From Confluentibacter lentus (lineage in GTDB: Bacteria > Bacteroidota > Bacteroidia > Flavobacteriales > Flavobacteriaceae): 64,000 bases of DNA. Positions 1 to 64,000 of this stretch are shown piece after piece (the first letter of the stretch is position 1; every line of letters starts with the position of its first letter). The position numbers were made by a program, and so were the translations under genes. The stretch is from the NCBI RefSeq assembly GCF_002806995.1, contig NZ_NIHE01000002.1:62001-126000 (forward strand). Reading direction: 5' to 3'. The notes beneath the pieces are model-generated. The model had not been told where the DNA came from and made no database searches. It saw only the letters and a program-made list of their open reading frames with translations.

Positions 1-826
1 AGCCGACTATTTAACTAAAAATGGCATGGCTGTTTTACGTTATGATGATAGAGGAGTTGGAGAATCTAAAGGAAATTTTCAAACGGCTACTACGTTTGAT
101 TTTGCTACGGATGTTGAAGCAGCCATTGATTATTTAAAATCCAGAAAGGATATTGATGCTTCAAAAATAGGACTGATTGGACATAGCGAGGGCGGATTAA
201 TTGCGCCTATGGTGGCTTCTAGAAATAAAGATATTGCTTTTATAATATTACTTGCAGGACCAGGAATCAATGGGGCTGACATTCTAAAAACCCAAGCAAG
301 AAAAGCTGGAGAATTAGCGGGAACACCAGAAGGCTTTTTAGATGAAAACGAAAGATTAGCAAGCATTATATATGATATTATTAGAACGAATACTGATGAA
401 GATATCATAAAGACAAAAATCACTAAAGCGCTTAACGATTATAAAACAAATAATCCCATGTCCGTGATTGCTCCTTACATAACGCCTGTTATGATTGAAC
501 AACAATTAAGCATTTTAAAATCGGTATGGATTTGTAATTTCATTAGAATTGAGCCAAAAGATTATTTAGAAAAAACCACATGCCCAGTATTGGCTTTAAA
601 CGGCAGCAAAGATTTTCAAGTGATTCCTGACATTAATTTGGAAGGCATTAAAAATGGGCTAGAAAAAGCAGGCAACAAAGATGTTACTATAAAAGAAATT
701 GAAGGATTGAACCATTTATTCCAAACTGCAGAAACTGGTAGCATGCAAGAATACAACAAAATTGAAGAAACCTTCTCTCCTATGGCATTAGAAATCATTA
801 AAAATTGGATTTTAGAACGGTTTTAA
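1..826 (+). CDS. Alpha/beta hydrolase, 5' end outside the window
   Basis: The reading frame is open from base 2, reading ADYLTKNG just before the ATG at 26, so the gene begins upstream and only its last ~275 codons are here. Counting from that internal Met, the nucleophile elbow GHSEGG puts the catalytic Ser at residue 54. Asp196 (LNGSKD) and His230 (GLNH) complete a serine-hydrolase triad. The YDDRGVGES strand-turn is typical of Bacteroidota acyl-peptidase-like alpha/beta hydrolases. A signal peptide and any N-terminal domain would lie outside the window. The substrate cannot be told. The 3' end overlaps obgE, which converges on it, by 4 bp. Confidence 0.85.
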
Positions 827-1821
827 CCATTCAACATTTTCCACAGCACATCTTTAAGCTGCGTGATGCCTTGTTGGGCAACCGAAGAAATAAACAGAAA
901 TGGAATCGGCAACTCATTATCCAACTCTGCTTTGAGTTCTGCTTTGAGTTCATCATCCAACATATCGCATTTTGAAATAGCAATCAAGCGATCTTTATCC
1001 AACATTTCTGGATTGTATCTACGAAGTTCATCCAACAGAATATCATATTGTTTTTTAATATCCTTGGCATCCGCTGGAATTAAAAATAATAGAATAGAAT
1101 TCCGTTCAATATGTCTTAAAAAATAATGTCCCAAGCCTTTACCTTCCGCAGCGCCTTCAATAATTCCGGGAATATCAGCCATCACAAAGGTTTGAAAATC
1201 ACGATATTCTACAATTCCCAAATTTGGTTTTAAAGTGGTGAATTCGTAATCCGCTATTTTTGGTTTTGCAGAAGTAATAACAGATAACAAAGTCGATTTA
1301 CCAGCATTCGGAAAGCCTACCAAACCCACATCTGCCAATACTTTTAATTCTAAAGTAATATGTTTTTCTTCATGTGGCATACCTGGTTGTGCATAACGCG
1401 GCGTTTGATTGGTTGCCGTTCTAAAATGCCAGTTCCCGAGTCCGCCCTTCCCGCCTTGTGCAATGATTTTTTCTTCACCGTGTTCAGTGATTTCAAAAAT
1501 AACATCATCAGTTTCCGTATCTCTAACCACGGTCCCTAAAGGCACTTCTACATAAAAATCTTCACCATCGGCACCTGTACTTCTACTGCTTCCGCCATGT
1601 TCCCCATGTCCAGCCCTAATGTGTTTTTTAAACTTCAGATGTAATAAAGTCCAAAGATTTGAATTCCCACGAAGAATCACATGTCCACCGCGACCACCGT
1701 CACCGCCATCTGGGCCACCTTTTTCTATAAATTTTTCACGATGTAAATGCGCAGAGCCTTTGCCTCCATTTCCAGAAGTAACAAACATTTTTACATAATC
1801 AACAAAATTTCCTTCAGTCAT
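823..1821 (-). CDS. obgE: Obg/CgtA family ribosome-associated GTPase
   Basis: 332 residues. Residues 1-160 form the glycine-rich Obg fold, with many GG pairs between 18 and 130. The G domain follows: G1 GFPNAGKS (169-176), G3 DIPG (216-219) and a G4 that reads SKCD (283-286) instead of NKxD. There is no long C-terminal OCT domain; a length near 330 is usual in this phylum. Obg proteins bind the 50S subunit and act in ribosome maturation and the stringent response. It lies downstream of hpt-adk on the same strand, with 135 bp of repeats between, so the two could be cotranscribed. The G4 Ser is worth noting but does not by itself suggest loss of function. Confidence 0.95.
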
Positions 1822-1857
1822 AAAAAAGTTAAAAATTAAAAGTTAAAAGTTAAAAGT
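1822..1857. repeat. Heptad repeat (TAAAAGT)n touching the obgE start codon
   Basis: Five 7-bp units follow each other from 1823: AAAAAGT, TAAAAAT, then TAAAAGT three times. The array begins next to the obgE ATG (complement of 1819-1821), so it forms the whole immediate 5' leader of obgE. The same unit in inverse orientation recurs at 38163-38204. Confidence 0.8.
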
Positions 1858-1881
1858 TTCTCTCTTTACTTTTAATCTCTT

Positions 1882-1908
1882 TGTCATTTCTGCAAAAGCA
1901 GGAATCCA
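1882..1908. repeat. REP-like hairpin element
   Basis: Bases 1886-1905 form an 8-bp stem (one G-T pair) around an AAAA loop, centred on CTGC-AAAA-GCAG, flanked by TGTC and TCCA. Elements of this look (TGTCATT-CCTGC...GCAGG-AATCC) are, from general knowledge, frequent between genes in Bacteroidota. It lies between hpt-adk and obgE. Confidence 0.6.
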
Positions 1909-1956
1909 TTTGGACAGATTTAGCAATAAGATTACTGCCTCCGCAAAAACGACAAA

Positions 1957-3072
1957 TTAAAGATTGTCGATGACTTTACTTAAACGACCCGTAATATCCT
2001 CAACACTTCCAACGCCATCAACACCAAAATATTTATTTTGAGCCGAATAGTAGTCTTTTAAAATGGCTGTTTTATTGTAATATTCCGTAATTCGATTTCT
2101 TATAATGGATTCATCGGCATCATCGGCTCTTCCACTAGTCTCACCTCTTTTTACTAGGCGTTTAACTAAAATATCATCATCTACTTCCAATGCAATCATA
2201 GCACTAATAGATGAATCTTTACTTTCCAATAAAATATCTAAGGCCTTTGCTTGTGCACTTGTACGTGGAAATCCATCAAAAATAAATCCATTTGCTGAGG
2301 CATTTTTTTCAACTTCAGCTTCCAACATATCAATCGTAACTTGGTCTGGAACTAACTCGCCTTTGTCCATATAAGATTTGGCCAACATTCCTAAAGCAGT
2401 TTCATTTTTAATATTGAATCTAAAAACATCGCCAGTAGAGATATGAACTAGATTATATTTTGTCTTTAAAAACTCTGCTTGCGTTCCTTTTCCTGCTCCT
2501 GGAGGCCCAAATAATACTAAATTTGTCATGAATTGTGTTTCTTTTATTTGATATATTTCTGGTAAATTTCTTCCTAATCCGTCGTAATCCAAACCATAGC
2601 CAACAATAAATTTATTAGGGATTTTCATGCCCACATAATGTATTTTGAAATCCTTTTTATAGGCCTCTGGCTTGTAAAAAAGCGTTGCTATCTTGAGTGA
2701 TTTGACTTTTTCGTTTTTAAAAATTCTGTGAACCTCTGCCAGCGTATTCCCTGTATCAATAATATCCTCTAAAACGACAACGGTTCGACCTTCTAAATTT
2801 TGGGTAAGCCCTATTAAACGCTGAATATCCTCAGTAGATTTCACGCCTTCATAAGATGCCAATTTTATAAAAGTGACTTCACAAGGTTTCGGATACTTTT
2901 TTACAAAATCACTGACAAACATAAACGACCCATTCAAAATCCCAACAAACACAGGAATATCATCTCCAGCATCTTTAGATATTTTGTCAACCATCTTATT
3001 AATGGCATTTTCAATGTCTTCAGATGAAATAAATGGTTTAAACTCTTTATGGTGCAGCTTTATCAGGCTCAT
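1957..3072 (-). CDS. hpt-adk: Fused hypoxanthine phosphoribosyltransferase / adenylate kinase
   Basis: 371 residues carry two complete enzymes. Residues 1-180 are a purine phosphoribosyltransferase with the PRPP loop LEDIIDTGNT (101-110); it would salvage hypoxanthine or guanine to IMP or GMP. Residues 182-371 are adenylate kinase: Walker A GPPGAGKGTQ (189-198), AMP-site segment FDGFPRT (265-271) and the LID region RGETSGRADD (309-318), a short LID without the four zinc Cys. Met182 is the position where a stand-alone Adk would start, but the frame runs through without a stop and I see no ribosome binding site there, so a single fused protein is the simpler reading. The fusion couples purine salvage to AMP phosphorylation. 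I believe similar fusions occur in other Flavobacteriaceae. Confidence 0.93.
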   Translation of the reverse strand: MSLIKLHHKEFKPFISSEDIENAINKMVDKISKDAGDDIPVFVGILNGSFMFVSDFVKKYPKPCEVTFIKLASYEGVKSTEDIQRLIGLTQNLEGRTVVVLEDIIDTGNTLAEVHRIFKNEKVKSLKIATLFYKPEAYKKDFKIHYVGMKIPNKFIVGYGLDYDGLGRNLPEIYQIKETQFMTNLVLFGPPGAGKGTQAEFLKTKYNLVHISTGDVFRFNIKNETALGMLAKSYMDKGELVPDQVTIDMLEAEVEKNASANGFIFDGFPRTSAQAKALDILLESKDSSISAMIALEVDDDILVKRLVKRGETSGRADDADESIIRNRITEYYNKTAILKDYYSAQNKYFGVDGVGSVEDITGRLSKVIDNL

Positions 3073-3152
3073 TTAAATTTTTTAAAGACGCAAAGATAAT
3101 CAATAGATTAACGAATACCCATTTTTTGATTTATGATTTAGGATATTAAATG

Positions 3153-3160
3153 TATTTTTG
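3153..3160 (+). promoter_or_regulatory. Promoter -7 box of purK
   Basis: TATTTTTG matches the Bacteroidota TAnnTTTG box and lies 32 bp before the purK ATG. A TTTG at 3125-3128 could be the -33 element, although the 24-bp spacing is longer than the usual 19-21. Confidence 0.5.
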
Positions 3161-3192
3161 CGTATCTAAAACTAGTTTCTGTAACTTATAAC

Positions 3193-4350
3193 ATGGCAAA
3201 TTACTTTTCTTCAAATTTTAAACTTGGTATTCTTGGTGGTGGTCAATTAGGAAAAATGCTGCTTTATGATACCAGAAAATTTGACATTTACACCTGTGTT
3301 TTAGAAGCCAGCGACGATGCGCCCTGTAAAATGGCATGCAATGAATTTCATTTAGGCAACTTAATGGATTATGATGCCGTTTACAATTTTGGAAAACAAG
3401 TGAATGTGCTCACTATTGAAATTGAAAACGTGAATGTGGATGCGCTAGAAGCTCTTGAAAAAGAAGGTGTGAAAGTTTATCCTGCTTCAAACACCTTACG
3501 AACCATTCAAAATAAAGCAACGCAAAAATTATTTTATGTTGATAATGATTTGCCTACATCAGCATTTACCCGTTTTGCGTTTACTTCTGAAATAACTGAA
3601 GCCATTGAACGTGAAAGTCTGTCATTTCCTTTTGTGTGGAAATGTGCCCAGTTTGGCTATGATGGCACAGGCGTGAAAATTGTAAAATCCTTTACAGATT
3701 TAGAAGGCTTACCAAATGTGGAATGTATTGCTGAAACCTTGGTGCCTTTTAAAAATGAATTGGCGGTTATTGTGGCTCGAAATGCCTCTGGAGACATAAA
3801 AACATATCCGGTTGTTGAAATGGAATTCCACCCAGAAGCGAACCAAGTAGAATATGTTATTTGCCCTGCGCGGATTTCGGAAGACGTCGCAAAAAAAGCA
3901 ACGGATATTGCTTTAAAAACTTCAAAAGCATTCAATCATGTTGGTTTATTGGCAGTGGAAATGTTTCAAACAGAAGATGATGAGATTTTAATAAATGAAG
4001 TCGCACCAAGACCCCACAATTCGGGACACCAAACTATAGAAGCTAGTTACACCTCGCAATTTGAACAGCATATTCGCGCTATTTTAAATTTACCTTTGGG
4101 AAGAACCGATAGTAAAGTTGGTGGCGTCATGGTAAATTTGGTAGGTGCGGAAGGGCATTCTGGGAATGTGGTTTATCAACATATTGAAACCATCATGAAA
4201 ATGGATGGGGTAACGCCACATATCTATGGCAAAAAACAAACCCGTCCGTTTAGAAAAATGGGCCATGTAACGATTGTGAACGAAGATTTAAATGAAGCTA
4301 GAAAAATAGCAGAACAAGTTAAAAACACTATTAAAGTTATAAGTGAATAA
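3193..4350 (+). CDS. purK: N5-carboxyaminoimidazole ribonucleotide synthase
   Basis: 385 residues, ATP-grasp fold. The N-terminal [11 protein letters not shown] motif (residues 11-21) is the PurK nucleotide-binding start, and [12 protein letters not shown] is the conserved C-terminal catalytic segment. The enzyme carboxylates AIR to N5-CAIR with ATP and bicarbonate in purine synthesis. purE follows 80 bp downstream on the same strand and performs the next step, so this is the standard purK-purE pair, here in the order purK then purE. Confidence 0.96.
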
Positions 4351-4361
4351 ATCACAAAAAA

Positions 4362-4430
4362 CAAGAACCAAATTCCAATTATTTCAGATTAATTCTAAAG
4401 TTGGTATTTGAATTTAAAATTTGGAATTTT
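4362..4430. repeat. Inverted pair of degenerate heptad repeats before purE
   Basis: The left arm (4362-4382) reads CAAGAAC, CAAATTC, CAATTAT. The right arm (4403-4430) reads GGTATTT, GAATTTA, AAATTTG, GAATTTT. Both have a 7-bp period, and the arms are approximately each other's reverse complement around CAAATTC/GAATTTG. The right arm ends one base before the purE ATG, so the purE leader could fold on itself. Confidence 0.6.
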
Positions 4431-4913
4431 ATGAATAAAGTAGCAGTAATCATGGGAAGCAAAAGCGATTTGCCAGTGATGCAAGACGCCGTTGATATTT
4501 TAAAAGATTTTAATATTGATGTGGAAGTTGATATTGTTTCGGCACACAGAACACCCGAAAAATTATTTGATTATGGCAAAAATGCCCACACCAGAGGCTT
4601 CTCGGTTATAATTGCCGGTGCTGGTGGCGCAGCCCATTTACCAGGTATGATTGCATCCTTATCACCATTACCTGTGATTGGTGTTCCTATAAAAAGTAGT
4701 AATTCTATTGATGGCTGGGATTCTGTGCTTTCCATTCTTCAAATGCCGGGTGGTGTACCAGTAGCAACCGTGGCGTTGAATGGCGCAAAAAATGCTGGTA
4801 TTTTAGCAGCCCAAATTCTTGGCACTTCTAATCCTGATATTTTAAACAAAGTGATTGATTACAAAAACGGACTTAAAGAAGCCGTACATACATCGGCTAA
4901 AAATTTAAAATAA
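4431..4913 (+). CDS. purE: N5-CAIR mutase
   Basis: 160 residues from the ATG at 4431. A TTG 30 bp upstream is in frame, but the family begins at [11 protein letters not shown], and the extra ten codons fall inside the repeat, so I prefer the ATG. GSKSD (residues 9-13) binds the phosphate and SAHRTP (37-42) holds the catalytic His39; [10 protein letters not shown] follows. This is the class I form that works with PurK. A hairpin terminator follows directly, so it ends the purKE unit. Confidence 0.95.
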
Positions 4914-4914
4914 A

Positions 4915-4940
4915 AAACCCCGAATATAAATTCGAGGTTT
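4915..4940 (+). terminator. Terminator after purE
   Basis: AAACC-C-CGAAT / ATTCG-A-GGTTT pair with one mismatch around an ATAA loop, directly after the purE stop. The T-tail is short. Confidence 0.65.
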
Positions 4941-5058
4941 ACTATCAAGTAATTATTTGAGCTAGTCACTCTTTAAAAACTAATTTAGACTACAAAAATA
5001 TAAAAAATTTATTATGCATACATAATAAATTTTATTTTTTAACACATTTTTTATCGAA

Positions 5059-7092
5059 ATGGAAAATATATTATTAAAAAATTACCAAACTCCATATAAT
5101 ACCGCTCCTTTTTCAAAAATTAGTAATAATGATTTTCTTCGCGCCTTTAAAAAAGCTATTGAAAATGCTAAAATTGAAATTGATGCCATCGTAAATACTT
5201 CTGAACAACCAACTTTTGAAAATACTATTGAAGCTTTAGAGTTTTCTGGTGAGCAATTAGATAGAATTTCCAGTATTTTCTTTAATTTGAATTCCGCTGA
5301 AACCAATGAAATCATTCAAAAAATAGCGCAAGAAGTATCGCCGCTTTTATCGGAATTCGGTAATGACATCACTTTAAATGAGGCGCTTTTCAAACGTATA
5401 AAATCTGTTTACGATTCAAAAGACACATTGAATTTAACAACCGAGCAACAAACACTGCTCGATAAAAAATATAAAAGTTTTTCTAGGAATGGGGCTAATT
5501 TGCCAGAAGATAAAAAAGAAAAATTACGCGAGATTGACAAAAAACTAAGTCAGCTGACATTAAAATTCGGTGAAAATGTATTGGCTGAAACCAATAAATT
5601 TGAAATGCTGATTACTGATGAAGCGGATTTGTCTGGTTTACCTGAAGGCGCGATTGAAGCCGCCAAACAATTGGCAGAATCCAAAGAAAAAGGCGGTTGG
5701 TTATTCACTTTAGATTACCCGAGCTATATTCCTTTTGTAACGTATGCCAATCATAGAGAACTTCGTAAAAAAATAACCATTGCTGCTGGGAAAAAAGGCT
5801 TTCATAATGACGAATTAGATAACCAAAACATTGTTTTACAAATTACAACGCTAAGACATGAACGTGCCAATCTGTTAGGTTACAAAACCCATGCACATTT
5901 TGTTTTGGAAGAGCGCATGGCAAAAACACCCGAAAAAGTTAAGAGCTTTTTAAATGAGTTACTTGTTAAAGCAAAACCAGCTGCTGAAAGAGAATTTAAA
6001 AATCTTCAAGATTTTGCCAAAGAATCAGATGGCATTCAACACCTTGAAAAGTGGGATGGCACCTATTATTCTGAAAAATTAAAACAAAAATTATTCAGTT
6101 TAGATGATGAAAAACTCAAACCGTATTTCAAACTAGAAAACGTGATAAACGGTGCTTTTACGGTTGCCAACAAATTATTCAATTTGCGTTTTGAAAAAAT
6201 TCAAACTATAGACAAATACCATGAGGATGTTTTAACCTATAAAGTCACAAACAGTAATGGCGAGTTTATTGCGATTTTTTACGCTGATTTCTTCCCTAGA
6301 AAGGGCAAACGAAATGGTGCGTGGATGACTTCCTATAAACCTCAATATATGAAAAATGGCCAACAAGAAAGACCACATATTTCCATAGTTTGTAACTTCA
6401 CCAAGCCAACCAAAAGCAAACCTTCACTTTTAACGTTTAATGAAGTGACTACATTGTTCCATGAATTTGGTCACGCTTTACATGGCATGTTAGCCAACAC
6501 CACCTACCCTAGTTTGTCTGGCACCAGCGTGTATTGGGATTTTGTTGAATTACCAAGTCAGGTTATGGAAAATTGGTGTTACGAAAAAGAGGCTTTGGAA
6601 TTATTTGCCACACATTATGAAACTGGCGAAGTCATTCCCATGGATTTGGTTGAAAAAATAAAAGAATCAGCCACCTTTTTACAAGGCATGCAAACCTTAC
6701 GACAAATCAGTTTCGGATTATTGGATATGAGCTGGCATGGTGGTGAATCGCCAGTGGCCATAAAATCCGTAAAGGAATTTGAAAATAACGCCTTTGCTGG
6801 CACACAACTCTACCCAGATGTTCCTGAAAATTGTATGAGTACATCCTTTTCCCATATTTTTCAAGGTGGCTATTCATCTGGGTATTACAGTTACAAATGG
6901 GCTGAAGTGCTGGATGCTGATGCCTTTGAATACTTTAAAGAATCTGGTATTTTCAATAAAGAAGTCGCAACCAAATTCAAAGATAATGTCTTATCGCAAG
7001 GTGGTACAGAAGACCCGATGGTACTTTACAAACGTTTTAGAGGCCAAGAACCTAAACCAGAGGCGTTGTTGAAGCGGGCGGGATTGATTTAG
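5059..7092 (+). CDS. M3 family oligopeptidase (Dcp / oligopeptidase A type)
   Basis: 677 residues, close to the usual 680 of the family. HEFGH lies at 468-472 and supplies the two zinc His and the catalytic Glu469; Glu497 in DFVELPSQ is the expected third zinc ligand. No signal peptide is seen (MENILLKNYQTPYNTAPF), so it is probably cytoplasmic and degrades short peptides. It starts 145 bp after purE with a terminator between, so it is likely its own unit. Whether it is a dipeptidyl carboxypeptidase (Dcp) or oligopeptidase A (PrlC) cannot be decided from motifs alone. Confidence 0.93.
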   Translation: MENILLKNYQTPYNTAPFSKISNNDFLRAFKKAIENAKIEIDAIVNTSEQPTFENTIEALEFSGEQLDRISSIFFNLNSAETNEIIQKIAQEVSPLLSEFGNDITLNEALFKRIKSVYDSKDTLNLTTEQQTLLDKKYKSFSRNGANLPEDKKEKLREIDKKLSQLTLKFGENVLAETNKFEMLITDEADLSGLPEGAIEAAKQLAESKEKGGWLFTLDYPSYIPFVTYANHRELRKKITIAAGKKGFHNDELDNQNIVLQITTLRHERANLLGYKTHAHFVLEERMAKTPEKVKSFLNELLVKAKPAAEREFKNLQDFAKESDGIQHLEKWDGTYYSEKLKQKLFSLDDEKLKPYFKLENVINGAFTVANKLFNLRFEKIQTIDKYHEDVLTYKVTNSNGEFIAIFYADFFPRKGKRNGAWMTSYKPQYMKNGQQERPHISIVCNFTKPTKSKPSLLTFNEVTTLFHEFGHALHGMLANTTYPSLSGTSVYWDFVELPSQVMENWCYEKEALELFATHYETGEVIPMDLVEKIKESATFLQGMQTLRQISFGLLDMSWHGGESPVAIKSVKEFENNAFAGTQLYPDVPENCMSTSFSHIFQGGYSSGYYSYKWAEVLDADAFEYFKESGIFNKEVATKFKDNVLSQGGTEDPMVLYKRFRGQEPKPEALLKRAGLI

Positions 7093-7098
7093 ATTTTT

Positions 7099-7138
7099 TG
7101 ACTTTTAGATGGTTAGACTAATTAGATTGGTAGACTAT
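7099..7138. repeat. Octad-like repeat after the M3 peptidase
   Basis: Five units of about 8 bp: TGACTTTT, AGATGGTT, AGACTAAT, TAGATTGG, TAGACTAT. GAC and GAT alternate at each step. It starts 6 bp after the stop codon. It resembles the heptad arrays elsewhere in the window but has a different period. Confidence 0.5.
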
Positions 7139-7197
7139 TAAATAACAAAGAATATAAATTTTTACCTTATTTTTGATTTACAAAAAATTGCACCATA

Positions 7198-7749
7198 ATG
7201 CCAGAGCATGAAATAAATCCTAGTAAATGGATTGATTTATATTCCGATTACCTTTTCAATTATACCATAACGCGTGTAAGTGATAGGGATTTGGCACAAG
7301 ATTTAGTGCAAGACACCTTTTTGGCTGGCTTGAAATCCATGAAGAATTTTAAAGGGGAAGCCAGTGAACGCACTTGGCTGATTTCCATTTTAAAGAGAAA
7401 AATCATAGACCATTACCGAAAAATAAACTCCAACAAAGGAAAAGCTGAAGTTAGAATTACATATTCCGATGATGAAAGCGAAGGTGATTGGCTCGAAGAA
7501 CGTGTCGCAGACCCCTTTGATAAAACGGCCGAAGACCTCATGCAGAATAGTGAACTTGGTGATGCTATTTTTGAATGCCTCAGCAAATTACCCGAAAAAC
7601 AAGCCCAAGTTTTCAGAATGAAAACCATTGAAGGCTATGAAACTGAAGATATTTGTAAAGAATTGAACATCAATGCGTCTAACCTTTGGGTTATAATTCA
7701 CCGTGCTAGAACGGCTATGGCTAGTTGCTTAGAAGAAAATTGGTTTTAA
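7198..7749 (+). CDS. ECF-type RNA polymerase sigma factor
   Basis: 183 residues. Region 2 covers about residues 16-60 (DLAQDLVQDTFLAGLKS), and region 4 sits near the C-terminus, with LPEKQAQVFRMK followed by an HTH ending in VIIHRARTAMASCL. The acidic insert DDESEGDWLEERVADPFD links them. A TATTTTTG box at 7168-7175 could be its promoter. The next gene starts 2 bp after its stop and encodes a small zinc-finger protein, as expected for a sigma/anti-sigma pair. The target regulon cannot be inferred from the window. Confidence 0.93.
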   Translation: MPEHEINPSKWIDLYSDYLFNYTITRVSDRDLAQDLVQDTFLAGLKSMKNFKGEASERTWLISILKRKIIDHYRKINSNKGKAEVRITYSDDESEGDWLEERVADPFDKTAEDLMQNSELGDAIFECLSKLPEKQAQVFRMKTIEGYETEDICKELNINASNLWVIIHRARTAMASCLEENWF

Positions 7750-7751
7750 TT

Positions 7752-8015
7752 ATGAGTATAAAAATGAAAATAATGGTTCCTTGTGATGAAGCTCATCATG
7801 TTTGCGATAAAACCCAATATAAAGAAAGTTCTTTTTGGGAAAAGTTAAAGCTTTATATCCATTTGATGTATTGCAAGGCATGCAGAAAATATACAAAAAA
7901 AAATAAAAAGCTTTCCAGCACCATCCATAAAGCAAAAGTAGAATGTCTAGACAAAAAGTGCAAGGAAGCTATGAAACAAGAATTCGAAAAAGCTTTAAAA
8001 GATCAATTGAAATAA
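7752..8015 (+). CDS. Small zinc-finger (ZAS-like) anti-sigma candidate
   Basis: 87 residues from the ATG at 7752; a longer in-frame start at 7725 would sit inside the sigma gene. The centre, HLMYCKACRKY, has the His-x3-Cys-x2-Cys spacing of zinc-binding anti-sigma domains. Upstream is CDEAHHVCDKTQYKE and downstream KVECLDKKCKEAMKQEFEKALK, giving extra Cys and His residues. No membrane segment or sensor domain is present, so if it is an anti-sigma factor it is a soluble minimal one. Coupling to the sigma gene is the main support for that role. The 3' end overlaps the next, convergent gene by 13 bp. Confidence 0.75.
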   Translation: MSIKMKIMVPCDEAHHVCDKTQYKESSFWEKLKLYIHLMYCKACRKYTKKNKKLSSTIHKAKVECLDKKCKEAMKQEFEKALKDQLK

Positions 8016-8845
8016 TTAAAAAGCAACAAAATCACAAGCCATAATATTGGTATTCCTTCCACAAAAAAAGAACTAAAATACGGTCCTTGTTCTTTTTTAG
8101 ATAGTATTAAAAACAACATCGTTATCACCATAATCACTCCCAAAACAATAAGGTTATTTAAAATTAAGTTGTTTTTAAAAAATTCCAAAATCCAAAAACA
8201 GACTAAAAGCAGCACCCCAATAAATTTAGTCCACCGAACGCCTATTTTCTGCGGAATCGTCCCCAACTTCAAACTATCATATTGCAAATCCCTTATTTCA
8301 AAAGGAAACATTAAGACTACTATAAATACAAACCGTTGAATACCAGTTAATACAACATCTAAATTAATAGAATGATCATTGTTTATTAATGGCAGAAATA
8401 CGGTCACACCGCTCCAAACCAAAGCAATGAGATACACTTTTAAACCACTGATGCTTCTTAAATTATACTGATTATCAATAAAAAATCGCTTTGGCAAAAA
8501 AGGGATGGCGTAAAAAAACGTCACCAATCCAAAACCTAAAATATAAAGCAAGCTCACCGTGTTCAATTTTAATGTGAAGTAACACAACATTAAAAAACTA
8601 AAAAAAGAAAATACCTGAATGGCTTTTAACGATTTTGCCAATCTTCTGTGGTGAAATTTGGCAATCCCAAAATACTTCACAAAATTATAACCAGTTATTG
8701 ATGAGAAAAATATAAAATAGAGCACATCTGCATCATAAGAAATTTGGAATTCAATCAATGAAATCCATGACAAAGAAAATACAGATAGTGCCACATGAAT
8801 ACTACTGTTTATATAAAACTGAAAGAGCTGTTTTAATAGCTTCAT
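8003..8845 (-). CDS. UbiA-like polytopic membrane protein
   Basis: 280 residues with about eight hydrophobic segments. FEIRDLQYDSLKLGTIPQKIG resembles the second Asp-rich motif of UbiA prenyltransferases (DxxxD then a G-T-P-lysine stretch). The first motif, normally NDxxDxxxD, is degraded here to TGYNFVKYFGIAKFHHRRLAK. The family attaches prenyl groups to aromatic or other acceptors in the membrane. With a weak first motif it may be a diverged or non-catalytic member. It is divergent from gcvP. A TATTTTTG box lies only 4 bp before its ATG. Confidence 0.65.
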   Translation of the reverse strand: MKLLKQLFQFYINSSIHVALSVFSLSWISLIEFQISYDADVLYFIFFSSITGYNFVKYFGIAKFHHRRLAKSLKAIQVFSFFSFLMLCYFTLKLNTVSLLYILGFGLVTFFYAIPFLPKRFFIDNQYNLRSISGLKVYLIALVWSGVTVFLPLINNDHSINLDVVLTGIQRFVFIVVLMFPFEIRDLQYDSLKLGTIPQKIGVRWTKFIGVLLLVCFWILEFFKNNLILNNLIVLGVIMVITMLFLILSKKEQGPYFSSFFVEGIPILWLVILLLFNYFN

Positions 8846-8931
8846 TTTACAAAAATAAGCAAACTGTTAATAACGCTTTTAAATGGTTAAAAACTTTCAT
8901 TTTTTGAACCAAAAAAGCGTCATTATTTACG

Positions 8932-8939
8932 TAATTTTG
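8932..8939 (+). promoter_or_regulatory. Promoter -7 box of gcvP
   Basis: TAATTTTG fits TAnnTTTG and ends 22 bp before the gcvP ATG. Confidence 0.5.
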
Positions 8940-8961
8940 CCACTTAATTTTATCAAATTAT

Positions 8962-11811
8962 ATGAACACAAACGCTTTTGCCCTGCGTCATATTGGTCCG
9001 AATGAAGACGACCAAAACATCATGTTAAAAACCATTGGAGTAGACTCTCTAGACCAACTTATTAACGAAACCGTTCCAAACGATATTCGTTTAAAAAAAG
9101 GTCTGCATTTGGATGAACCGATGACAGAGCATGAGTATTTGCTTCATATTCACGAATTATCCAAAAAGAACAAAGCATACAAAACCTATATTGGTTTAGG
9201 ATATCACCCAACCATTCTACCGGCTGTTATCCAAAGGAATATCTTGGAAAACCCGGGCTGGTACACGGCTTATACGCCCTATCAAGCTGAAATTGCCCAA
9301 GGACGATTGGAAGCCTTGCTTAATTTCCAAACCATGATTACGGATTTAACGGGCATGGAAATCGCTAACGCCTCTTTATTAGATGAAAGTACGGCCGCTG
9401 CCGAAGCTATGAATTTGTTATTTGCTGTTCGCGAGCGTGACCAAAAAAAAGCAGGAACTAATAAGTTTTTTGTATCGGAAAATATATTACCACAAACTTT
9501 GTCGTTACTTGAAACGAGAGCCATTCCAATCGGTATTAAATTAATTGTTGGTAATGAAGCTGATTTTGATTTTTCTTCGGAATTTTTTGGTGCTATTTTA
9601 CAATATCCGGGAAAGGACGGACAAGTAACGGACATTAAAACCTTTATAGGTAAGGCCCAAAATGCTCAAATTAAAGTCGCCGTAGCTGCCGATATTTTAA
9701 GTTTAATCAAACTGGAAGCGCCCGGGAAATTCGGAGCTGATGTCGTTTTAGGAACTACCCAACGTTTCGGAATCCCAATGGGTTATGGCGGCCCACACGC
9801 CGCTTACTTCGCTACAAAAGATGCTTATAAACGTGATTTACCGGGACGCATCATCGGCGTTACAAAAGATCTTGATGGCAATAGGGCGTTGCGTATGGCA
9901 TTGCAAACCAGAGAACAACATATTAAACGTGATAAAGCAACGTCTAATATTTGTACAGCGCAAGTGTTGTTGGCAGTCATGGCAAGTATGTATGCGGTTT
10001 ATCATGGTCCGAAAGGCTTGAAATTTATTGCGGACAAAATTCACAATAAAGCAACCACTTTGGCAAATGCCTTAGAAAAATTAGGTTATAATCAAATAAA
10101 CACGTCTTATTTTGATACGCTTCAAATAAAAACCAATGCTAAAAAAATAAAGAGAGTTGCTAAAGAAAAGAAAGTAAATCTTTATTATCCAGACAGCGAA
10201 ACAGTGACCATTTCCATCAATGAAACGACAGCGATAAGGGATATTAATTATTTGATTTCAATCTTTGCGGAAGCTGCTAAAAAAGAAACCATCGTCATTT
10301 CATCCATCACTGAAGCTAATAATATTGCTGAATCTTTACAACGTCAATCCGATTTTTTAACACTAGATATCTTTAACACCTATCATTCTGAAACAGAATT
10401 GATGCGTTATATTAAGTCGTTGGAGCGTAAAGATTTATCATTGAACCATTCTATGATTTCATTAGGCTCTTGCACGATGAAATTAAATGCTGCTTCTGAA
10501 ATGTTGCCGTTGAGTTGGTTCAAATGGACCAATATTCACCCATTTGCACCCTCAAAACAAGCACAGGGTTATTTAACGGTTTTAAAGGAACTAGAAGATC
10601 AACTAACAGAAATTACGGGTTTTGCAGCCACATCATTACAACCAAATTCGGGAGCACAAGGTGAGTTTGCAGGATTGATGGTCATAAAAGCGTATCACGA
10701 ATCCAGAGGTGATTATCATAGAAATATTTGTTTAATTCCATCATCCGCCCATGGTACCAATCCAGCCAGCGCCGTTATGGCAGGCATGCAGGTGGTGGTT
10801 ACAAAATCGACTCCAGAAGGGAATATCGATGTTGAAGACTTAAGAGAAAAGGCAGAACTTCATAAAGACAATCTGTCATGTTTGATGGTTACTTACCCAT
10901 CAACTCACGGAGTTTATGAATCAGCCATCAAGGATATTACAAAAATCATCCATGACCATGGCGGTCAAGTGTATATGGACGGCGCCAATATGAATGCGCA
11001 AGTTGGATTAACAAATCCGGGAAACATTGGCGCAGACGTTTGCCATTTAAACTTGCATAAAACTTTTGCTATTCCTCATGGCGGTGGTGGCCCAGGTGTT
11101 GGGCCTATATGTGTAGCAAAACAATTGGCTCCTTTTTTACCGGGTAATCCTGTTAAAAAAGTCGGTGGCGAAAAAGCCATTACAGCCATTTCAGCAGCAC
11201 CTTTTGGGTCGGCTTTAGCATGTTTAATATCCTATGGTTATATAAAAATGTTGGGGGCGGAAGGATTAACGCAAGCGACTAAAATCGCCATATTAAACGC
11301 TAATTACATCAAACGCCGATTGGAAGGCTATTTTGACACCTTATATTCTGGTGAAAACGGACGTGCAGCCCATGAAATGATTGTTGATTGTAGAGCTTTT
11401 AAAGCCAATGGTATTGAAGTAACTGATATAGCCAAACGTTTGATGGATTATGGATTTCATGCGCCAACTGTATCGTTTCCTGTCGCTGGCACCTTAATGA
11501 TTGAACCGACCGAAAGCGAAAGTAAAGCTGAAATTGACAGATTTTGTGATGCCATGATTTCCATCAGAAAAGAAATCGATAATGCTTCTAAAGATGATGA
11601 TAATAACGTCCTTAAAAATGCGCCGCATACTTTAGAGATGTTAACCGCCAATGAATGGTTTTATCCTTATTCCCGTGAAACGGCTGCCTATCCTCTAGAC
11701 TATGTAAAAAGCAATAAGTTTTGGCCGAGTGTGAGACGTGTGGATGATGCCTATGGAGACCGAAATTTAATCTGTACCTGTGCCCCTATTGAGGCTTATA
11801 TGGAAGCTTAA
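8962..11811 (+). CDS. gcvP: Glycine dehydrogenase (decarboxylating), P protein
   Basis: 949 residues, full length for the fused alpha-beta P protein. The N-terminal half begins [12 protein letters not shown]. The C-terminal half holds the PLP lysine, Lys700 in [18 protein letters not shown]. It decarboxylates glycine and passes the aminomethyl group to the H protein in the glycine cleavage system, feeding one-carbon units to folate. The genes for the H and T proteins are not in the window. It stands alone, with its own promoter box and 116 bp from the divergent UbiA-like gene. Confidence 0.97.
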
Positions 11812-11914
11812 AACGGACTTTGAACATCGTAAAATAAAATGAGATTGAATTTACTTTAAATTGAAAGAAACTATCTTGGGACAACAATAAATTATTTTAG
11901 GCAAATTCTATTTT

Positions 11915-12973
11915 ATGAATATCAAAATAACCGGAACAGGAAGTTACATTCCAGACATTATCGAAAAAAACGAAAATTTCCAAAATCATGAATTCTTAAA
12001 TAGCGATGGTTCAACCATAAATCATTCCAATGATGTTATTATTGAGAAATTCAAAGCAATCACTGGCATAAGAGAAAGACGCTACGCCAAGCCTCATTTG
12101 AACTCATCAGACATGGCGTTTTTTGCTGCTGAACGTGCCATTGTAGATTCTAAGATAAATCCAGAAGAGTTAGATTATATTATTGTTGCCCATAATTATG
12201 GTGATGTTACGACGGATTCCCACCAAAGTGACACCGTGCCAAGTATTGCCTCTAGAGTGAAACATTTATTGGGAATTAAAAATCCTAAATGCGTTGGATA
12301 TGATATTTTGTTTGGTTGTCCGGGATGGGTTGAAGCTGTAATCCAAGCTTCGGCTTATATCAAGGCCGGCATGGCAAAAAAATGTTTAGTTATAGGTTCT
12401 GAAACATTATCCAGAGTTCTTGATCCGCATGACAGGGATTCCATGATTTATAGTGATGGTGCTGGTGCCGTTATAGTAGAATCCACCAATTTGGAAGGCG
12501 GTATCCTTGCTCATGAAACGGCTACGTATGCGTTTGATGAAGCCCACTATATTTATTTTGGTGAAACCAATAATCAAGAATCAAAAAGCAAAAGGCGTTA
12601 TATAAAAATGTATGGTAGAAAGATTTATGAATTCGCCATTACAAACGTTCCTGCCGCTATGAAATCCTGTTTGGACGCAAGTGGTATTGATATTAAAGAT
12701 CTTAAAAAAATACTCATACATCAAGCTAATGAAAAAATGGACGAAGCTATTGTTCAGCGTTTTTTCAAATTACATGGTATGGAGACCCCAAAAGGGATCA
12801 TGCCCATGACCATCAATGAACTAGGTAATTCTAGTGTGGCAACCATTCCCACGTTGTTTGATCGCATTTTGAAAGGCGAACTTGAAAACCAAACTATTAG
12901 TAAAGGTGATGTTATTATGTTTGCAAGTGTGGGTGCCGGCATGAATATTAATGCTATTGTTTATCAGGTTTGA
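11915..12973 (+). CDS. 3-oxoacyl-ACP synthase III family protein (FabH-like)
   Basis: 352 residues, thiolase fold. The catalytic triad is visible: Cys135 in FGCPGW, His269 in LIHQAN and Asn305 in ELGNSS. Family members condense an acyl-CoA with malonyl-ACP; FabH does this at the start of fatty acid synthesis. This copy is longer than housekeeping FabH (~320-335) and has FGCPGW rather than the common ACAG/ACSG context, so a specialised lipid or polyketide role is possible. It is not in a fab cluster. It converges on the flippase gene and overlaps its 3' end by 20 bp. Confidence 0.88.
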   Translation: MNIKITGTGSYIPDIIEKNENFQNHEFLNSDGSTINHSNDVIIEKFKAITGIRERRYAKPHLNSSDMAFFAAERAIVDSKINPEELDYIIVAHNYGDVTTDSHQSDTVPSIASRVKHLLGIKNPKCVGYDILFGCPGWVEAVIQASAYIKAGMAKKCLVIGSETLSRVLDPHDRDSMIYSDGAGAVIVESTNLEGGILAHETATYAFDEAHYIYFGETNNQESKSKRRYIKMYGRKIYEFAITNVPAAMKSCLDASGIDIKDLKKILIHQANEKMDEAIVQRFFKLHGMETPKGIMPMTINELGNSSVATIPTLFDRILKGELENQTISKGDVIMFASVGAGMNINAIVYQV

Positions 12974-14420
12974 TGAATGTATCTACCCAATAATTCAAGC
13001 TATAAACCCACTTCATTTTATAGGTTATAAAAATAATGACACTCGCATTTATACCTACTTTCAAGAATAGGTTTAAAATTGTATTGGTATTTTCAGGCAG
13101 TAAATAACAAACAAAAAATACCAAACCAACCATTCCAATAAGTTTTAAATAGTTTTTGTCGAATGGCAAAATTCCAAATTTCTTATAAATAAAAATCAGT
13201 TTGAAACAGTTAAAACTTATCATAGCAATTAAAGAGGCATAAGCAACACCTATGATTCCCAAATTGGTTTGTGTTAAAAAGAATAGATTTAAACATATGT
13301 TTAATGTGGACAAAAGAAATATCGCTATGATATTAAACTTGTAATACCTTGAATAAGAAATGATTTCGGAATTAAACCCTGTGGACATATTAAAAAGCAC
13401 ATTGAAACCAAGGAGCATTATGATGGGAATGGAATCTACCAACTTGTCGTAAGTAGGCAACATTTTAAAAAACGAATCAATTCCCAAAACTACAGAAGTG
13501 TATAAAATCGCACCGATAAAAAACAATAATTTAGCTGTTTCTATATATTTTTTACCTAACTCAATTATACCATCATTTTTTAAATAAGCCGAAATTTTAG
13601 GAGCATAAATGGTAAACATACCAAGAGCTGGAATGGCTAATGAGGTTGCTAGCGCTACTCCAATATTAAACGTTCCGTTAGCTTCAAAAGATAAAAACTC
13701 TGGAATCATAAAAGCATCAATCCTAAAAGCTAAAAGTGAACCAAAACTTCCTAAAAAACTATAAAAACTGTATTTATAATATTCCTTTTTGGACACTTCT
13801 CTAAAAAGCGATTTAAAATTGTAACCGCTATGTAATCTAAAATGCCTAAAAACATACATGGCCATCAAGAAAAGCAATATAAAATAAGAACCAATAAATG
13901 CCACTAAGCCACTTATTCTATTTAAATGCTCACATATTAAAAGCAAAAATATAATAGGTAAAGTAACTTTCGGAATTATTTTTTCATAAAGGGTAGGTAT
14001 TTCCAGTTTCTCAATATTGGTAGCCTGCCTTCTAAATAATTCAACAAAAGCCAAGGAAAATGCCAAAGGAAACGCATAAAACAAATATTTGTAATTTTCC
14101 CAATCAACAAAAGTCTTTCCAAATAAAATTAAGGCCAAAATCGCCAAACTTACACCCAAAACAGTAATAATACCATATTTAAAAAGCTGACTTTTATTTT
14201 GTTCTGTAAGCGAAGGATAAAAATGAATGAGCGCTTGTGCTCCACCAAAAACCATAACAGGAAAAAGCATTTGCGCGATGCTATCAACATACCTAACAAT
14301 ACCTAAAAACTCCTTGTCATATGGATAAATAAACACTGTAGAAATCACGCCTATGGCTGCGCCAACATAATTAATTATGGTGAACCAAAAGACTTGTTTA
14401 TGTGTTTTATTGGTTTCCAT
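12954..14420 (-). CDS. Polysaccharide flippase, MATE/Wzx-like
   Basis: 488 residues with 12-14 hydrophobic segments and few charged loops, starting VFWFTIINYVGAAIGVISTVFIYPYDKEFLGIVRYVDS. This is the polysaccharide biosynthesis (RfbX/Wzx) type, which moves lipid-linked glycans across the inner membrane. It begins 1 bp from the upstream glycosyltransferase (start and stop share base 14420), so the two are translationally coupled. It is clearly different in sequence from the flippases at 43564 and 44878. Confidence 0.87.
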   Translation of the reverse strand: METNKTHKQVFWFTIINYVGAAIGVISTVFIYPYDKEFLGIVRYVDSIAQMLFPVMVFGGAQALIHFYPSLTEQNKSQLFKYGIITVLGVSLAILALILFGKTFVDWENYKYLFYAFPLAFSLAFVELFRRQATNIEKLEIPTLYEKIIPKVTLPIIFLLLICEHLNRISGLVAFIGSYFILLFLMAMYVFRHFRLHSGYNFKSLFREVSKKEYYKYSFYSFLGSFGSLLAFRIDAFMIPEFLSFEANGTFNIGVALATSLAIPALGMFTIYAPKISAYLKNDGIIELGKKYIETAKLLFFIGAILYTSVVLGIDSFFKMLPTYDKLVDSIPIIMLLGFNVLFNMSTGFNSEIISYSRYYKFNIIAIFLLSTLNICLNLFFLTQTNLGIIGVAYASLIAMISFNCFKLIFIYKKFGILPFDKNYLKLIGMVGLVFFVCYLLPENTNTILNLFLKVGINASVIIFITYKMKWVYSLNYWVDTFIKPDKQ

Positions 14421-15310
14421 TATCTATAACTTGAACGAACTTTATAAATTTTAAAAATGCTTAATTTTAATTGAATGAAATAACCCATAAGGATTAAAAA
14501 AAGTTTAATAACTTTCGAAAATGAGTAAAACTTCCTAAAGTATTTTGGCAATCCTAAAACAGAACGAAATCCTTTTAAATAAGCCATAACAAGAGAGTCA
14601 TTTACATTCAAAACGTCAGTTAAAATCTTGAATTTTGATTGTGTAATATCCTTTTTAAAGTGTCTTTTAATTAGTCTGTCATGACAAATTTTAGCATCCT
14701 TTACTACCACTATTTTAAAATGATGGAATAACACTCGGCAGACAAAATTCCTATCTTCTCCATAGTGACTAAACATCGGCTCAAAAAAACCGACTTTATG
14801 GAGAACGGCTTTCGGAATTAACCAAGCAGCAGCATTTATAAATGGAACTTCGTCTATATTTTCAGAGACAACATTGGTTTTTCTATTCCAATATGTTACA
14901 AAATTTTCATCCAAAGTAGTTCCATCCCCAGAAAAATGCAATGGACTTACAATTCCATAATCTTTGTTTTTTTCAGCAACTAAAATTAAATTCCCAATCG
15001 TTTCTGGAAAGATCCAAGTATCTTGATTTAATAGAAAAACATAATCGGCTTCTTGGTCTAAAGCTTTGCGAATAGCTATATTATTTGCTTTTCCAAAACC
15101 TAAATTTTCATTTAATGATATCAATTGAACATCAGAAAACGGCTTTATTATGGATAGGGTTTCATCAGATGAACCATTATCTACTACAATAGTATTAACT
15201 GGATAAATAGAATGCTTTAAAGATTCTAAATTTTTTTGAATCCAACGTTCTCCATTATAAGTAACAATGATTATAAAAACCTTTTTTTGCAAATTTCCTG
15301 TTTTACCCAA
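14420..15310 (-). CDS. Glycosyltransferase family 2
   Basis: 296 residues. The GT-A fold starts FIIIVTYNGERWIQKNLES with VVDNGSSDETL. The LLNQDTW segment in the nucleotide-sugar site is typical of rhamnosyltransferase-like GT2 proteins. It shares a base with the flippase that follows and sits 38 bp from a divergent second GT2. The acceptor is unknown; a cell-surface glycan is likely from the context. Confidence 0.9.
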   Translation of the reverse strand: MGKTGNLQKKVFIIIVTYNGERWIQKNLESLKHSIYPVNTIVVDNGSSDETLSIIKPFSDVQLISLNENLGFGKANNIAIRKALDQEADYVFLLNQDTWIFPETIGNLILVAEKNKDYGIVSPLHFSGDGTTLDENFVTYWNRKTNVVSENIDEVPFINAAAWLIPKAVLHKVGFFEPMFSHYGEDRNFVCRVLFHHFKIVVVKDAKICHDRLIKRHFKKDITQSKFKILTDVLNVNDSLVMAYLKGFRSVLGLPKYFRKFYSFSKVIKLFLILMGYFIQLKLSIFKIYKVRSSYR

Positions 15311-15348
15311 ACAAAAATAAGGATATTTGTATGTAATTTGTATGTAAC

Positions 15349-16197
15349 ATGAACTTTTACATCATCATCCCGGCACATAACGAAGAAAGCTCGATTGGTT
15401 TGACACTCGATTCTTTGGTGAAACAAACATTAAAGCCAAAACGTATTGTGGTGGTGAATGATAATTCTACAGACAATACTCAAGATATTGTAGAAGCTTA
15501 TCGTACCAAACATTCATGGATTGAATTAATTAATTCTAAATCTACAAACGAACATTTACCTGGAACTAAAATCATTAATGCGTTTTACAAAGGATATGCC
15601 GTTTTAGACACCAATTATGATGTGATTTGTAAGTTTGATGCCGATTTAATTTTTCCTAATAATTATCTTGAACAACTTTCCATGCATTTTAGGAAAAATG
15701 ATAAACTAGGCATGGCGGCTGGATTTTGTTATATTGAAAAAAACGGGAATTGGATTTTAGAAAATCTAACCAGAAAAGACCACATTCGTGGCGCATTAAA
15801 AGCCTATAAAAAAGAATGTTTTCTACAAATCGGGAAATTAAAACCCTCCATGGGTTGGGATACGGTAGACGAACTGCTAGCCAAATATTATGGCTGGGAA
15901 CTTTTAACCGACGACTCTTTGCAGGTGAAACACTTAAAACCTACTGGAATAAGCTATAACAAAGCCTCAAAATATTTGCAGGGTGAAGCCATGTACAAAA
16001 TGCGGTATGGTTTTATAATTACCCTAATTTCTGCCATAAAACTAGCTTACAAAAAACGACGGTTTGATTTGTTTAAGGATTATATGGTTGGCTATTTTGA
16101 AGCGAAAATAAATAACATAGACTTTTTAGTTACGGAAGAAGAAGGCAAATTCATTAGAAATTTACGTTGGCAAGGGATGTTGAAGTTATTAAAATAA
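15349..16197 (+). CDS. Glycosyltransferase family 2
   Basis: 282 residues. It opens with YIIIPAHNEESSIGLTLDSL and VVVNDNSTDNTQ, and has DAD as the metal-binding motif in VICKFDADLIFPNNY. No membrane anchor is evident at the N-terminus; a weakly hydrophobic helix near 220-235 could associate with the membrane. It is divergent from the other GT2, so both may be driven from the 38-bp gap. A repeat array follows 45 bp after its stop. Confidence 0.9.
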   Translation: MNFYIIIPAHNEESSIGLTLDSLVKQTLKPKRIVVVNDNSTDNTQDIVEAYRTKHSWIELINSKSTNEHLPGTKIINAFYKGYAVLDTNYDVICKFDADLIFPNNYLEQLSMHFRKNDKLGMAAGFCYIEKNGNWILENLTRKDHIRGALKAYKKECFLQIGKLKPSMGWDTVDELLAKYYGWELLTDDSLQVKHLKPTGISYNKASKYLQGEAMYKMRYGFIITLISAIKLAYKKRRFDLFKDYMVGYFEAKINNIDFLVTEEEGKFIRNLRWQGMLKLLK

Positions 16198-16215
16198 AAA
16201 CATGAGTTATGAGAT

Positions 16216-16239
16216 GCTTCGACTGCGCTCAGCATGACA
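16216..16239. repeat. REP-like element, copy A (CGACTGCGCTCAGC core)
   Basis: The 24-bp element has ATGCT/AGCAT ends (16214-16235) that can pair. In reverse complement it matches a second copy at 31072-31095, with the shared parts TGTCA and GCAGTCGAAG. Confidence 0.6.
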
Positions 16240-16241
16240 CC

Positions 16242-16355
16242 AACAACTAACAACCAACAGCTAACAGCTAACAACTAACAACTAACAACTAACACAACTA
16301 ACAACTAACAACTAACAACTAACAACTAACAACTAACAACTAACAACTAACAAAA
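16242..16355. repeat. Tandem heptad array (AACAACT)n
   Basis: About 16 units of 7 bp fill the space up to the nuclease stop codon. The left units vary (AACAACC, AACAGCT). One unit at 16291-16299 has a 2-bp insertion (AACACAACT). The right units are perfect. The array runs exactly to the TTA that is the complement of the nuclease stop. There are no spacers, so it is not CRISPR. Confidence 0.95.
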
Positions 16356-17162
16356 TTAATTAAAACTCCAATCCTTGTAATTACTAGTTGCTTCCAGTTT
16401 ATTTTCCAAACTATCCTCTAATTGTGGAAAAAAATCAATGCCTGTTAATGCTTCAATGGAATCGACCGACACCACAAACTCATATAATGGTTTATTGGAT
16501 GTTTCATGTGGTATTAAAAAAGCAATCATTTTGGCTTCTCCTGTATTATCAATTAATACTTTATAAAACTGTTTCGGCACAGCAACTTGTTCCTCACCAA
16601 TAGTTTTCATCTGTCCTTTTAAAACACCACCAGTAACCACAAAAACACCATCATATTTACTAGCCCAATAACGTACTTTTTGTTCTAATCGGTTCCAAAT
16701 TCCAGAATTAAAATCATGCTCTTGCGGGCTAATATTACTGGTTAAAAAAGTTTCGTCGTGGGCAGACTGATTGTAGTTTCTATCGCCTGCTGGACACAAA
16801 TGTCCGCGGTCATAACCAGAATTTTTATAGTTTCTCCAATCGGCCGCACCCGTTTTTACAGCGGTATCAATTTCAAAATAAGGACGCTTAAAATTGCTAT
16901 TGGAAAGATGCTCCTTTTTTAATTCGTAGGCCACCCATTCGGCTTGCTCGTGCGGTTCACTATACGACAAAGAGTATCCTTGATGATGAATTATTTGTCC
17001 TGTTGTACTTGTTGGAAGAAAATATTCATTAGTATCACTTTTAGGGTTTTTACCAGAATCAACCAATACGGTTTTTTCTTCATCTTTTAAAAAATGTTCA
17101 TAGCCATATATGCTTAAAATAAGGCCAATGGCAATTAAAGAATATATGGTTTTCTTACTCAA
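16356..17162 (-). CDS. DNA/RNA non-specific endonuclease (beta-beta-alpha metal), membrane-anchored
   Basis: 268 residues. An uncleaved N-terminal helix (TIYSLIAIGLILSIYGY, residues 5-21) suggests anchoring with the enzyme outside the cytoplasm. The NucA/EndoG signature DRGHLCPAGD (118-127) contains the general base His121, and the downstream SGIWNRLE holds the metal-binding Asn. It starts 1 bp after the pafA stop, so the two are one operon. That suggests nucleotide release from extracellular DNA followed by phosphate removal by PafA. Its 3' end is bounded by the heptad array. Confidence 0.92.
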   Translation of the reverse strand: MSKKTIYSLIAIGLILSIYGYEHFLKDEEKTVLVDSGKNPKSDTNEYFLPTSTTGQIIHHQGYSLSYSEPHEQAEWVAYELKKEHLSNSNFKRPYFEIDTAVKTGAADWRNYKNSGYDRGHLCPAGDRNYNQSAHDETFLTSNISPQEHDFNSGIWNRLEQKVRYWASKYDGVFVVTGGVLKGQMKTIGEEQVAVPKQFYKVLIDNTGEAKMIAFLIPHETSNKPLYEFVVSVDSIEALTGIDFFPQLEDSLENKLEATSNYKDWSFN

Positions 17163-17163
17163 A

Positions 17164-18816
17164 TTATTCTAAAACAAATTCTAAAGGTTTACCTGTTGAC
17201 GCATTAGGGAAGCTTATTCCTAAAAATGCCGACATGGTTGGCGCAATATCGATTATCTCTGTTTTTTGAAGTGTCTCACCGTGTTTAATCCCCTTACCAA
17301 AAAACAAAAGAGGCACGTGGGTATCGTAATTAAATGAGGAACCATGTGTAGAACCTTTTTCGCTATAAGAAATAACAGAAGGATCTAAAACAAAAACAAC
17401 ATCACCTGACCGTTTTTGATTATAACCCATTTGCAATAAGGATTCAATACCACTTAAAAATACAGAGTTCGTTAAACTTGAGCCTGTATATGCTTTATCA
17501 ATATGCTTGTAAGTAACAATTTCATTGACGATGACTTGTTGCACATCTTCTAGTATTAAATTCATTTCTAAAAGTTTATTCCTATTCAAAAATATCTGAT
17601 TGTTAGAAATGTTTTCTATCAAATCTGAAACACCAAATTTAGTTACTAAAAATTGGCTAATCTTCTTCCTAAACTCATTATTATCAAAATAGCCCGCTGG
17701 AATTCTATTACTTTGTAAATAAGCTGGGACCTCAACAGCAGCATGGTCTGCGGTTAAAAATACTGTGTATTGATTTTTACCAACATTCACATCCAAATAA
17801 TTAAACAATCGCTCTAAATCTTTATCTAAACGAATATAAGTATCTTGTATTTCCTTTGAATTTACACCAAAATTATGCCCTATATAATCTGGTGTAGAGT
17901 AACTGATAGCCAAAACATCCGTAAAATTATCTTTCCCCAATTGCTCTCCTTCAATAGCAGCAAGAGCAAAATCGGTCGTAATATCATTCCCATAAGGCGA
18001 CAATTTGATAATGTCGAAATTACCGTTATCTACCTTTAAAGCTTCTAAATCATATGGGAAGGTAGCCGTTTCCTTTCCTTTATAACCTTCTTCAAAGTTG
18101 TTTAAATCGCTACCGCTTTCATTATACGTATTAATATCATATAAAGTGTTCCATTCTTTAAAATAGGTAGCAACCGATTTATTATTATTAAAATCTGAAA
18201 CCCATTTTGGTAACTCATTCATATAAAAAGAACTCGAAATCCAGTTACCTTCATCTTTTCCATGAAACCAATATGCTGCGTTTGCCGTATGACCTGCAGG
18301 CAAAATAGAACCTCTATCTTTTAAGGCAATGCCGATTGTTTTGCCTTGCATTTGAGTAAACAGTCTGTTTTCATCTGCAAAAGAGGTGGTTTTCATTCTA
18401 TGAGGGGACATTTTCCCAGCTTTATCTGTCGTACCAATTGATTCTACTGTCTCATCACCCGCACAATACACAGATTTTTTCTGTTCTTTATCATACCAAT
18501 CATTGCCTATAATACCGTGATATTTTGGCGTTGTCCCAGTGTAAACGGATGCGTGACCAGGTCCGGTATAGGTTGGCACATAATTAAAATGGTTGTTTTT
18601 ACAATTAAACCCTTCATCCATCATACGCTTAAAACCACCCTCTCCATATTTATTGTAAAAACGAGTTAAATAATCATAACGCATTTGGTCTACAACAATG
18701 CCAACCACTAATTTGGGATTTGATCTATTTGTTTCCTCTACTTTAGAAACGTTATTTTGAGCTTTGCAGGACAGGCTCAAAACAAAAACAACTATCAGGT
18801 AAAAACTGTTTTTCAT
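17164..18816 (-). CDS. pafA: PafA-type alkaline phosphatase
   Basis: 550 residues with an N-terminal signal (FYLIVVFVLSLSCKAQ), possibly a lipoprotein with Cys17 in the lipobox-like LSLSC. Two-metal phosphatase residues are visible: Asp43 (VVDQM), the Thr84 nucleophile (TYTGPGH), Asp and His in PDYIGH, the Asp-His pair in TADHA, and a late His in DTHVP. The D43-T84 spacing equals that of D38-T79 in the characterised Elizabethkingia PafA. It would release phosphate from monoesters outside the cytoplasm. It is first in an operon with the nuclease. Confidence 0.93.
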   Translation of the reverse strand: MKNSFYLIVVFVLSLSCKAQNNVSKVEETNRSNPKLVVGIVVDQMRYDYLTRFYNKYGEGGFKRMMDEGFNCKNNHFNYVPTYTGPGHASVYTGTTPKYHGIIGNDWYDKEQKKSVYCAGDETVESIGTTDKAGKMSPHRMKTTSFADENRLFTQMQGKTIGIALKDRGSILPAGHTANAAYWFHGKDEGNWISSSFYMNELPKWVSDFNNNKSVATYFKEWNTLYDINTYNESGSDLNNFEEGYKGKETATFPYDLEALKVDNGNFDIIKLSPYGNDITTDFALAAIEGEQLGKDNFTDVLAISYSTPDYIGHNFGVNSKEIQDTYIRLDKDLERLFNYLDVNVGKNQYTVFLTADHAAVEVPAYLQSNRIPAGYFDNNEFRKKISQFLVTKFGVSDLIENISNNQIFLNRNKLLEMNLILEDVQQVIVNEIVTYKHIDKAYTGSSLTNSVFLSGIESLLQMGYNQKRSGDVVFVLDPSVISYSEKGSTHGSSFNYDTHVPLLFFGKGIKHGETLQKTEIIDIAPTMSAFLGISFPNASTGKPLEFVLE

Positions 18817-18925
18817 ATCTACTTATTATTCGATTGTCAAAAATACAGTTTTAAAAATATCTTAATTTAAAATTAAGGTTAAATACCTCTAACTTTTTTT
18901 TACTTTAGCACTATTAAATTTTGAT

Positions 18926-19663
18926 ATGTTATACCTACACAATATTGGCACTTATTTTTTAATGATTGTTGAAATGTTTCGAAAACCTACCAAATGGGGG
19001 GTTATGAAACAATTGATTTTAAAAGATATAGACGATTTAATCATTGGCTCTTTAGGCATTGTTGCTTTTATATCATTTTTTGTTGGTGGTGTGGTTGCCA
19101 TTCAAACGGCATTAAACATTAGCAATCCTTTAATCCCTAAAAATCTAGTAGGCTTTGCTACCAGACAATCCATCGTTTTGGAATTTGGCCCTACGTTTAT
19201 ATCCATAATCATGGCAGGAAAAGTGGGATCGTTCATTACCTCTAGCATTGGCACCATGCGTGTTACAGAACAAATTGATGCTTTGGAAGTGATGGGTATA
19301 AATTCTTTAAACTATTTGGTGTTTCCAAAATTTATTTCCTTACTGTTATACCCTTTTGTTATCTCCATAGCGATGTTTTTAGGAATTGTAGGAGGTATGA
19401 TTGCCAGTGTATACGGTGGTTTTAGTACTGCTGAAGACTATATTGCTGGTATCCAGCTTGATTTTAAACCTTTTCATGTTGCCTACGCTTTTATTAAAAC
19501 CTCTGTGTTTGCTTTTATTTTAGCAACCATTCCTTCCTTTCATGGCTTTTATATGAAGGGTGGTGCACTTGAAGTGGGTAAGGCCAGTACCACATCGTTT
19601 GTTTGGACCAGTGTGGTTATTATTCTTTTAAATTATTTACTAACCCAAATGTTGCTGAGCTAA
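18926..19663 (+). CDS. mlaE: MlaE-type ABC transporter permease
   Basis: 245 residues with about five membrane segments. The family core is seen in GPTFISIIMAGKVGSFITSSIGTMRVTEQIDALEVMG, the conserved cytoplasmic coupling region of MlaE. The Mla system moves phospholipids between inner and outer membranes to keep outer-membrane asymmetry. Its stop (TAA) shares one base with the ATG of the ATPase gene, so the two are coupled. No MlaD-like substrate-binding gene follows here. A TACTTTAG sequence 17 bp upstream is a possible -7 box. Confidence 0.92.
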   Translation: MLYLHNIGTYFLMIVEMFRKPTKWGVMKQLILKDIDDLIIGSLGIVAFISFFVGGVVAIQTALNISNPLIPKNLVGFATRQSIVLEFGPTFISIIMAGKVGSFITSSIGTMRVTEQIDALEVMGINSLNYLVFPKFISLLLYPFVISIAMFLGIVGGMIASVYGGFSTAEDYIAGIQLDFKPFHVAYAFIKTSVFAFILATIPSFHGFYMKGGALEVGKASTTSFVWTSVVIILLNYLLTQMLLS

Positions 19664-20430
19664 TGATAGAGGTTAAAGATTTACATAAATCATTTGGTGG
19701 CATTGAAGTTTTAAAAGGCATCAGCACCACTTTTGAAAAAGGGATGACCAATCTTATTATTGGGCAAAGCGGCTCTGGAAAAACAGTTTTCATAAAATGT
19801 TTATTAGGTCTTTTCCCTTATGAAAATGGCTGTATTTCTTATGATGGCAAAATATTTTCAGAATTAACGGAAGACCAAAAACGTGATTTAAGGGGCGATA
19901 TTGGCATGGTGTTTCAAGGCAGTGCCTTATTTGATTCATTAACCATCGCGCAAAATGTGATGTTTCCCTTGAAAATGTTTACCAAACAAAGCAAAAGTGA
20001 AATGGAAGATAGGGTCGATTTTGTTTTAAAACGCGTTAACCTCATTGATGCTCACAATAAAATGCCTAGTGAGGCTTCTGGTGGAATGCAAAAACGTGTT
20101 GCCATTGCGCGTGCTATAGTAAATAATCCTAAATATTTATTTTGCGATGAACCAAACTCCGGTCTAGACCCAAAAACGGCAATCATCATTGATAATCTGA
20201 TTAAGGAAATCACAGATGAATACGATATTACAACTGTTATCAATTCACATGATATGAACTCAGTTATGGAAATTGGTGAAAAAATTGTGTTCTTAAAAGA
20301 TGGATTAAAAGCTTGGGAAGGCTCGAAAGACACCATATTTAAAACTGATAACGAGGTGGTTACCGATTTTGTGTATTCTTCAGAATTGATGAAAAAAGTA
20401 CGCCAAATGTATATTGAAGAAAAGCAGTGA
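19663..20430 (+). CDS. mlaF: MlaF-type ABC transporter ATPase
   Basis: 255 residues from the ATG at 19663, which overlaps the mlaE stop as TAATG. An upstream in-frame start would lie inside mlaE and is not needed. Walker A is GQSGSGKT, the signature SGGMQKR, and Walker B with the following loop CDEPNSGLDPKT. The sequence starts MIEVKDLHKSFGGIEVLKGI, as in MlaF. It energises lipid transfer together with the MlaE permease. The convergent DUF389 gene begins at the next base. Confidence 0.93.
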   Translation: MIEVKDLHKSFGGIEVLKGISTTFEKGMTNLIIGQSGSGKTVFIKCLLGLFPYENGCISYDGKIFSELTEDQKRDLRGDIGMVFQGSALFDSLTIAQNVMFPLKMFTKQSKSEMEDRVDFVLKRVNLIDAHNKMPSEASGGMQKRVAIARAIVNNPKYLFCDEPNSGLDPKTAIIIDNLIKEITDEYDITTVINSHDMNSVMEIGEKIVFLKDGLKAWEGSKDTIFKTDNEVVTDFVYSSELMKKVRQMYIEEKQ

Positions 20431-21891
20431 TTAATACACGCGCTTAAGTAATATCGTGTCTAATGACAAACGTTGTTTTAACCATTTTTCCAATTTTTCC
20501 TTTTCCTTCAAAATGGCATCCTCTCTCTCTAATGATTTATTCCATTTTACTTCAAAAACAGGAATGGTATCAATTTTAGTAAAATTGGTTTTTATTTCAA
20601 TAGCATAAGAAAACTGCTCTAAATTGGTGTAATTTATTTTTACTTCTTTTGCAATATCATCAAAAGGAATTTGGTTACGCTCGTATTTTGATAGTTGTTT
20701 TAACTTTGCTTCAAGAAAAGTAATTTTTTGGGTTTGGGATAATAAATCCAAGGAATCTCTATAACGAAGCTCTTCCATATATTTAAGATTATCAAAATTC
20801 TTAGATTTATTCTGATTAAATATTAACTCCGTATTTTTTAATGCTACATAATTAGTCATTCTTGCCTGAAGCAATGCTATGGTAGTTTCAGGAACATCAT
20901 CCAAACCAAATGTATTTAGTTCTATGGTTGTTTTACTATCTGAATAATTATAATTAGCATTCTTTTTAATATATTCAGAATGTGGCAATGCGGTTAATTC
21001 ATTATTAACAAATGCTTTAGCATCTCTCATAAAATTACTTTCCCGCAATACATTTATAAACGTCCAAATAGCTGGAACCATGACCACAATTGCCAATAAG
21101 GAAGCAAACCTTGCTGTTCGTTTTCGCCTTGCGGAATTTGCATACTTAAGCATTGGGAAGCGTAATACCTTTAAAACAATGAAAGTTGCAAGGGCAATAA
21201 AAATAGTATTGATTGTAAACAAATACATAGCACCGCCAAAATATTGCCAATTGCCTTTTGCCAAACCATAACCTGCCGTACATAATGGCGGCATTAAAGC
21301 GGTAGCTATAGCCACCCCAAAAATAACAGATGCTATAGTCCCCCTTTTAGTTCTGGCAATGATGAGTGCAGACCCACCAAAAAAGGCAATAAGTACATCA
21401 CGAATATCTGGTTTAACACGACCTAAAAGTTCTGAGGTATCTTCGCTTAACGGAAATAAATAAAAGAATAAAAACGCCGTTAGCAAACTAAGACCAATCA
21501 TAATCCCTAGATTGATAAGGGAGCGTTTCAATGTATCAATATCATTAATGGCTATAGATAGCCCAGCCCCTAAAATAGGTCCCATAAGTGGTGATATTAA
21601 CATGGCACCAATAACAACAGCAGTAGAATTGGCATTGAGCCCAATAGATGCCACAAAAATAGAACACACTAAAATCCATGCTGTGGCACCTTTAAAAGAA
21701 ATGTCATTTTTTATGGCTTGAATTGTAGCGTCTCTATCGGTATCTTCCCTAAAATCCAATAAATCCTTTAAAAATTTTATAACGCTTCTAAATAAGCCTT
21801 GTGCATCTTTTTTTACGTCTTCTTTAGATTGCTCGACTGATGTTTCTTTTCTGGCTTCATCATCAGAAATAGTGGATTTATTTTCTTCCAT
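20431..21891 (-). CDS. DUF389 family membrane protein
   Basis: 486 residues. After a charged N-terminal stretch comes a membrane core (about residues 70-270) with WILVCSIFVASIGLNANSTAVVIGAMLISPLMGPILGAG, the hallmark of the DUF389 family. The C-terminal ~220 residues are soluble and rich in charged helices. The family's function is not established. It ends one base after mlaF in convergent orientation and is probably monocistronic. Confidence 0.9.
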   Translation of the reverse strand: MEENKSTISDDEARKETSVEQSKEDVKKDAQGLFRSVIKFLKDLLDFREDTDRDATIQAIKNDISFKGATAWILVCSIFVASIGLNANSTAVVIGAMLISPLMGPILGAGLSIAINDIDTLKRSLINLGIMIGLSLLTAFLFFYLFPLSEDTSELLGRVKPDIRDVLIAFFGGSALIIARTKRGTIASVIFGVAIATALMPPLCTAGYGLAKGNWQYFGGAMYLFTINTIFIALATFIVLKVLRFPMLKYANSARRKRTARFASLLAIVVMVPAIWTFINVLRESNFMRDAKAFVNNELTALPHSEYIKKNANYNYSDSKTTIELNTFGLDDVPETTIALLQARMTNYVALKNTELIFNQNKSKNFDNLKYMEELRYRDSLDLLSQTQKITFLEAKLKQLSKYERNQIPFDDIAKEVKINYTNLEQFSYAIEIKTNFTKIDTIPVFEVKWNKSLEREDAILKEKEKLEKWLKQRLSLDTILLKRVY

Positions 21892-21957
21892 TTAAAGTGG
21901 TTTAGTTGCTAGTAATAAACTAATATAAGAATAATTCACTTAGTATTTACTTGAATT

Positions 21958-23037
21958 TTATCCATGTTCTGCACCAAAAGTATCTTTTACTTTTTGAAGC
22001 ACTTTTTTAATATCCTGTTCTTTTGATTTCGGATAAATAAGCAACACATCTTCTTTATCTACAATAATGTAATCTTTTAAACCATCAACAACCACTATTT
22101 TATTGTTTTTGGTTCTAATCATATTTCCTGAGGTATCTTCTGTTAAAGTTCTAGCATTAACAACAGCATTGCCACTACTATCTTTATCTAATTTATCATA
22201 TAAACTTCCCCAAGTTCCTAAGTCGTTCCAATCAAATTCTGCCCCTATAACATAGACATTGTTGGATTTCTCCATAATGGCATAATCTACCGAAATATTT
22301 TCAGCATTGGGATAATTCCTTAGAATGAATTCGTCCTCACCATCTGTGTTATAAGCATGCATGCCGTTTTCAAAAAGATCATACAAACGAGGTTGTTTGG
22401 TTTTAAAAGCTTCCACTACACTTGTAACACTCCACATAAAAATACCGGCATTCCAAAGAAAATTACCTTGTTGTATAAACGATTTAGCCGTTTCATAATC
22501 TGGTTTTTCCCTAAACTGATTAACAGATTTGATAGTATCAGAGGTGTTTTTATCAAACTCGATATAACCAAAACCTGTGTTTGGAAACGTTGGCTGAATA
22601 CCAAGCGTTACAAGCGCATCATTTTTTGAACAAAAATCAAAAGCCTGTTGCACATTTTTTGAAAAGGTTACTTCATCTTCAATCCAATGGTCGCTTGGCG
22701 CAACAATCATCACTGCATCTGGGTTTTCCTTTTGTATTTTTAATGACGCATACAAAATACAAGGTGCTGTATTTCTCATAGCCGGTTCTAAAACCACTTG
22801 GCGTTGGGTTACTTCAGGAAGTTGTTCCAAAACCAAATCGTTGTACTTTTCATTGGTTAAAATGAAAATGTTTTCTTTCGGAATTAAATGTGCCAACCTA
22901 TGAAAAGTTTTTTGGATAAGCGTATCGCCCGTTCCTAACATATCATGAAACTGTTTTGGAAAATTTTCAGTACTTACAGGCCAAAATCGAGATCCTACTC
23001 CGCCTGCCATTAATATAGCATAATAATTTTTGTTCAT
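21958..23037 (-). CDS. manC: Mannose-1-phosphate guanylyltransferase
   Basis: 359 residues. The nucleotidyltransferase signature MAGGVGSRFWPVST lies at 10-23, the Lys-Pro sugar-phosphate motif in FREKPDYE, and SVDYAIMEKS and WNDLGTW later. The length covers only the pyrophosphorylase, without the C-terminal isomerase domain of bifunctional ManC. It makes GDP-mannose for surface polysaccharides, in keeping with the glycosyltransferase clusters in the window. Confidence 0.94.
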   Translation of the reverse strand: MNKNYYAILMAGGVGSRFWPVSTENFPKQFHDMLGTGDTLIQKTFHRLAHLIPKENIFILTNEKYNDLVLEQLPEVTQRQVVLEPAMRNTAPCILYASLKIQKENPDAVMIVAPSDHWIEDEVTFSKNVQQAFDFCSKNDALVTLGIQPTFPNTGFGYIEFDKNTSDTIKSVNQFREKPDYETAKSFIQQGNFLWNAGIFMWSVTSVVEAFKTKQPRLYDLFENGMHAYNTDGEDEFILRNYPNAENISVDYAIMEKSNNVYVIGAEFDWNDLGTWGSLYDKLDKDSSGNAVVNARTLTEDTSGNMIRTKNNKIVVVDGLKDYIIVDKEDVLLIYPKSKEQDIKKVLQKVKDTFGAEHG

Positions 23038-23099
23038 TTTGAATGTATTCTCATTCCTAACAATGGAATGTGTTTATATAAGTTTATTTGATTCTCTAT

Positions 23100-23699
23100 T
23101 TATGAAGCAATTAATTCTACTTCTGCATTCGGATTGAAAAGATACAACTTTCCTGTTTTAATCTCCAAACACTCATAGCGTTTTACACGCAATGGTCCCA
23201 TTTTAAAAACCTTGCCGTTGTATAATTTGAACAAGGTTCCAAAAGGCACATCAAAAATAAATGTTTTATCATTAGGTTGGTCGAATTGCTTTAATGCCAA
23301 CGCTAATTTAGCATCGGTATCGCTAGTTGCTTTGGGATTTTTAAAATGTTTTGCCAATAATGGCAATAATTCGGAAGGAAAAATATCTGGATTTAAAAAC
23401 GGTAACATTAAATGCTGAAAGGTACGTTTCCATTCAATGCCGTGAGGTTTTATAAACTTACCATAGGTTTTATAAGCTTCAAAATGAGCGATTTCATGAA
23501 TTAGGGTAATTAAAAATCGGTAATGATTTAAATTGGAATTCACTGTTATTTGATGCTTCCCATTCGGCAACCGCCTGTAATCCCCATGACGTGTTTTACG
23601 CTCATTCTTCACGGTAACCGTTAAATTTTCATGCTTTAAGAGTTCTAAAACAGGGTTTAGTGCTTGTATAGGTATAAAATCTTGAAGCGTATTTTGCAT
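23100..23699 (-). CDS. SprT-like domain protein
   Basis: 199 residues from the ATG at 23699, which gives MQNTLQDFIPIQALNP; an in-frame start five codons earlier is less likely. HEIAHFEAY is the zinc-protease HExxH motif of SprT-like proteins, with a third His about 20 residues on in KPHGIEWK. Human SPRTN in this clan repairs DNA-protein crosslinks; bacterial members are little studied. TATTTTTG lies 4 bp before the ATG, so the mRNA may be leaderless. It marks the left edge of the accessory island. Confidence 0.85.
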   Translation of the reverse strand: MQNTLQDFIPIQALNPVLELLKHENLTVTVKNERKTRHGDYRRLPNGKHQITVNSNLNHYRFLITLIHEIAHFEAYKTYGKFIKPHGIEWKRTFQHLMLPFLNPDIFPSELLPLLAKHFKNPKATSDTDAKLALALKQFDQPNDKTFIFDVPFGTLFKLYNGKVFKMGPLRVKRYECLEIKTGKLYLFNPNAEVELIAS

Positions 23700-23862
23700 G
23701 GCACAAAAATACAATTATTCTTTATTGAAAAAATAAAACACAGCTATTGGTTTTGTAAAAAATACAACTACATTCGTTTGCTTCTGACTTGAAAACATTA
23801 AAATGATTTCATGTTTATAGTATTGGCTGTGATATTATCCAAAAAACAAAAAAACACATTTC

Positions 23863-24957
23863 ATGGAAGAAAGTTTTAAAACTTACGAAAAAACGATTGA
23901 AAAAAAACACAGTTTTGGATGGACTCCAAAATTTGAAGAAGAATTTAGAACAAATTTAAGCGAAAAAACTTTTGTTCCAATTGTGGAAAAAACAATTGAA
24001 AAATTAGGTTGGGATTTAGTTTTTAAAGACAAAAAAAATATTGAAGCCAAAAGAAAAGAAAATAATTTTGGTTTTGATAAATGGACAGAATCTATAACAA
24101 TTAGTTACAATCATGGAAAAATTAATGTTAAAAGTGAATCTTTAGGAAACGAAATTTGGGATAATGGACGAAATTCCAAAAGAGTTAAATTATTCATTCA
24201 TGTTTTTAAAGAAACTGAAAACAGCTTTGATAAAGTGTCTCTGGAAAAATTAGAAATAGAAGTCGACAAAAAAAATAACTGGGACGATTATATTATTCCT
24301 GAAAATCTACCAAAACCAATATTGAATAAGACACCAAACTTTGCAATTCCAATTGTTGGAGGATTAATTATTTCTATTTTGTTGAGCTCTGTTATTGCAA
24401 TATTATCTGTTAACGGTATTTATATTATAGGCTTATTTGAGTTTTTGGTTGCTTTAGCAATTGGTTTTTTAATGAAATATTTAATTAAGATTTCAAATTT
24501 CACCGAATTTAAAAAACTCCAATATCTATTAATTGGAATGATCATACTAATTTATGTTCTAAATCAATATTTGCAATATGAAATAATCTTAAGAGAGAAC
24601 AATTATGACAGAATCGGTTTCTTTGAATTCTTAAAACTAAGATTAGAAGCTGGATTGACAATAAAAAAATTGAATACTGGTTGGATTGGATTAGTAGTTA
24701 GCTGGGGGTTACAATTCGTGATAACTTATTATGTTGCAATTTTAAGGTTAATTACAGGAATCACATCTTACCAATTAGAAAGAGTTCCTATTGAAGTTGT
24801 AGATTTTGCCTTTTATAATTTTGTAAAAAACAAAACTGAAGATGATGTTAGAAAAGAATTATCTTTAAAAGGTTGGACTGACAAACAAAATCAAGACGAG
24901 GTTTTTGAGGCAATTGGAGCTATTCATGGTGCGACAGAAATTAATAGGATGAAATAA
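23863..24957 (+). CDS. Unknown membrane protein with an N-terminal soluble domain
   Basis: 364 residues, no function recognised. Residues 1-140 are soluble and probably beta-rich (KLGWDLVFKD, ITISYNHGKINVKSES, then a DNGRNSKRVKLF motif). I have the impression that similar domains stand before rhomboid-type membrane domains in Bacteroidota, but cannot verify this. Three or four membrane segments follow between about 150 and 300. No rhomboid Ser-His site is evident (no GxSG). The C-terminal tail, about residues 306-364, is charged and helical. It is in the same orientation as the restriction gene 110 bp downstream and lies inside the restriction-modification island, so a defence link is possible but unproven. 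Confidence 0.7.
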   Translation: MEESFKTYEKTIEKKHSFGWTPKFEEEFRTNLSEKTFVPIVEKTIEKLGWDLVFKDKKNIEAKRKENNFGFDKWTESITISYNHGKINVKSESLGNEIWDNGRNSKRVKLFIHVFKETENSFDKVSLEKLEIEVDKKNNWDDYIIPENLPKPILNKTPNFAIPIVGGLIISILLSSVIAILSVNGIYIIGLFEFLVALAIGFLMKYLIKISNFTEFKKLQYLLIGMIILIYVLNQYLQYEIILRENNYDRIGFFEFLKLRLEAGLTIKKLNTGWIGLVVSWGLQFVITYYVAILRLITGITSYQLERVPIEVVDFAFYNFVKNKTEDDVRKELSLKGWTDKQNQDEVFEAIGAIHGATEINRMK

Positions 24958-25067
24958 ATACTACTTATTAACAAAGGTGTCGATGTGCAACCCTTACGAA
25001 AAATTAAAATCTCAAAAAATAGAATAAAAACTATATTTTAGTAAGCGAAAACAGACATCAATAAATC

Positions 25068-25832
25068 ATGAAAAATAAGTATGTAGATTTTATTTCGGAT
25101 GAACACTTTTTAAACTGTGTAGCTAATCTTCATAAAGCCTATACCAAAGCTAAAAATAACATTACAAAGAAGAATTTCTACTCAAATAAAGTGGACACCA
25201 TAAAACTCACTTTTGATGCCAAGTTTAATGAAATCGACGAAGAAAGTTTAATTCAAGCCGAAATATTAAGGCAAATTGATAAATCCATAAACAACTCCAT
25301 TGGAACGTTTCACGAGCAAATACTAAGTGGTATTAAAGGTTTTGAAGTTGGTAATTTTAGTGGTTTTGATATTAAAGCTACAGACGATACCATGTTTGCT
25401 GATATAAAAAACAAACATAACACCATGAATAGCAGTTCAGCCGAAGCTCTTTTTCAAAAATTAGCGAGGTACGCTGACACTTATAAAAGTTCAAAATGTT
25501 ATTGGGTTCAAGTTTTAGCAAAAAGTAGTTTCTGTGAACTTTGGAAAGGAGAAATTAACGGAAAAGAATATAGTCATAGTCGTGTTTATAAAATTTCTGG
25601 CGACCAATTTTATACATTGCTTTCAGGTAAACAGGACGCACTTTTTCAACTATATAAAAATCTTCCTATTGCCATAAATTATTATCTTAATTCGATTGAA
25701 AAAAGCGAATTGATAAAAGAAAACTCTGCATTGGATGAAATTCAATCTGAAACTGAAACTTCAAAAAGAACTATTTTAGACCAAATAACTTTTGAAAACT
25801 ACAGTTACTATTTGGGTTTTGATAAGTTTTAA
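25068..25832 (+). CDS. Eco47II-family type II restriction endonuclease
   Basis: 254 residues. The match to the Eco47II (GGNCC-cutting) family rests on the conserved core in order: IDKSINNSIGTFHEQILSGI, then GFDIKATDDTMFADIKNKHNTMNSSS, which carries a PD-(D/E)xK-type Asp and Lys. Near the end is YSYYLGFDKF. It would cut unmodified GGNCC or a related site. It converges on the modification genes and overlaps the small gene next to it by 4 bp. The specificity is inferred from family membership. Confidence 0.85.
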   Translation: MKNKYVDFISDEHFLNCVANLHKAYTKAKNNITKKNFYSNKVDTIKLTFDAKFNEIDEESLIQAEILRQIDKSINNSIGTFHEQILSGIKGFEVGNFSGFDIKATDDTMFADIKNKHNTMNSSSAEALFQKLARYADTYKSSKCYWVQVLAKSSFCELWKGEINGKEYSHSRVYKISGDQFYTLLSGKQDALFQLYKNLPIAINYYLNSIEKSELIKENSALDEIQSETETSKRTILDQITFENYSYYLGFDKF

Positions 25833-26119
25833 TATATTTCAAGAACAGATAATTTTAGTGCGTTTTCGATTCTACGCTTTGCTTCTATGATATTTGAATT
25901 TGAAGATTCTTTCTTAAAAAACGACATTAAATCCTCTTCACAAAAATCTATTGAAATAGTAAAAGGTATAAATCCTCCCCGACCTTTTCGGATAAACTTA
26001 ATTTCTTCTTCCCAATTTCGGTTTTCAAATCTATTTAATGACTTATAATTCCTATGTAAAACGGCTTCTATTCTTTTTAGTTGTCCCGATTTAGCAACTC
26101 CTGATATATTCCTTCTCAT
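25829..26119 (-). CDS. Orphan 96-residue protein in the restriction-modification island
   Basis: 96 residues, not recognised. It begins 3 bp after the methyltransferase stop and so is almost certainly cotranscribed and coupled with it. Its end overlaps the restriction gene. The N-terminus is basic (MRRNISGVAKSGQLKRIEAVLHRN), the middle is KFIRKGRGGFIPFTISIDF, and the C-terminus is a charged helix. It is too short for a Vsr nuclease and shows none of its motifs; it does not look like a controller (C) protein HTH either. A role as restriction regulator, inhibitor or subunit is possible. Confidence 0.7.
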   Translation of the reverse strand: MRRNISGVAKSGQLKRIEAVLHRNYKSLNRFENRNWEEEIKFIRKGRGGFIPFTISIDFCEEDLMSFFKKESSNSNIIEAKRRIENALKLSVLEIY

Positions 26120-26122
26120 AAA

Positions 26123-27364
26123 CTACTTTGTTTTACTTGACAAATTATAATAACTATTCAAAAATTTCACAATAGAATAACCAACTTCTTTCCCAAGATT
26201 CACAGGGACTGCATTTCCTATTTGTTTATACTGTTGAGCAATAGAACCTTCAAATTTCCAATCATCTGGAAATGTTTGTATTCTAGCATATTCTCGAACT
26301 GTAAACGGTCTTGTTTCTTCAGGATGACATCTTTCTGTTTGCTTTTGCGCTGGACTGCAAGTGAGTGTTAAACACGGTTCATCCCAACCTATTCTTCTTG
26401 CAATGCCCGTTTTTCCACCGCCAAGATGGAAACTTCCGCCCATAAATTCTTTTTGAATATCTAAAGGCAAATCTCTCCAATAGCCTTTTTGAGGCACTAA
26501 TTTTAAAACATCTATTTTGCTTTTTGGATATTTTGAACCTTCTGATTTCGGAACATCATTATTAAATAAATCTCCTTTTTTTAGAGCATCTTTTAAATTG
26601 TATATCTTTTTATAAGGCTTCGGATATTCATATTTCAAATCAATGTCTTTTCTAATGCCAACTAATATCAATCGTTCTCTTTTTTGGGGAACATTAAAAT
26701 TAATCGCTTTTAGAACTTCAACAGGAACAACGTTATAACCAATTTCATCTAAAATGGAAATCATACCTTGAAGCGTTTTGCCGTTTTCATGACTTAATAA
26801 ACCTCGAACATTTTCACCAATACAAATTGGAGGATTTACTTCCTTCACAACTCTTGCAAATTCATAAAATAAGGTACCTCTAGCATCCGCTAATCCTAAT
26901 TTCTTTCCAGCATAACTAAATGCTTGACAAGGAAATCCGCCAGTCACCACATCGACTTTATTTTCATATTCACTAAAACTGAAAGATTTAATATCGCCTT
27001 CTAACACATTCCAATTCGGACGATTATTTCTTAAAGTTTGACAAGCCCATTTATCAATTTCATTTAAGGCAACACATTTTAGTCCTGCCTTCTCCATGCC
27101 AACAGCTAAACCACCTGCCCCGGCAAAAAGTTCTAAAACGGTATATTCATTATGAGGCTCCACGTAATTGGAAGTGGTTTCTTGAATATCATCATCTAGA
27201 AAATCAGCAAATAAGGTATCAATATCCGATTTTCTATAAACCCTATAATTACTCATTGGTTCACGAACTGCAGTTAATTTACCCTCTTTATCCCAACGCC
27301 TCAAAGTTTCTTTACTTTTACCGATGTATTCTGCAGTTTCTGAGAGTGTCATATATTCATTCAT
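26123..27364 (-). CDS. DNA (cytosine-5) methyltransferase with N-terminal MerR-like HTH
   Basis: 413 residues from the ATG at 27364; counted from a TTG two codons earlier the fold positions are as follows. Residues 7-55 form an excisionase/MerR-type HTH (LSETAEYIGKSKETLRRW, then NYRVYRKSDID). The C5 methyltransferase follows: motif I FAGAGG (82-87), motif IV with catalytic Cys148 in GGFPCQAFS, motif VI ENVRGL, motif VIII QKRERL, target-recognition region, and motif X QIGNAVPVNLG. It would protect the site of the Eco47II-like enzyme. Other HTH-carrying C5 methylases (M.EcoRII, M.SsoII) repress their own gene; the inverted repeat in this promoter fits that. Confidence 0.93.
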   Translation of the reverse strand: MNEYMTLSETAEYIGKSKETLRRWDKEGKLTAVREPMSNYRVYRKSDIDTLFADFLDDDIQETTSNYVEPHNEYTVLELFAGAGGLAVGMEKAGLKCVALNEIDKWACQTLRNNRPNWNVLEGDIKSFSFSEYENKVDVVTGGFPCQAFSYAGKKLGLADARGTLFYEFARVVKEVNPPICIGENVRGLLSHENGKTLQGMISILDEIGYNVVPVEVLKAINFNVPQKRERLILVGIRKDIDLKYEYPKPYKKIYNLKDALKKGDLFNNDVPKSEGSKYPKSKIDVLKLVPQKGYWRDLPLDIQKEFMGGSFHLGGGKTGIARRIGWDEPCLTLTCSPAQKQTERCHPEETRPFTVREYARIQTFPDDWKFEGSIAQQYKQIGNAVPVNLGKEVGYSIVKFLNSYYNLSSKTK

Positions 27365-27367
27365 AAC

Positions 27368-27399
27368 CAAATTATTTAACCTTACACAATGGTTACAAA
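27368..27399 (-). promoter_or_regulatory. Methyltransferase promoter with embedded inverted repeat
   Basis: On the minus strand, TTTG (complement of 27396-27399) is followed after 20 bp by ATAATTTG (27375-27368), an imperfect TAnnTTTG box. Between them lie the perfect half-sites TAACC (27377-27381) and GGTTA (27391-27395), 9 bp apart; symmetry continues outward into AAATT/AATTT. An HTH dimer bound here would block the promoter. If the box is right, translation starts at 27364 on a leaderless message or at the next ATG, 27352. Confidence 0.5.
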
Positions 27400-27474
27400 T
27401 TTAAAAGAAAAAATGAGATAAACAAGTCAATAAAAAATATGTATAAAAATAAAATTTAGACTAAGATTTATAAT

Positions 27475-28710
27475 CTACTCAAACCTAATTGCCTTCACCG
27501 GAGATATTTTCGTAATAATATACGAAGGCACCAAAAGCATCAATAAACACAATACCAGAGTGCCAATATTTAAAGCCATAATGTAACCAAAATTTATATA
27601 CACTGGAGCTTCAGTCACATAATAAACGCTTGGGTCTAAGGGAAAGAGTTTAAAGTACTTCTGTGCAAATAGCAAACCGAGACCTAAGAGATTTCCCCAG
27701 AATAAGCCCAACAAAATCAAATAGCCTGCGTTGTATAAAAATAGCTTGCGTATGCTCCAATTGTTACTGCCCAAGGCTTTTAGAATACCAATCATTTGGG
27801 TACGCTCTAAAATAAGTACCAACAAAGCGGTGATCATGTTAATGCCTGCCACCAAGATCATGATGCCTATAATGCCGTAAATATTTTTATCAAATATTTT
27901 AATCCATTCAAAAATGGAATAATAGCTTTCACTAATGGTTTTGGCATCCAATGTAGAAGGAATGGCTTTAAATATTTCAACCCCTTTGTTGTCAAGGTCA
28001 CTGTAATTATCTATAAAAACTTCAAAATTCCCTACTTGATCATCTTCCCAATTATTAATACGCTGTAAATGACGGATATCACCAATAATATAGGTGGCAT
28101 CAAAATCCTGAAACCCAGAATTGTAAATGCCCACTATGTTGTAAGTAATAATATTGGGCAGTTTTTCAGGGTCAACTTTTTTAAAAAACATTTGGAAGGT
28201 ATCACCCAATTTAAAACCCAATCGGTTAGCGATGTATTGAGACATTAACACCTCTTCATTCCGCTTTTGGGTATAATCTGGCACACGGCCTTCCACTAAA
28301 AAATCCTTAAAATAGCTCCAATCATAATCACCACCCACACCTTTTAGAACGAGACCTTCAAAATCGGTTTCGGTACGAATCACTCCGAATTTGGTTGCGA
28401 CTGCTTGAATATGTCTCACCCCTTCAACGGACTTGAATTCTGGATAAAATTCTTGCTTTGTAGAAATAGGGAATACACTTTCTTGCGAATTGTTGCTATC
28501 GTAATTCGTAATGGTAACATGTCCATTAAACGCCACCACTTTATCGCGTATTTTTTGCTGTAAACCAATGCCTGTAGCGATAGCCACCATCATCACCACA
28601 ATACCAATTGCAATTGCTGCGATACCAATTTTTATTATTGGTGCCGAAATACTACTTTTATACGCTTTATTGCCTATAATGCGTTTAGCTATAAAATATT
28701 CGTAATTCAA
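27475..28710 (-). CDS. LolC/LolE-like ABC transporter permease (FtsX family)
   Basis: 411 residues. The N-terminal membrane helix (PIIKIGIAAIAIGIVVMMVAIA) is followed by a ~220-residue periplasmic domain and three C-terminal helices, the LolC/E plan for moving lipoproteins from the inner membrane. The start codon is TTG at 28710: it sits exactly at the family start (MNYEYFIAKRI), and no ATG lies between it and an in-frame stop upstream. Only 8 bp separate it from the divergent namZ start. The partner ATPase LolD is not in the window. Confidence 0.88.
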   Translation of the reverse strand: MNYEYFIAKRIIGNKAYKSSISAPIIKIGIAAIAIGIVVMMVAIATGIGLQQKIRDKVVAFNGHVTITNYDSNNSQESVFPISTKQEFYPEFKSVEGVRHIQAVATKFGVIRTETDFEGLVLKGVGGDYDWSYFKDFLVEGRVPDYTQKRNEEVLMSQYIANRLGFKLGDTFQMFFKKVDPEKLPNIITYNIVGIYNSGFQDFDATYIIGDIRHLQRINNWEDDQVGNFEVFIDNYSDLDNKGVEIFKAIPSTLDAKTISESYYSIFEWIKIFDKNIYGIIGIMILVAGINMITALLVLILERTQMIGILKALGSNNWSIRKLFLYNAGYLILLGLFWGNLLGLGLLFAQKYFKLFPLDPSVYYVTEAPVYINFGYIMALNIGTLVLCLLMLLVPSYIITKISPVKAIRFE

Positions 28711-28718
28711 ATTTAGAT

Positions 28719-29972
28719 ATGTGGTTTAATGTTCTCAAAAATACAGTTTTCCCGATAACTATCGGAATTGTTTTGGTACTTATTTCTTGTGGGAACACGG
28801 GAAAGACGGGAGACGGAATACCCAAGACCCAAAACCTAACACCAAAAACCCAAGACCCAAGACCCATAGCGGTAGGTGCCAATCAAACAGAAACATACAT
28901 ATCCTTACTTAAAGGAAAACGCATTGGAATTGTCGCAAATCCAACAAGTGTGATATTTAAAGCAAATATTAAAAACTATACACATTTAGTGGATTCATTA
29001 TTGGCATTAAAGATTAAAATTTCCAAAGTATTTTCTCCTGAACATGGGTTTCGGGGAACTGCAGATGCTGGCGAACTTATTAATGATAGTAAAGATGCCA
29101 AAACAGGATTATCGATTGTATCACTTCATGGCGAACACAGAAAACCAAAATTGGAAGACTTAGCAAATATTGATGTGATGGTTTTTGATTTGCAAGATGT
29201 TGGCGTTCGTTTTTACACCTATATCTCAACTTTACATTACGTTATGGAAGCCTGTGCAGAAGCCAAGATTCCATTGATTATCTTAGACCGACCCAACCCG
29301 AATGGCAGTTACATTGATGGTCCAACATTAGAAATAGAAAACCAAAGTTTTTTAGGAATGCACCCCATTCCGTTAGTTCATGGCATGACAATTGGTGAAT
29401 ATGCTAAAATGATTAATGGCGAAACATGGTTAAAAAATGGTGTGCAATGCCAAATGACCGTGATTCCTGTTAAAAATTACAACCACAGTATGCCATACAG
29501 TTTACCCATCAGACCTTCGCCGAACTTACCAAACGATCAATCCATAAGATTATACCCCAGTCTTGGTTTGTTTGAAGGCACGGATATTAATGCAGGAAGA
29601 GGTACCGAGTTTCAATTTCAGAGATATGGCGCTCCTTTTTTGGATAAAAAAGTGTTTAACTTTACTTATACGCCTGTTGAAAATTTTGGAGCTAAAAATC
29701 CGAAACACAAAGGCAAACTTTGTTATGGTGAAGATTTAAAAAACGACAAAACAACAAATCAAGTGAGTTTGAAATGGCTTATTAAAGCTTATAACAATGC
29801 CACCGATAAATCGAAAGTTTTTAATACTGCTAATTTCACAAAACATGCTGGCACAGATAAACTTCAAAAACAAATTGAAGCAGGTTTAACTGAAGAGCAA
29901 ATTAAAGCCACTTGGCAAAAAGGAATTGAAACCTTTAAAAACACACGTAAAAAATATTTAATTTATAAATAA
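28719..29972 (+). CDS. namZ: NamZ-type exo-beta-N-acetylmuramidase (DUF1343), lipoprotein
   Basis: 417 residues. Residues 1-24 are a lipoprotein signal with lipobox LISC (Cys24). After a ~26-residue linker the DUF1343 domain starts (SLLKGKRIGIVANPTSV); VMVFDLQDVGVRFYTYISTLHY and RPNPNGSYIDGP are typical. DUF1343 proteins such as Tannerella NamZ release N-acetylmuramic acid from the non-reducing end of peptidoglycan fragments, so a role in cell-wall recycling or scavenging is likely. The linker is encoded by a heptad repeat, and the signal region contains CCGATA-AC-TATCGG. The stop shares a base with the next gene's ATG (TAATG). Confidence 0.9.
   Translation: MWFNVLKNTVFPITIGIVLVLISCGNTGKTGDGIPKTQNLTPKTQDPRPIAVGANQTETYISLLKGKRIGIVANPTSVIFKANIKNYTHLVDSLLALKIKISKVFSPEHGFRGTADAGELINDSKDAKTGLSIVSLHGEHRKPKLEDLANIDVMVFDLQDVGVRFYTYISTLHYVMEACAEAKIPLIILDRPNPNGSYIDGPTLEIENQSFLGMHPIPLVHGMTIGEYAKMINGETWLKNGVQCQMTVIPVKNYNHSMPYSLPIRPSPNLPNDQSIRLYPSLGLFEGTDINAGRGTEFQFQRYGAPFLDKKVFNFTYTPVENFGAKNPKHKGKLCYGEDLKNDKTTNQVSLKWLIKAYNNATDKSKVFNTANFTKHAGTDKLQKQIEAGLTEEQIKATWQKGIETFKNTRKKYLIYK
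28806..28868 (+). repeat. Heptad repeat inside namZ (ACCCAAG type)
   Basis: Nine 7-bp units: ACGGGAG, ACGGAAT, ACCCAAG, ACCCAAA, ACCTAAC, ACCAAAA, ACCCAAG, ACCCAAG, ACCCATA. They are translated in frame as residues 30-50, giving a seven-residue echo (PKTQNLT, PKTQDPR) just after the lipid-modified Cys. Confidence 0.9.
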
Positions 29973-31048
29973 TGAAGCGAATTATTGCCTCTCTTATGCT
30001 ACTATTAACCTCGATGGGTTTTAGTCAGAATATTGAAAATCCAACACAGCAAAAAATAACCACGGCCAAGAAAAAGGCTAAGAAATTTTTAAAGAGCCAA
30101 CACATTCCTGGCATGGCGATTTCTGTGTCAAAAAATGGAGAGATTATTTGGTCGGAAGGATTTGGCTATGGCAAACGCAAACCAACTGTGCCTATAAACC
30201 CTAGTAAAACCTTATTTAGAATCGCCAGTATTTCCAAGACAATAACGGCAGTGATGCTTGCTAAATTGGCTGAAGATAAGCTAATTGATTTAGATACCAG
30301 CATATACAATTATTTACCAGATTACCCTAAAAAAGAATACGACTTTACGGCTAGGCAATTAGGTGGGCACTTAGCTGGTATTAGGCATACTACGGATGAT
30401 GAATTCAAATCAAATAAACGAATGACCATTACCGAGGGATTGGACATTTTTAAGAATGACCCGCTTTTATTTGAACCCTCAACCAGTTTTCATTACAACT
30501 CTTTGGGGTATGTATTGCTAAGTGAAGTGATGCAAAAAGCTGCCAAAAAAGAATTTTATGACATGGTAAGGGATTCTATTTTAATTCCTTTAAAAATGGA
30601 CAATACCACCATAGATGCCTCTAATGCCATCCCTCCAAACACTACTAATTTTTATAGAACAAAGCGCATTTTATCCAATCCTGTTGCCAACGAATATAAA
30701 ATAGCTGGCGGTGGTTTTTTATCCACTTCAGAAGATATCGTGAGGTTTGGTCATGAACTTATTTCGCCAACGCTTATTTCCAAAGAATCATTGGCACAAC
30801 TGGTAACCTCGCAACGATTAAAAAATGGTAACCTAACGGGTTATGGTATAGGATTTTCAGTAGAAAAAACAAAACAGAACACTCCAAGATACTATCACAC
30901 TGGAGGAGGAGTTGGCGCTTCAACCATATTAATGATTTTCCCTCAAGAAGATATTGTTATAACGGTGTTGACCAATAAATCTGGTGTTGATATGAAACCT
31001 TTTGGATTGGAATTGGAGGCGGTTTTTGTTGGTACTACTGAAAATTAA
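29972..31048 (+). CDS. Serine hydrolase, beta-lactamase / penicillin-binding fold
   Basis: 358 residues with a signal peptide (MKRIIASLMLLLTSMGFSQ). Active-site motifs of the class C beta-lactamase-like family are present: SISK (Ser86, Lys89), HYNS with the conserved Tyr-x-Asn near 169, and HTGG near the C-terminus. Such proteins act as D-Ala-D-Ala peptidases, esterases or amidases. Translational coupling to namZ supports a role in peptidoglycan breakdown or recycling in the periplasm. It is not necessarily an antibiotic-resistance enzyme. Confidence 0.9.
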   Translation: MKRIIASLMLLLTSMGFSQNIENPTQQKITTAKKKAKKFLKSQHIPGMAISVSKNGEIIWSEGFGYGKRKPTVPINPSKTLFRIASISKTITAVMLAKLAEDKLIDLDTSIYNYLPDYPKKEYDFTARQLGGHLAGIRHTTDDEFKSNKRMTITEGLDIFKNDPLLFEPSTSFHYNSLGYVLLSEVMQKAAKKEFYDMVRDSILIPLKMDNTTIDASNAIPPNTTNFYRTKRILSNPVANEYKIAGGGFLSTSEDIVRFGHELISPTLISKESLAQLVTSQRLKNGNLTGYGIGFSVEKTKQNTPRYYHTGGGVGASTILMIFPQEDIVITVLTNKSGVDMKPFGLELEAVFVGTTEN

Positions 31049-31071
31049 AATCTTATTTAAATCCAATATTC

Positions 31072-31175
31072 TGTCAGACTGAACGCAGTCGAAGTCAGTA
31101 AATAAAATTGTAGTTAAGTTAGCTTCTCGATACAAATTTGCTACGTTATACTTCGCAAATCCACTCGAAGTGACA
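31072..31175. repeat. REP-like elements: CGCAGTCGAAG copy B and CTTCTCGATACA copy 1
   Basis: 31072-31095 matches the element at 16216-16239 in inverse orientation. 31123-31175 begins CTTCTCGATACA and ends CACTCGAAGTGACA; the same two ends frame 31696-31739 and, inverted, 31771-31817. Confidence 0.65.
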
Positions 31176-31183
31176 ACATTTGT

Positions 31184-31678
31184 TTAAAGCTTAATCCGTC
31201 TTTTCATCTCCTCAACAATATTAAAAGCTGCTGGACAAATAGCCACATTTTTTAATGTGAGATTTGAAATTTGTTGAAACTTTTTCCTGTCCGTATGCGG
31301 AAATTCTTGGCAGGCTTTTGGTCGGACACTGTAAATGGAACAATAATTATCTGCTCCCAAAAAAGTACAGGGTACACTTTGCAACACATAATCATTGTCT
31401 TCATCAATGCGTAAATACTGATTGATGAATTGTTGTGGCTTTAGCTTAAAATGTTTGGCAATGCGTTCAATATCCTTATCCGTAAACAAAGGTCCCGTAG
31501 TTTTGCAGCAATTGGCACATTGCAAACAATCTGTTTTTCTAAACTCTGCTTCATGTAATTCTTCCATCACATAATCCAAATTCTTTGGCGGCTTGTTTTT
31601 TAGCTTCCCAAAGAATTTTTTGTTCTCGTTATGCTTATCTTTGGCAAGCTTTGGAAGATTATTGATGGTGTTTTGCAT
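31184..31678 (-). CDS. YkgJ-type cysteine-cluster protein
   Basis: 164 residues from the ATG at 31678; ten more codons upstream are open but fall into the repeat element, and the family begins near here. Eight Cys in the pattern C..C..CC (DCLQCANCCKTTG), then C in VPCTFLG, C in NYCSIY, C in KACQEFPH and C in AICPAAF indicate a Zn- or Fe-S-binding cluster (CxxCxxCC family). The function is unknown. The start context TATTTTTA-N4-ATG resembles that of the SprT-like and UbiA-like genes. Confidence 0.85.
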   Translation of the reverse strand: MQNTINNLPKLAKDKHNENKKFFGKLKNKPPKNLDYVMEELHEAEFRKTDCLQCANCCKTTGPLFTDKDIERIAKHFKLKPQQFINQYLRIDEDNDYVLQSVPCTFLGADNYCSIYSVRPKACQEFPHTDRKKFQQISNLTLKNVAICPAAFNIVEEMKRRIKL

Positions 31679-31695
31679 GGTGTAAAAATAATAAA

Positions 31696-31817
31696 GTTCT
31701 CGATACATCCCGATAAAAATCGGGACACTCGAACTGACAGGCTAACTAAAAACACCTTTAACAACTCAAATGTCACTTCGAGTGATTTTTGAAGTATGAG
31801 AAAATTGTATCGAGAAG
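31696..31817. repeat. REP-like elements: CTTCTCGATACA copies 2 and 3
   Basis: Copy 2 (31696-31739) has an internal hairpin, TCCCGAT-AAAA-ATCGGGA. Copy 3 (31771-31817) is inverted and ends in TGTATCGAGAAG. Together with copy 1 they bracket the YkgJ gene. Confidence 0.65.
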
Positions 31818-31831
31818 CAATAACGATAAAT

Positions 31832-32527
31832 ATGAAAGACTTATTTGGACGTGCTTTATTGGATTACCAAAACGGACATTATACCGAAGACCTCATTACG
31901 TCCACCAACATTTCTGAAGAAGATGAGTTGCCACTTCCCTATCTGTTTCGGGATTTTAAAGACATGCCCAAGCTGGAAAAAAAAGCCTTGCAATTGGCTA
32001 AAGGTTCTATTTTGGATGTGGGTTGTGGCGCAGGAAACCATAGTTTATATCTACAGAAAAAAGGCTTTGACGTTAAAGCGATTGATATTTCAAAAGGTGC
32101 TGTTGAAGTTTCTAAACTTCGAGGCCTTAACAATGTGGAAGTGAAAAGTCTTTTAGATGAAACAGAAACATTCGATACTATTTTGTTGTTGATGAATGGC
32201 ACAGGCATCTTTCAGGAACTTTCTCAAGTATCTAAATATCTAACCCATCTAAAAAGTCTGTTGAAACCAAACGGCCAGATTTTAATGGATTCTTCGGATA
32301 TTAAATACATGTACGAAGACGAGGATGGCGGTTTTTGGATGGATGCACACGCCAATTATTATGGTGAACTCGATTATTATTTAAGCTACAAAGGCGAAGA
32401 AGAAACCCCTATGAAATGGTTGTATTTGGATTTTGATACTTTAAAACTCGCTTGTGAGACTGTTGGTTTGAGATGTGAATTGGTTTTGGAAGGGAAACAT
32501 TTTGATTATTTGGCTAGGTTGGCATAA
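31832..32527 (+). CDS. Class I SAM-dependent methyltransferase
   Basis: 231 residues from the ATG at 31832. An in-frame start 36 bp earlier would translate the tail of a repeat element and is rejected. SAM motif I is ILDVGCGAGNHSLYL with the acidic residue of motif II in KAIDISKG; motif III is FDTILLLMNGTG. The substrate is not evident. Its 3' end overlaps the frameshifted DUF1287 gene (convergent) by 14 bp. Confidence 0.9.
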   Translation: MKDLFGRALLDYQNGHYTEDLITSTNISEEDELPLPYLFRDFKDMPKLEKKALQLAKGSILDVGCGAGNHSLYLQKKGFDVKAIDISKGAVEVSKLRGLNNVEVKSLLDETETFDTILLLMNGTGIFQELSQVSKYLTHLKSLLKPNGQILMDSSDIKYMYEDEDGGFWMDAHANYYGELDYYLSYKGEEETPMKWLYLDFDTLKLACETVGLRCELVLEGKHFDYLARLA

Positions 32528-33099
32528 ATCTAAAATGACCAATTATTTTAAACTTAAACAAACAATCTTCTAAAACTTGTCCACTACCAATATTGTGAAC
32601 AATCAAATATCTTTTTCCATCGCTTGATTTCCTATTGACTACAATGCCAATATGTGTTATGGCACCGCCAAGATTCCAACAAACTATATCTCCAGGCATA
32701 TAATCTTTTGAATCATTTGTTATTGGTTTAGTAGCCCCTTGGCGCTCAAAATAAGTCATCAAATTTGGAACACGTCTATGATCAATATTCTTATCTGTTG
32801 TTTTCAAACCCCATTTTTTTTGGATATATATTGAAATGAGCTTTCATATCTTCATGAACTTCTTTTTGTAAATCAATACCCAGTTTTCTATAAGCTCTAA
32901 TTATAACATCAGTGCAAACGCCCTTATCACTTGGAACATCTCCATTGGGATAATTAATTGAAAAATAACTTGGGTCGTAAACTACTTTATGTTTAGTTAA
33001 TTCTAAAGCAGCTTCAGAAAGGTTTAATTTTTGAATAACGTTTTGTGAAAAACAAAAACTAAAGCATAGAAATAAAATGATAAAGAATATCTTTTTCAT
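32514..33099 (-). pseudogene. DUF1287 (NlpC/P60-like) protein split by a frameshift
   Basis: Two frames make one protein. The N-terminal part (33099-32791) has a signal peptide and the likely catalytic Cys in DKGVCTDVIIRAYRKLGID. The C-terminal part (from about 32813) has PGDIVCWNLGGAITHIGIVV and IVHNIG with the His. They meet at an A8 run (complement of 32814-32821). With A7 the frame continues PKKWGLKTTDKNIDHRRVPN; with A8 it reads MGFENNR and stops. So this is a pseudogene, a sequencing error, or a slippage-controlled gene. The family resembles cell-wall amidases. Confidence 0.85.
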
Positions 33100-33143
33100 T
33101 TAAATATGAATTTCAATTGATGAGATTCACTCCTTCGCGGGAA

Positions 33144-34871
33144 TTAAAAATCAAATTTATAAGTCGCTCCAGCTAAAAACTGCATACTTTGTACTGGGAA
33201 ATTTTGCCAACGTTGATACCCTTGATTCGCTAAGTTATTGCCTTTAGCAAATACCGATAACTGGTCATTAATATGATACCCTAAATGCGCATTGGCATCA
33301 AAATAGCTATCTAAAGTTACTGTAAATGGTGAAGCCACAGTAATACCGTCATTTAAATATAGTTGGTCTTTACGTTCCCCAATGTAAAATAAATTAGCCC
33401 CTGCATACCATTTATCACTTATTTGGTAATCTAAAAACACAGAACCCTTAGTATCTGGCAAGTTCCAAGCTTCCGCTTGTGTATCAGACGAATAATCAAA
33501 ATATTCTAATTTTATTCCTAATGTGAAATTTCGGTTTACATCTACATTAATTTCACCCGCGATACTGTATGTTTTCACATCATCATATACAATTCCAAAT
33601 GAGTTTCCATACGAGTAATTCTGTAAATTATTAGAGGTTATTTCATTATTTCTAAATAAGGCTTTATCTCTATCGGAAATATATCTTCCACTAAAATTAT
33701 AACTCATATGACTGGACACTTTTCCTTTCAAACCAATAAATGCATTATATAATTGGTCGGTTGGCTGAATGAATAATGTTGGTGACACAAACGGATTTTC
33801 AGTAGCAAAACCATAATAGGAATTCTGGATTAAGTCACCTTGAATACCACCATACGCAATTAAAATATCATTCACCAATCGGTAGGTCGCCGTAACATTT
33901 GGATAGACAAAAATTTTGTTATCACCACCATGTGTATCATTTAAATAAAAAACCGAGGCTCCTAAATTAACGGTTAAATCATCTCGTTTCATTTCATAAG
34001 CAGATGATAATCCCACAAAAAAGTTTCCATATTTTAATTCTTCATCAATTTCGAAACTTCTATCAAAATTACCTCCTAAATAATCAAACTTTAAAACCGT
34101 AGCCAATTCTTCGTCACTATTAATAGGAATATCGGCTTTAACTTGAGCTGTAAATCTATTTTCCCTAGACTCTTGATTATCTCCAAAGTGTCTAAAAAAT
34201 ACATTGGCGGAATTTATATAGGTATCGTTAAAAGTAATATCACTGCCCAAATGCGCTCCAAAAAAGGAATGCCCCACACCAATTTGATCTGCTTCAGCTT
34301 CATCCAATTGAAATTCTGGCACACCATACCAATTATAAGTCTGCTGCTGAGCTCCAGCCTCCACATTCCATGTTAAATCCCTTAGGCGAGATCCATAATT
34401 TAAATTAAGTTTTGAATTAGAAAAGTTGTCATCAAGCAGTAAATTTTCAATACCGCCTTGTGACGAATGATGGCTTATATAACCACCAAAACTTTCCGTT
34501 CTGCTTAACGCATGACTCACATACACTTCACCCAAAATAGTCGTGTACGTGCCAACGCCGACCGTCGCATAATTATCAAATATTTTTTCTGGTGCTTTCT
34601 GTTCCACAACTGCCGCTTTTCCTTTGGCTGGTGTAAACGTTGATGCCACAGGAATTGAAAATATATTGTATTTTATTTCCTTTTTATTGGCAGTAACCTC
34701 ATCATCTAAATTAGGAATTTCTTTCACTTTAAAAGCATCAGAAATAGAAGGGGTATATGGTTTCACAACATCTATAACGCCTGTTCTTATAGTATCCCTA
34801 TCTTGAGAAAACACCACTGTTATATTTAAAGTTACCGCTAGTAATATGATATTTTTTATGTGCTTACGCAT
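33144..34871 (-). CDS. TonB-dependent-receptor-like outer membrane beta-barrel
   Basis: 575 residues. A signal peptide (ILLAVTLNITVVFSQ) is followed by an ordered region IDVVKPYTPSISDAFKVKEIP and then about 450 residues of alternating beta strands ending GATYKFDF, with the terminal Phe typical of outer-membrane barrels. No plug domain is visible at this length, so this is a barrel-only relative of TonB receptors. It lies 95 bp downstream of the TPR gene on the same strand, with a heptad repeat in between; such TPR plus barrel pairs recur in Flavobacteriaceae. The substrate is unknown. Confidence 0.85.
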   Translation of the reverse strand: MRKHIKNIILLAVTLNITVVFSQDRDTIRTGVIDVVKPYTPSISDAFKVKEIPNLDDEVTANKKEIKYNIFSIPVASTFTPAKGKAAVVEQKAPEKIFDNYATVGVGTYTTILGEVYVSHALSRTESFGGYISHHSSQGGIENLLLDDNFSNSKLNLNYGSRLRDLTWNVEAGAQQQTYNWYGVPEFQLDEAEADQIGVGHSFFGAHLGSDITFNDTYINSANVFFRHFGDNQESRENRFTAQVKADIPINSDEELATVLKFDYLGGNFDRSFEIDEELKYGNFFVGLSSAYEMKRDDLTVNLGASVFYLNDTHGGDNKIFVYPNVTATYRLVNDILIAYGGIQGDLIQNSYYGFATENPFVSPTLFIQPTDQLYNAFIGLKGKVSSHMSYNFSGRYISDRDKALFRNNEITSNNLQNYSYGNSFGIVYDDVKTYSIAGEINVDVNRNFTLGIKLEYFDYSSDTQAEAWNLPDTKGSVFLDYQISDKWYAGANLFYIGERKDQLYLNDGITVASPFTVTLDSYFDANAHLGYHINDQLSVFAKGNNLANQGYQRWQNFPVQSMQFLAGATYKFDF

Positions 34872-34878
34872 ATGTTTT

Positions 34879-34958
34879 GAATTACGATTTTTGATTTACG
34901 ATTTACAATTTTTGATTTACGATTGCCATTTCACGTTTCACATTTCACGATTCACGAC
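34879..34958. repeat. Heptad repeat (GATTTAC type) between the TPR and barrel genes
   Basis: Eleven consecutive 7-bp units: GAATTAC, GATTTTT, GATTTAC, GATTTAC, AATTTTT, GATTTAC, GATTGCC, ATTTCAC, GTTTCAC, ATTTCAC, GATTCAC, then GAC. The unit drifts from TTTAC to TTTCAC along the array. It ends 8 bp from the barrel start codon and fills most of the spacer inside this probable operon. Confidence 0.9.
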
Positions 34959-34966
34959 TAAAAAAA

Positions 34967-37900
34967 CTAATTGCCTTCTTCTGTTCTAACCGATGAATTT
35001 GTTTTAGATTCTTCAGCTTTAATTTTGGTTAATTCAGCTTTAGCTTCAGAAACCACATCGGTAAATTCCGGGAAATTCTGAATGACGCTTTCTAAAATAT
35101 AAGTGGCTTGGAACGCATCTTTTAAGGCATAAAAATTCTTAGCCATAAGCACCAACCCTTTGGCACTATAATATTTATATCCTGAAAAATCTTTAGCTAG
35201 CTTTTGAACGGCAGTATTTGATGCTTCAAACTTGCCTTCCTTGTTTTTAAAATAGGCGTTGTAATAAAGTGCTTCGGCAGCTGTTTCTCCCGTTGCTACT
35301 TCTTCCACTTTAGCAAAAGCTGTTTTAGCTCTAGCTTCATCATTCATTTTTATGGCAGAACGTGCAATAATAACATGGGCATCACTCTTGATTTTATTAT
35401 CAATTTTTGAATTCGCCAATACTTTCTCAGCATAAGCAATCGCATCAGTATATTTTTCCAATTGGTATTGCGCTTTCATTAAATTCGACTGTGCAAACAC
35501 GACGTTTTGAGGCAAACTGGCATCCTGCTCCAAACGTTTTAACAACGGAATAGCTGCATTCCAATTTTTTGCTTCCAAATAATGTTGGGACAAACGAGCC
35601 AACGCTTCTTCGGTAAATTCACTTTGTGATGTCTCCACGACGTACTTATAGTGTGGTGCGGCATTCTCGGTCAATCCTTGCTTATAATACATTTGAGCCA
35701 CATAAAAATGCGCTTGTAACGCATGTTGTCCGTTAGGGAATTGCGTTAAATACCCATTAAATTGTTTAATTGCTTTATCCGTGTTATTATCCAAATACTG
35801 TTTTTCGGCCGCCTCATAAGTCGCGTTATCTAAATCGGAGTCCGTCACATTCACAAAATCCAATGTTTTGGCCCAAGCAGCATATTCATCTACACGTCCC
35901 ATATCAATATAAATAAGTCTAGCCGTAGATACTGCCTGAACAGCTTCTGGAGTTCCAGCATAATCAGTTGCTACTTTTTTAAACTTCGTTAAAGCTTGTT
36001 CGTTGTTGCTACCGTTGTAATACACCAAGCCTTGACGCAATAATCCTTTTGGCACGAAGGAACTCATTCTATATTCACTTGCCAATCTGTCATACATGGC
36101 CATAGCTTTATCATTTTGATTCGCTTTTACATACGAATTACCCAACTCGTACATGGCATCATCACGAAGTTTAGACGTTGGATATTTTGAAATAAATTGT
36201 TCTAAATCTGATATTTTTTTGGAATCATTTCCTCCATAACCCGTACTAATGGCTTTTTGAAAAAACGGATAATCGGAATCTATTTCGTTTAATTTAATCG
36301 CATTATCATAAGCTTTAGCAGCATCATTATAATCGCTAGAAACAAAGTAGGTATCACCCAAACGTAGATAAGCATCGTTCAATCTTACTTTATCATCTTT
36401 TCTTTTATTGATGAATTGATTGAAATGTTGACTTGCTTGTGGATAATTTTTAAGTTTAAAATAAGTATAAGCCAGATTATAATCAATGTTGATATTTTCA
36501 GGCGTTGTTGAAGCTGATGATTGTTGCGCAAATTGTTTAAACCCAACCAAAGCATCATTATAATTATTTAAATTATAATCCGTTTCAGCTTTCCAAAAGG
36601 TGGCTCTAGCAGTGTAATTGTTATCTCTTTGTTCTTTCAAAGATCTATCAAAAAGCGATTTAGCCTCTAAATAGTTACCTTCATTATAAACTTCCAAACC
36701 TCTATAAAACGCTACTTTTTGCAAAGCTACTTTGTTTTCAAAACTATTTTTACCTTCTAAAAGTCTAAGGGCTTCTTTATAATTTTTAGACGTGATGTAA
36801 GAATCGATTAAAAGCGTCTCAATTTCTTCCTTGTAACTGGTTTTCGGATACTTGTTTAAATATTCCGCCAAAACTTGAGGCGCCGATTGGTATGGATTCC
36901 CGATTTCATAACTAATCTTAGCATAATTTAGCCAAGCATCTTCCTGAATCTTTAAATCGTATGTCATTTGCGATGCATTTCTAAACGCATTTAAAGCTTC
37001 TGGCTTTTTGCCAAGTTTAATATAGCTTTCACCCAAATGATAATAGGCGTTTTGAGCCGTAGCATCGTTTCCTCCAACTATTTTATTGAATTCTGAAATA
37101 GCATTTTCATAATCGCCTTGCTTGTAATGCGCATAGCCTAATTGGTAAAAATCAATATTGTTCCACTTGCCATTTTTGCCTTTATAAGCTTTTAAATATG
37201 GAAGAGCCGCAGCATAATCTTTTAAATTGAAATAACTTTCACCAATGATTTTTGAAAGTTCGGACACTTCACTTTCATCACCTTTAGCCAATTGCTCTTT
37301 GGCGAGTTTGATGGCTTCTTCAAATTTACCAAGTCTGAAGTTTAAATCCGCTTGATAATAAGACAGTTTTTCTTTGTAACGCTCTTGATCGGTTACTTGG
37401 TCAAAATACTGGTTTGCGGTTTCATAATCATTACCTTCATAAGCCATAAAACCAATATAATATTTAGCTTGGGAACCATATTCTTGGGAATTTTCAACCT
37501 TGGCCAAATATTGTTTAGCTTCTTTATATTGTTTAGCCGAAAAAGCGGAATACCCATAATTAAAATTGAATTTTTCCTTTTCTTTTCTACTTAAAGCATC
37601 TTCATCAACCTTCGCATACCATTTTAATGCATGCGGAAATTTTCCGTTCACGAAATAATAATCGGCTACATCTACAAAAGCTGTATTTCGCTTGGTACTT
37701 GTTGGATATTCTTCAACAAAATCCTCTACCAATCTATCGGCATTTTGTTGGTTCAACCGTACGGCACAATTGGCAATATAATAGGCGCAATCTGACTTTA
37801 AAACGTCTTCTTTAGCTGTTTTTTGAACGGTGCTAAATAAGGATTGTGAAGCTAAATATTGCTGATTGTTATATAACGTTAATGCTTTTTGAAAATCTAC

Positions 37901-37993
37901 CAAATCATTGGTGTATGTTGCAGATTGCTGTGCTATAACCTGATAGCAAAAAATGAAAGCAATCAAGAGGGACATATGATTATTTTTTGTCAT
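34967..37993 (-). CDS. Secreted tetratricopeptide-repeat protein
   Basis: 1008 residues from the ATG at 37993 (a TTG lies two codons upstream), with signal peptide MSLLIAFIFCYQVIAQ. The whole body is TPR units with the pattern A..Y..A..F (for example YYHLGESYIKLGKKPEALNAF and AYTYFKLKNYPQASQHF), roughly 20 repeats. It is likely periplasmic or an outer-membrane-associated scaffold working with the downstream barrel. A TATCTTTG box stands 26 bp upstream. Very long TPR proteins of this kind are common in this family; no specific function is known to me. Confidence 0.88.
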   Translation of the reverse strand: MTKNNHMSLLIAFIFCYQVIAQQSATYTNDLVDFQKALTLYNNQQYLASQSLFSTVQKTAKEDVLKSDCAYYIANCAVRLNQQNADRLVEDFVEEYPTSTKRNTAFVDVADYYFVNGKFPHALKWYAKVDEDALSRKEKEKFNFNYGYSAFSAKQYKEAKQYLAKVENSQEYGSQAKYYIGFMAYEGNDYETANQYFDQVTDQERYKEKLSYYQADLNFRLGKFEEAIKLAKEQLAKGDESEVSELSKIIGESYFNLKDYAAALPYLKAYKGKNGKWNNIDFYQLGYAHYKQGDYENAISEFNKIVGGNDATAQNAYYHLGESYIKLGKKPEALNAFRNASQMTYDLKIQEDAWLNYAKISYEIGNPYQSAPQVLAEYLNKYPKTSYKEEIETLLIDSYITSKNYKEALRLLEGKNSFENKVALQKVAFYRGLEVYNEGNYLEAKSLFDRSLKEQRDNNYTARATFWKAETDYNLNNYNDALVGFKQFAQQSSASTTPENINIDYNLAYTYFKLKNYPQASQHFNQFINKRKDDKVRLNDAYLRLGDTYFVSSDYNDAAKAYDNAIKLNEIDSDYPFFQKAISTGYGGNDSKKISDLEQFISKYPTSKLRDDAMYELGNSYVKANQNDKAMAMYDRLASEYRMSSFVPKGLLRQGLVYYNGSNNEQALTKFKKVATDYAGTPEAVQAVSTARLIYIDMGRVDEYAAWAKTLDFVNVTDSDLDNATYEAAEKQYLDNNTDKAIKQFNGYLTQFPNGQHALQAHFYVAQMYYKQGLTENAAPHYKYVVETSQSEFTEEALARLSQHYLEAKNWNAAIPLLKRLEQDASLPQNVVFAQSNLMKAQYQLEKYTDAIAYAEKVLANSKIDNKIKSDAHVIIARSAIKMNDEARAKTAFAKVEEVATGETAAEALYYNAYFKNKEGKFEASNTAVQKLAKDFSGYKYYSAKGLVLMAKNFYALKDAFQATYILESVIQNFPEFTDVVSEAKAELTKIKAEESKTNSSVRTEEGN

Positions 37994-38019
37994 TGACAAT
38001 TCGTTTTTAATTTAAAAAT

Positions 38020-38027
38020 CAAAGATA
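38020..38027 (-). promoter_or_regulatory. Promoter -7 box of the TPR gene
   Basis: TATCTTTG on the minus strand, a perfect TAnnTTTG, ending 26 bp before the ATG at 37993. Confidence 0.6.
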
Positions 38028-38097
38028 ATTTAATATAAACCCTATAACGCAACAATTGGGATAGAATTATAAACCGACTTATTAAAAGTTGAAAAAA

Positions 38098-38204
38098 GAT
38101 GGGAGGCCGAAGACGAAAGACGGAAGATAGGAGACTGAAGAATTCAAAAAAAATGATGCTTAAATTCAACTTTTACCTTTTAACTTTTAACTTTCAACTT
38201 TTAA
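38098..38204. repeat. Two adjacent heptad arrays of different unit
   Basis: 38098-38146 reads GATGGGA, GGCCGAA, GACGAAA, GACGGAA, GATAGGA, GACTGAA, GAATTCA. After 16 bp, 38163-38204 reads AATTCAA, CTTTTAC, CTTTTAA, CTTTTAA, CTTTCAA, CTTTTAA. The second is the reverse complement of the obgE-leader repeat. They lie between the divergent TPR gene and ftsE. Confidence 0.9.
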
Positions 38205-38244
38205 ATAATACATTTACAACACGATTAAAAAATTCATTTATTTT

Positions 38245-38928
38245 ATGTCTAAACCTGTTCTGCAATTAAAAAACGCCTCTATTTATCAAGGCGATAGCTT
38301 GGTACTTTCTAATGTTAATGTTGAAGTTAATAAAGGTGATTTTGTTTATTTGATAGGCAAAACGGGCTCTGGAAAAAGTAGTTTTATGAAAACACTTTAT
38401 GGCGATTTAACATTAACTGAAGGCGAAGGACACATCGTTGAATACGATTTAAAAACCCTAAAGGAAGATGATATTCCTTTTTTAAGACGAAAACTTGGGG
38501 TTGTTTTTCAAGACTTTAAATTACTGACGGATAGAACCGTGAATGAAAATTTATTATTTGTTTTAAAAGCAACCGGTTGGAAAGATAAAACAGAAATGGA
38601 TGCGCGTGTAGAAGCTGTTTTAACAAAGGTTGACATGAAAACCAAAGGTTTTAAATATCCACATGAGCTTTCTGGTGGTGAACAACAACGCGTCGCCATT
38701 GCCAGAGCCTTACTTAATAACCCAGAGCTCATTTTAGCTGATGAACCTACAGGAAACCTTGATCCGCAAACCAGCATTGAGGTGATGGAAGTGTTGCAAG
38801 AAATAAACAAAAATGGCAACACCATACTGATGGCCACACACGATTATGCTTTGCTGTTAAAATATCCCAGTAAAACATTGAAGTGCGACGACAATCAGGT
38901 TTATGAGGTTGTGCAAAGGAAGGGTTGA
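38245..38928 (+). CDS. ftsE: FtsE-like cell-division ABC ATPase
   Basis: 227 residues. Walker A GKTGSGKS, signature LSGGEQQR, Walker B and following loop ILADEPTGNLDP, H-loop ATHD. The pattern ASIYQG...VNVEVNKGDFVYLIGKTGSGKSS and DFKLLTDRTVNENL fits FtsE, which with FtsX controls septal peptidoglycan hydrolases. ftsX is not adjacent. The next gene, a methyltransferase, begins 1 bp after the stop, so expression may be linked. Confidence 0.9.
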   Translation: MSKPVLQLKNASIYQGDSLVLSNVNVEVNKGDFVYLIGKTGSGKSSFMKTLYGDLTLTEGEGHIVEYDLKTLKEDDIPFLRRKLGVVFQDFKLLTDRTVNENLLFVLKATGWKDKTEMDARVEAVLTKVDMKTKGFKYPHELSGGEQQRVAIARALLNNPELILADEPTGNLDPQTSIEVMEVLQEINKNGNTILMATHDYALLLKYPSKTLKCDDNQVYEVVQRKG

Positions 38929-38929
38929 T

Positions 38930-39667
38930 ATGTACATTTTTATTAAAGAAACCATCAAAGCTTTAATTCCTAAAGATTTTTTATTTAAAAATGAGCAAAT
39001 TTTCCGTTTCCCGTATGCCATTTTCTTTATTGGGAACAACCATAAATGCAATATTTGCCAAAAAAAACTACGCTCATTTATTTTATTAAAAAACGATGAT
39101 TTACTATGCCCTTTTTGTGGAAGTTTATCAAGAAAGCGAAGACTTTGGCATTTACTAAACCATAATAATGTTTTAAATGGTAACCTTCTACATTTTTCGC
39201 CATCACGCAGTCTTTATAGAATTTTAAGAAAAAACAAAGCCATCACTTATTATAGTTCTGATTTTGAAAATGAGTTTTTAGCCGATTACAAGTTCGATAT
39301 TACCAATATAAATCAAGAAAGCGAAAAGTTTGATACCATTATTTGCTATCATATTTTGGAACATATTATTGATGACCACAAAGCTATATCTGAACTTTAT
39401 CGAGTTTTAAAACCTAAGGGATCTGTTTACATCCAAACTCCTTTTAAAGAAGGCGATATTTATGAAGATTATTCTATCATTGCCCCAGAAGAAAGAAAAA
39501 AGCATTTTGGGCAAGACAACCATGTTAGAATATACTCTATTGAAGGCTTGAAAAACAGGCTTATGAATAATGGTTTTAATGTTTCAGCAAAAACATTAAA
39601 CGAAACAGATGGTGATTCATATTATGGATTAAAATCTCCTGAAACCATTTTAATCGCTACAAAATAA
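38930..39667 (+). CDS. Zinc-ribbon plus SAM methyltransferase
   Basis: 245 residues from the ATG at 38930 (TGATATG with the ftsE stop). A zinc ribbon made of CNIC and CPFC (two Cys pairs about 30 residues apart) precedes a type-11 methyltransferase domain with DTIICYHILEHIIDDHKAISELYRVLKPKGSVYIQTPF. Motif I is weak (YYSSDFENEFLADYKFDITNI). Zinc-ribbon methyltransferases of this build are found in surface-glycan clusters and may modify a sugar. It opens the glycan region that follows. Confidence 0.85.
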   Translation: MYIFIKETIKALIPKDFLFKNEQIFRFPYAIFFIGNNHKCNICQKKLRSFILLKNDDLLCPFCGSLSRKRRLWHLLNHNNVLNGNLLHFSPSRSLYRILRKNKAITYYSSDFENEFLADYKFDITNINQESEKFDTIICYHILEHIIDDHKAISELYRVLKPKGSVYIQTPFKEGDIYEDYSIIAPEERKKHFGQDNHVRIYSIEGLKNRLMNNGFNVSAKTLNETDGDSYYGLKSPETILIATK

Positions 39668-39840
39668 TGCCTTCCATTTTAATCCCAAATTACAATTAAA
39701 TTAACAAAGGAAGATTCTAAAGTATTTAAGCATTATATAAATATAAAAGACTAAAACTAGTTAGAACTTTTTACCAAAGCTTTAATATTCTAAAAAAACT
39801 AATAGTCTTATTTTTAAACTCCAATTATACTTCTTTATCA

Positions 39841-39872
39841 TTGTACGACATGCATAGAATAGGGTATCTTTG
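39841..39872 (+). promoter_or_regulatory. Promoter of the GT2 gene at 39894
   Basis: TTG (preceded by A) at 39841-39843 and TATCTTTG at 39865-39872 are 21 bp apart, the usual Bacteroidota arrangement. The ATG follows 21 bp later. The box overlaps an upstream in-frame TTG, ruling that start out. Apart from this promoter I see nothing notable in 39668-39893. Confidence 0.65.
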
Positions 39873-39893
39873 TCAATTAAAAACCAAAAAACA

Positions 39894-40829
39894 ATGCCTT
39901 TTTTTTCTGTTATAATTCCGCTATACAACAAAGAAGCTTATATAGAAGAAACTATTAAAAGTGTTCTAAACCAGTCTTTTCAAGATTTTGAGGTTATCAT
40001 TGTTGATGATGGGAGCACGGATAGCAGCTATAAAATGGCGGTATCATTTAAATCTGAAAAAATCAAATTATTAAAACAAGATAATCAAGGGGTTTCAATA
40101 GCCAGGAATAAAGGAATCGATTATGCAACCTCTAAATATATAGCATTGCTTGATGCTGATGACTTATGGCACAAGAACCATCTTATTGAGCTAAAAAAAC
40201 AGATTGATTTATTTACTGATGCTGGTTTGTTTTGCAACAACTACGAAATTTTTTATAGAAAAAATTTTAGCAGAAATGCACAATTTAATTTTGATTATAA
40301 TAAAGATTGTTTGATAATAGAAGACTTTTTTAAAGCTAGTATTATAAATTCTGTGGCTTGGACTTCTGCTGTTGCTTTTTCAAAAGAAAAATTTAAATAT
40401 TTAGGAGAATTTAACCCAGCTTTAAAAACCGCTCAAGATTTAGACTTATGGATTCGGTTTGCTCTTAATTACAAAGTATGTTTTAACCCAACTATTACTA
40501 TGTCTTATAGATTATTTATTGACAACAGCTTATCCAAAAATGAACTAAATACTATTCGCTATGATTTTATTAATAATTATTCAAAAGAAGAAAAGCTTAA
40601 CCCTTCCTTAAAAATTTATTTAGATGTGAATCGATATGCCGTTGCGTTAAGAAGTAAAATATATGGCCCAGAATGGGTTTATAAAAAACTTGAAAAAGAG
40701 ATTAAAAAATCTAATTTGAATAAAAAGCAAAGATTCATTTTAAAATCTCCTGTCTTTTTATTGAAATTCATGAAATGGTTCCATAAGTTTTCAATTAAGA
40801 GAGGTATCTACCTAACTTCTTATCGTTAA
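39894..40829 (+). CDS. Glycosyltransferase family 2
   Basis: 311 residues from the ATG at 39894. The GT-A start is SVIIPLYNKEAYIEETIKSVLNQS with VDDGSTDSS and the metal motif DADD in ALLDADDLWHKNH. The start codon is followed by T8 in codons 2-4, a possible slippage tract. It is convergent with the GT4 gene and overlaps it by 4 bp, so it is transcribed apart from the minus-strand cluster. Confidence 0.92.
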   Translation: MPFFSVIIPLYNKEAYIEETIKSVLNQSFQDFEVIIVDDGSTDSSYKMAVSFKSEKIKLLKQDNQGVSIARNKGIDYATSKYIALLDADDLWHKNHLIELKKQIDLFTDAGLFCNNYEIFYRKNFSRNAQFNFDYNKDCLIIEDFFKASIINSVAWTSAVAFSKEKFKYLGEFNPALKTAQDLDLWIRFALNYKVCFNPTITMSYRLFIDNSLSKNELNTIRYDFINNYSKEEKLNPSLKIYLDVNRYAVALRSKIYGPEWVYKKLEKEIKKSNLNKKQRFILKSPVFLLKFMKWFHKFSIKRGIYLTSYR

Positions 40830-41923
40830 AACTTTGAAAAATAAGTTTTCCATTCATTTGAGATTTCGTTTAAAGAAAATTTGTTTATACTTTTTACTGT
40901 ATTATGTTTACAATTAATATATCTGTCAGTTTCTTCAATAAATCCATTCATTTCTTCTGCTAATGCTACTTTATCATAATTCTTAACTAAGAATCCATTA
41001 TAACCATTTATTATAATTTCTTTCGGACCCGCTTTGCAATCAACCGATATAACTGGAACCCCTAACGATAATGATTCAGGTATTACCATGGCAAACCCTT
41101 CTGATCGGCTTGTTAAAACTAAAAACTTGGCTTGTTTTACATACGGAAATGGATTTTTAGAAAATGCTTTAAAAACCACATCATTTTGCAAATGCAATTC
41201 ATTTGAGTAGGATTGAATTAAATCTAAATCTGGACCGTCACCAAGAATGAGCAATTTAATATGCCTGTCTCTAAGTCTTGAAATGTTATAAGCATCTAAA
41301 AGAAGTTTTAGGTTTTTTGATTTATCATGTATTCTACCATAAAAAATAATATAATCCCCAATGTTTAGGTTACTTATTTCTTCATTTGATTGTTTTATAA
41401 TCTCATCAAAATCAAACGCATTATAAATTGTAGTTATTTTGTTTAGGTTGTATAGATTTTTAAATTTATCAGCTCCAATTTTAGAGACACATACCATGGC
41501 TTTGTTTCGATACAAAAAAGTGTTTAGCCATTTGTATTTTGTAAATGCTAAAGATTCTTCAAACGAATGAATTACATAAATAGTGGGGAGATTATAAATA
41601 AATTTTGTGATAATGAATTCTCGATATACTTGATTTCTTGGTCTGTTATCTACAATAAAATCAAATTTATTTCTGTTAAGAAATTTTTTAAATGCTAAGA
41701 GTCGTTTGATTCTACCCAAAGATGAGTCACTTTCATTTTTTAACGCCCCTAAATCAAAATGTGATCCTTCATAATGATAAGCAACACCAGAGTTAACAGT
41801 GACCACATAAACATCAAACCCCAATTTATGAAAAATTATGGATTGTGTTGCAGAAGCCCTTTCTGCTCCACCATAATCTAGAGAGGTACAAACTATACAA
41901 ATTTTTTTTTTAAAAGTTTCCAA
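40826..41923 (-). CDS. Glycosyltransferase family 4
   Basis: 365 residues, GT-B fold. N-terminal CIVCTSLDYGGAERA and C-terminal LTSRSEGFAMVIPESLSLGVPVISVDCKAGPKEII are the GT4 signature (E-x7-E in SEGFAMVIPES). An A10 run (complement of 41902-41911) lies in codons 4-8. It ends the minus-strand series flippase, flippase, phosphoethanolamine transferase, GT4, with only 2 bp from the previous gene's stop, so it belongs to that operon. Confidence 0.92.
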   Translation of the reverse strand: METFKKKICIVCTSLDYGGAERASATQSIIFHKLGFDVYVVTVNSGVAYHYEGSHFDLGALKNESDSSLGRIKRLLAFKKFLNRNKFDFIVDNRPRNQVYREFIITKFIYNLPTIYVIHSFEESLAFTKYKWLNTFLYRNKAMVCVSKIGADKFKNLYNLNKITTIYNAFDFDEIIKQSNEEISNLNIGDYIIFYGRIHDKSKNLKLLLDAYNISRLRDRHIKLLILGDGPDLDLIQSYSNELHLQNDVVFKAFSKNPFPYVKQAKFLVLTSRSEGFAMVIPESLSLGVPVISVDCKAGPKEIIINGYNGFLVKNYDKVALAEEMNGFIEETDRYINCKHNTVKSINKFSLNEISNEWKTYFSKF

Positions 41924-41925
41924 TT

Positions 41926-43542
41926 CTATTGATTTTCATTCAAGTAAAAGGAAGCATCAAAATCTATATTGTTTTTTATGATTCTTTTTCTTTGTTTAAA
42001 ATGTTCATTGAATATGCTTCGAGTAGAATCAATTTCGTTACTCGTTACATTACACAAATCTGCAATTGAATGTATCACATCATCTGTCATATACTTTTTA
42101 TTTAGATTTAAAGCAATTTGATTTTTCAATTTATAACTCTCAGACATCCATAGGAACATAGGTATTTCGTACATACTTTTTGTTACCATTTGATCTATGG
42201 TTTGTCCAAAAAAATCAATATCATCATAAACTTCCTGCCCATGATCCGAAAAATATAGAACAAAACTATCCGTGTTTTGTCTTCTAGCAGTTTTTATAAC
42301 CTCATTTAAAATACTATCCGTATATCGGATGGCATTGTCGTAAGCATTTATGGTTTTATAAACATCATCCCTATCAAATTTTGTAATAGGAATATCTTTA
42401 AAATAATCAAATTCCGGTGGATAACGCTTTTCATAATAAAAATGCTCACCAATCATGTGTAAAAAAACGACTTTCTTATTTCCTTTCTCTTGAGCTATTT
42501 TATTCAACTCAGGAAGTAATACTTCATCATAAGGCGTATTTTCACTAGTATGCTTAATATTTAAAAAAATAGATTTTCTTGCTCCTTTTGCAATTTGAGT
42601 AACTTGGGTATCTGACACACCAACTGGTCTTTGGTTTGATATCCAATAAGTTTTAAAACCTACTTGATTTAATAATTGAATTATTGAACCTTGATACTTC
42701 CCTTCTGGATTTTCTACATTTCCCAAGGTAAGTCCTTTTGTTAATGACCCAATTGTGTAAGCATGTGGACTAATCACATCATTTAAAATTATAAGTTCAT
42801 CTTTTATGCTATTCAGTAAAGGAGTTGTTTTTCTATAATAATTATATAATTGGAAATGTACTTTACTTGCAGATTCCCCTATTACAATAATATAGAGTTC
42901 TTTATTGTCCTTTGACTTAATGTGCTTTATACCAGTGAAATCTCCTAGTTGATTGCCATTACCATAAATGTTTAACTTATTTGTTTCCTGAAAATAAGTA
43001 ATAGGTGTTTTTATAGCTAAATAAGGCACATTATAAACAATAAGATTTGTGATTTTTAAAAAAACCAATATCAAAAAAATTAAAAGATATTTTAATTTAT
43101 GTCCTCTTTTTGTAATGCTTTGACATGGACTTTTACTAATAAATTTTAAACCATAAACTATAATAAATACTGCTAAAATAATTAAGAATAATACAGTTTT
43201 TGTAAAGTATGAAGCTAAGAACTCTTTTGTTTCAATACTATTTGTTTCCAAAATTACAAATATGGCCGAAGCACTAAAAATGCTTTCAAAATGATAATAA
43301 TAAAAAGTTTCAAAAAAGAGACATAAGTTAAAAATTATAAATCCCATTTTTAAAAAGAACTTTTTAAACCATAGGCTATTAATTAAAAATGAGAGTGTTA
43401 TTATTAAATAGGCAAACAGAACATTTTCAATAAGATTATAAACTCTTTCAATTGTTATGGCTTTTAAAAAAAGTTCAAATAAGAAAAAGATAATTATAGG
43501 AAGTAAAAAAACTAAAGATGTATTTACATTTTTTTTGTCCAT
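41926..43542 (-). CDS. Phosphoethanolamine transferase (EptA/sulfatase family)
   Basis: 538 residues: five membrane helices in about 1-175, then a periplasmic alkaline-phosphatase-fold domain. VIGESA (Glu223) and YYRKTTP, with Thr239 as probable nucleophile, match the metal and acceptor site of EptA-type enzymes; FSDHGQEVYDD supplies the late Asp and His ligands. The family moves phosphoethanolamine from phosphatidylethanolamine to lipid A or core sugars. In this cluster its target is probably LPS or another surface glycan. Such changes can lower the effect of cationic peptides; that is family knowledge, not shown here. Confidence 0.9.
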   Translation of the reverse strand: MDKKNVNTSLVFLLPIIIFFLFELFLKAITIERVYNLIENVLFAYLIITLSFLINSLWFKKFFLKMGFIIFNLCLFFETFYYYHFESIFSASAIFVILETNSIETKEFLASYFTKTVLFLIILAVFIIVYGLKFISKSPCQSITKRGHKLKYLLIFLILVFLKITNLIVYNVPYLAIKTPITYFQETNKLNIYGNGNQLGDFTGIKHIKSKDNKELYIIVIGESASKVHFQLYNYYRKTTPLLNSIKDELIILNDVISPHAYTIGSLTKGLTLGNVENPEGKYQGSIIQLLNQVGFKTYWISNQRPVGVSDTQVTQIAKGARKSIFLNIKHTSENTPYDEVLLPELNKIAQEKGNKKVVFLHMIGEHFYYEKRYPPEFDYFKDIPITKFDRDDVYKTINAYDNAIRYTDSILNEVIKTARRQNTDSFVLYFSDHGQEVYDDIDFFGQTIDQMVTKSMYEIPMFLWMSESYKLKNQIALNLNKKYMTDDVIHSIADLCNVTSNEIDSTRSIFNEHFKQRKRIIKNNIDFDASFYLNENQ

Positions 43543-43563
43543 ATTTAAAGATAAGGTATTAAG

Positions 43564-44847
43564 CTAACTTTGCGCTTTTACTGTAAATAATTTTTTTCTG
43601 AACACTATAATAAGTAAAATAAAGTATGTAAAGTATGAAACAAAATAGGCAAAAGCCCCACCAACTAATCCATAACTTCTCAACAACAGAATGGTTGAAA
43701 CATACATCACTAAAGCTAAAAACATATCAGTAAAAATATAGCCTTTAATATCCCTAGTAGCATAAAAATTTGCGGCCAAAACAATACCAGAAATCCTGAA
43801 TAAATCGCCAATTGTATACCATTTAAACAAAACTGTAGTAGGCAAAAAATCTTTAGAGTAGAACAATTGCATGATAAAGTCTTTTAAAACAAATACAAAA
43901 AACAATCCAATGACAAATAAGGGTAAAATGGATTTATAAAAATGCAAAACAATGTTTTTAAAATCACTATCAGATTTGGATAATTGTGGCAAAACCGAAA
44001 GCATAACCAATGAAGAAGCAAATAGTAAATAATTTTCTGAGATTCTTTTCATGGCCTCCCAAAATCCGGCTGCATCTTTACCTAACAAATCAATTATTTC
44101 GCTTCTGATTAATATAGAAATAAAAGGGAAAAGCATCAGCGAAAAAATAGTCATAAGGGTATAACCCATTAATTTTCTAACATAATTATTTGAAAATATC
44201 CCCAAACTAAACGTTCCAAATGAAAAAGCATTTGGTTTAAACATAAAAATAGAAATTAATTGAAGCACATATACAAGGCTAATTCCCAAAAGAGCACCAA
44301 CAGTATTATAAAAACAAGTTAGAATCACCAATATAATCATATTAAGTATGTATAGTGAAATGTTTATTTTAACAATATGGTTTACATAACCAAGCCCATT
44401 AAGAAATGATAAATAAAATACACTAAACACACTTATAGGCATTAAAAAAGCTAAAATTTTAATTACCAAACTGAAGTCGTCATTTGGAAATAAATTCACA
44501 TTTATGAAATTAGAGAAAAGAAATAAAAAAAAAGCCATTAAAATACTAGCGAGCAATCCAATTAAATTGACTGTATTTATAAATACTTTTGATTCGTTAG
44601 GTTTCGACTTTAATTCCGAAGCATATCTAATAATACCTCTTTGAAGACCTAATGATGACATATTTGTAGTCATATTAAAAAATTCTTTGTAGATACCAAC
44701 GATTGCCAATCCTGGGGGTCCTAAAAAAAAAGCAAGCGCTTTTGAAGATATAATACTTGCTATAATTTTTATAGTAATTGAAAAAGAATTAAAAAGCCCT
44801 AACTTGATTAAGTTATTATTTAATATGTGATTAAAAATCTTATTCAA
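43564..44847 (-). CDS. O-antigen translocase (Wzx-like), second of a tandem pair
   Basis: 427 residues, about 12 membrane segments. GPPGLAIVGIYKEFFNMTTNMSSLGLQRGIIRY at the N-terminus and DAAGFWEAMKRISENY in the middle match the WzxE-like O-antigen flippase family. It parallels the next gene segment by segment, so the two are paralogs. It precedes the phosphoethanolamine transferase by 21 bp. A T9 run occurs in codons for GPP-preceding Phe residues near residue 40. Confidence 0.9.
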   Translation of the reverse strand: MNKIFNHILNNNLIKLGLFNSFSITIKIIASIISSKALAFFLGPPGLAIVGIYKEFFNMTTNMSSLGLQRGIIRYASELKSKPNESKVFINTVNLIGLLASILMAFFLFLFSNFINVNLFPNDDFSLVIKILAFLMPISVFSVFYLSFLNGLGYVNHIVKINISLYILNMIILVILTCFYNTVGALLGISLVYVLQLISIFMFKPNAFSFGTFSLGIFSNNYVRKLMGYTLMTIFSLMLFPFISILIRSEIIDLLGKDAAGFWEAMKRISENYLLFASSLVMLSVLPQLSKSDSDFKNIVLHFYKSILPLFVIGLFFVFVLKDFIMQLFYSKDFLPTTVLFKWYTIGDLFRISGIVLAANFYATRDIKGYIFTDMFLALVMYVSTILLLRSYGLVGGAFAYFVSYFTYFILLIIVFRKKLFTVKAQS

Positions 44848-44877
44848 ATTTTTTTAATAGACTTTTTAGTTGTTTAC

Positions 44878-46179
44878 TTAATCCTCTTTATTTGAATCCA
44901 CCCCAAAAATAGAGCTTCCAAATATCAATAAAATAATGGCATAATATATTAAATAACTAACAAAATGACCAATAACGGCTCCTTTAACACCATATATATC
45001 AACAAAATAAATACTTAAAAGATAAAGCACTAGCAAAAAGAAAATCTCGGTTACTACATAATGCCAAAACATCTTTTTTGCTAAAAATTGATATACAATA
45101 ACCATAGATAAAACCTTTAAAAGATCGCCTAACAATTGCCATAAAAACAAATTCTCTACGGGTTCAAATTCTTTTGAAAATATAAATACCACGATGTATG
45201 ATCTTAGTAAATAAATAACAAACAACCCTATAATAAATGAAGGCATTACTATTTTATAAAAACTCAACACTTCTTTCCTGAATTCCTTTATGCTATCAAT
45301 CTCAGAAAACCTAGGTAGTATGTATACGGCCATTAATGAGGTTACTAGCATTAAATAATACTTAGAAATACGTGTCATAGCCTCCCAAAAGCCTGCATCT
45401 TTATAGCCAACGTTTTCAATAATATAAGACCGAATTACCAATGTAACAATCGGAAGAATAACTGCTGAAAATAACGCCATCACCGAATAAGGCCCCATTT
45501 TCTTTAAAAAATCCCAACTAACTTGCTTTACTTGTATTAATGGCGCCAAGCTTCTCCTATTGATTATACCTACCAAAGTGATTAAAAATATAATGGATTC
45601 TGCTATGACTACAGATATTAAAGCACCATCTATCTTATTCTGATAAATTAAAAGAACAGCTATCGAAACTCCTAAAATCTGCCCAATGATATTTATAATG
45701 ATAAGGATTTTATATTTTGAAAATCCATTCATTATGGAAAACGAAAACATATTCAATGAATAAAATGGAAGTACAATAGCAAAAATTTTAATAATGTAAG
45801 CATAATTGTTGTAGGTCGGGAAAATGATATCATTGATTAAGCCCGCTTTAAAATAACAAAAAAAGGATATTAGAATTGTGGAAATAAATCCAAAGTAAAA
45901 AACGGTTGAAAGTGTTTTGCTAAGATTCTGCAAATCTTCTTTAAATCTTGAAACGTACTTAACAATACCGTTATAAAAACCAAGGGTTGCTAAAGACTGT
46001 GCTGACCCTACAAAATTTCGCAAGTTGCCTATTGAAGCCAAGCCTTCCGCTCCAATAAAAACAGCAATTGCTTTTGATGTTAACATGCCAGTAACTATTC
46101 TAGTAATTACTGAAGCTGCTTTTAATGAAGTAATCTTTATTAAAACATTATTATTTATATAATCTATTAATTTTTTCAA
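44878..46179 (-). CDS. O-antigen translocase (Wzx-like), first of a tandem pair
   Basis: 433 residues, about 12 membrane segments, with FIGAEGLASIGNLRNFVGSAQSLATLGFYNGIVKY and YKDAGFWEAMTRISKYY. The same signatures as its neighbour at 43564 show a tandem duplication, now well diverged. It is the first gene of the minus-strand glycan operon. The presence of two flippases suggests two lipid-linked substrates or a heteromeric transporter. Confidence 0.9.
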   Translation of the reverse strand: MKKLIDYINNNVLIKITSLKAASVITRIVTGMLTSKAIAVFIGAEGLASIGNLRNFVGSAQSLATLGFYNGIVKYVSRFKEDLQNLSKTLSTVFYFGFISTILISFFCYFKAGLINDIIFPTYNNYAYIIKIFAIVLPFYSLNMFSFSIMNGFSKYKILIIINIIGQILGVSIAVLLIYQNKIDGALISVVIAESIIFLITLVGIINRRSLAPLIQVKQVSWDFLKKMGPYSVMALFSAVILPIVTLVIRSYIIENVGYKDAGFWEAMTRISKYYLMLVTSLMAVYILPRFSEIDSIKEFRKEVLSFYKIVMPSFIIGLFVIYLLRSYIVVFIFSKEFEPVENLFLWQLLGDLLKVLSMVIVYQFLAKKMFWHYVVTEIFFLLVLYLLSIYFVDIYGVKGAVIGHFVSYLIYYAIILLIFGSSIFGVDSNKED

Positions 46180-46338
46180 TTAATAACAATTTACTTTTGG
46201 TTGATGATTTTTGTTTTTCTAATGCTAAACAAAAAACAATAAGTTTAGATTAAAATATTTAAGAGAAATCAAATATACAAAAAGCTATATTGGTAATAAT
46301 ATATGGACTTAGATATTAGTTGAGGAAATACCATTAAA

Positions 46339-46374
46339 AAAAATAGTAAACACCCAAAGATGTTTACTATTTTT
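46339..46374 (-). terminator. Terminator after typA
   Basis: A perfect 14-bp stem AAAAATAGTAAACA / TGTTTACTATTTTT with an 8-base loop. The A- and T-rich ends make it usable in both directions. It lies 70 bp past the typA stop. Confidence 0.85.
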
Positions 46375-46445
46375 ATACTTAATGATTAAAACGATGGAAG
46401 GGTTAAAACAATTAATCCATTATACCATTTCAATTTCAATAATTT

Positions 46446-48245
46446 TTACATGCCTTTGTTACGTTTTCTTTCTACCTCAGTCAGGTAGATTTTACGTAAT
46501 CTGATATGATTTGGAGTTACTTCAACGTACTCATCCTTTTGTATGTATTCCAGGGCTTCTTCTAACGAAAATTTAATAGCCGGTACAATTTTGGCTTTAT
46601 CATCTGCGCCAGAGGAACGCACGTTACTTAATTTCTTGGTTTTAGTTACGTTAACGGCCATATCGTCACCACGTGAGTTTTCTCCAATAACTTGTCCTTC
46701 ATAAATATCTTCTCCCGGATCAATAAAAAACTTACCTCGTTCTTGTAATTTATCTATTGAATAAGGAATGGCCTGACCTTTTTCCATGGACACCAAAGAA
46801 CCGTTTTGACGTTCAGGAATACCTCCTTTTAGAGGTTGATATTCTTTAAAGCGATGTGCCATAATAGCCTCTCCAGCAGTAGCGGTTAATAACTGATTAC
46901 GCAATCCTATAATCCCTCTGGAAGGCATTAAAAACTGACAAACCATACGTTCGCCTTTGGCTTCCATACTGGTCATTTCTCCTTTACGTAAGCTAACCAT
47001 TTCAATCGCTTTTCCTGATACTGCTTCTGGTAAATCAATGGTCATTTCTTCAACCGGCTCGCATTTAACACCATCAATTTCTTTAATAATTACTTGTGGC
47101 TGCCCAATTTGAAGTTCATAACCTTCACGTCTCATGGTTTCTATTAAAACGGATAAGTGCAGTACACCACGACCATAAACCATAAATTTATCGGCACTAT
47201 CGGTTTCTTCAACTCTAAGAGCTAAGTTTTTCTCCAATTCCTTTTTCAAGCGGTCTTTAATATGTCGCGATGTTACAAACTTTCCATCTTTTCCAAAGAA
47301 AGGTGAATCGTTAATAGTAAACAACATACTCATGGTTGGCTCATCGATAGCGATTGTTTTCAATCCTTGAGGGTTTTCAAAATCGGCAACAGTATCACCA
47401 ATTTCAAAACCTTCCAAACCAACAAGTGCACAAATATCTCCTGTTTGAACTTCATCTACTTTTTTACGCCCTAAGCCTTCAAAAATATGAACTTCTTTAA
47501 TTTTAGATTTTACAATACTTCCATCTCTTTTTACCAAAGAAATATTTTGACCGGTTTTTAATCCGCCTCTTGTTAAACGTCCGATAGCAATTCGACCTGT
47601 AAATGAAGAAAAATCTAAAGAGGTAATCAACATTTGAGTGGTTCCTTCCTCAATTTTAGGAGCTGGGATATGCTCTATAACCATATCCAATAATGGTTCT
47701 ATATTGGATGTTTGGTTTTTCCAATCATCACTCATCCAGTTATTTTTTGCCGAACCATACACCGTTGGAAAATCTAATTGCCATTCTTCTGCACCCAATT
47801 CAAACATTAAATCGAACACCTTTTCATGTACTTCTTCTGGGGTACAGTTTTCTTTATCCACTTTATTAATAACCACGCAAGGTTTCAACCCTAAATCAAT
47901 TGCTTTTTGCAATACAAAACGGGTTTGTGGCATAGGGCCTTCAAAAGCATCAACCAATAACAACACACCATCTGCCATATTAAGTACACGCTCCACTTCC
48001 CCACCAAAATCGGCGTGACCAGGAGTATCAATAATATTAATCTTGGTATCTTTATAAATTACAGACACGTTTTTAGAGGTAATCGTAATACCTCTTTCAC
48101 GCTCTAAATCGTTATTATCCAGAATTAAATCGCCCGTATTTTCGTTTTCACGAAATAGCTGACAATGGTACATAATTTTATCAACCAACGTGGTTTTACC
48201 GTGGTCTACGTGTGCAATAATTGCAATGTTTTTGATGTTAGCCAT
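46446..48245 (-). CDS. typA: TypA/BipA ribosome-binding GTPase
   Basis: 599 residues from the ATG at 48245 (MANIKNIAIIAHVDHGKTT). A further 12 codons upstream are open but overlap the promoter box, so are rejected. The translational GTPase motifs AHVDHGKTTL, the switch RERGITI, DTPGHADFGGEV and NKVD are all intact. The C-terminal BipA domain carries MPSRGIIGLRNQLLTATAGEAIM. The protein acts on the ribosome in stress and cold adaptation and in 50S assembly. Confidence 0.97.
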   Translation of the reverse strand: MANIKNIAIIAHVDHGKTTLVDKIMYHCQLFRENENTGDLILDNNDLERERGITITSKNVSVIYKDTKINIIDTPGHADFGGEVERVLNMADGVLLLVDAFEGPMPQTRFVLQKAIDLGLKPCVVINKVDKENCTPEEVHEKVFDLMFELGAEEWQLDFPTVYGSAKNNWMSDDWKNQTSNIEPLLDMVIEHIPAPKIEEGTTQMLITSLDFSSFTGRIAIGRLTRGGLKTGQNISLVKRDGSIVKSKIKEVHIFEGLGRKKVDEVQTGDICALVGLEGFEIGDTVADFENPQGLKTIAIDEPTMSMLFTINDSPFFGKDGKFVTSRHIKDRLKKELEKNLALRVEETDSADKFMVYGRGVLHLSVLIETMRREGYELQIGQPQVIIKEIDGVKCEPVEEMTIDLPEAVSGKAIEMVSLRKGEMTSMEAKGERMVCQFLMPSRGIIGLRNQLLTATAGEAIMAHRFKEYQPLKGGIPERQNGSLVSMEKGQAIPYSIDKLQERGKFFIDPGEDIYEGQVIGENSRGDDMAVNVTKTKKLSNVRSSGADDKAKIVPAIKFSLEEALEYIQKDEYVEVTPNHIRLRKIYLTEVERKRNKGM

Positions 48246-48691
48246 ATAGGTGCCATATTTTAAGCGTGCAAAGGTAACCATAATAATTTAATTTATATTA
48301 TAATAATTTTATTTTGGAAAGTCATAGTTAATACACTATTATTCTATTAACAACTAAGTTTTTTATTATAATTCAGCAATAATAGAATATATCATAATCT
48401 CTCTATATATCAACAAATTATTTAAAAACTAAATTTTCCTAAGTATACTTCTGCTTATAAAAAATATAACTTTAATAACATAAAATATAACACATCTTTT
48501 TATATAGTATTTTAAAAACATTTCAAGATAAACAGCAAACATTTAGGTTTCTATTTCAAAGATTACATAAAAAATTAGCACATGACATTTGTCATTTTTA
48601 TAAAAGATTGGTGTAGCTACCTTTGAAGAAGAATAAATAAAAGATTTCCGATAACAAAACATAATAATAAAAACCATAAACAATTTTAAAA
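48246..48691. promoter_or_regulatory. Divergent control region between typA and pckA
   Basis: 446 bp without a gene. On the minus side TACCTTTG (48276-48269) is a perfect -7 box 23 bp before typA. On the plus side TACCTTTG (48618-48625) is the pckA box. An inverted repeat TATTCTATTA (48340-48349) / TAATAGAATA (48380-48389) lies between. A palindrome ATGACA-TT-TGTCAT (48582-48595) stands upstream of the pckA box. The rest is plain AT-rich sequence. Confidence 0.65.
48582..48595. promoter_or_regulatory. Perfect palindromic operator candidate upstream of pckA
   Basis: ATGACA and TGTCAT are perfect inverted half-sites with a 2-bp centre. The site ends 22 bp before the pckA -7 box, so a protein bound here would contact or replace the -33 region. 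The half-site resembles those of CRP/FNR-type regulators, but with a different spacing. Confidence 0.45.
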
Positions 48692-50341
48692 ATGAAAAAT
48701 ATTAAAATCATTCAGGAGTTGCACGATTTAGGAATTACTGGATATCATGAGGTATCTTACAACCCCTCCTACGAAGAATTATTTCAAGCCGAAATATCTC
48801 ATAAACGAAAAGGATATGAAAAAGGCGCCTTAACTGATACAGGCAGCATTGCTGTTAAAACTGGTGTTTTTACAGGTCGCTCACCTAAAGACAGGTATAT
48901 TGTAAAAGATGAGATTACTAAAGACACTATTTGTTGGGATAAAGAATACGGCATTAGCACTCCAAATTACCCAACAACTAAAGCCGTTTGGGATGATTTA
49001 AAAGCCTTAACATTAGAACAACTTTCAACATCCCCTAAACTGTATGTTGTTGATGCCTTTTGTGGCACAAATGCCGATACAAGACTAAAAGTTCGTTTCG
49101 TCATGGAAGTTGCTTGGCAAGCACACTTTGTTACAAATATGTTTATTAGACCATCCATTTATGAATTGGAAAACTTTGGTAAACCAGATTTTATTGTAAT
49201 GAACGCATCAAAAGCAACAAACCCAAATTGGAAAGAACATGGTTTAAACTCTGAAAATTATGTGTTATTTAATTTAACCGAAAAAATTCAAATTATTGGA
49301 GGTACTTGGTATGGTGGCGAAATGAAAAAAGGAATGTTTGCTATGATGAACTACTACCTACCATTAAAGGGCATGGCCTCTATGCATTGTTCTGCAAACG
49401 TAGGTGAAGATGGTGATGTTGCTGTTTTCTTCGGACTTTCAGGCACTGGAAAAACAACTTTATCAGCTGATCCAAAACGTTATTTAATTGGTGATGACGA
49501 ACATGGTTGGGATAACAATGGCGTTTTTAATTATGAAGGTGGTTGTTATGCCAAAGTAATTGACTTAAGCGAAAACAATGAGCCAGACATTTGGAGAGCT
49601 ATCAAAAGAGATGCTTTATTGGAAAATGTGATTGTTGACGAGTATGGTGAAATCAATTATTATGATCATTCTATTACTGAAAACTCAAGAGTTTCTTACC
49701 CCATTTACCATATTAGCAAAATTGTATTACCATCAAAAGCTGGACACGCTAGCAAAATTATTTACCTTTCAGCTGATGCCTTTGGCGTATTGCCTCCAGT
49801 ATCCGTATTAACTGACGATCAAGCTGCGTACCATTTTTTATGTGGATATACTTCTAAATTAGCTGGAACAGAACGTGGAATCACTGCTCCAGAGCCATCA
49901 TTCTCTCCAGCTTTTGGTGAAGCATTCTTAACATTACATCCAACAATGTATTCTAAAACATTAATTGGAAAAATGAAAGAACACAATGCTAAAGCATATT
50001 TAGTAAACACTGGTTGGAATGGTACTGGAAAACGTATTTCTTTAAAAAACACAAGAGCTATTATAGATGCTATTATAAATGGCGATATTGACAAAGCAGA
50101 ATACAAAACAATTCCATATTTAAATTTAACATTTCCAACAGCGTTGCCAAATGTAAGTGAAGGTATTCTTGACCCAAGATTTACTTACGCAAAAGAAGAT
50201 TTATGGACTGAAAAAGCTAAAGATTTAGCCACTCGTTACATTAAATACTTCGAACAATATACAAACGATGACGAGGGAAAACGTTTAGTTAAATCTGGAC
50301 CATCATTAGTTGAAGAAACAGTCTTGTTTAGCCCAAACTAA
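48692..50341 (+). CDS. pckA: Phosphoenolpyruvate carboxykinase (ATP)
   Basis: 549 residues. The kinase-1a P-loop GLSGTGKT is at 248-255, and [10 protein letters not shown] (oxaloacetate side) and [23 protein letters not shown] (metal site) follow the ATP-PEPCK family. It turns oxaloacetate to phosphoenolpyruvate, the entry to gluconeogenesis, needed when peptides or acids are the carbon source. It has its own promoter and a strong terminator. A palindrome upstream suggests carbon-responsive control. Confidence 0.97.
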
Positions 50342-50360
50342 ATCCAGACACACTACCTAG

Positions 50361-50417
50361 CCATTTGCATTATGTGATTTTAAATTTAAAAATTGCATAA
50401 TGCAAAATGGTTTTTTT
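50361..50417 (+). terminator. Terminator after pckA
   Basis: CCATTTGCATTATG (50361-50374) pairs with CATAATGCAAAATGG (50396-50410) with one bulged base, followed by T7. The loop is about 21 bases. Confidence 0.85.
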
Positions 50418-50491
50418 GAATTTGGTTATTATTAATATAAACCCTAAAACGATTTAGCAATTCCTTTAGATGTTTTTACAATCGAATAAAT

Positions 50492-50525
50492 TTTGTTCTA
50501 AGTAAGTGCATTAATAGTATCTTTG
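50492..50525 (+). promoter_or_regulatory. Promoter of kdsA
   Basis: TTTG (50492-50495) and TATCTTTG (50518-50525) with 22 bp between, 31 bp before the ATG. Confidence 0.65.
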
Positions 50526-50556
50526 TACCCTTAAATTTCATGAAAACAGTAAGCTT

Positions 50557-51378
50557 ATGAATCTTCAAGACGTACCAAAACTAAACCATTTAAACGCTAA
50601 CAATTTCTTTTTACTTTGTGGCCCTTGTGCCATTGAAGGTGAAGACATGGCTTTAAGAATTGCTGAAAAAGTAGTAAGCATTACCAATAAATTGGAAATA
50701 CCTTATGTTTTTAAAGGCAGTTTTAAAAAAGCGAACCGTAGCAGAGTGGATAGTTTTACAGGTATTGGTGATGAAAAGGCTTTGAAAATCTTAAAAAAAG
50801 TATCCGATACATTTGGAATCCCAACGGTAACCGATATTCATGAAATTTCGGACGCGCATTTAGCAGCTCAATATGTTGACGTTTTGCAAATCCCTGCTTT
50901 TTTGGTGCGCCAAACGGATTTACTTGTGGCTGCTGCCGAAACTGGTAAAGTGGTTAATTTAAAAAAAGGTCAATTCATGAGTCCGGAAGCCATGAAACAC
51001 GCCGTTCAAAAAGTTAAGGATTCTGGCAATGACAAATCATGGATTACTGATAGAGGCACCATGTTTGGCTATCAAGATATGATAGTGGATTTTCGTGGCA
51101 TACCAACCATGCGCCAATATGCTCCAACTATTTTGGATGTAACCCATTCTTTGCAACAACCAAACCAATCGAGCGGCGTTACGGGTGGAAGACCAGATAT
51201 GATTGAAACGATTGCCCGTGCCGGTATTGTAAATAATGTAGATGGCTTGTTTATTGAAACCCATTTCGATCCGGCAAATGCCAAAAGCGATGGTGCCAAT
51301 ATGCTACATTTAGATCTTTTGGAAAAATTATTAACCAATTTGGTAGCCATTAGAAAAACCGTCAATAAACTTGGTTAA
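50557..51378 (+). CDS. kdsA: 3-deoxy-8-phosphooctulonate (KDO-8P) synthase
   Basis: 273 residues. FLLCGPCAIEGED starts the TIM barrel, SFKKANRSRVDSFTG is the phosphoenolpyruvate-binding loop and ITDRGTMFGYQDM the active-site segment. KANRS and DRGTMFGY separate it from DAHP synthases. It makes KDO-8-phosphate from arabinose-5-phosphate and PEP for the LPS inner core. It follows pckA, which produces PEP, but has a separate promoter. It overlaps the convergent DUF1801 gene by 4 bp. Confidence 0.95.
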   Translation: MNLQDVPKLNHLNANNFFLLCGPCAIEGEDMALRIAEKVVSITNKLEIPYVFKGSFKKANRSRVDSFTGIGDEKALKILKKVSDTFGIPTVTDIHEISDAHLAAQYVDVLQIPAFLVRQTDLLVAAAETGKVVNLKKGQFMSPEAMKHAVQKVKDSGNDKSWITDRGTMFGYQDMIVDFRGIPTMRQYAPTILDVTHSLQQPNQSSGVTGGRPDMIETIARAGIVNNVDGLFIETHFDPANAKSDGANMLHLDLLEKLLTNLVAIRKTVNKLG

Positions 51379-51752
51379 ATAAACCAGGCTTTTTTACTTC
51401 TTCCTAACAAAGCGGATGCTTCATGCAATAATTGCACGAAATTATCATGATCTAAATCCTCTAACGTCTTTAGCTGGATAGAACGCACTTGCTTACGTTT
51501 GTTATCATTTTTTAAAATTGGGAACTGCTTTTCCAATAATATGCCCTGAACAAAAGCAACATCTACATAGTTTGTACCTTTTAAAACATTCAAATATAAC
51601 ATGGGCTTTTTATGGCAATTATAAAACGGAATTTTATAGCTGTAGCGTTCTTCAGCTTCTGGCAACGTGTTTAAAATAATGCTTCTTACATAAAGCATAA
51701 TGGATTGGTATGGCTCTTTTTGATTAAGAAAATAGTGCTCTACGGGTTTCAC
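51375..51752 (-). CDS. DUF1801 domain protein
   Basis: 125 residues. VEHYFLNQKEPYQSIMLYVRSIILNTLPEAEERYSYKIPFYNCHKKPMLYL matches the DUF1801 (YdhG-like) fold, a small frataxin-like domain of unknown function. No metal-binding cluster stands out. It converges on kdsA. Confidence 0.8.
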   Translation of the reverse strand: MKPVEHYFLNQKEPYQSIMLYVRSIILNTLPEAEERYSYKIPFYNCHKKPMLYLNVLKGTNYVDVAFVQGILLEKQFPILKNDNKRKQVRSIQLKTLEDLDHDNFVQLLHEASALLGRSKKAWFI

Positions 51753-51951
51753 GGTAAAACGTTATTTAAATTATTGTGATTAAAAAAGCATAGCTACAAA
51801 ACTATTGCTTAACATCCAAATAAGCCCATCTATTTTAAAAAAACAATCTTTCTAAATTTTACGGGCATCAAAATAATATGTTAAATTTTCTTACTTTTAT
51901 TTTTTTTTTGACTACATTGAAGACTTTAATCATCAATCTAAACTATTTATT

Positions 51952-53910
51952 ATGAAAACATTACATTTACCAACTACCGTACTATTATTAATCTTGCTAT
52001 TGGTTTCCTGCCAAAAAGAAAAAGAAGACTTAGGATTGGATATTGGGGAACTTCATATCTCCAAAACATTTCCAAAGCCAGGCGATTCTTTAAAATTAAG
52101 TTATTCCCTTGATGAAAATTCTCTAGAGGATGACAGTGAATTTCAATCGCTTTTCTATTATCTAGTTAATGAAAACATGTATCCAGAAGACATTAACCTA
52201 AAAAAAGCAGATAACGGAAACTGGGAAGGGTACATTAAAATACCAGATTCCGCAAAAGCATTAGCTTTTAATTTTAAATCTGGGGAAACTTATTATAACA
52301 ATAAAAATAGCGGCTACACAATCTTTCTATATGACGAAAACCAAAAACAAATTGCTGGAAGCAATGCTAGCTTAGGCTACTATTATTTAAGATATGCTGA
52401 TAGTCATGGGATTAATATTGATAAAGAAAAGATTCTTGCATTATTAAAAACTGATATAGATGAATATCCAGAAGTAAAAGATAAATTGGGTTTCGTCTAT
52501 TTTAATGAACTGATTAGACAAGATAATGTTTCCGGTAAAATGGTAATTAATGAAGAAATTGACAAACTTAAAAGCAAAACTGAACTAACGGAAAAAGATT
52601 ATTCTACGCTTATCAATTTTTATGGAATTTTAAGGGAAAGGGGAAAAGCAGATTCCATTACAAATATAGCAATTGAAAGATTCCCAAATGGAAATATCGC
52701 TAATAGTAAATTTTTAAATTCATTTTTTGAAGAAAAAGATTTAGAAAAGATGGTTACAATTTTTGAAGCGTTTTCAACGAAAGCAAAAAGCAAAAATGAC
52801 TTAAGTATAAAAGATTACATGGCACAAACAATTGCCAATAAATTTTTTGAAAATAAAGATAAAGATAACTTTTTTAAATATTCCGCCCTCATTTCTAACA
52901 AATCGAATCTTGCCATGTTGTATAACAATACAGCTTGGGGGTTAGTTTTAAAAAATCAAGATTTAGATTTTGCATCTAATATTTCAAATAAGTCCCTAGA
53001 GTTAATTAAAGAATCGGAAAAAAGCCCTTTTACAACTGAAAGTCAGCATAAAAAAAATACTGAATCAGCCTACTTCACGTTTGCTGACACTTATGCTTAC
53101 ATTCTTTTCAAACAGGGAAAAATGGAGGAAGCAATCAAATACCAGGAACCGGTTGCTTATTCCATAAAAAAAGGAAAAGGCGACAATGGAGTTATTGAAA
53201 GATATGTGGAGTTTTTATTAAAAAACAAACAATACGATGATGTGGAAACCAAAGCCGCTAATTTTATAAAAGATGGTAATGGTTCGGCAAAAACTAAAGA
53301 ATATCTAAAACAAGCGTATGTTGCCAATAAAGGTTCTGACAAAGGTTTTAATGATTATTTAAGCGGTTTAGAAAAAGTAGCAGAAGAAAGCATAATTGCA
53401 GAATTAAGAAAAAAAATGATTGATGAAGAAGCACCTGATTTCACCTTAACAAACTTAAACAATGAAGAAGTCACATTGTCCAGTTTAAAAGGCAAAACGG
53501 TAATAATAGATTTTTGGGCAACTTGGTGTGGCCCCTGTATACAATCTTTCCCAGCCATGCAAACTGCGGTAAACAAATATAAAGACGACCCAAATGTGGT
53601 ATTTCTTTTTGTTGACACTTGGGAAAATGGAACACCAGAACAAAATACTAAAAATGTGACCAATTTTATTAAGAACAACAAATATTCATTTAATGTATTA
53701 TTTGACACAAAAACTTCTGATGAACCAGACAGCCCATATAAAGTAGTAGAAGACTATAAGGTTAGTGGCATTCCAACAAAATTCATAATAGGAACAGATG
53801 GAAAAATAAAATTTAAATCTGTTGGTTATGGAGGAAGTGTAGATGGTTTGGTTTCCGAATTGGATCAAATGATCAAATTTAACCAATCTTTTAAACCCTT
53901 AAAATCTTAA
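51952..53910 (+). CDS. Lipoprotein with helical repeats and a C-terminal TlpA-like thioredoxin domain
   Basis: 652 residues. The lipoprotein signal ends LLLVSC (Cys20). About 25-490 has an N-terminal beta region and TPR-like helices (FADTYAYILFKQGKMEEAIKYQ). From about 500 a thioredoxin fold begins (EEAPDFTLTNLNNEEVTLSSLKGK) with active site Cys526-Gly-Pro-Cys529 (WCGPC) and the cis-Pro in SGIPTKF. It probably reduces disulfides in the periplasm. Similar large thioredoxin lipoproteins are numerous in Bacteroidota. A terminator follows. Confidence 0.9.
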   Translation: MKTLHLPTTVLLLILLLVSCQKEKEDLGLDIGELHISKTFPKPGDSLKLSYSLDENSLEDDSEFQSLFYYLVNENMYPEDINLKKADNGNWEGYIKIPDSAKALAFNFKSGETYYNNKNSGYTIFLYDENQKQIAGSNASLGYYYLRYADSHGINIDKEKILALLKTDIDEYPEVKDKLGFVYFNELIRQDNVSGKMVINEEIDKLKSKTELTEKDYSTLINFYGILRERGKADSITNIAIERFPNGNIANSKFLNSFFEEKDLEKMVTIFEAFSTKAKSKNDLSIKDYMAQTIANKFFENKDKDNFFKYSALISNKSNLAMLYNNTAWGLVLKNQDLDFASNISNKSLELIKESEKSPFTTESQHKKNTESAYFTFADTYAYILFKQGKMEEAIKYQEPVAYSIKKGKGDNGVIERYVEFLLKNKQYDDVETKAANFIKDGNGSAKTKEYLKQAYVANKGSDKGFNDYLSGLEKVAEESIIAELRKKMIDEEAPDFTLTNLNNEEVTLSSLKGKTVIIDFWATWCGPCIQSFPAMQTAVNKYKDDPNVVFLFVDTWENGTPEQNTKNVTNFIKNNKYSFNVLFDTKTSDEPDSPYKVVEDYKVSGIPTKFIIGTDGKIKFKSVGYGGSVDGLVSELDQMIKFNQSFKPLKS

Positions 53911-53944
53911 AAATCATTCAAATACCACTGGTATAACCATATTT

Positions 53945-53975
53945 AAAAAGCAATCTAAAAAAGATTGCTTTTTTT
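53945..53975 (+). terminator. Terminator after the thioredoxin-like lipoprotein
   Basis: AAAAAGCAATCT pairs with AGATTGCTTTTT, followed by further T residues. A strong rho-independent form. Confidence 0.85.
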
Positions 53976-54013
53976 ATTATAAATAAATTATTCTATTTCA
54001 ATTAAATTTATTT

Positions 54014-54035
54014 ACTTTGCATTTCAAAGTACTTT
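54014..54035. promoter_or_regulatory. Operator candidate 1: ACTTTG-CATTT-CAAAGT plus ACTTT
   Basis: A perfect 6-bp inverted repeat with 5-bp centre at 54014-54030. It continues so that AAAGTACTTT is itself a palindrome (54026-54035). It ends 3 bp before the start of the first gene of the regulator operon. The same composite site precedes creD at 55266-55287. TTACTTTG inside it may double as the -7 box. Confidence 0.7.
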
Positions 54036-54038
54036 AAT

Positions 54039-54647
54039 ATGGAATCAAAAGATTATTTAAAAGACCTCAGCGAGATTAAAGATTTAATGAATAAATCCTC
54101 TCGCTTTATTTCATTAAGTGGTTTATCGGGTATATTGGCAGGAACCTATGCCTTAATTGGTGCCGCCATTGCCTATTGGTTGGTTACTGAATTTAGTTAT
54201 GGAACTTTAACTCTTGACGATTACATATTCAGACTTTGCGTTTTAATACTATTTTTGGTTGCCTTTTTAAGTGCTATTACAGGTATTTACTTAACAACCA
54301 AAAAAGCAAAGAAAAATGGCACTAAAATCTGGGATGCCACATCAAAGCGTTTGATTATTAATTTTTTGATTCCGTTAATTGTGGGCGGACTTTATATTCT
54401 AATCATTTTAGACCAACAAAAGTATGGGCAATCTGGCGCGTTAATGCTTATATTTTATGGCTTAGCTTTAGTTAATGCCTCAAAATACAGTATTGGTGAT
54501 ATTAGATATTTGGGTTATATCCAAATAGTTTTAGGGCTAATCTGTGCCATGCTTCCAGTATATGGATTTTGGCTTTGGGTCATTGGTTTCGGAATCATGC
54601 ATATTATTTACGGCACTTTGATGCATTTTAAATATGACACTAAATAA
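54039..54647 (+). CDS. Membrane protein of the CreD/regulator locus, unknown
   Basis: 202 residues. A short charged N-terminus (MESKDYLKDLSEIKDLMNKSSRF) precedes about six membrane helices. No known family is recognised. It is the first gene of an operon with a 96-residue membrane protein (9 bp later) and a winged-helix regulator (6 bp after that). Its position under the shared operator suggests it works with CreD in the envelope. Confidence 0.8.
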   Translation: MESKDYLKDLSEIKDLMNKSSRFISLSGLSGILAGTYALIGAAIAYWLVTEFSYGTLTLDDYIFRLCVLILFLVAFLSAITGIYLTTKKAKKNGTKIWDATSKRLIINFLIPLIVGGLYILIILDQQKYGQSGALMLIFYGLALVNASKYSIGDIRYLGYIQIVLGLICAMLPVYGFWLWVIGFGIMHIIYGTLMHFKYDTK

Positions 54648-54656
54648 TTTATCACT

Positions 54657-54947
54657 ATGGTTTTAAAAAACAAACGATTAACCGCAATTATAAGTACCGT
54701 TGTACTTTTACTTTTAATACCATTGACTGCTATGCAGTTTACCAATGAAGTAAATTGGTCCTTTAGGGATTTTATCGCAGCTGCATTATTGTTATTGGGT
54801 ACAGGTCTTGCCATAGAACTTGTTCTGAGGAAAGTAAGCAAAAAACAAAATCGATTCGTTTTGTTATTCATTATTTTAGTCCTATTATTTGTAACATGGG
54901 TTGAACTTGCGGTTGGCATTTTTGGAACACCTTTCGCTGGAAGTTAA
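54657..54947 (+). CDS. Small membrane protein of the CreD/regulator locus, unknown
   Basis: 96 residues, three hydrophobic segments (TAIISTVVLLLLIPLTAMQF, FIAAALLLLGTGLAIELVL, FVLLFIILVLLFVTWVELAVGIFG). It is set tightly between the larger membrane protein and the regulator. No family is recognised; it may be a subunit or signal receiver for the regulator. Confidence 0.8.
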   Translation: MVLKNKRLTAIISTVVLLLLIPLTAMQFTNEVNWSFRDFIAAALLLLGTGLAIELVLRKVSKKQNRFVLLFIILVLLFVTWVELAVGIFGTPFAGS

Positions 54948-54953
54948 AAAATT

Positions 54954-55247
54954 ATGAGCATCATAAACAATATAAATAAAGTATTCGATCACCGTATTAG
55001 ATTAGGCATTATGTCTATTTTAATGGTGAACGAGTACGCCGATTTTAATATGCTAAAAGAATTATTAGATGTCACTGACGGAAATTTGGCAAGCCACACC
55101 AAAGCATTGGAAGCTGCCGACTATATTAAAGTTGAAAAACAATTTATTGGCAGAAAGCCAAACACACGTTACAGTTGCACAAAATTAGGTGAATTGGAAT
55201 TTAAAAAGCATATTGACGCACTCGAAAAAATAATAAATAAGCACTAA
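54954..55247 (+). CDS. Winged-helix transcriptional regulator
   Basis: 97 residues, one wHTH domain of the MarR/ArsR-like HTH_34 kind: DHRIRLGIMSILMVNEYADFNMLKELLDVTDGNLASHTKALEAADYI is helix 1 to the recognition helix, and the wing is KQFIGRKPNTRYSCT. There is no sensory domain, so signal input must come from a partner. It sits last in its operon and directly before creD. The most economical model is that it binds the ACTTTG-N5-CAAAGT sites in front of both. Confidence 0.9.
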   Translation: MSIINNINKVFDHRIRLGIMSILMVNEYADFNMLKELLDVTDGNLASHTKALEAADYIKVEKQFIGRKPNTRYSCTKLGELEFKKHIDALEKIINKH

Positions 55248-55265
55248 CATTTTTTTTAATCTCAT

Positions 55266-55287
55266 ACTTTGAAATACAAAGTACTTT
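55266..55287. promoter_or_regulatory. Operator candidate 2: ACTTTG-AAATA-CAAAGT plus ACTTT
   Basis: The same inverted repeat and overlapping AAAGTACTTT palindrome as at 54014, with a different 5-bp centre. It lies 12 bp before the creD ATG. Confidence 0.7.
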
Positions 55288-55299
55288 AAATCTATAATC

Positions 55300-56676
55300 A
55301 TGGAAAACACAGACACACCACAGCAAAACAAATTTGGAAATTGGTTAAAAAAATCCATCACAGCTAGAATGCTCATGGTCGGATTTTTAATTATTATTTT
55401 ATTGATTCCTTTAGCATTTATAGGCGAACTTATTCGTGAACGTTCCTTAAGAAAAGAAACGGCATTGAGTGAAATAAACCAGCAATGGGGCAACGAGTTA
55501 CTCATTTATGGACCCATTCTTGAAATTCCTTACAAAACCTTTACTGAGAAAACGGTAACAGATAGAACAACCAAAAGCGTTTATACCGAAACGGTTGAAA
55601 ACATAGAGTACGCTTATTTCTTCCCGGAAAGCTTAAAAATAAATTCAAGCATAAATCCTGAAGAAAAAAAGCGCGGTATTTATGGAACTGCGGTTTACAA
55701 TAGCAATATAAAAATTAATGGAACCTTTAGCAACCCCGACTTTAATAATCTTGAAATAGATTCAAAAAATATTATTTGGGATAAAGTGAAACTAATTATT
55801 CAATCTTCCAATGTTAAGGGCGTTTATGGAGCCGAAGTGTCATTTTTAAATAAAAACTATCCTATAACATCTAAGTACAATAAATCGAAAATTGATAATC
55901 CATTATCATTAAACTTACACACACTTGAAACTAAACATATTGATGAAATAAATGCTTCAAACCTAAATAATATGTCCTTTAATATAGATTTAAAAATTAA
56001 GGGAAGTGAACAAATACGTTTTGTTCCTATTGGAAAAACCACGGAAGCCGAAATAACGTCTAATTGGAAAACAGCTAACTTTATTGGGGAATTTTTACCT
56101 TATAATGATGATAAAATAAAGGAAAAAGGGTTTGATGCTAAATGGAAAATCCTTGAACTTAACAGACCTTTTTCCCAAGAATATAAAAAAGTCATTCCCG
56201 ATTTAACCGAATTTGCTTCAGGAGTCAATTTTATGATTCCAGTTGACGAATACCAAAAAAGCGAACGTTCTGCCAAATATGGTTTTTTGGTTATTGCATT
56301 AACCTTTTTGATTTTCTTTTTAATTCAGACTTTAAGCAAAATAGATATCCACCCGTTTCAATATTTAATGATAGGATTGGCACTTACTATGTTTTACACC
56401 TTATTGGTTTCAATATCTGAACACAGTAATTTCTTAAAGGCTTATTTAATAGCAGGCATTTCGGTGATTATTCTCATCACTTTATATTCAAAATCTATAT
56501 TAAAAACCTTTAAGTTTCCTGTATTTATAGGGCTTTCATTAACGGCTTTATACACTTTTATTTATGTCATCATTCAATTAGAAAATTATGCACTTATTGT
56601 GGGCAGTATCGGTCTGTTTTTAATCTTAGCGATTGTTATGTATGTATCAAGAAAAATAGACTGGAATAACGGTTAA
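55300..56676 (+). CDS. creD: CreD family inner-membrane protein
   Basis: 458 residues: one N-terminal helix (ARMLMVGFLIIILLIPLAFI), then ELIRERSLRKETALSEINQQWG, the CreD signature, a large periplasmic beta domain, and five C-terminal helices. In enterobacteria creD belongs to the CreBC regulon and affects envelope integrity and colicin tolerance; its molecular task is unclear. Here the CreBC system is replaced by the small winged-helix regulator upstream. Confidence 0.93.
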   Translation: MENTDTPQQNKFGNWLKKSITARMLMVGFLIIILLIPLAFIGELIRERSLRKETALSEINQQWGNELLIYGPILEIPYKTFTEKTVTDRTTKSVYTETVENIEYAYFFPESLKINSSINPEEKKRGIYGTAVYNSNIKINGTFSNPDFNNLEIDSKNIIWDKVKLIIQSSNVKGVYGAEVSFLNKNYPITSKYNKSKIDNPLSLNLHTLETKHIDEINASNLNNMSFNIDLKIKGSEQIRFVPIGKTTEAEITSNWKTANFIGEFLPYNDDKIKEKGFDAKWKILELNRPFSQEYKKVIPDLTEFASGVNFMIPVDEYQKSERSAKYGFLVIALTFLIFFLIQTLSKIDIHPFQYLMIGLALTMFYTLLVSISEHSNFLKAYLIAGISVIILITLYSKSILKTFKFPVFIGLSLTALYTFIYVIIQLENYALIVGSIGLFLILAIVMYVSRKIDWNNG

Positions 56677-56698
56677 TTTATTGGTTAGTTGTGTGTTG

Positions 56699-56733
56699 CC
56701 TCACTCCGATTCCCTTACAAGATACGAGTGAGG
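56699..56733 (+). terminator. Weak hairpin between creD and the small genes
   Basis: CCTCACTC and GAGTGAGG form a perfect 8-bp stem around a 19-base loop, followed by TTT. It may attenuate reading into the downstream genes. Confidence 0.4.
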
Positions 56734-56762
56734 TTTAACACTAAATTTTAAAATTGCAGACT

Positions 56763-56876
56763 ATGTTTAATTTAATACAAGTAAGTAAGATTGTAGCACT
56801 AATTAGCTTTTTAATAGGAACTGTATTATTCTCATTATTCCTCTATCAAGGAAGGCTGAAGCAAGTATTATGGTAG
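56763..56876 (+). CDS. Tiny hydrophobic protein, 37 residues
   Basis: ATG at 56763, stop TAG at 56874. The product begins MFNLIQVSKIVALISFLIGT and ends in a basic tail (GRLKQVLW). It forms one membrane helix with a positive C-terminus. The next tiny gene starts inside its last codons (ATG at 56870), so the two are coupled, which supports both being real. The function is unknown. Confidence 0.5.
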   Translation: MFNLIQVSKIVALISFLIGTVLFSLFLYQGRLKQVLW

Positions 56877-57049
56877 GGCTTAAATTTGTAATTACAGCTT
56901 TTGCAGTCAATACCATTTTATTTTTTTCTAATTTATTATTGTCCATGATATATGCCGAAAATAGAATAAATCATATAAAAACATGCGGAATCATGCTGTT
57001 AAACATTCCTATAGTAATATTTTATGTACGCATAATTTTATTTTTTTAA
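56870..57049 (+). CDS. Small membrane protein, 59 residues
   Basis: ATG at 56870 overlaps the stop of the 37-residue gene in another frame; it ends TAA at 57047. Two helices (FVITAFAVNTILFFSNLLLS and IMLLNIPIVIFYVRIILFF) are joined by AENRINHIKTCG. It is followed 21 bp later by the DUF2809 gene. The function is unknown; it may be a small partner of CreD or the DUF2809 protein. Confidence 0.6.
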   Translation: MVGLKFVITAFAVNTILFFSNLLLSMIYAENRINHIKTCGIMLLNIPIVIFYVRIILFF

Positions 57050-57070
57050 TTCTCAACTCAAGAATAATCT

Positions 57071-57454
57071 ATGTTTCTAAAATTCAACAAAATATATACC
57101 CTGCTTTTCATTTCAATTTTACTTATTGAAATACTGATAGCTAAATTCTTAACCCACGGTTTTATAAGATACACATTTGGGGATTTTTTAGTAGTCATTT
57201 TAATCTACTGCTTTTTGAAAAGTTTTATAAACGCAAGTTCATTTTACATAGCTATTTATGTATTGCTCTTTGCGTATGCTATAGAATTTTTACAACTGAT
57301 GAATCTGCTCGAGATATTAAGTTTAGAAAACAATCATTTAGCAAAACTCATTTTAGGAAGCACATTTCATATATCAGATTTGGTTGCTTATACACTTGGT
57401 ATTATTACCGTTTTAATTATTGAATATAAAATTTACAAACTATGGATTATCTAA
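57071..57454 (+). CDS. DUF2809 family membrane protein
   Basis: 127 residues, four helices. The pattern AKFLTHGFIRYTFGDFLVVILIYCF and YAIEFLQLMNLLEIL, then HISDLVAYTLGI, fits DUF2809, a family of small integral membrane proteins with unknown role. It overlaps the next gene by 13 bp, so the two are coupled. Confidence 0.85.
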   Translation: MFLKFNKIYTLLFISILLIEILIAKFLTHGFIRYTFGDFLVVILIYCFLKSFINASSFYIAIYVLLFAYAIEFLQLMNLLEILSLENNHLAKLILGSTFHISDLVAYTLGIITVLIIEYKIYKLWII

Positions 57455-58107
57455 AACAATTATTATTTAGCCGGTTTAAAACATTCTCATTGGTCAGTTT
57501 ATCAATGCTTTTAAGCGTTGTGCTTTTAATGATACGAATGAAGTTAAACCAGTCGTTCTTTTTCTCGTTTTTAATATGGAATCTATTTTTAGCAGTCATT
57601 CCCTTTGCCATAACAACGTATTTATTAAGCACCCCAAAACTCAATAAATTCAGTTTGCTTTTGTGGTTTGGCGTTTGGCTGCTATTTTTACCAAATGCGC
57701 CTTATATAATTACGGATTTGTTGCATTTAAAGAAGGGTTCCTATCACTTGTTATGGTTAGATATTTTAGTGGTGACATCCTTTGCTCTTAACGGATTGTT
57801 ATTATTCTATCTTTCGCTTTTAGATATGAAAGAGATAATAGCCAACTATATAAATATGAAATATTTAAATATCATATATGTTTTTATTCCTTTTCTGAGT
57901 GGATTTGGAGTTTACTTGGGTAGATTTTTAAGATACAATTCTTGGGAAATCATTCAAAATCCCATTAATTTACTAAATGACATCTTAGATATTGTTATTA
58001 ACCCAAATTTACATTTTGAAGCTTGGTTATTCACATTCATTTTTGGAAGTTTTTTAGTTATTGGATTTTGGATTTTTAAGCAACTTCAAGTCAATACATC
58101 TAAATAG
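57442..58107 (+). CDS. DUF1361 family membrane protein
   Basis: 221 residues with about six helices. WLLFLPNAPYIITDLLHL is the hallmark of DUF1361. DUF2809 and DUF1361 genes are often found side by side in Flavobacteriaceae to my knowledge. The function is unknown. It is last in the series that began with creD. Confidence 0.87.
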   Translation: MDYLKQLLFSRFKTFSLVSLSMLLSVVLLMIRMKLNQSFFFSFLIWNLFLAVIPFAITTYLLSTPKLNKFSLLLWFGVWLLFLPNAPYIITDLLHLKKGSYHLLWLDILVVTSFALNGLLLFYLSLLDMKEIIANYINMKYLNIIYVFIPFLSGFGVYLGRFLRYNSWEIIQNPINLLNDILDIVINPNLHFEAWLFTFIFGSFLVIGFWIFKQLQVNTSK

Positions 58108-58181
58108 TTTTACTGACATCATAGCATTGGAATAATTTTTGTTGTATTTGTACGTATACAGCAAAATCTGAAAGTTTTTGG

Positions 58182-58272
58182 TATCTTTGCTGCCCGCGTT
58201 AAGGATTGAAGCGGCATCCTTTTGCTTTTTTGCAAAAGATATAGCGTAAAACCTGACCCGAAAGGGAACGCC
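58182..58272 (+). ncRNA. Candidate structured leader RNA before tmRNA
   Basis: A perfect -7 box TATCTTTG (58182-58189) is followed at once by a compact fold. P1 pairs GCGTT (58196-58200) with AACGC (58267-58271). P2 pairs CTTTTGC (58219-58225) with GCAAAAG (58232-58238) around a T-rich loop. P3 is CCC-GAAA-GGG (58257-58266). P1 closes the whole. tmRNA begins 20 bp later with no promoter box of its own between, so this may be the 5' part of the tmRNA precursor. There is no reading frame of note. I could not assign it to a known RNA family. Confidence 0.55.
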
Positions 58273-58291
58273 ATTATTACTATTTCATTAA

Positions 58292-58681
58292 GGGGTCGAC
58301 TGGTTTTGACAGCGAGATTAATTGAATGGTAAGCACGTCGTGTAATGACTTTGAAACACGTTAAAGACTAGGTCAAAATTTAAACGGCGAGAATAACTAC
58401 GCTTTAGCTGCTTAATCTGAATAAAGTAAGATAAGCCTCGGCACACCAGGTGTGCAAGCTAAATGTCTCCTGAAAGCCTTGGTTAACGGCGTTCTTTTGT
58501 GAGGCATCGTAAAAGTTAACATAGATGGTGTGGTGCTTTGGCGCACTTTCGAAATTAAAAAGCTAAGTTATAAATAGGTTGTCTTTAACCAGTTTATAAT
58601 CGAAAAAACAAGAAAAGAATAAACGTGTAGAAAGCCTTTTGGTTACTTGTTTGGACGAGAGTTCGATTCTCTCCGGCTCCA
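58292..58681 (+). ncRNA. ssrA: tmRNA
   Basis: GGGGTCG at the 5' end pairs with CGGCTCC at the 3' end as the tRNA-like acceptor stem. The T-arm contains GTTCGATTC. The discriminator is A58681; CCA is not encoded (CTA follows) and must be added. The tag frame from 58386 reads GGC GAG AAT AAC TAC GCT TTA GCT GCT TAA, giving tag GENNYALAA after the alanine from the charged end. One-piece tmRNA, 390 bases. It frees stalled ribosomes and marks their products for proteolysis. Confidence 0.97.
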
Positions 58682-58705
58682 CTAAATGACTACCAAGTAA
58701 AAACA

Positions 58706-58738
58706 AAAACCCTGTAAAGCATAAACTTACAGGGTTTT
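58706..58738. terminator. Bidirectional terminator between tmRNA and the response regulator
   Basis: AAAACCCTGTAA and TTACAGGGTTTT form a perfect 12-bp stem with a 9-base loop. The A- and T-ends allow termination of both tmRNA and the converging LytTR operon. Confidence 0.85.
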
Positions 58739-58787
58739 ATCCTGTTATAATCAGGTATAATAATCATCCACTTACAAATCAGAATTA

Positions 58788-59513
58788 CTAAACCCCTAAT
58801 CTTTTCAGAACATCATCTTTATAAGTTTCTCCTATGGGGATTTTAATTTTATCAATAATTACTTTTGTTTTTTGTAAGGCATCTATGAAGCCAACGTTAA
58901 CGATATAGGATCTATGAATTCTTATGAATTGTGAAGAGGGAAGTTTATCCATAATATCCTTAAAGCTTGATAAGGTTAAAACAGCTTTAGGGGAATTGGC
59001 AGAATAAATCTTGATATAATCATTCAAACCCTGAATATATTTGATTGAGTCTATATTTATTTTTATTTTTTCATATTCAGATTTCACAAAAATAAAATCG
59101 TCAAAAGCCTTTGTTGCTACAATGCCTGCAGGAGATACATTTGACAGACTATTTTGTTCAAACTCATATTTTTCTTTAGCTTTCGAAATGGCTGTTAAAA
59201 AACGGTGAAATGGAATTGGTTTAACCAAATAATCTGTAGCATTTAAATTAAATCCTTCTAATGCATATTCGGGATATGCCGTTGTAAAAATAAATTGGGG
59301 AATATTATTGATGGCCTTAACCAAATCTATTCCCGTAAGGTTTGGCATTTCTATATCTAAAAAAACAAGATCAATTTTATGTTTGTTCAATAAGGTAATA
59401 GCATCTAAAGGATTGGTACATTTGGCAACTATTTCCAATCCACCAATTTGTTTAATATAAGACTCAATAACATCTATTGCCAATGGCTCATCGTCTATAA
59501 TTACACATTTCAT
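58788..59513 (-). CDS. LytTR-family response regulator
   Basis: 241 residues. Receiver domain 1-115 with phospho-acceptor Asp53 (LVFLDIEMPN), the acidic pair Asp7-Asp8 and a Lys in YLVKPI. LytTR DNA-binding domain from about 140 (FIFVKSEYEKIKINIDSIKYIQGLNDYIKIY, IRIHRSYIVNV). Its ATG overlaps the kinase stop by one base (ATGA), so the two are a coupled pair. As in other Bacteroidota, the LytS/LytR-type system probably regulates nearby envelope genes. Confidence 0.94.
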   Translation of the reverse strand: MKCVIIDDEPLAIDVIESYIKQIGGLEIVAKCTNPLDAITLLNKHKIDLVFLDIEMPNLTGIDLVKAINNIPQFIFTTAYPEYALEGFNLNATDYLVKPIPFHRFLTAISKAKEKYEFEQNSLSNVSPAGIVATKAFDDFIFVKSEYEKIKINIDSIKYIQGLNDYIKIYSANSPKAVLTLSSFKDIMDKLPSSQFIRIHRSYIVNVGFIDALQKTKVIIDKIKIPIGETYKDDVLKRLGV

Positions 59514-60556
59514 CAGTCTAATTTTAGCGTTAGGTTTACGGTAAATTTATTAGGACTCTCTGCTATTAAGAGCTCATGCTTTTCTGGGTATAAAAGTTCC
59601 AATCGCTCTTTTGTGTTTTGCAAACCAATGCCAGAGCTATCTTTATCCGTTTTTCTATTTCCTATTAAATTAATACAGTTGAATTGCAACTCATTCCCTA
59701 AAATGTTAATTTCTATTTTAACCTCGGTATTGCCCTTAAAATCCGTACCATACTTAAAAGCATTTTCAATAAATGAAATAAGCAATAAGGGACGTATTTT
59801 TTGATTTAGAATAGACCCATGGATATTTAAAGTCACGTTTTCGTTATTAGCTATCCTTAAGCGTTGCAGTTTTAAATAATTTTGAATATAATGTAATTCG
59901 CTTTTTAATGGTACAAACTCGTTATTTGTTTCATATAACATATATCTCATTAATTCTGAAAGTGTTATTACAGCTTCAGGAGCATCATTTGACTTTTTTG
60001 TGGTAAGTGAATAAATGCTATTTAAAGAATTAAATAAAAAATGGGGACTCAATTGGTGTTTTAAAAAATGGAGTTCTGTTGAAGATTTTTGCACTTCAAT
60101 TTCCTTCTTTTTACGTTCATTCCTGTTCCACTCGGTATATACACGTAATGCAGTTCCCGTTACAACCAACAAAATATTAAAAGCAATTGGACCAATTAAC
60201 TTAAATCGCAGTATGGGCTCTGGCTTATTATCTGGAAAAGGAGGCAAATCGTTTGGTCTAGGCTTAAATTCCGGTACATATTCCTTAAAAATAATAGATG
60301 AAATTATGATAAGCACCACAATACAGGAAACATATAAACCTGTTTTGTTTTTAAGCAGAAAATGGGTTACCAAATAGGAGTAGTTAATATAGAAAAGAAC
60401 CATATTTCCAATGAGCAGCCCTATAATTTGCTTTGTGATGATATTTGACTCAAAGTGAGGCTGCATTAAATTAAACACAATAAATACAGACCAAATAGAT
60501 ATATGCAGAAGTATTTGTTTCTGTAATCTATTATCTTGGAAGATTTTTTTTATCAT
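59513..60556 (-). CDS. LytS-like sensor histidine kinase
   Basis: 347 residues. Four helices in about 1-140 with a Pro-rich periplasmic loop (KPRPNDLPPFPDNKPEP), then a coiled segment (NERKKKEIEVQ) and the His_kinase domain. The phospho-acceptor His172 is in QLSPHFLFNSLNSIYSL; the ATPase region has ENAFKYG and GIGLQNTKERLELLY. Without a large sensor domain it may sense through its membrane part or with the proteins encoded upstream in the same operon. Confidence 0.93.
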   Translation of the reverse strand: MIKKIFQDNRLQKQILLHISIWSVFIVFNLMQPHFESNIITKQIIGLLIGNMVLFYINYSYLVTHFLLKNKTGLYVSCIVVLIIISSIIFKEYVPEFKPRPNDLPPFPDNKPEPILRFKLIGPIAFNILLVVTGTALRVYTEWNRNERKKKEIEVQKSSTELHFLKHQLSPHFLFNSLNSIYSLTTKKSNDAPEAVITLSELMRYMLYETNNEFVPLKSELHYIQNYLKLQRLRIANNENVTLNIHGSILNQKIRPLLLISFIENAFKYGTDFKGNTEVKIEINILGNELQFNCINLIGNRKTDKDSSGIGLQNTKERLELLYPEKHELLIAESPNKFTVNLTLKLD

Positions 60557-60560
60557 GATT

Positions 60561-60914
60561 TTAATTTGAGCATTTTAATTGAATATTAAGACTTTTTAAT
60601 TCCTGTAAAGAAACGTTTGGATTCTCTTTATTATTCAATTTTTCTTTCACCAAATTCGCCACTTTTTGCGCATCATTAAAATTACAAAACGGTTGGTTTG
60701 TTTCTATAACCGGAATGGCATCTTGCTTAATAAAAAGTTTGTTGTCATAACTTATACTATACCCATAGCCCTCATTGTATTTATATATGCTTGCTTTATA
60801 AACTTTGGTTTTTGTACTAATGTCCGTTTTTAAAACTATAAAGCTAATTAAAGACGTACTCAAAATTAGAACAAATAAAATAAGGTATTTACTTTTAACA
60901 TTCATTTGTTTCAT
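60561..60914 (-). CDS. DUF4907 domain protein, membrane-anchored
   Basis: 117 residues from the ATG at 60914 (MKQMNVKSKYL); 60905 is another choice and an earlier Met at 60956 would add an unlikely basic extension. One N-terminal helix (YLILFVLILSTSLISFIVL), then a compact domain with YGYSISYDNKLFIKQDAIPVIETNQPF and DAQKVANLVKEKL, which fits DUF4907. Three Cys-poor beta strands and a helix are likely. It sits 4 bp before the kinase gene, so it is in the same operon and could be its sensing partner. Confidence 0.8.
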   Translation of the reverse strand: MKQMNVKSKYLILFVLILSTSLISFIVLKTDISTKTKVYKASIYKYNEGYGYSISYDNKLFIKQDAIPVIETNQPFCNFNDAQKVANLVKEKLNNKENPNVSLQELKSLNIQLKCSN

Positions 60915-61008
60915 TTTAAAAAATCCAAAGTATTTATTTACTCTATGAGCAAACATTAATTAATACTTTGGATTAAAAACAACTATTAATCAAACCAATT
61001 CAAACCAA

Positions 61009-62004
61009 CTAATCTTCATCATCATATTCCTGCTGTGGTAATAACTCAAAAATATCATCTAAATAATAACTACCACTACGACCAAACAGAACAAACCCTC
61101 TATCTGTTGTAGAAAAGCCAACAGCATCTTGTCTTGCAGATCCTTCTAGACTCGTGATATTTTCCCATGCATCTATCGATGGATCGTATTCCCATAAAGT
61201 AGCCACGGCACCTCCAGAATAACCTGTAGCTATATAACCTAAACCATTAATACTTAATCCCACCGCGTTTGATCTGACTATAGAGTAGTCATCTTCTTCA
61301 TCTAAATCCATTTTTTTTGTCCAAACTTCAGTAGCAGGATCAAACATCCAAAAATCCGTCACATAAACATTATTACTAACTCCTGTCCCTAAGTATACTT
61401 TATCAGCTATAACAAAAGTGGCACCATCCCTTCTTTTGTTCCCTCCAAAGCCAGGAATCTCTGTCCATTCTCCATCTTCGCCTATGGTTGGATCATACTT
61501 CCAAAAATCCTTTCTTTCATTAGCTCCATCATAGCCTGTCCCAATATAACCTATCCCGTTAACGGCAAACTCCACAGCCGACATTCTGGGGCCACCTGCA
61601 AAATCTGCCTTTTGTGTCCATGCATTTGTTATTGGATCGTACTCCCAAAAATCGCTTAACTCATCCAGTCCATCATAACCTATACCCACATAGCCTTTCC
61701 CGTCTATTGAAAATGCCGATGCAGAAGTTCTTGGAACACCCGGAAAAGTGGCTTTTTGCACCCAATAATCGCCATCTATATTATATTGCCAAAAATCATT
61801 TAGGTAATCGTCACCATCATAACCTGTACCTGCATATCCCATATTATCGATAACAAAACTAACGGCATTACTCCTTGGAACCCCATCGAAGATGGAGCGA
61901 GACACCCAATTCCCTCTTTCATAATCATCATCTTTTGAGCAATTTAAAAGTGTAACCGAAAGAAGTATTATCCCCAATAAATATTTCATTTTGTGTTTTT
62001 TCAT
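61009..62004 (-). CDS. Kelch-repeat beta-propeller lipoprotein
   Basis: 331 residues, lipobox LLNC (Cys22). Six kelch-like blades of about 48 residues follow, each with a PRSNAV-like start, GYxGTGYDG and DFWxYDPxxxxW (for example DFWEYDPITNAWTQKADFAGGPR). The C-terminus is acidic (QQEYDDED). It is likely outer-membrane attached and may bind glycans or proteins. It sits 5 bp after the barrel gene. Similar lipoproteins accompany DUF4270 genes in this family. Confidence 0.9.
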   Translation of the reverse strand: MKKHKMKYLLGIILLSVTLLNCSKDDDYERGNWVSRSIFDGVPRSNAVSFVIDNMGYAGTGYDGDDYLNDFWQYNIDGDYWVQKATFPGVPRTSASAFSIDGKGYVGIGYDGLDELSDFWEYDPITNAWTQKADFAGGPRMSAVEFAVNGIGYIGTGYDGANERKDFWKYDPTIGEDGEWTEIPGFGGNKRRDGATFVIADKVYLGTGVSNNVYVTDFWMFDPATEVWTKKMDLDEEDDYSIVRSNAVGLSINGLGYIATGYSGGAVATLWEYDPSIDAWENITSLEGSARQDAVGFSTTDRGFVLFGRSGSYYLDDIFELLPQQEYDDED

Positions 62005-62009
62005 AATCT

Positions 62010-62882
62010 TTATTTTGTTTTTATATTGAATTTAATCCCTGCGGAAAAAAATGGTTCTGGTTTTGTGTTGAAATTAAATATGGTATTATCCTCATAATCA
62101 ACCAGCTTATAGGTATTTGAAAGCGCATACCCTCCTTTAAATACTATGTTCCAATAATTATCCATTTTGTATTCATATTCTAATGACAATAATGTTGATG
62201 AAAATGATGCTCTATTTGCTTCATCTGTGACGTTAACAAAAATTGAATGACTTAAATTTGAATAAAAGCCATCTACAGATAGTGACGACTTTAGTGTACT
62301 CAAATCGGTAACTTTATATTCTACAAATGTCTTTGGGAATCCAATTCCATACGAAAATTTTTCGCTAACCTGCTTTATGTAGTTAATTATAGGCAATATT
62401 CTCGGCCTACCTGTTATTGTCGAATAATTCAACCCTACTGTTAATGCTTCAGGTGTATGCTTTTTAATAATTTTAGTAATGGATACCTCTGCACTTAAAA
62501 GCAAATCATTATAACTTATATCAGCTGCTAAGTTTGAAACTATGGATATCCCTGTTTGTGAATTCAATCTCCAAGTATCTGAGAACGAATGCGTGTATTT
62601 TAATGTATAGTTTATATCATTGACAATAGATAAATCGGTAGTTGAAAAACCATAATTATTAGTATAATTAAACTGATAAATATCTGTACTTAGCGCATGT
62701 AACAATAAACCATTTTTAAGTTTAACAGGGATAGACATTTTAAAACCTGTCTTATTAAAATCAATGCCGTCATTTGTAATGGGTGCTATTGTATAATCAA
62801 ACGAAAATGTTGTGCCGTTTGATTGTCCTATAGATTTATTAGCAACAGAAATGATAAAAGCTATCATTATAATTCCCCTCAT
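62010..62882 (-). CDS. Outer-membrane beta-barrel protein (DUF6268-like)
   Basis: 290 residues. A signal peptide (IIMIAFIISVANKSIGQ) is followed by about 12 amphipathic strands, ending FFSAGIKFNIKTK. DUF6268 is my best guess for the family. It is first in the operon barrel, kelch, DUF4907, kinase, regulator. TACATTTG (complement of 62903-62910) is a perfect TAnnTTTG box 20 bp before the ATG. Confidence 0.7.
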   Translation of the reverse strand: MRGIIMIAFIISVANKSIGQSNGTTFSFDYTIAPITNDGIDFNKTGFKMSIPVKLKNGLLLHALSTDIYQFNYTNNYGFSTTDLSIVNDINYTLKYTHSFSDTWRLNSQTGISIVSNLAADISYNDLLLSAEVSITKIIKKHTPEALTVGLNYSTITGRPRILPIINYIKQVSEKFSYGIGFPKTFVEYKVTDLSTLKSSLSVDGFYSNLSHSIFVNVTDEANRASFSSTLLSLEYEYKMDNYWNIVFKGGYALSNTYKLVDYEDNTIFNFNTKPEPFFSAGIKFNIKTK

Positions 62883-63107
62883 TATTAAGTTAAAAATTTA
62901 AGCAAATGTATTGGCATGATCTGTTCTTAAAAAAAATAATGGCTGTTCCAGTAATTAGTCTATACTAACAAGGCATTTTTTAAGACAAACACCTTAACAT
63001 AGGTTTGGTAGAAAAAAATATCGGTTTGGGATGTTAAAACCCCTTTTCCGTATAACTCATTTTTAATACATCAAGCGTATAATTAAGTTCGCCAAAATTT
63101 ATTATTT
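62883..63107. promoter_or_regulatory. Divergent spacer between the barrel operon and the DUF4270 gene
   Basis: 225 bp. It holds the minus-strand -7 box at 62903-62910 and a poorer AT-rich candidate, TATAATTAAG, on the plus side at 63078-63087. No repeat or small gene is seen. Confidence 0.4.
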
Positions 63108-64000
63108 ATGACTGTAAAGCAAGCGATTACCTTCCATCTATTTTCTTTTGTTGCTTTCATCCTGTGCTTGGTTTCTTGTGAAAAAGACACCACACAACCT
63201 GTTGGAGAAGACTGGATAGATGTAAATACCAAAGTATATTTTACTGATTCCATTACCGTAAAATCAACGACTTTTAAGTTTGATTCCATCATTTTATCTG
63301 ATGCTAGCCGCTTGTTAATTGGAGCCTATACCGATTCTGTGTTTGGCATTTCAAAAAGTAAAAGTTACGTGCAACTTTCTAATTCTGTATATACGATTGA
63401 TAGAGATGCTGTTTATGACTCCGTTGCCTTAATTTTAAAGTATGATAATTACTTTTATAGCGACACCATCCCCATCCAAAAATTCAATGTTTATAGGGTA
63501 ACTGAAAAAATAAAATACGATGGCGATAGTGACGCCTTTTACAACACAACTAATTTCAATTTCGACACCAATCCTTTAGCTAGCAAAAGTTTCAAGGCCT
63601 ATCCAAAAAAAGAAGATTCGTTACACCTCTCTTTAAACCATACTTTTGGGAAATCGATATTCGATGACATTAAAAACAATGATATAAACGACAGTGAGGC
63701 ATTTCTTTATAAATACAAGGGTCTTTTAATTGAAGCCGATCCTAATAATACGGCTATTCTAGGATTTACAAATAGTAGTTTTTTAAGAATCTATTATTCC
63801 ATTAAAGATGAAGTAGATAGCGATGGCTATGAATTTGATATCCCTTTCAATGCTACAAATAGTTTTAACAATATATCCAGTGATGTTCGAGGCACCTATT
63901 TTGAGGCATTAACTAATCAAGATACCTATTTACCTAGCTACAACTCAAACAACTCTAGTTACATTCAAGCCGGAACGGGAATAGCCACCAGAATTGAAAT
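63108..64000 (+). CDS. DUF4270 lipoprotein, 3' end outside the window
   Basis: ATG at 63108 and open to base 64000, so at least 297 residues. The signal HLFSFVAFILCLVSC ends in a lipobox Cys. The next part, EDWIDVNTKVYFTDSITVKSTTFKFDSI, is the start of DUF4270, with repeated D-S/T beta strands after it. The full family length is about 400-550 residues. It is an outer-surface lipoprotein of unknown role, divergent from the kelch/barrel operon, which may be functionally linked. Stop codons occur in the other two frames, supporting this frame. Confidence 0.88.
   Translation, partial: MTVKQAITFHLFSFVAFILCLVSCEKDTTQPVGEDWIDVNTKVYFTDSITVKSTTFKFDSIILSDASRLLIGAYTDSVFGISKSKSYVQLSNSVYTIDRDAVYDSVALILKYDNYFYSDTIPIQKFNVYRVTEKIKYDGDSDAFYNTTNFNFDTNPLASKSFKAYPKKEDSLHLSLNHTFGKSIFDDIKNNDINDSEAFLYKYKGLLIEADPNNTAILGFTNSSFLRIYYSIKDEVDSDGYEFDIPFNATNSFNNISSDVRGTYFEALTNQDTYLPSYNSNNSSYIQAGTGIATRIE

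What the first reader, a model, noticed from the sequence alone, without database searches (positions are those of the whole stretch)
1822..38204. A shared 7-bp period in degenerate tandem repeats of unrelated unit sequence
At least six arrays obey a strict 7-bp step: 1823-1857 (TAAAAGT), 4362-4430 (CAAATTC/GAATTTG), 16242-16355 (AACAACT), 28806-28868 (ACCCAAG), 34879-34958 (GATTTAC), 38098-38146 (GACGAAA) and 38163-38204 (CTTTTAA). The unit differs but the period does not, and units drift along an array while keeping register. Several abut start or stop codons. Constant period with variable sequence points to a common copying mechanism rather than chance slippage, which in AT-rich DNA would favour 1-3 bp units. 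Cyanobacterial STRR heptamers are the nearest known analogue; I know of no described mechanism in Flavobacteriaceae.
Basis: partly seen in the sequence, partly recalled or inferred. Interest (0 to 1): 0.75.

Follow-up and report, generated by a model that had tools for sequence, protein, structure and literature searches.

The report
Seven-letter repeats pointing out of genes
The window's short tandem repeats really share a seven-base step; they belong to a widespread but unexplained class of bacterial intergenic repeat, and here and in distant bacteria they tend to sit against gene ends with the G-bearing strand reading away from the gene, a clue to how they form.

Summary
The 7-bp step is real: the window has 6 period-7 stretches (one in coding sequence) and none at periods 6 or 8; 838 kb of the same genome gives 14, against 0-3 at any other period and 0 in one shuffle. 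One of the seven listed arrays (4362-4430) fails. Heptamers as the commonest intergenic tandem repeat of prokaryotes, without known function, are already published (PMC6344855), so these are members of a known kind.

What the calls add: (1) at several orthologous sites in congeneric genomes the unit is replaced while the step stays. (2) A polarity rule: within 8 nt of an ORF end the G-bearing strand reads outward from the gene (starts 91/93, stops 148/167); opposite-polarity neighbours in one intergenic region run G-type then C-type 102 times, the reverse 6 times, mostly with non-complementary units. It holds in Bacteroidota, Cyanobacteria and a few others. Rehm 2015 reported two parts of it for one heptamer in Xanthomonas. 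(3) A purine/pyrimidine grammar, RRYRRYY, mainly cyanobacterial.

Best explanation (0.35): 7-nt slippage of 3' ends pointing from gene ends into non-coding gaps. Main rival: selection on mRNA leaders and tails. RVT_1 was found in 1 of 5 and Ku in 0 of 5 congeneric genomes.

The parts
1824..1858 (+). AAAAGTT array, 5 units, 2 nt from the start of the minus-strand ORF 823-1821; G-strand reads outward
   Evidence: same unit at the orthologous site in G001 and G003, replaced in G002
16239..16353 (-). AACAACT array (about 16 units), 2 nt from the stop of the minus-strand ORF 16356-17162; G-strand (AGTTGTT) reads outward
   Evidence: different unit at the same site in G001, mixed units in G003
28804..28866 (+). 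degenerate AGACCCA/AGACGGG array inside ORF 28719-29972, after a stretch that reads like a lipoprotein signal (reading by eye)
   Evidence: G001 has AGACNNN units there
34882..34924 (+). GATTTAC array (weakly G-type, G 5 C 4) near the start of the minus-strand ORF 33144-34871
34929..34957 (-). TTTCACG array (C-type on +), 9 nt from the stop of the minus-strand ORF 34967-37999; with the previous part a G-then-C pair
38098..38146 (+). degenerate GAAGACN array (G-type on +), shared with G004, absent from G001, G002 and G003
38168..38204 (-). AACTTTT array (C-type on +), 40 nt before the start of ORF 38245-38928; with the previous part a G-then-C pair
   Evidence: present in G001-G004

Best explanation
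The arrays are intergenic heptameric simple sequence repeats made by a local, sequence-tolerant copying step of 7 nt (rarely 8) that acts on DNA 3' ends pointing from a gene end into the neighbouring non-coding gap, the G-bearing strand being the one that grows. Both gene ends can be extended, so intergenic regions end up G-type from the left and C-type to the right, with one switch between. Expansion starts from short seeds, units drift and are replaced, and erosion of non-coding DNA up to the last essential base (inferred) leaves the arrays against ORF ends. No dedicated reverse transcriptase or Ku end-joining is needed, so an ordinary replication or repair polymerase slipping by 7 nt is the likely agent (inferred). 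Shown: period, polarity, position, unit turnover. Inferred: 3'-end growth, the enzyme, the ratchet towards ORFs.
For: Polarity: within 8 nt of an ORF end G outward in 91 of 93 start-adjacent and 148 of 167 stop-adjacent arrays (534 of 641 arrays counted, rest dropped as listed); non-array windows give 467/726, 89/138, 124/237 at starts and 274/595, 60/108, 118/195 at stops (genus, Bacteroidota, Cyanobacteria). Pair order in one intergenic region: G then C 102, C then G 6; in convergent regions, which hold no start codon, 25 to 3. Facing arrays are usually not complementary: 8 of 81 reach 13 or 14 of 14, so hairpins do not explain the order. Position: 45-58% of arrays within 8 nt of an ORF end against 8-22% for random placement in the four larger sets. 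Edges: beyond the 5' edge of the G strand lag-7 identity falls to 0.287, beyond the 3' edge to 0.431; for arrays over 40 nt from ORFs 0.323 against 0.373, p 0.0008, n 155. Gaps between some facing arrays are themselves degenerate 7/8-mers with a single G-to-C switch (L240, L243, L263; read by eye). RVT_1 in 1 of 5 and Ku in 0 of 5 genomes.
Against: Pairs with both outer edges over 60 nt from ORFs: 7 to 3 only, p 0.34. The edge asymmetry far from ORFs fades when arrays with a neighbour within 30 nt are dropped (0.306 against 0.325, p 0.18, n 110). No gradient of unit divergence along arrays (p 0.30, p 0.31; genus alone p 0.044). Arrays 9-60 nt from a stop show no rule (35 of 63; 2 of 13 in the genus), nor do arrays over 60 nt away (65 of 144). 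The indel spectrum between own genome and relatives has no clear 7-bp peak (10 of 165; 4, 5 and 6 bp: 12, 11, 14) and two-copy lag-7 runs are not in excess, so a general 7-nt slip is not seen at the birth step. The birth at L270 is a clean gain of units without loss of flank, which plain slippage explains. Rehm 2015 found few paired repeats in Nostoc.
Confidence: 0.35

Rival explanations
1. Selection on transcripts. Heptamers arise by slippage in either orientation; upstream of start codons only A/C-type, G-poor leaders survive (no spurious starts, no structure), and after stop codons G/U-type tails are kept for an unknown reason.
For: The start rule is nearly absolute (91 of 93 within 8 nt, 63 of 67 at 9-60 nt) and stronger than the stop rule; polarity vanishes away from ORF ends. 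Non-array windows at starts already lean the same way in two of three sets (0.64, 0.65, 0.52).
Against: The rule also holds next to stops (148 of 167) and in convergent regions (25 to 3), where no leader exists and the background has no consistent lean (0.46-0.61). No known selection explains G-type tails.
Confidence: 0.3
2. Ordinary replication slippage with a 7-nt preference set by the polymerase footprint (the proposal of Mrazek and colleagues 2007, known to me through PMC4679880), with position and orientation neutral.
For: Own genome against relatives: unit-number changes in same-unit arrays (C1:11907, L253/L262, L257, L270); 14- and 21-bp higher-order periods; cited for 7 nt as polymerase contact length.
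Against: Does not predict polarity or hugging of ORF ends; indels between relatives show no 7-bp peak; the favoured unit does not follow seed frequency (AAAAGTT 10 of 614 seeds, but in 7 of 17 own arrays).
Confidence: 0.25
3. A dedicated templated system (telomerase-like or other reverse transcriptase) writes the repeats.
For: G-bearing strand outward from an end, as at telomeres; one favourite unit per lineage (AAAAGTT in 5 of 5 congeners).
Against: RVT_1 found in only 1 of 5 congeneric genomes, three of the four negatives at least 99% complete; facing arrays at one site carry different units; units drift within arrays.
Confidence: 0.05

Closest known systems
Intergenic heptamer tandem repeats of prokaryotes (SPADE survey, PMC6344855, passages seen; Mrazek 2007, not held, known through PMC4679880)
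   Same: Tandem DNA units of 7 bp, intergenic, across many prokaryotes; function stated to be unknown
   Different: Polarity relative to gene ends, unit turnover at orthologous sites and the purine/pyrimidine grammar are not in the passages I saw
GGGAATC repeats of Xanthomonas and GGGGA(C/T)T of Nostoc (Rehm 2015, PMC4692102, sections 10 and 11 and passages read)
   Same: Heterogeneous heptamers; in Xanthomonas 70 and 75 convergent pairs, and repeats 28 nt on average from the 5' neighbouring ORF against 160 nt from the downstream one: the same polarity
   Different: One G-rich unit read as a quadruplex; pairs read as inverted repeats that could form stem-loops; here units are AT-rich, lack quadruplex tracts in the main and facing units differ. 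Few pairs in Nostoc
TAACTGA direct repeats (MacGregor 2015, PMC4679880, passages seen)
   Same: Heptamer arrays near start codons in Beggiatoaceae, Cyanobacteria and five Bacteroidetes, with shorter repeat-free intergenic regions in relatives
   Different: One fixed unit; TAACTGA is absent from the vocabulary collected here
Cyanobacterial STRR sequences (recalled; named in listings)
   Same: Heptameric tandem repeats in filamentous cyanobacteria
   Different: Defined by particular unit sequences; in this genus the favourite is AAAAGTT

Membership tests
Intergenic heptameric simple sequence repeats | Tandem units of 7 bp in excess over other periods | tested here: met
   14 against 0-3 in 838 kb; 107 against 0-17 in 400 kb of Tychonema
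Intergenic heptameric simple sequence repeats | Mostly outside genes | tested here: met
   26 of 641 arrays dropped as inside ORFs; one window array, 28804-28866, is inside an ORF
Cyanobacterial STRR | The named STRR unit sequences (recalled) | tested here: inconclusive
   The unit I recall, CCCCAGT, occurs once in the cyanobacterial vocabulary and not in the genus; other STRR units not tested
TAACTGA repeats | Unit TAACTGA | tested here: not met
   0 in all four groups of the vocabulary
G-quadruplex heptamers (GGGAATC, GGGGATT) | Runs of three or more G in each unit | tested here: not met
   GGGAATC and GGGGATT absent, GGGGACT once in cyanobacteria; main window units have no G run
Retroelement or telomerase product | A reverse transcriptase in every genome with arrays | tested here: not met
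   RVT_1 in 1 of 5 congeneric genomes, all 5 with AACTTTT arrays
Phase-variable repeats | Copy number switching within a strain with effect on expression | not testable with these tools
   One genome per species; no reads or expression data

The most novel reading that the evidence does not exclude
Bacterial intergenic heptamers are telomere-like end additions: at breaks or gaps between genes both 3' ends are extended outward with short G-bearing repeats and then joined, so that much non-coding DNA in these lineages is repeatedly rewritten as two facing 'caps'. This would be a general, Ku-free way of rebuilding intergenic DNA shared by distant phyla.
Probability: 0.2. Interest if true: 0.85.

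Novelty: new member of a known kind. Interest (0 to 1): 0.6.

Why it matters
Why heptamers dominate intergenic tandem repeats in prokaryotes is stated in print as an open question (PMC6344855). A polarity rule that can be scored in any genome gives a direct test between DNA-level growth at ends and selection on transcripts, and it shows that intergenic DNA in these genomes is rewritten quickly with a fixed step while the flanking genes stay in place.

Tried and rejected
Core-plus-variable-columns model: within-array changes fall unevenly on the 7 columns when counted as events (1753 against 1379), but distinct alleles do not (303 polymorphic columns against 315 expected), so recurrent shuffling of old variants explains most of it. 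Poly-unit mutation: two-difference steps lean to neighbouring columns (85 of 200 against 67), weak.

Born degenerate: 38098-38146 is a gain shared by the window and G004 and is diverged within, 10 of 48 positions differing between them against 93% identity of the locus. Fast decay after a regular birth fits as well; not claimed.

Anticodon-loop templates (CTTTTAA for AACTTTT and the like): recalled resemblance only; AACAACT, the unit most widely found, does not fit; dropped without a test. Hairpins or terminators from facing arrays: 8 of 81 pairs complementary. tRNA test: 22 tRNA/tmRNA genes, none near an array. Element CTTCGACTGCGCTCAGC beside 16239: 5 places in 838 kb, one beside an array. 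Coding stretch 12565-12596: protein-conserved.

A claim limit: that the polarity rule as a general rule is not in print rests on seven searches of the open library and on four papers seen in part; Rehm 2015 holds two pieces of it.

Weaknesses of the counts: the genus set holds orthologous sites several times and was enriched by fetching AACTTTT arrays; the 119 loci were chosen by (AACAACT)4; the Tychonema stretches come partly from contigs known to hold AACAACT, and that genome had already given some of the 119 loci (one overlapping locus was dropped). Restricted to the own genome the rule holds in 17 of 19 (within 40 nt). ORFs are mechanical (ATG to stop, 90 codons or more).

Full report
Observation. 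The window is G000:C12:62001-126000 of a 3.35-Mb genome in 32 contigs with four congeners held. Tandem Repeats Finder and a lag scan find the listed arrays except 4362-4430. At >=17 of 21 lag matches the window has 6 stretches at period 7, 0 at 6 and 8; one of the 6 is coding. In 838 kb of the genome, period 7 has 14, period 21 has 3, all others from 2 to 24 have 0 or 1, and a shuffle has 0.

Spread. In the first 80 of these loci, other units at period 7 number 111 (cyanobacteria, 344 kb), 24 (Bacteroidota, 207 kb) and 5 (others, 45 kb); period 8 has 17, 2 and 1, period 14 has 25, 4 and 1, the rest 0 to 4. AACTTTT is the favourite of this genus: 5 of 5 genomes, but 9 of 148 genomes across the phylum, with 3 of 148 ringing for the reversed control. 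The favourite does not follow the supply of seeds: AAAAGTT makes up 10 of 614 short lag-7 seeds in non-coding DNA but occurs in 7 of 17 own arrays, while AAAAAAT, 39 seeds, has none listed.

Where the preference lies. Short lag-7 runs of 8-11 matches are not in excess in own non-coding DNA (11, against 7, 12 and 6 at lags 5, 6 and 8), whereas runs of 14 or more number 6 against 0, 0 and 1. Among 165 indels of 3-40 bp between the own genome and relatives 10 are 7 bp long, 14 are 6, 11 are 5, 12 are 4, 2 are 8. So the step is favoured in amplification, not in every small duplication.

Turnover. Alignments of orthologous sites: at 16242 the window has AACAACT and G001 a GAACCTA-type array; at the own L021 site the own genome, G001 and G002 have three different units; at L017 the own genome differs from G001 and G002. 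Other sites keep the unit and change its number (C1:3354 unchanged in G001; C1:11907; L253/L262; C23:118180). The GAACCCA/AACTTTT and GAAGACN/AACTTTT arrays occur as neighbours at more than one locus. 38098-38146 is present in G004 and absent from G001, G002 and the more distant G003, so it is a gain in the window's branch.

Polarity. Arrays lie against ORF ends: 51% (genus), 58% (Bacteroidota), 50% (cyanobacterial loci) and 45% (first 400 kb of Tychonema) within 8 nt, against 22, 21, 14 and 8% for random placement; small sets (others 55 against 27, Olivibacter 33 against 8, n 9) are not significant. Reading outward from the nearest ORF end, G exceeds C in 91 of 93 arrays within 8 nt of a start and 148 of 167 within 8 nt of a stop; at 9-60 nt 63 of 67 and 35 of 63; beyond 60 nt 65 of 144. 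These are 534 of 641 arrays; 66 lacked a flanking ORF on one side, 26 lay in ORFs, 13 had G equal to C, 2 were equidistant. By set within 8 nt (start; stop): genus 23/23; 17/18, Bacteroidota 10/10; 17/20, cyanobacterial loci 33/33; 57/66, others 2/2; 3/4, Tychonema 23/25; 54/59. Own genome alone, within 40 nt: 17 of 19. Non-array windows lie between 0.46 and 0.65. Olivibacter gives 7 of 8 within 120 nt.

Pairs. Neighbouring arrays in one intergenic region are G then C 102 times, C then G 6, same type 47 (29 GG, 18 CC); convergent 25 to 3, divergent 6 to 0, co-directional 71 to 3. With both outer edges over 60 nt from ORFs it is 7 to 3, not significant. The facing units are complementary over 13-14 of 14 bases in 8 of 81 pairs. 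In the window, 34882-34957 and 38098-38204 are G-then-C pairs.

Edges. Lag-7 identity just outside arrays near ORFs is 0.287 on the 5' side of the G strand and 0.431 on the 3' side; part of this is trivial because the 5' side is often coding. Over 40 nt from ORFs it is 0.323 and 0.373 (p 0.0008, n 155), 0.306 and 0.325 (p 0.18, n 110) without near neighbours. There is no gradient inside arrays.

Grammar. Of 102 distinct units at least two changes from AACAACT, 27 are of the purine/pyrimidine class RRYRRYY against 9.4 in shuffles (maximum 21 of 500 shuffles), and RRYRYRY has 0 against 10.9. In Tychonema 20 of 44 against 5.3. Background heptamers have 13 and 7%. It is mainly a cyanobacterial trait: 21 of 66 there, 4 of 22 in Bacteroidota, 1 of 16 in the window's genus, where RRRRRYY and RRRRYYY lead.

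Mechanism. RVT_1 is found in the own genome only, 1 of 5, and Ku in 0 of 5 (G004 is 70% complete). A symmetric outward polarity at starts and stops, single G-to-C switches and different facing units fit growth of 3' ends pointing from gene ends into gaps; selection on leaders explains starts well, stops poorly. The decisive far-pair test is too small. I put the end-growth reading at 0.35 and selection at 0.3.

Known. [quoted passage not shown] MacGregor (PMC4679880, passages) gives heptamers in Beggiatoaceae, Cyanobacteria and five Bacteroidetes and cites Mrazek 2007 for slippage at a 7-nt polymerase contact. Rehm (PMC4692102, sections 10 and 11) reports for Xanthomonas convergent pairs (70 and 75 cases) and a 28-nt average distance to the 5' neighbouring ORF against 160 nt downstream, and few pairs in Nostoc. 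So the arrays are members of a known kind; the general polarity, seen over AT-rich units and several phyla, is what these calls add.

Noticed in passing
window 4362-4430: Conserved inverted repeat (AAATTCCAAT...ATTTGGAATTT) between two plus-strand ORFs, kept in G001, G002 and G004 and absent from G003; not a heptamer array.
   Followed up: partly
window 28804-28866: Heptamer array inside ORF 28719-29972, in what reads like the linker after a lipoprotein signal; G001 has AGACNNN units there, G002 a longer degenerate version.
   Followed up: partly
window 16217-16233: CTTCGACTGCGCTCAGC-type sequence beside the AACAACT array; 5 places within 3 mismatches in 838 kb.
   Followed up: partly
G002 ortholog of window 1822 (L079 region): The AAAAGTT array is replaced by about 300 bp that begins with a period-8 array (GTTTAATT/GTTTAATC).
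   Followed up: no
L231 (G000:C2 127637-127673) and L207 (G003:C34 end): Contigs end at AACTTTT arrays, so arrays may break assemblies and be undercounted.
   Followed up: no
L103 6303-7237 (Winogradskyella pacifica): About 0.9 kb of successive heptamer arrays, six G-type then one C-type, units changing from AAGANNC to GAGCTAA to AACAACT.
   Followed up: no
L164 1411-1524 (Maribacter): One array whose units drift step by step from TCTTTCC to AACACTG while the 7-bp register holds.
   Followed up: no
G000:C28:64348-64701: The only RVT_1 match in the genus sample, in a 537-aa open frame.
   Followed up: no
cyanobacterial loci: Period-8 arrays such as AAGGAGTG are the second class (22 perfect runs); 8 of 8 scored within 40 nt of an ORF end had G outward.
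   Followed up: partly
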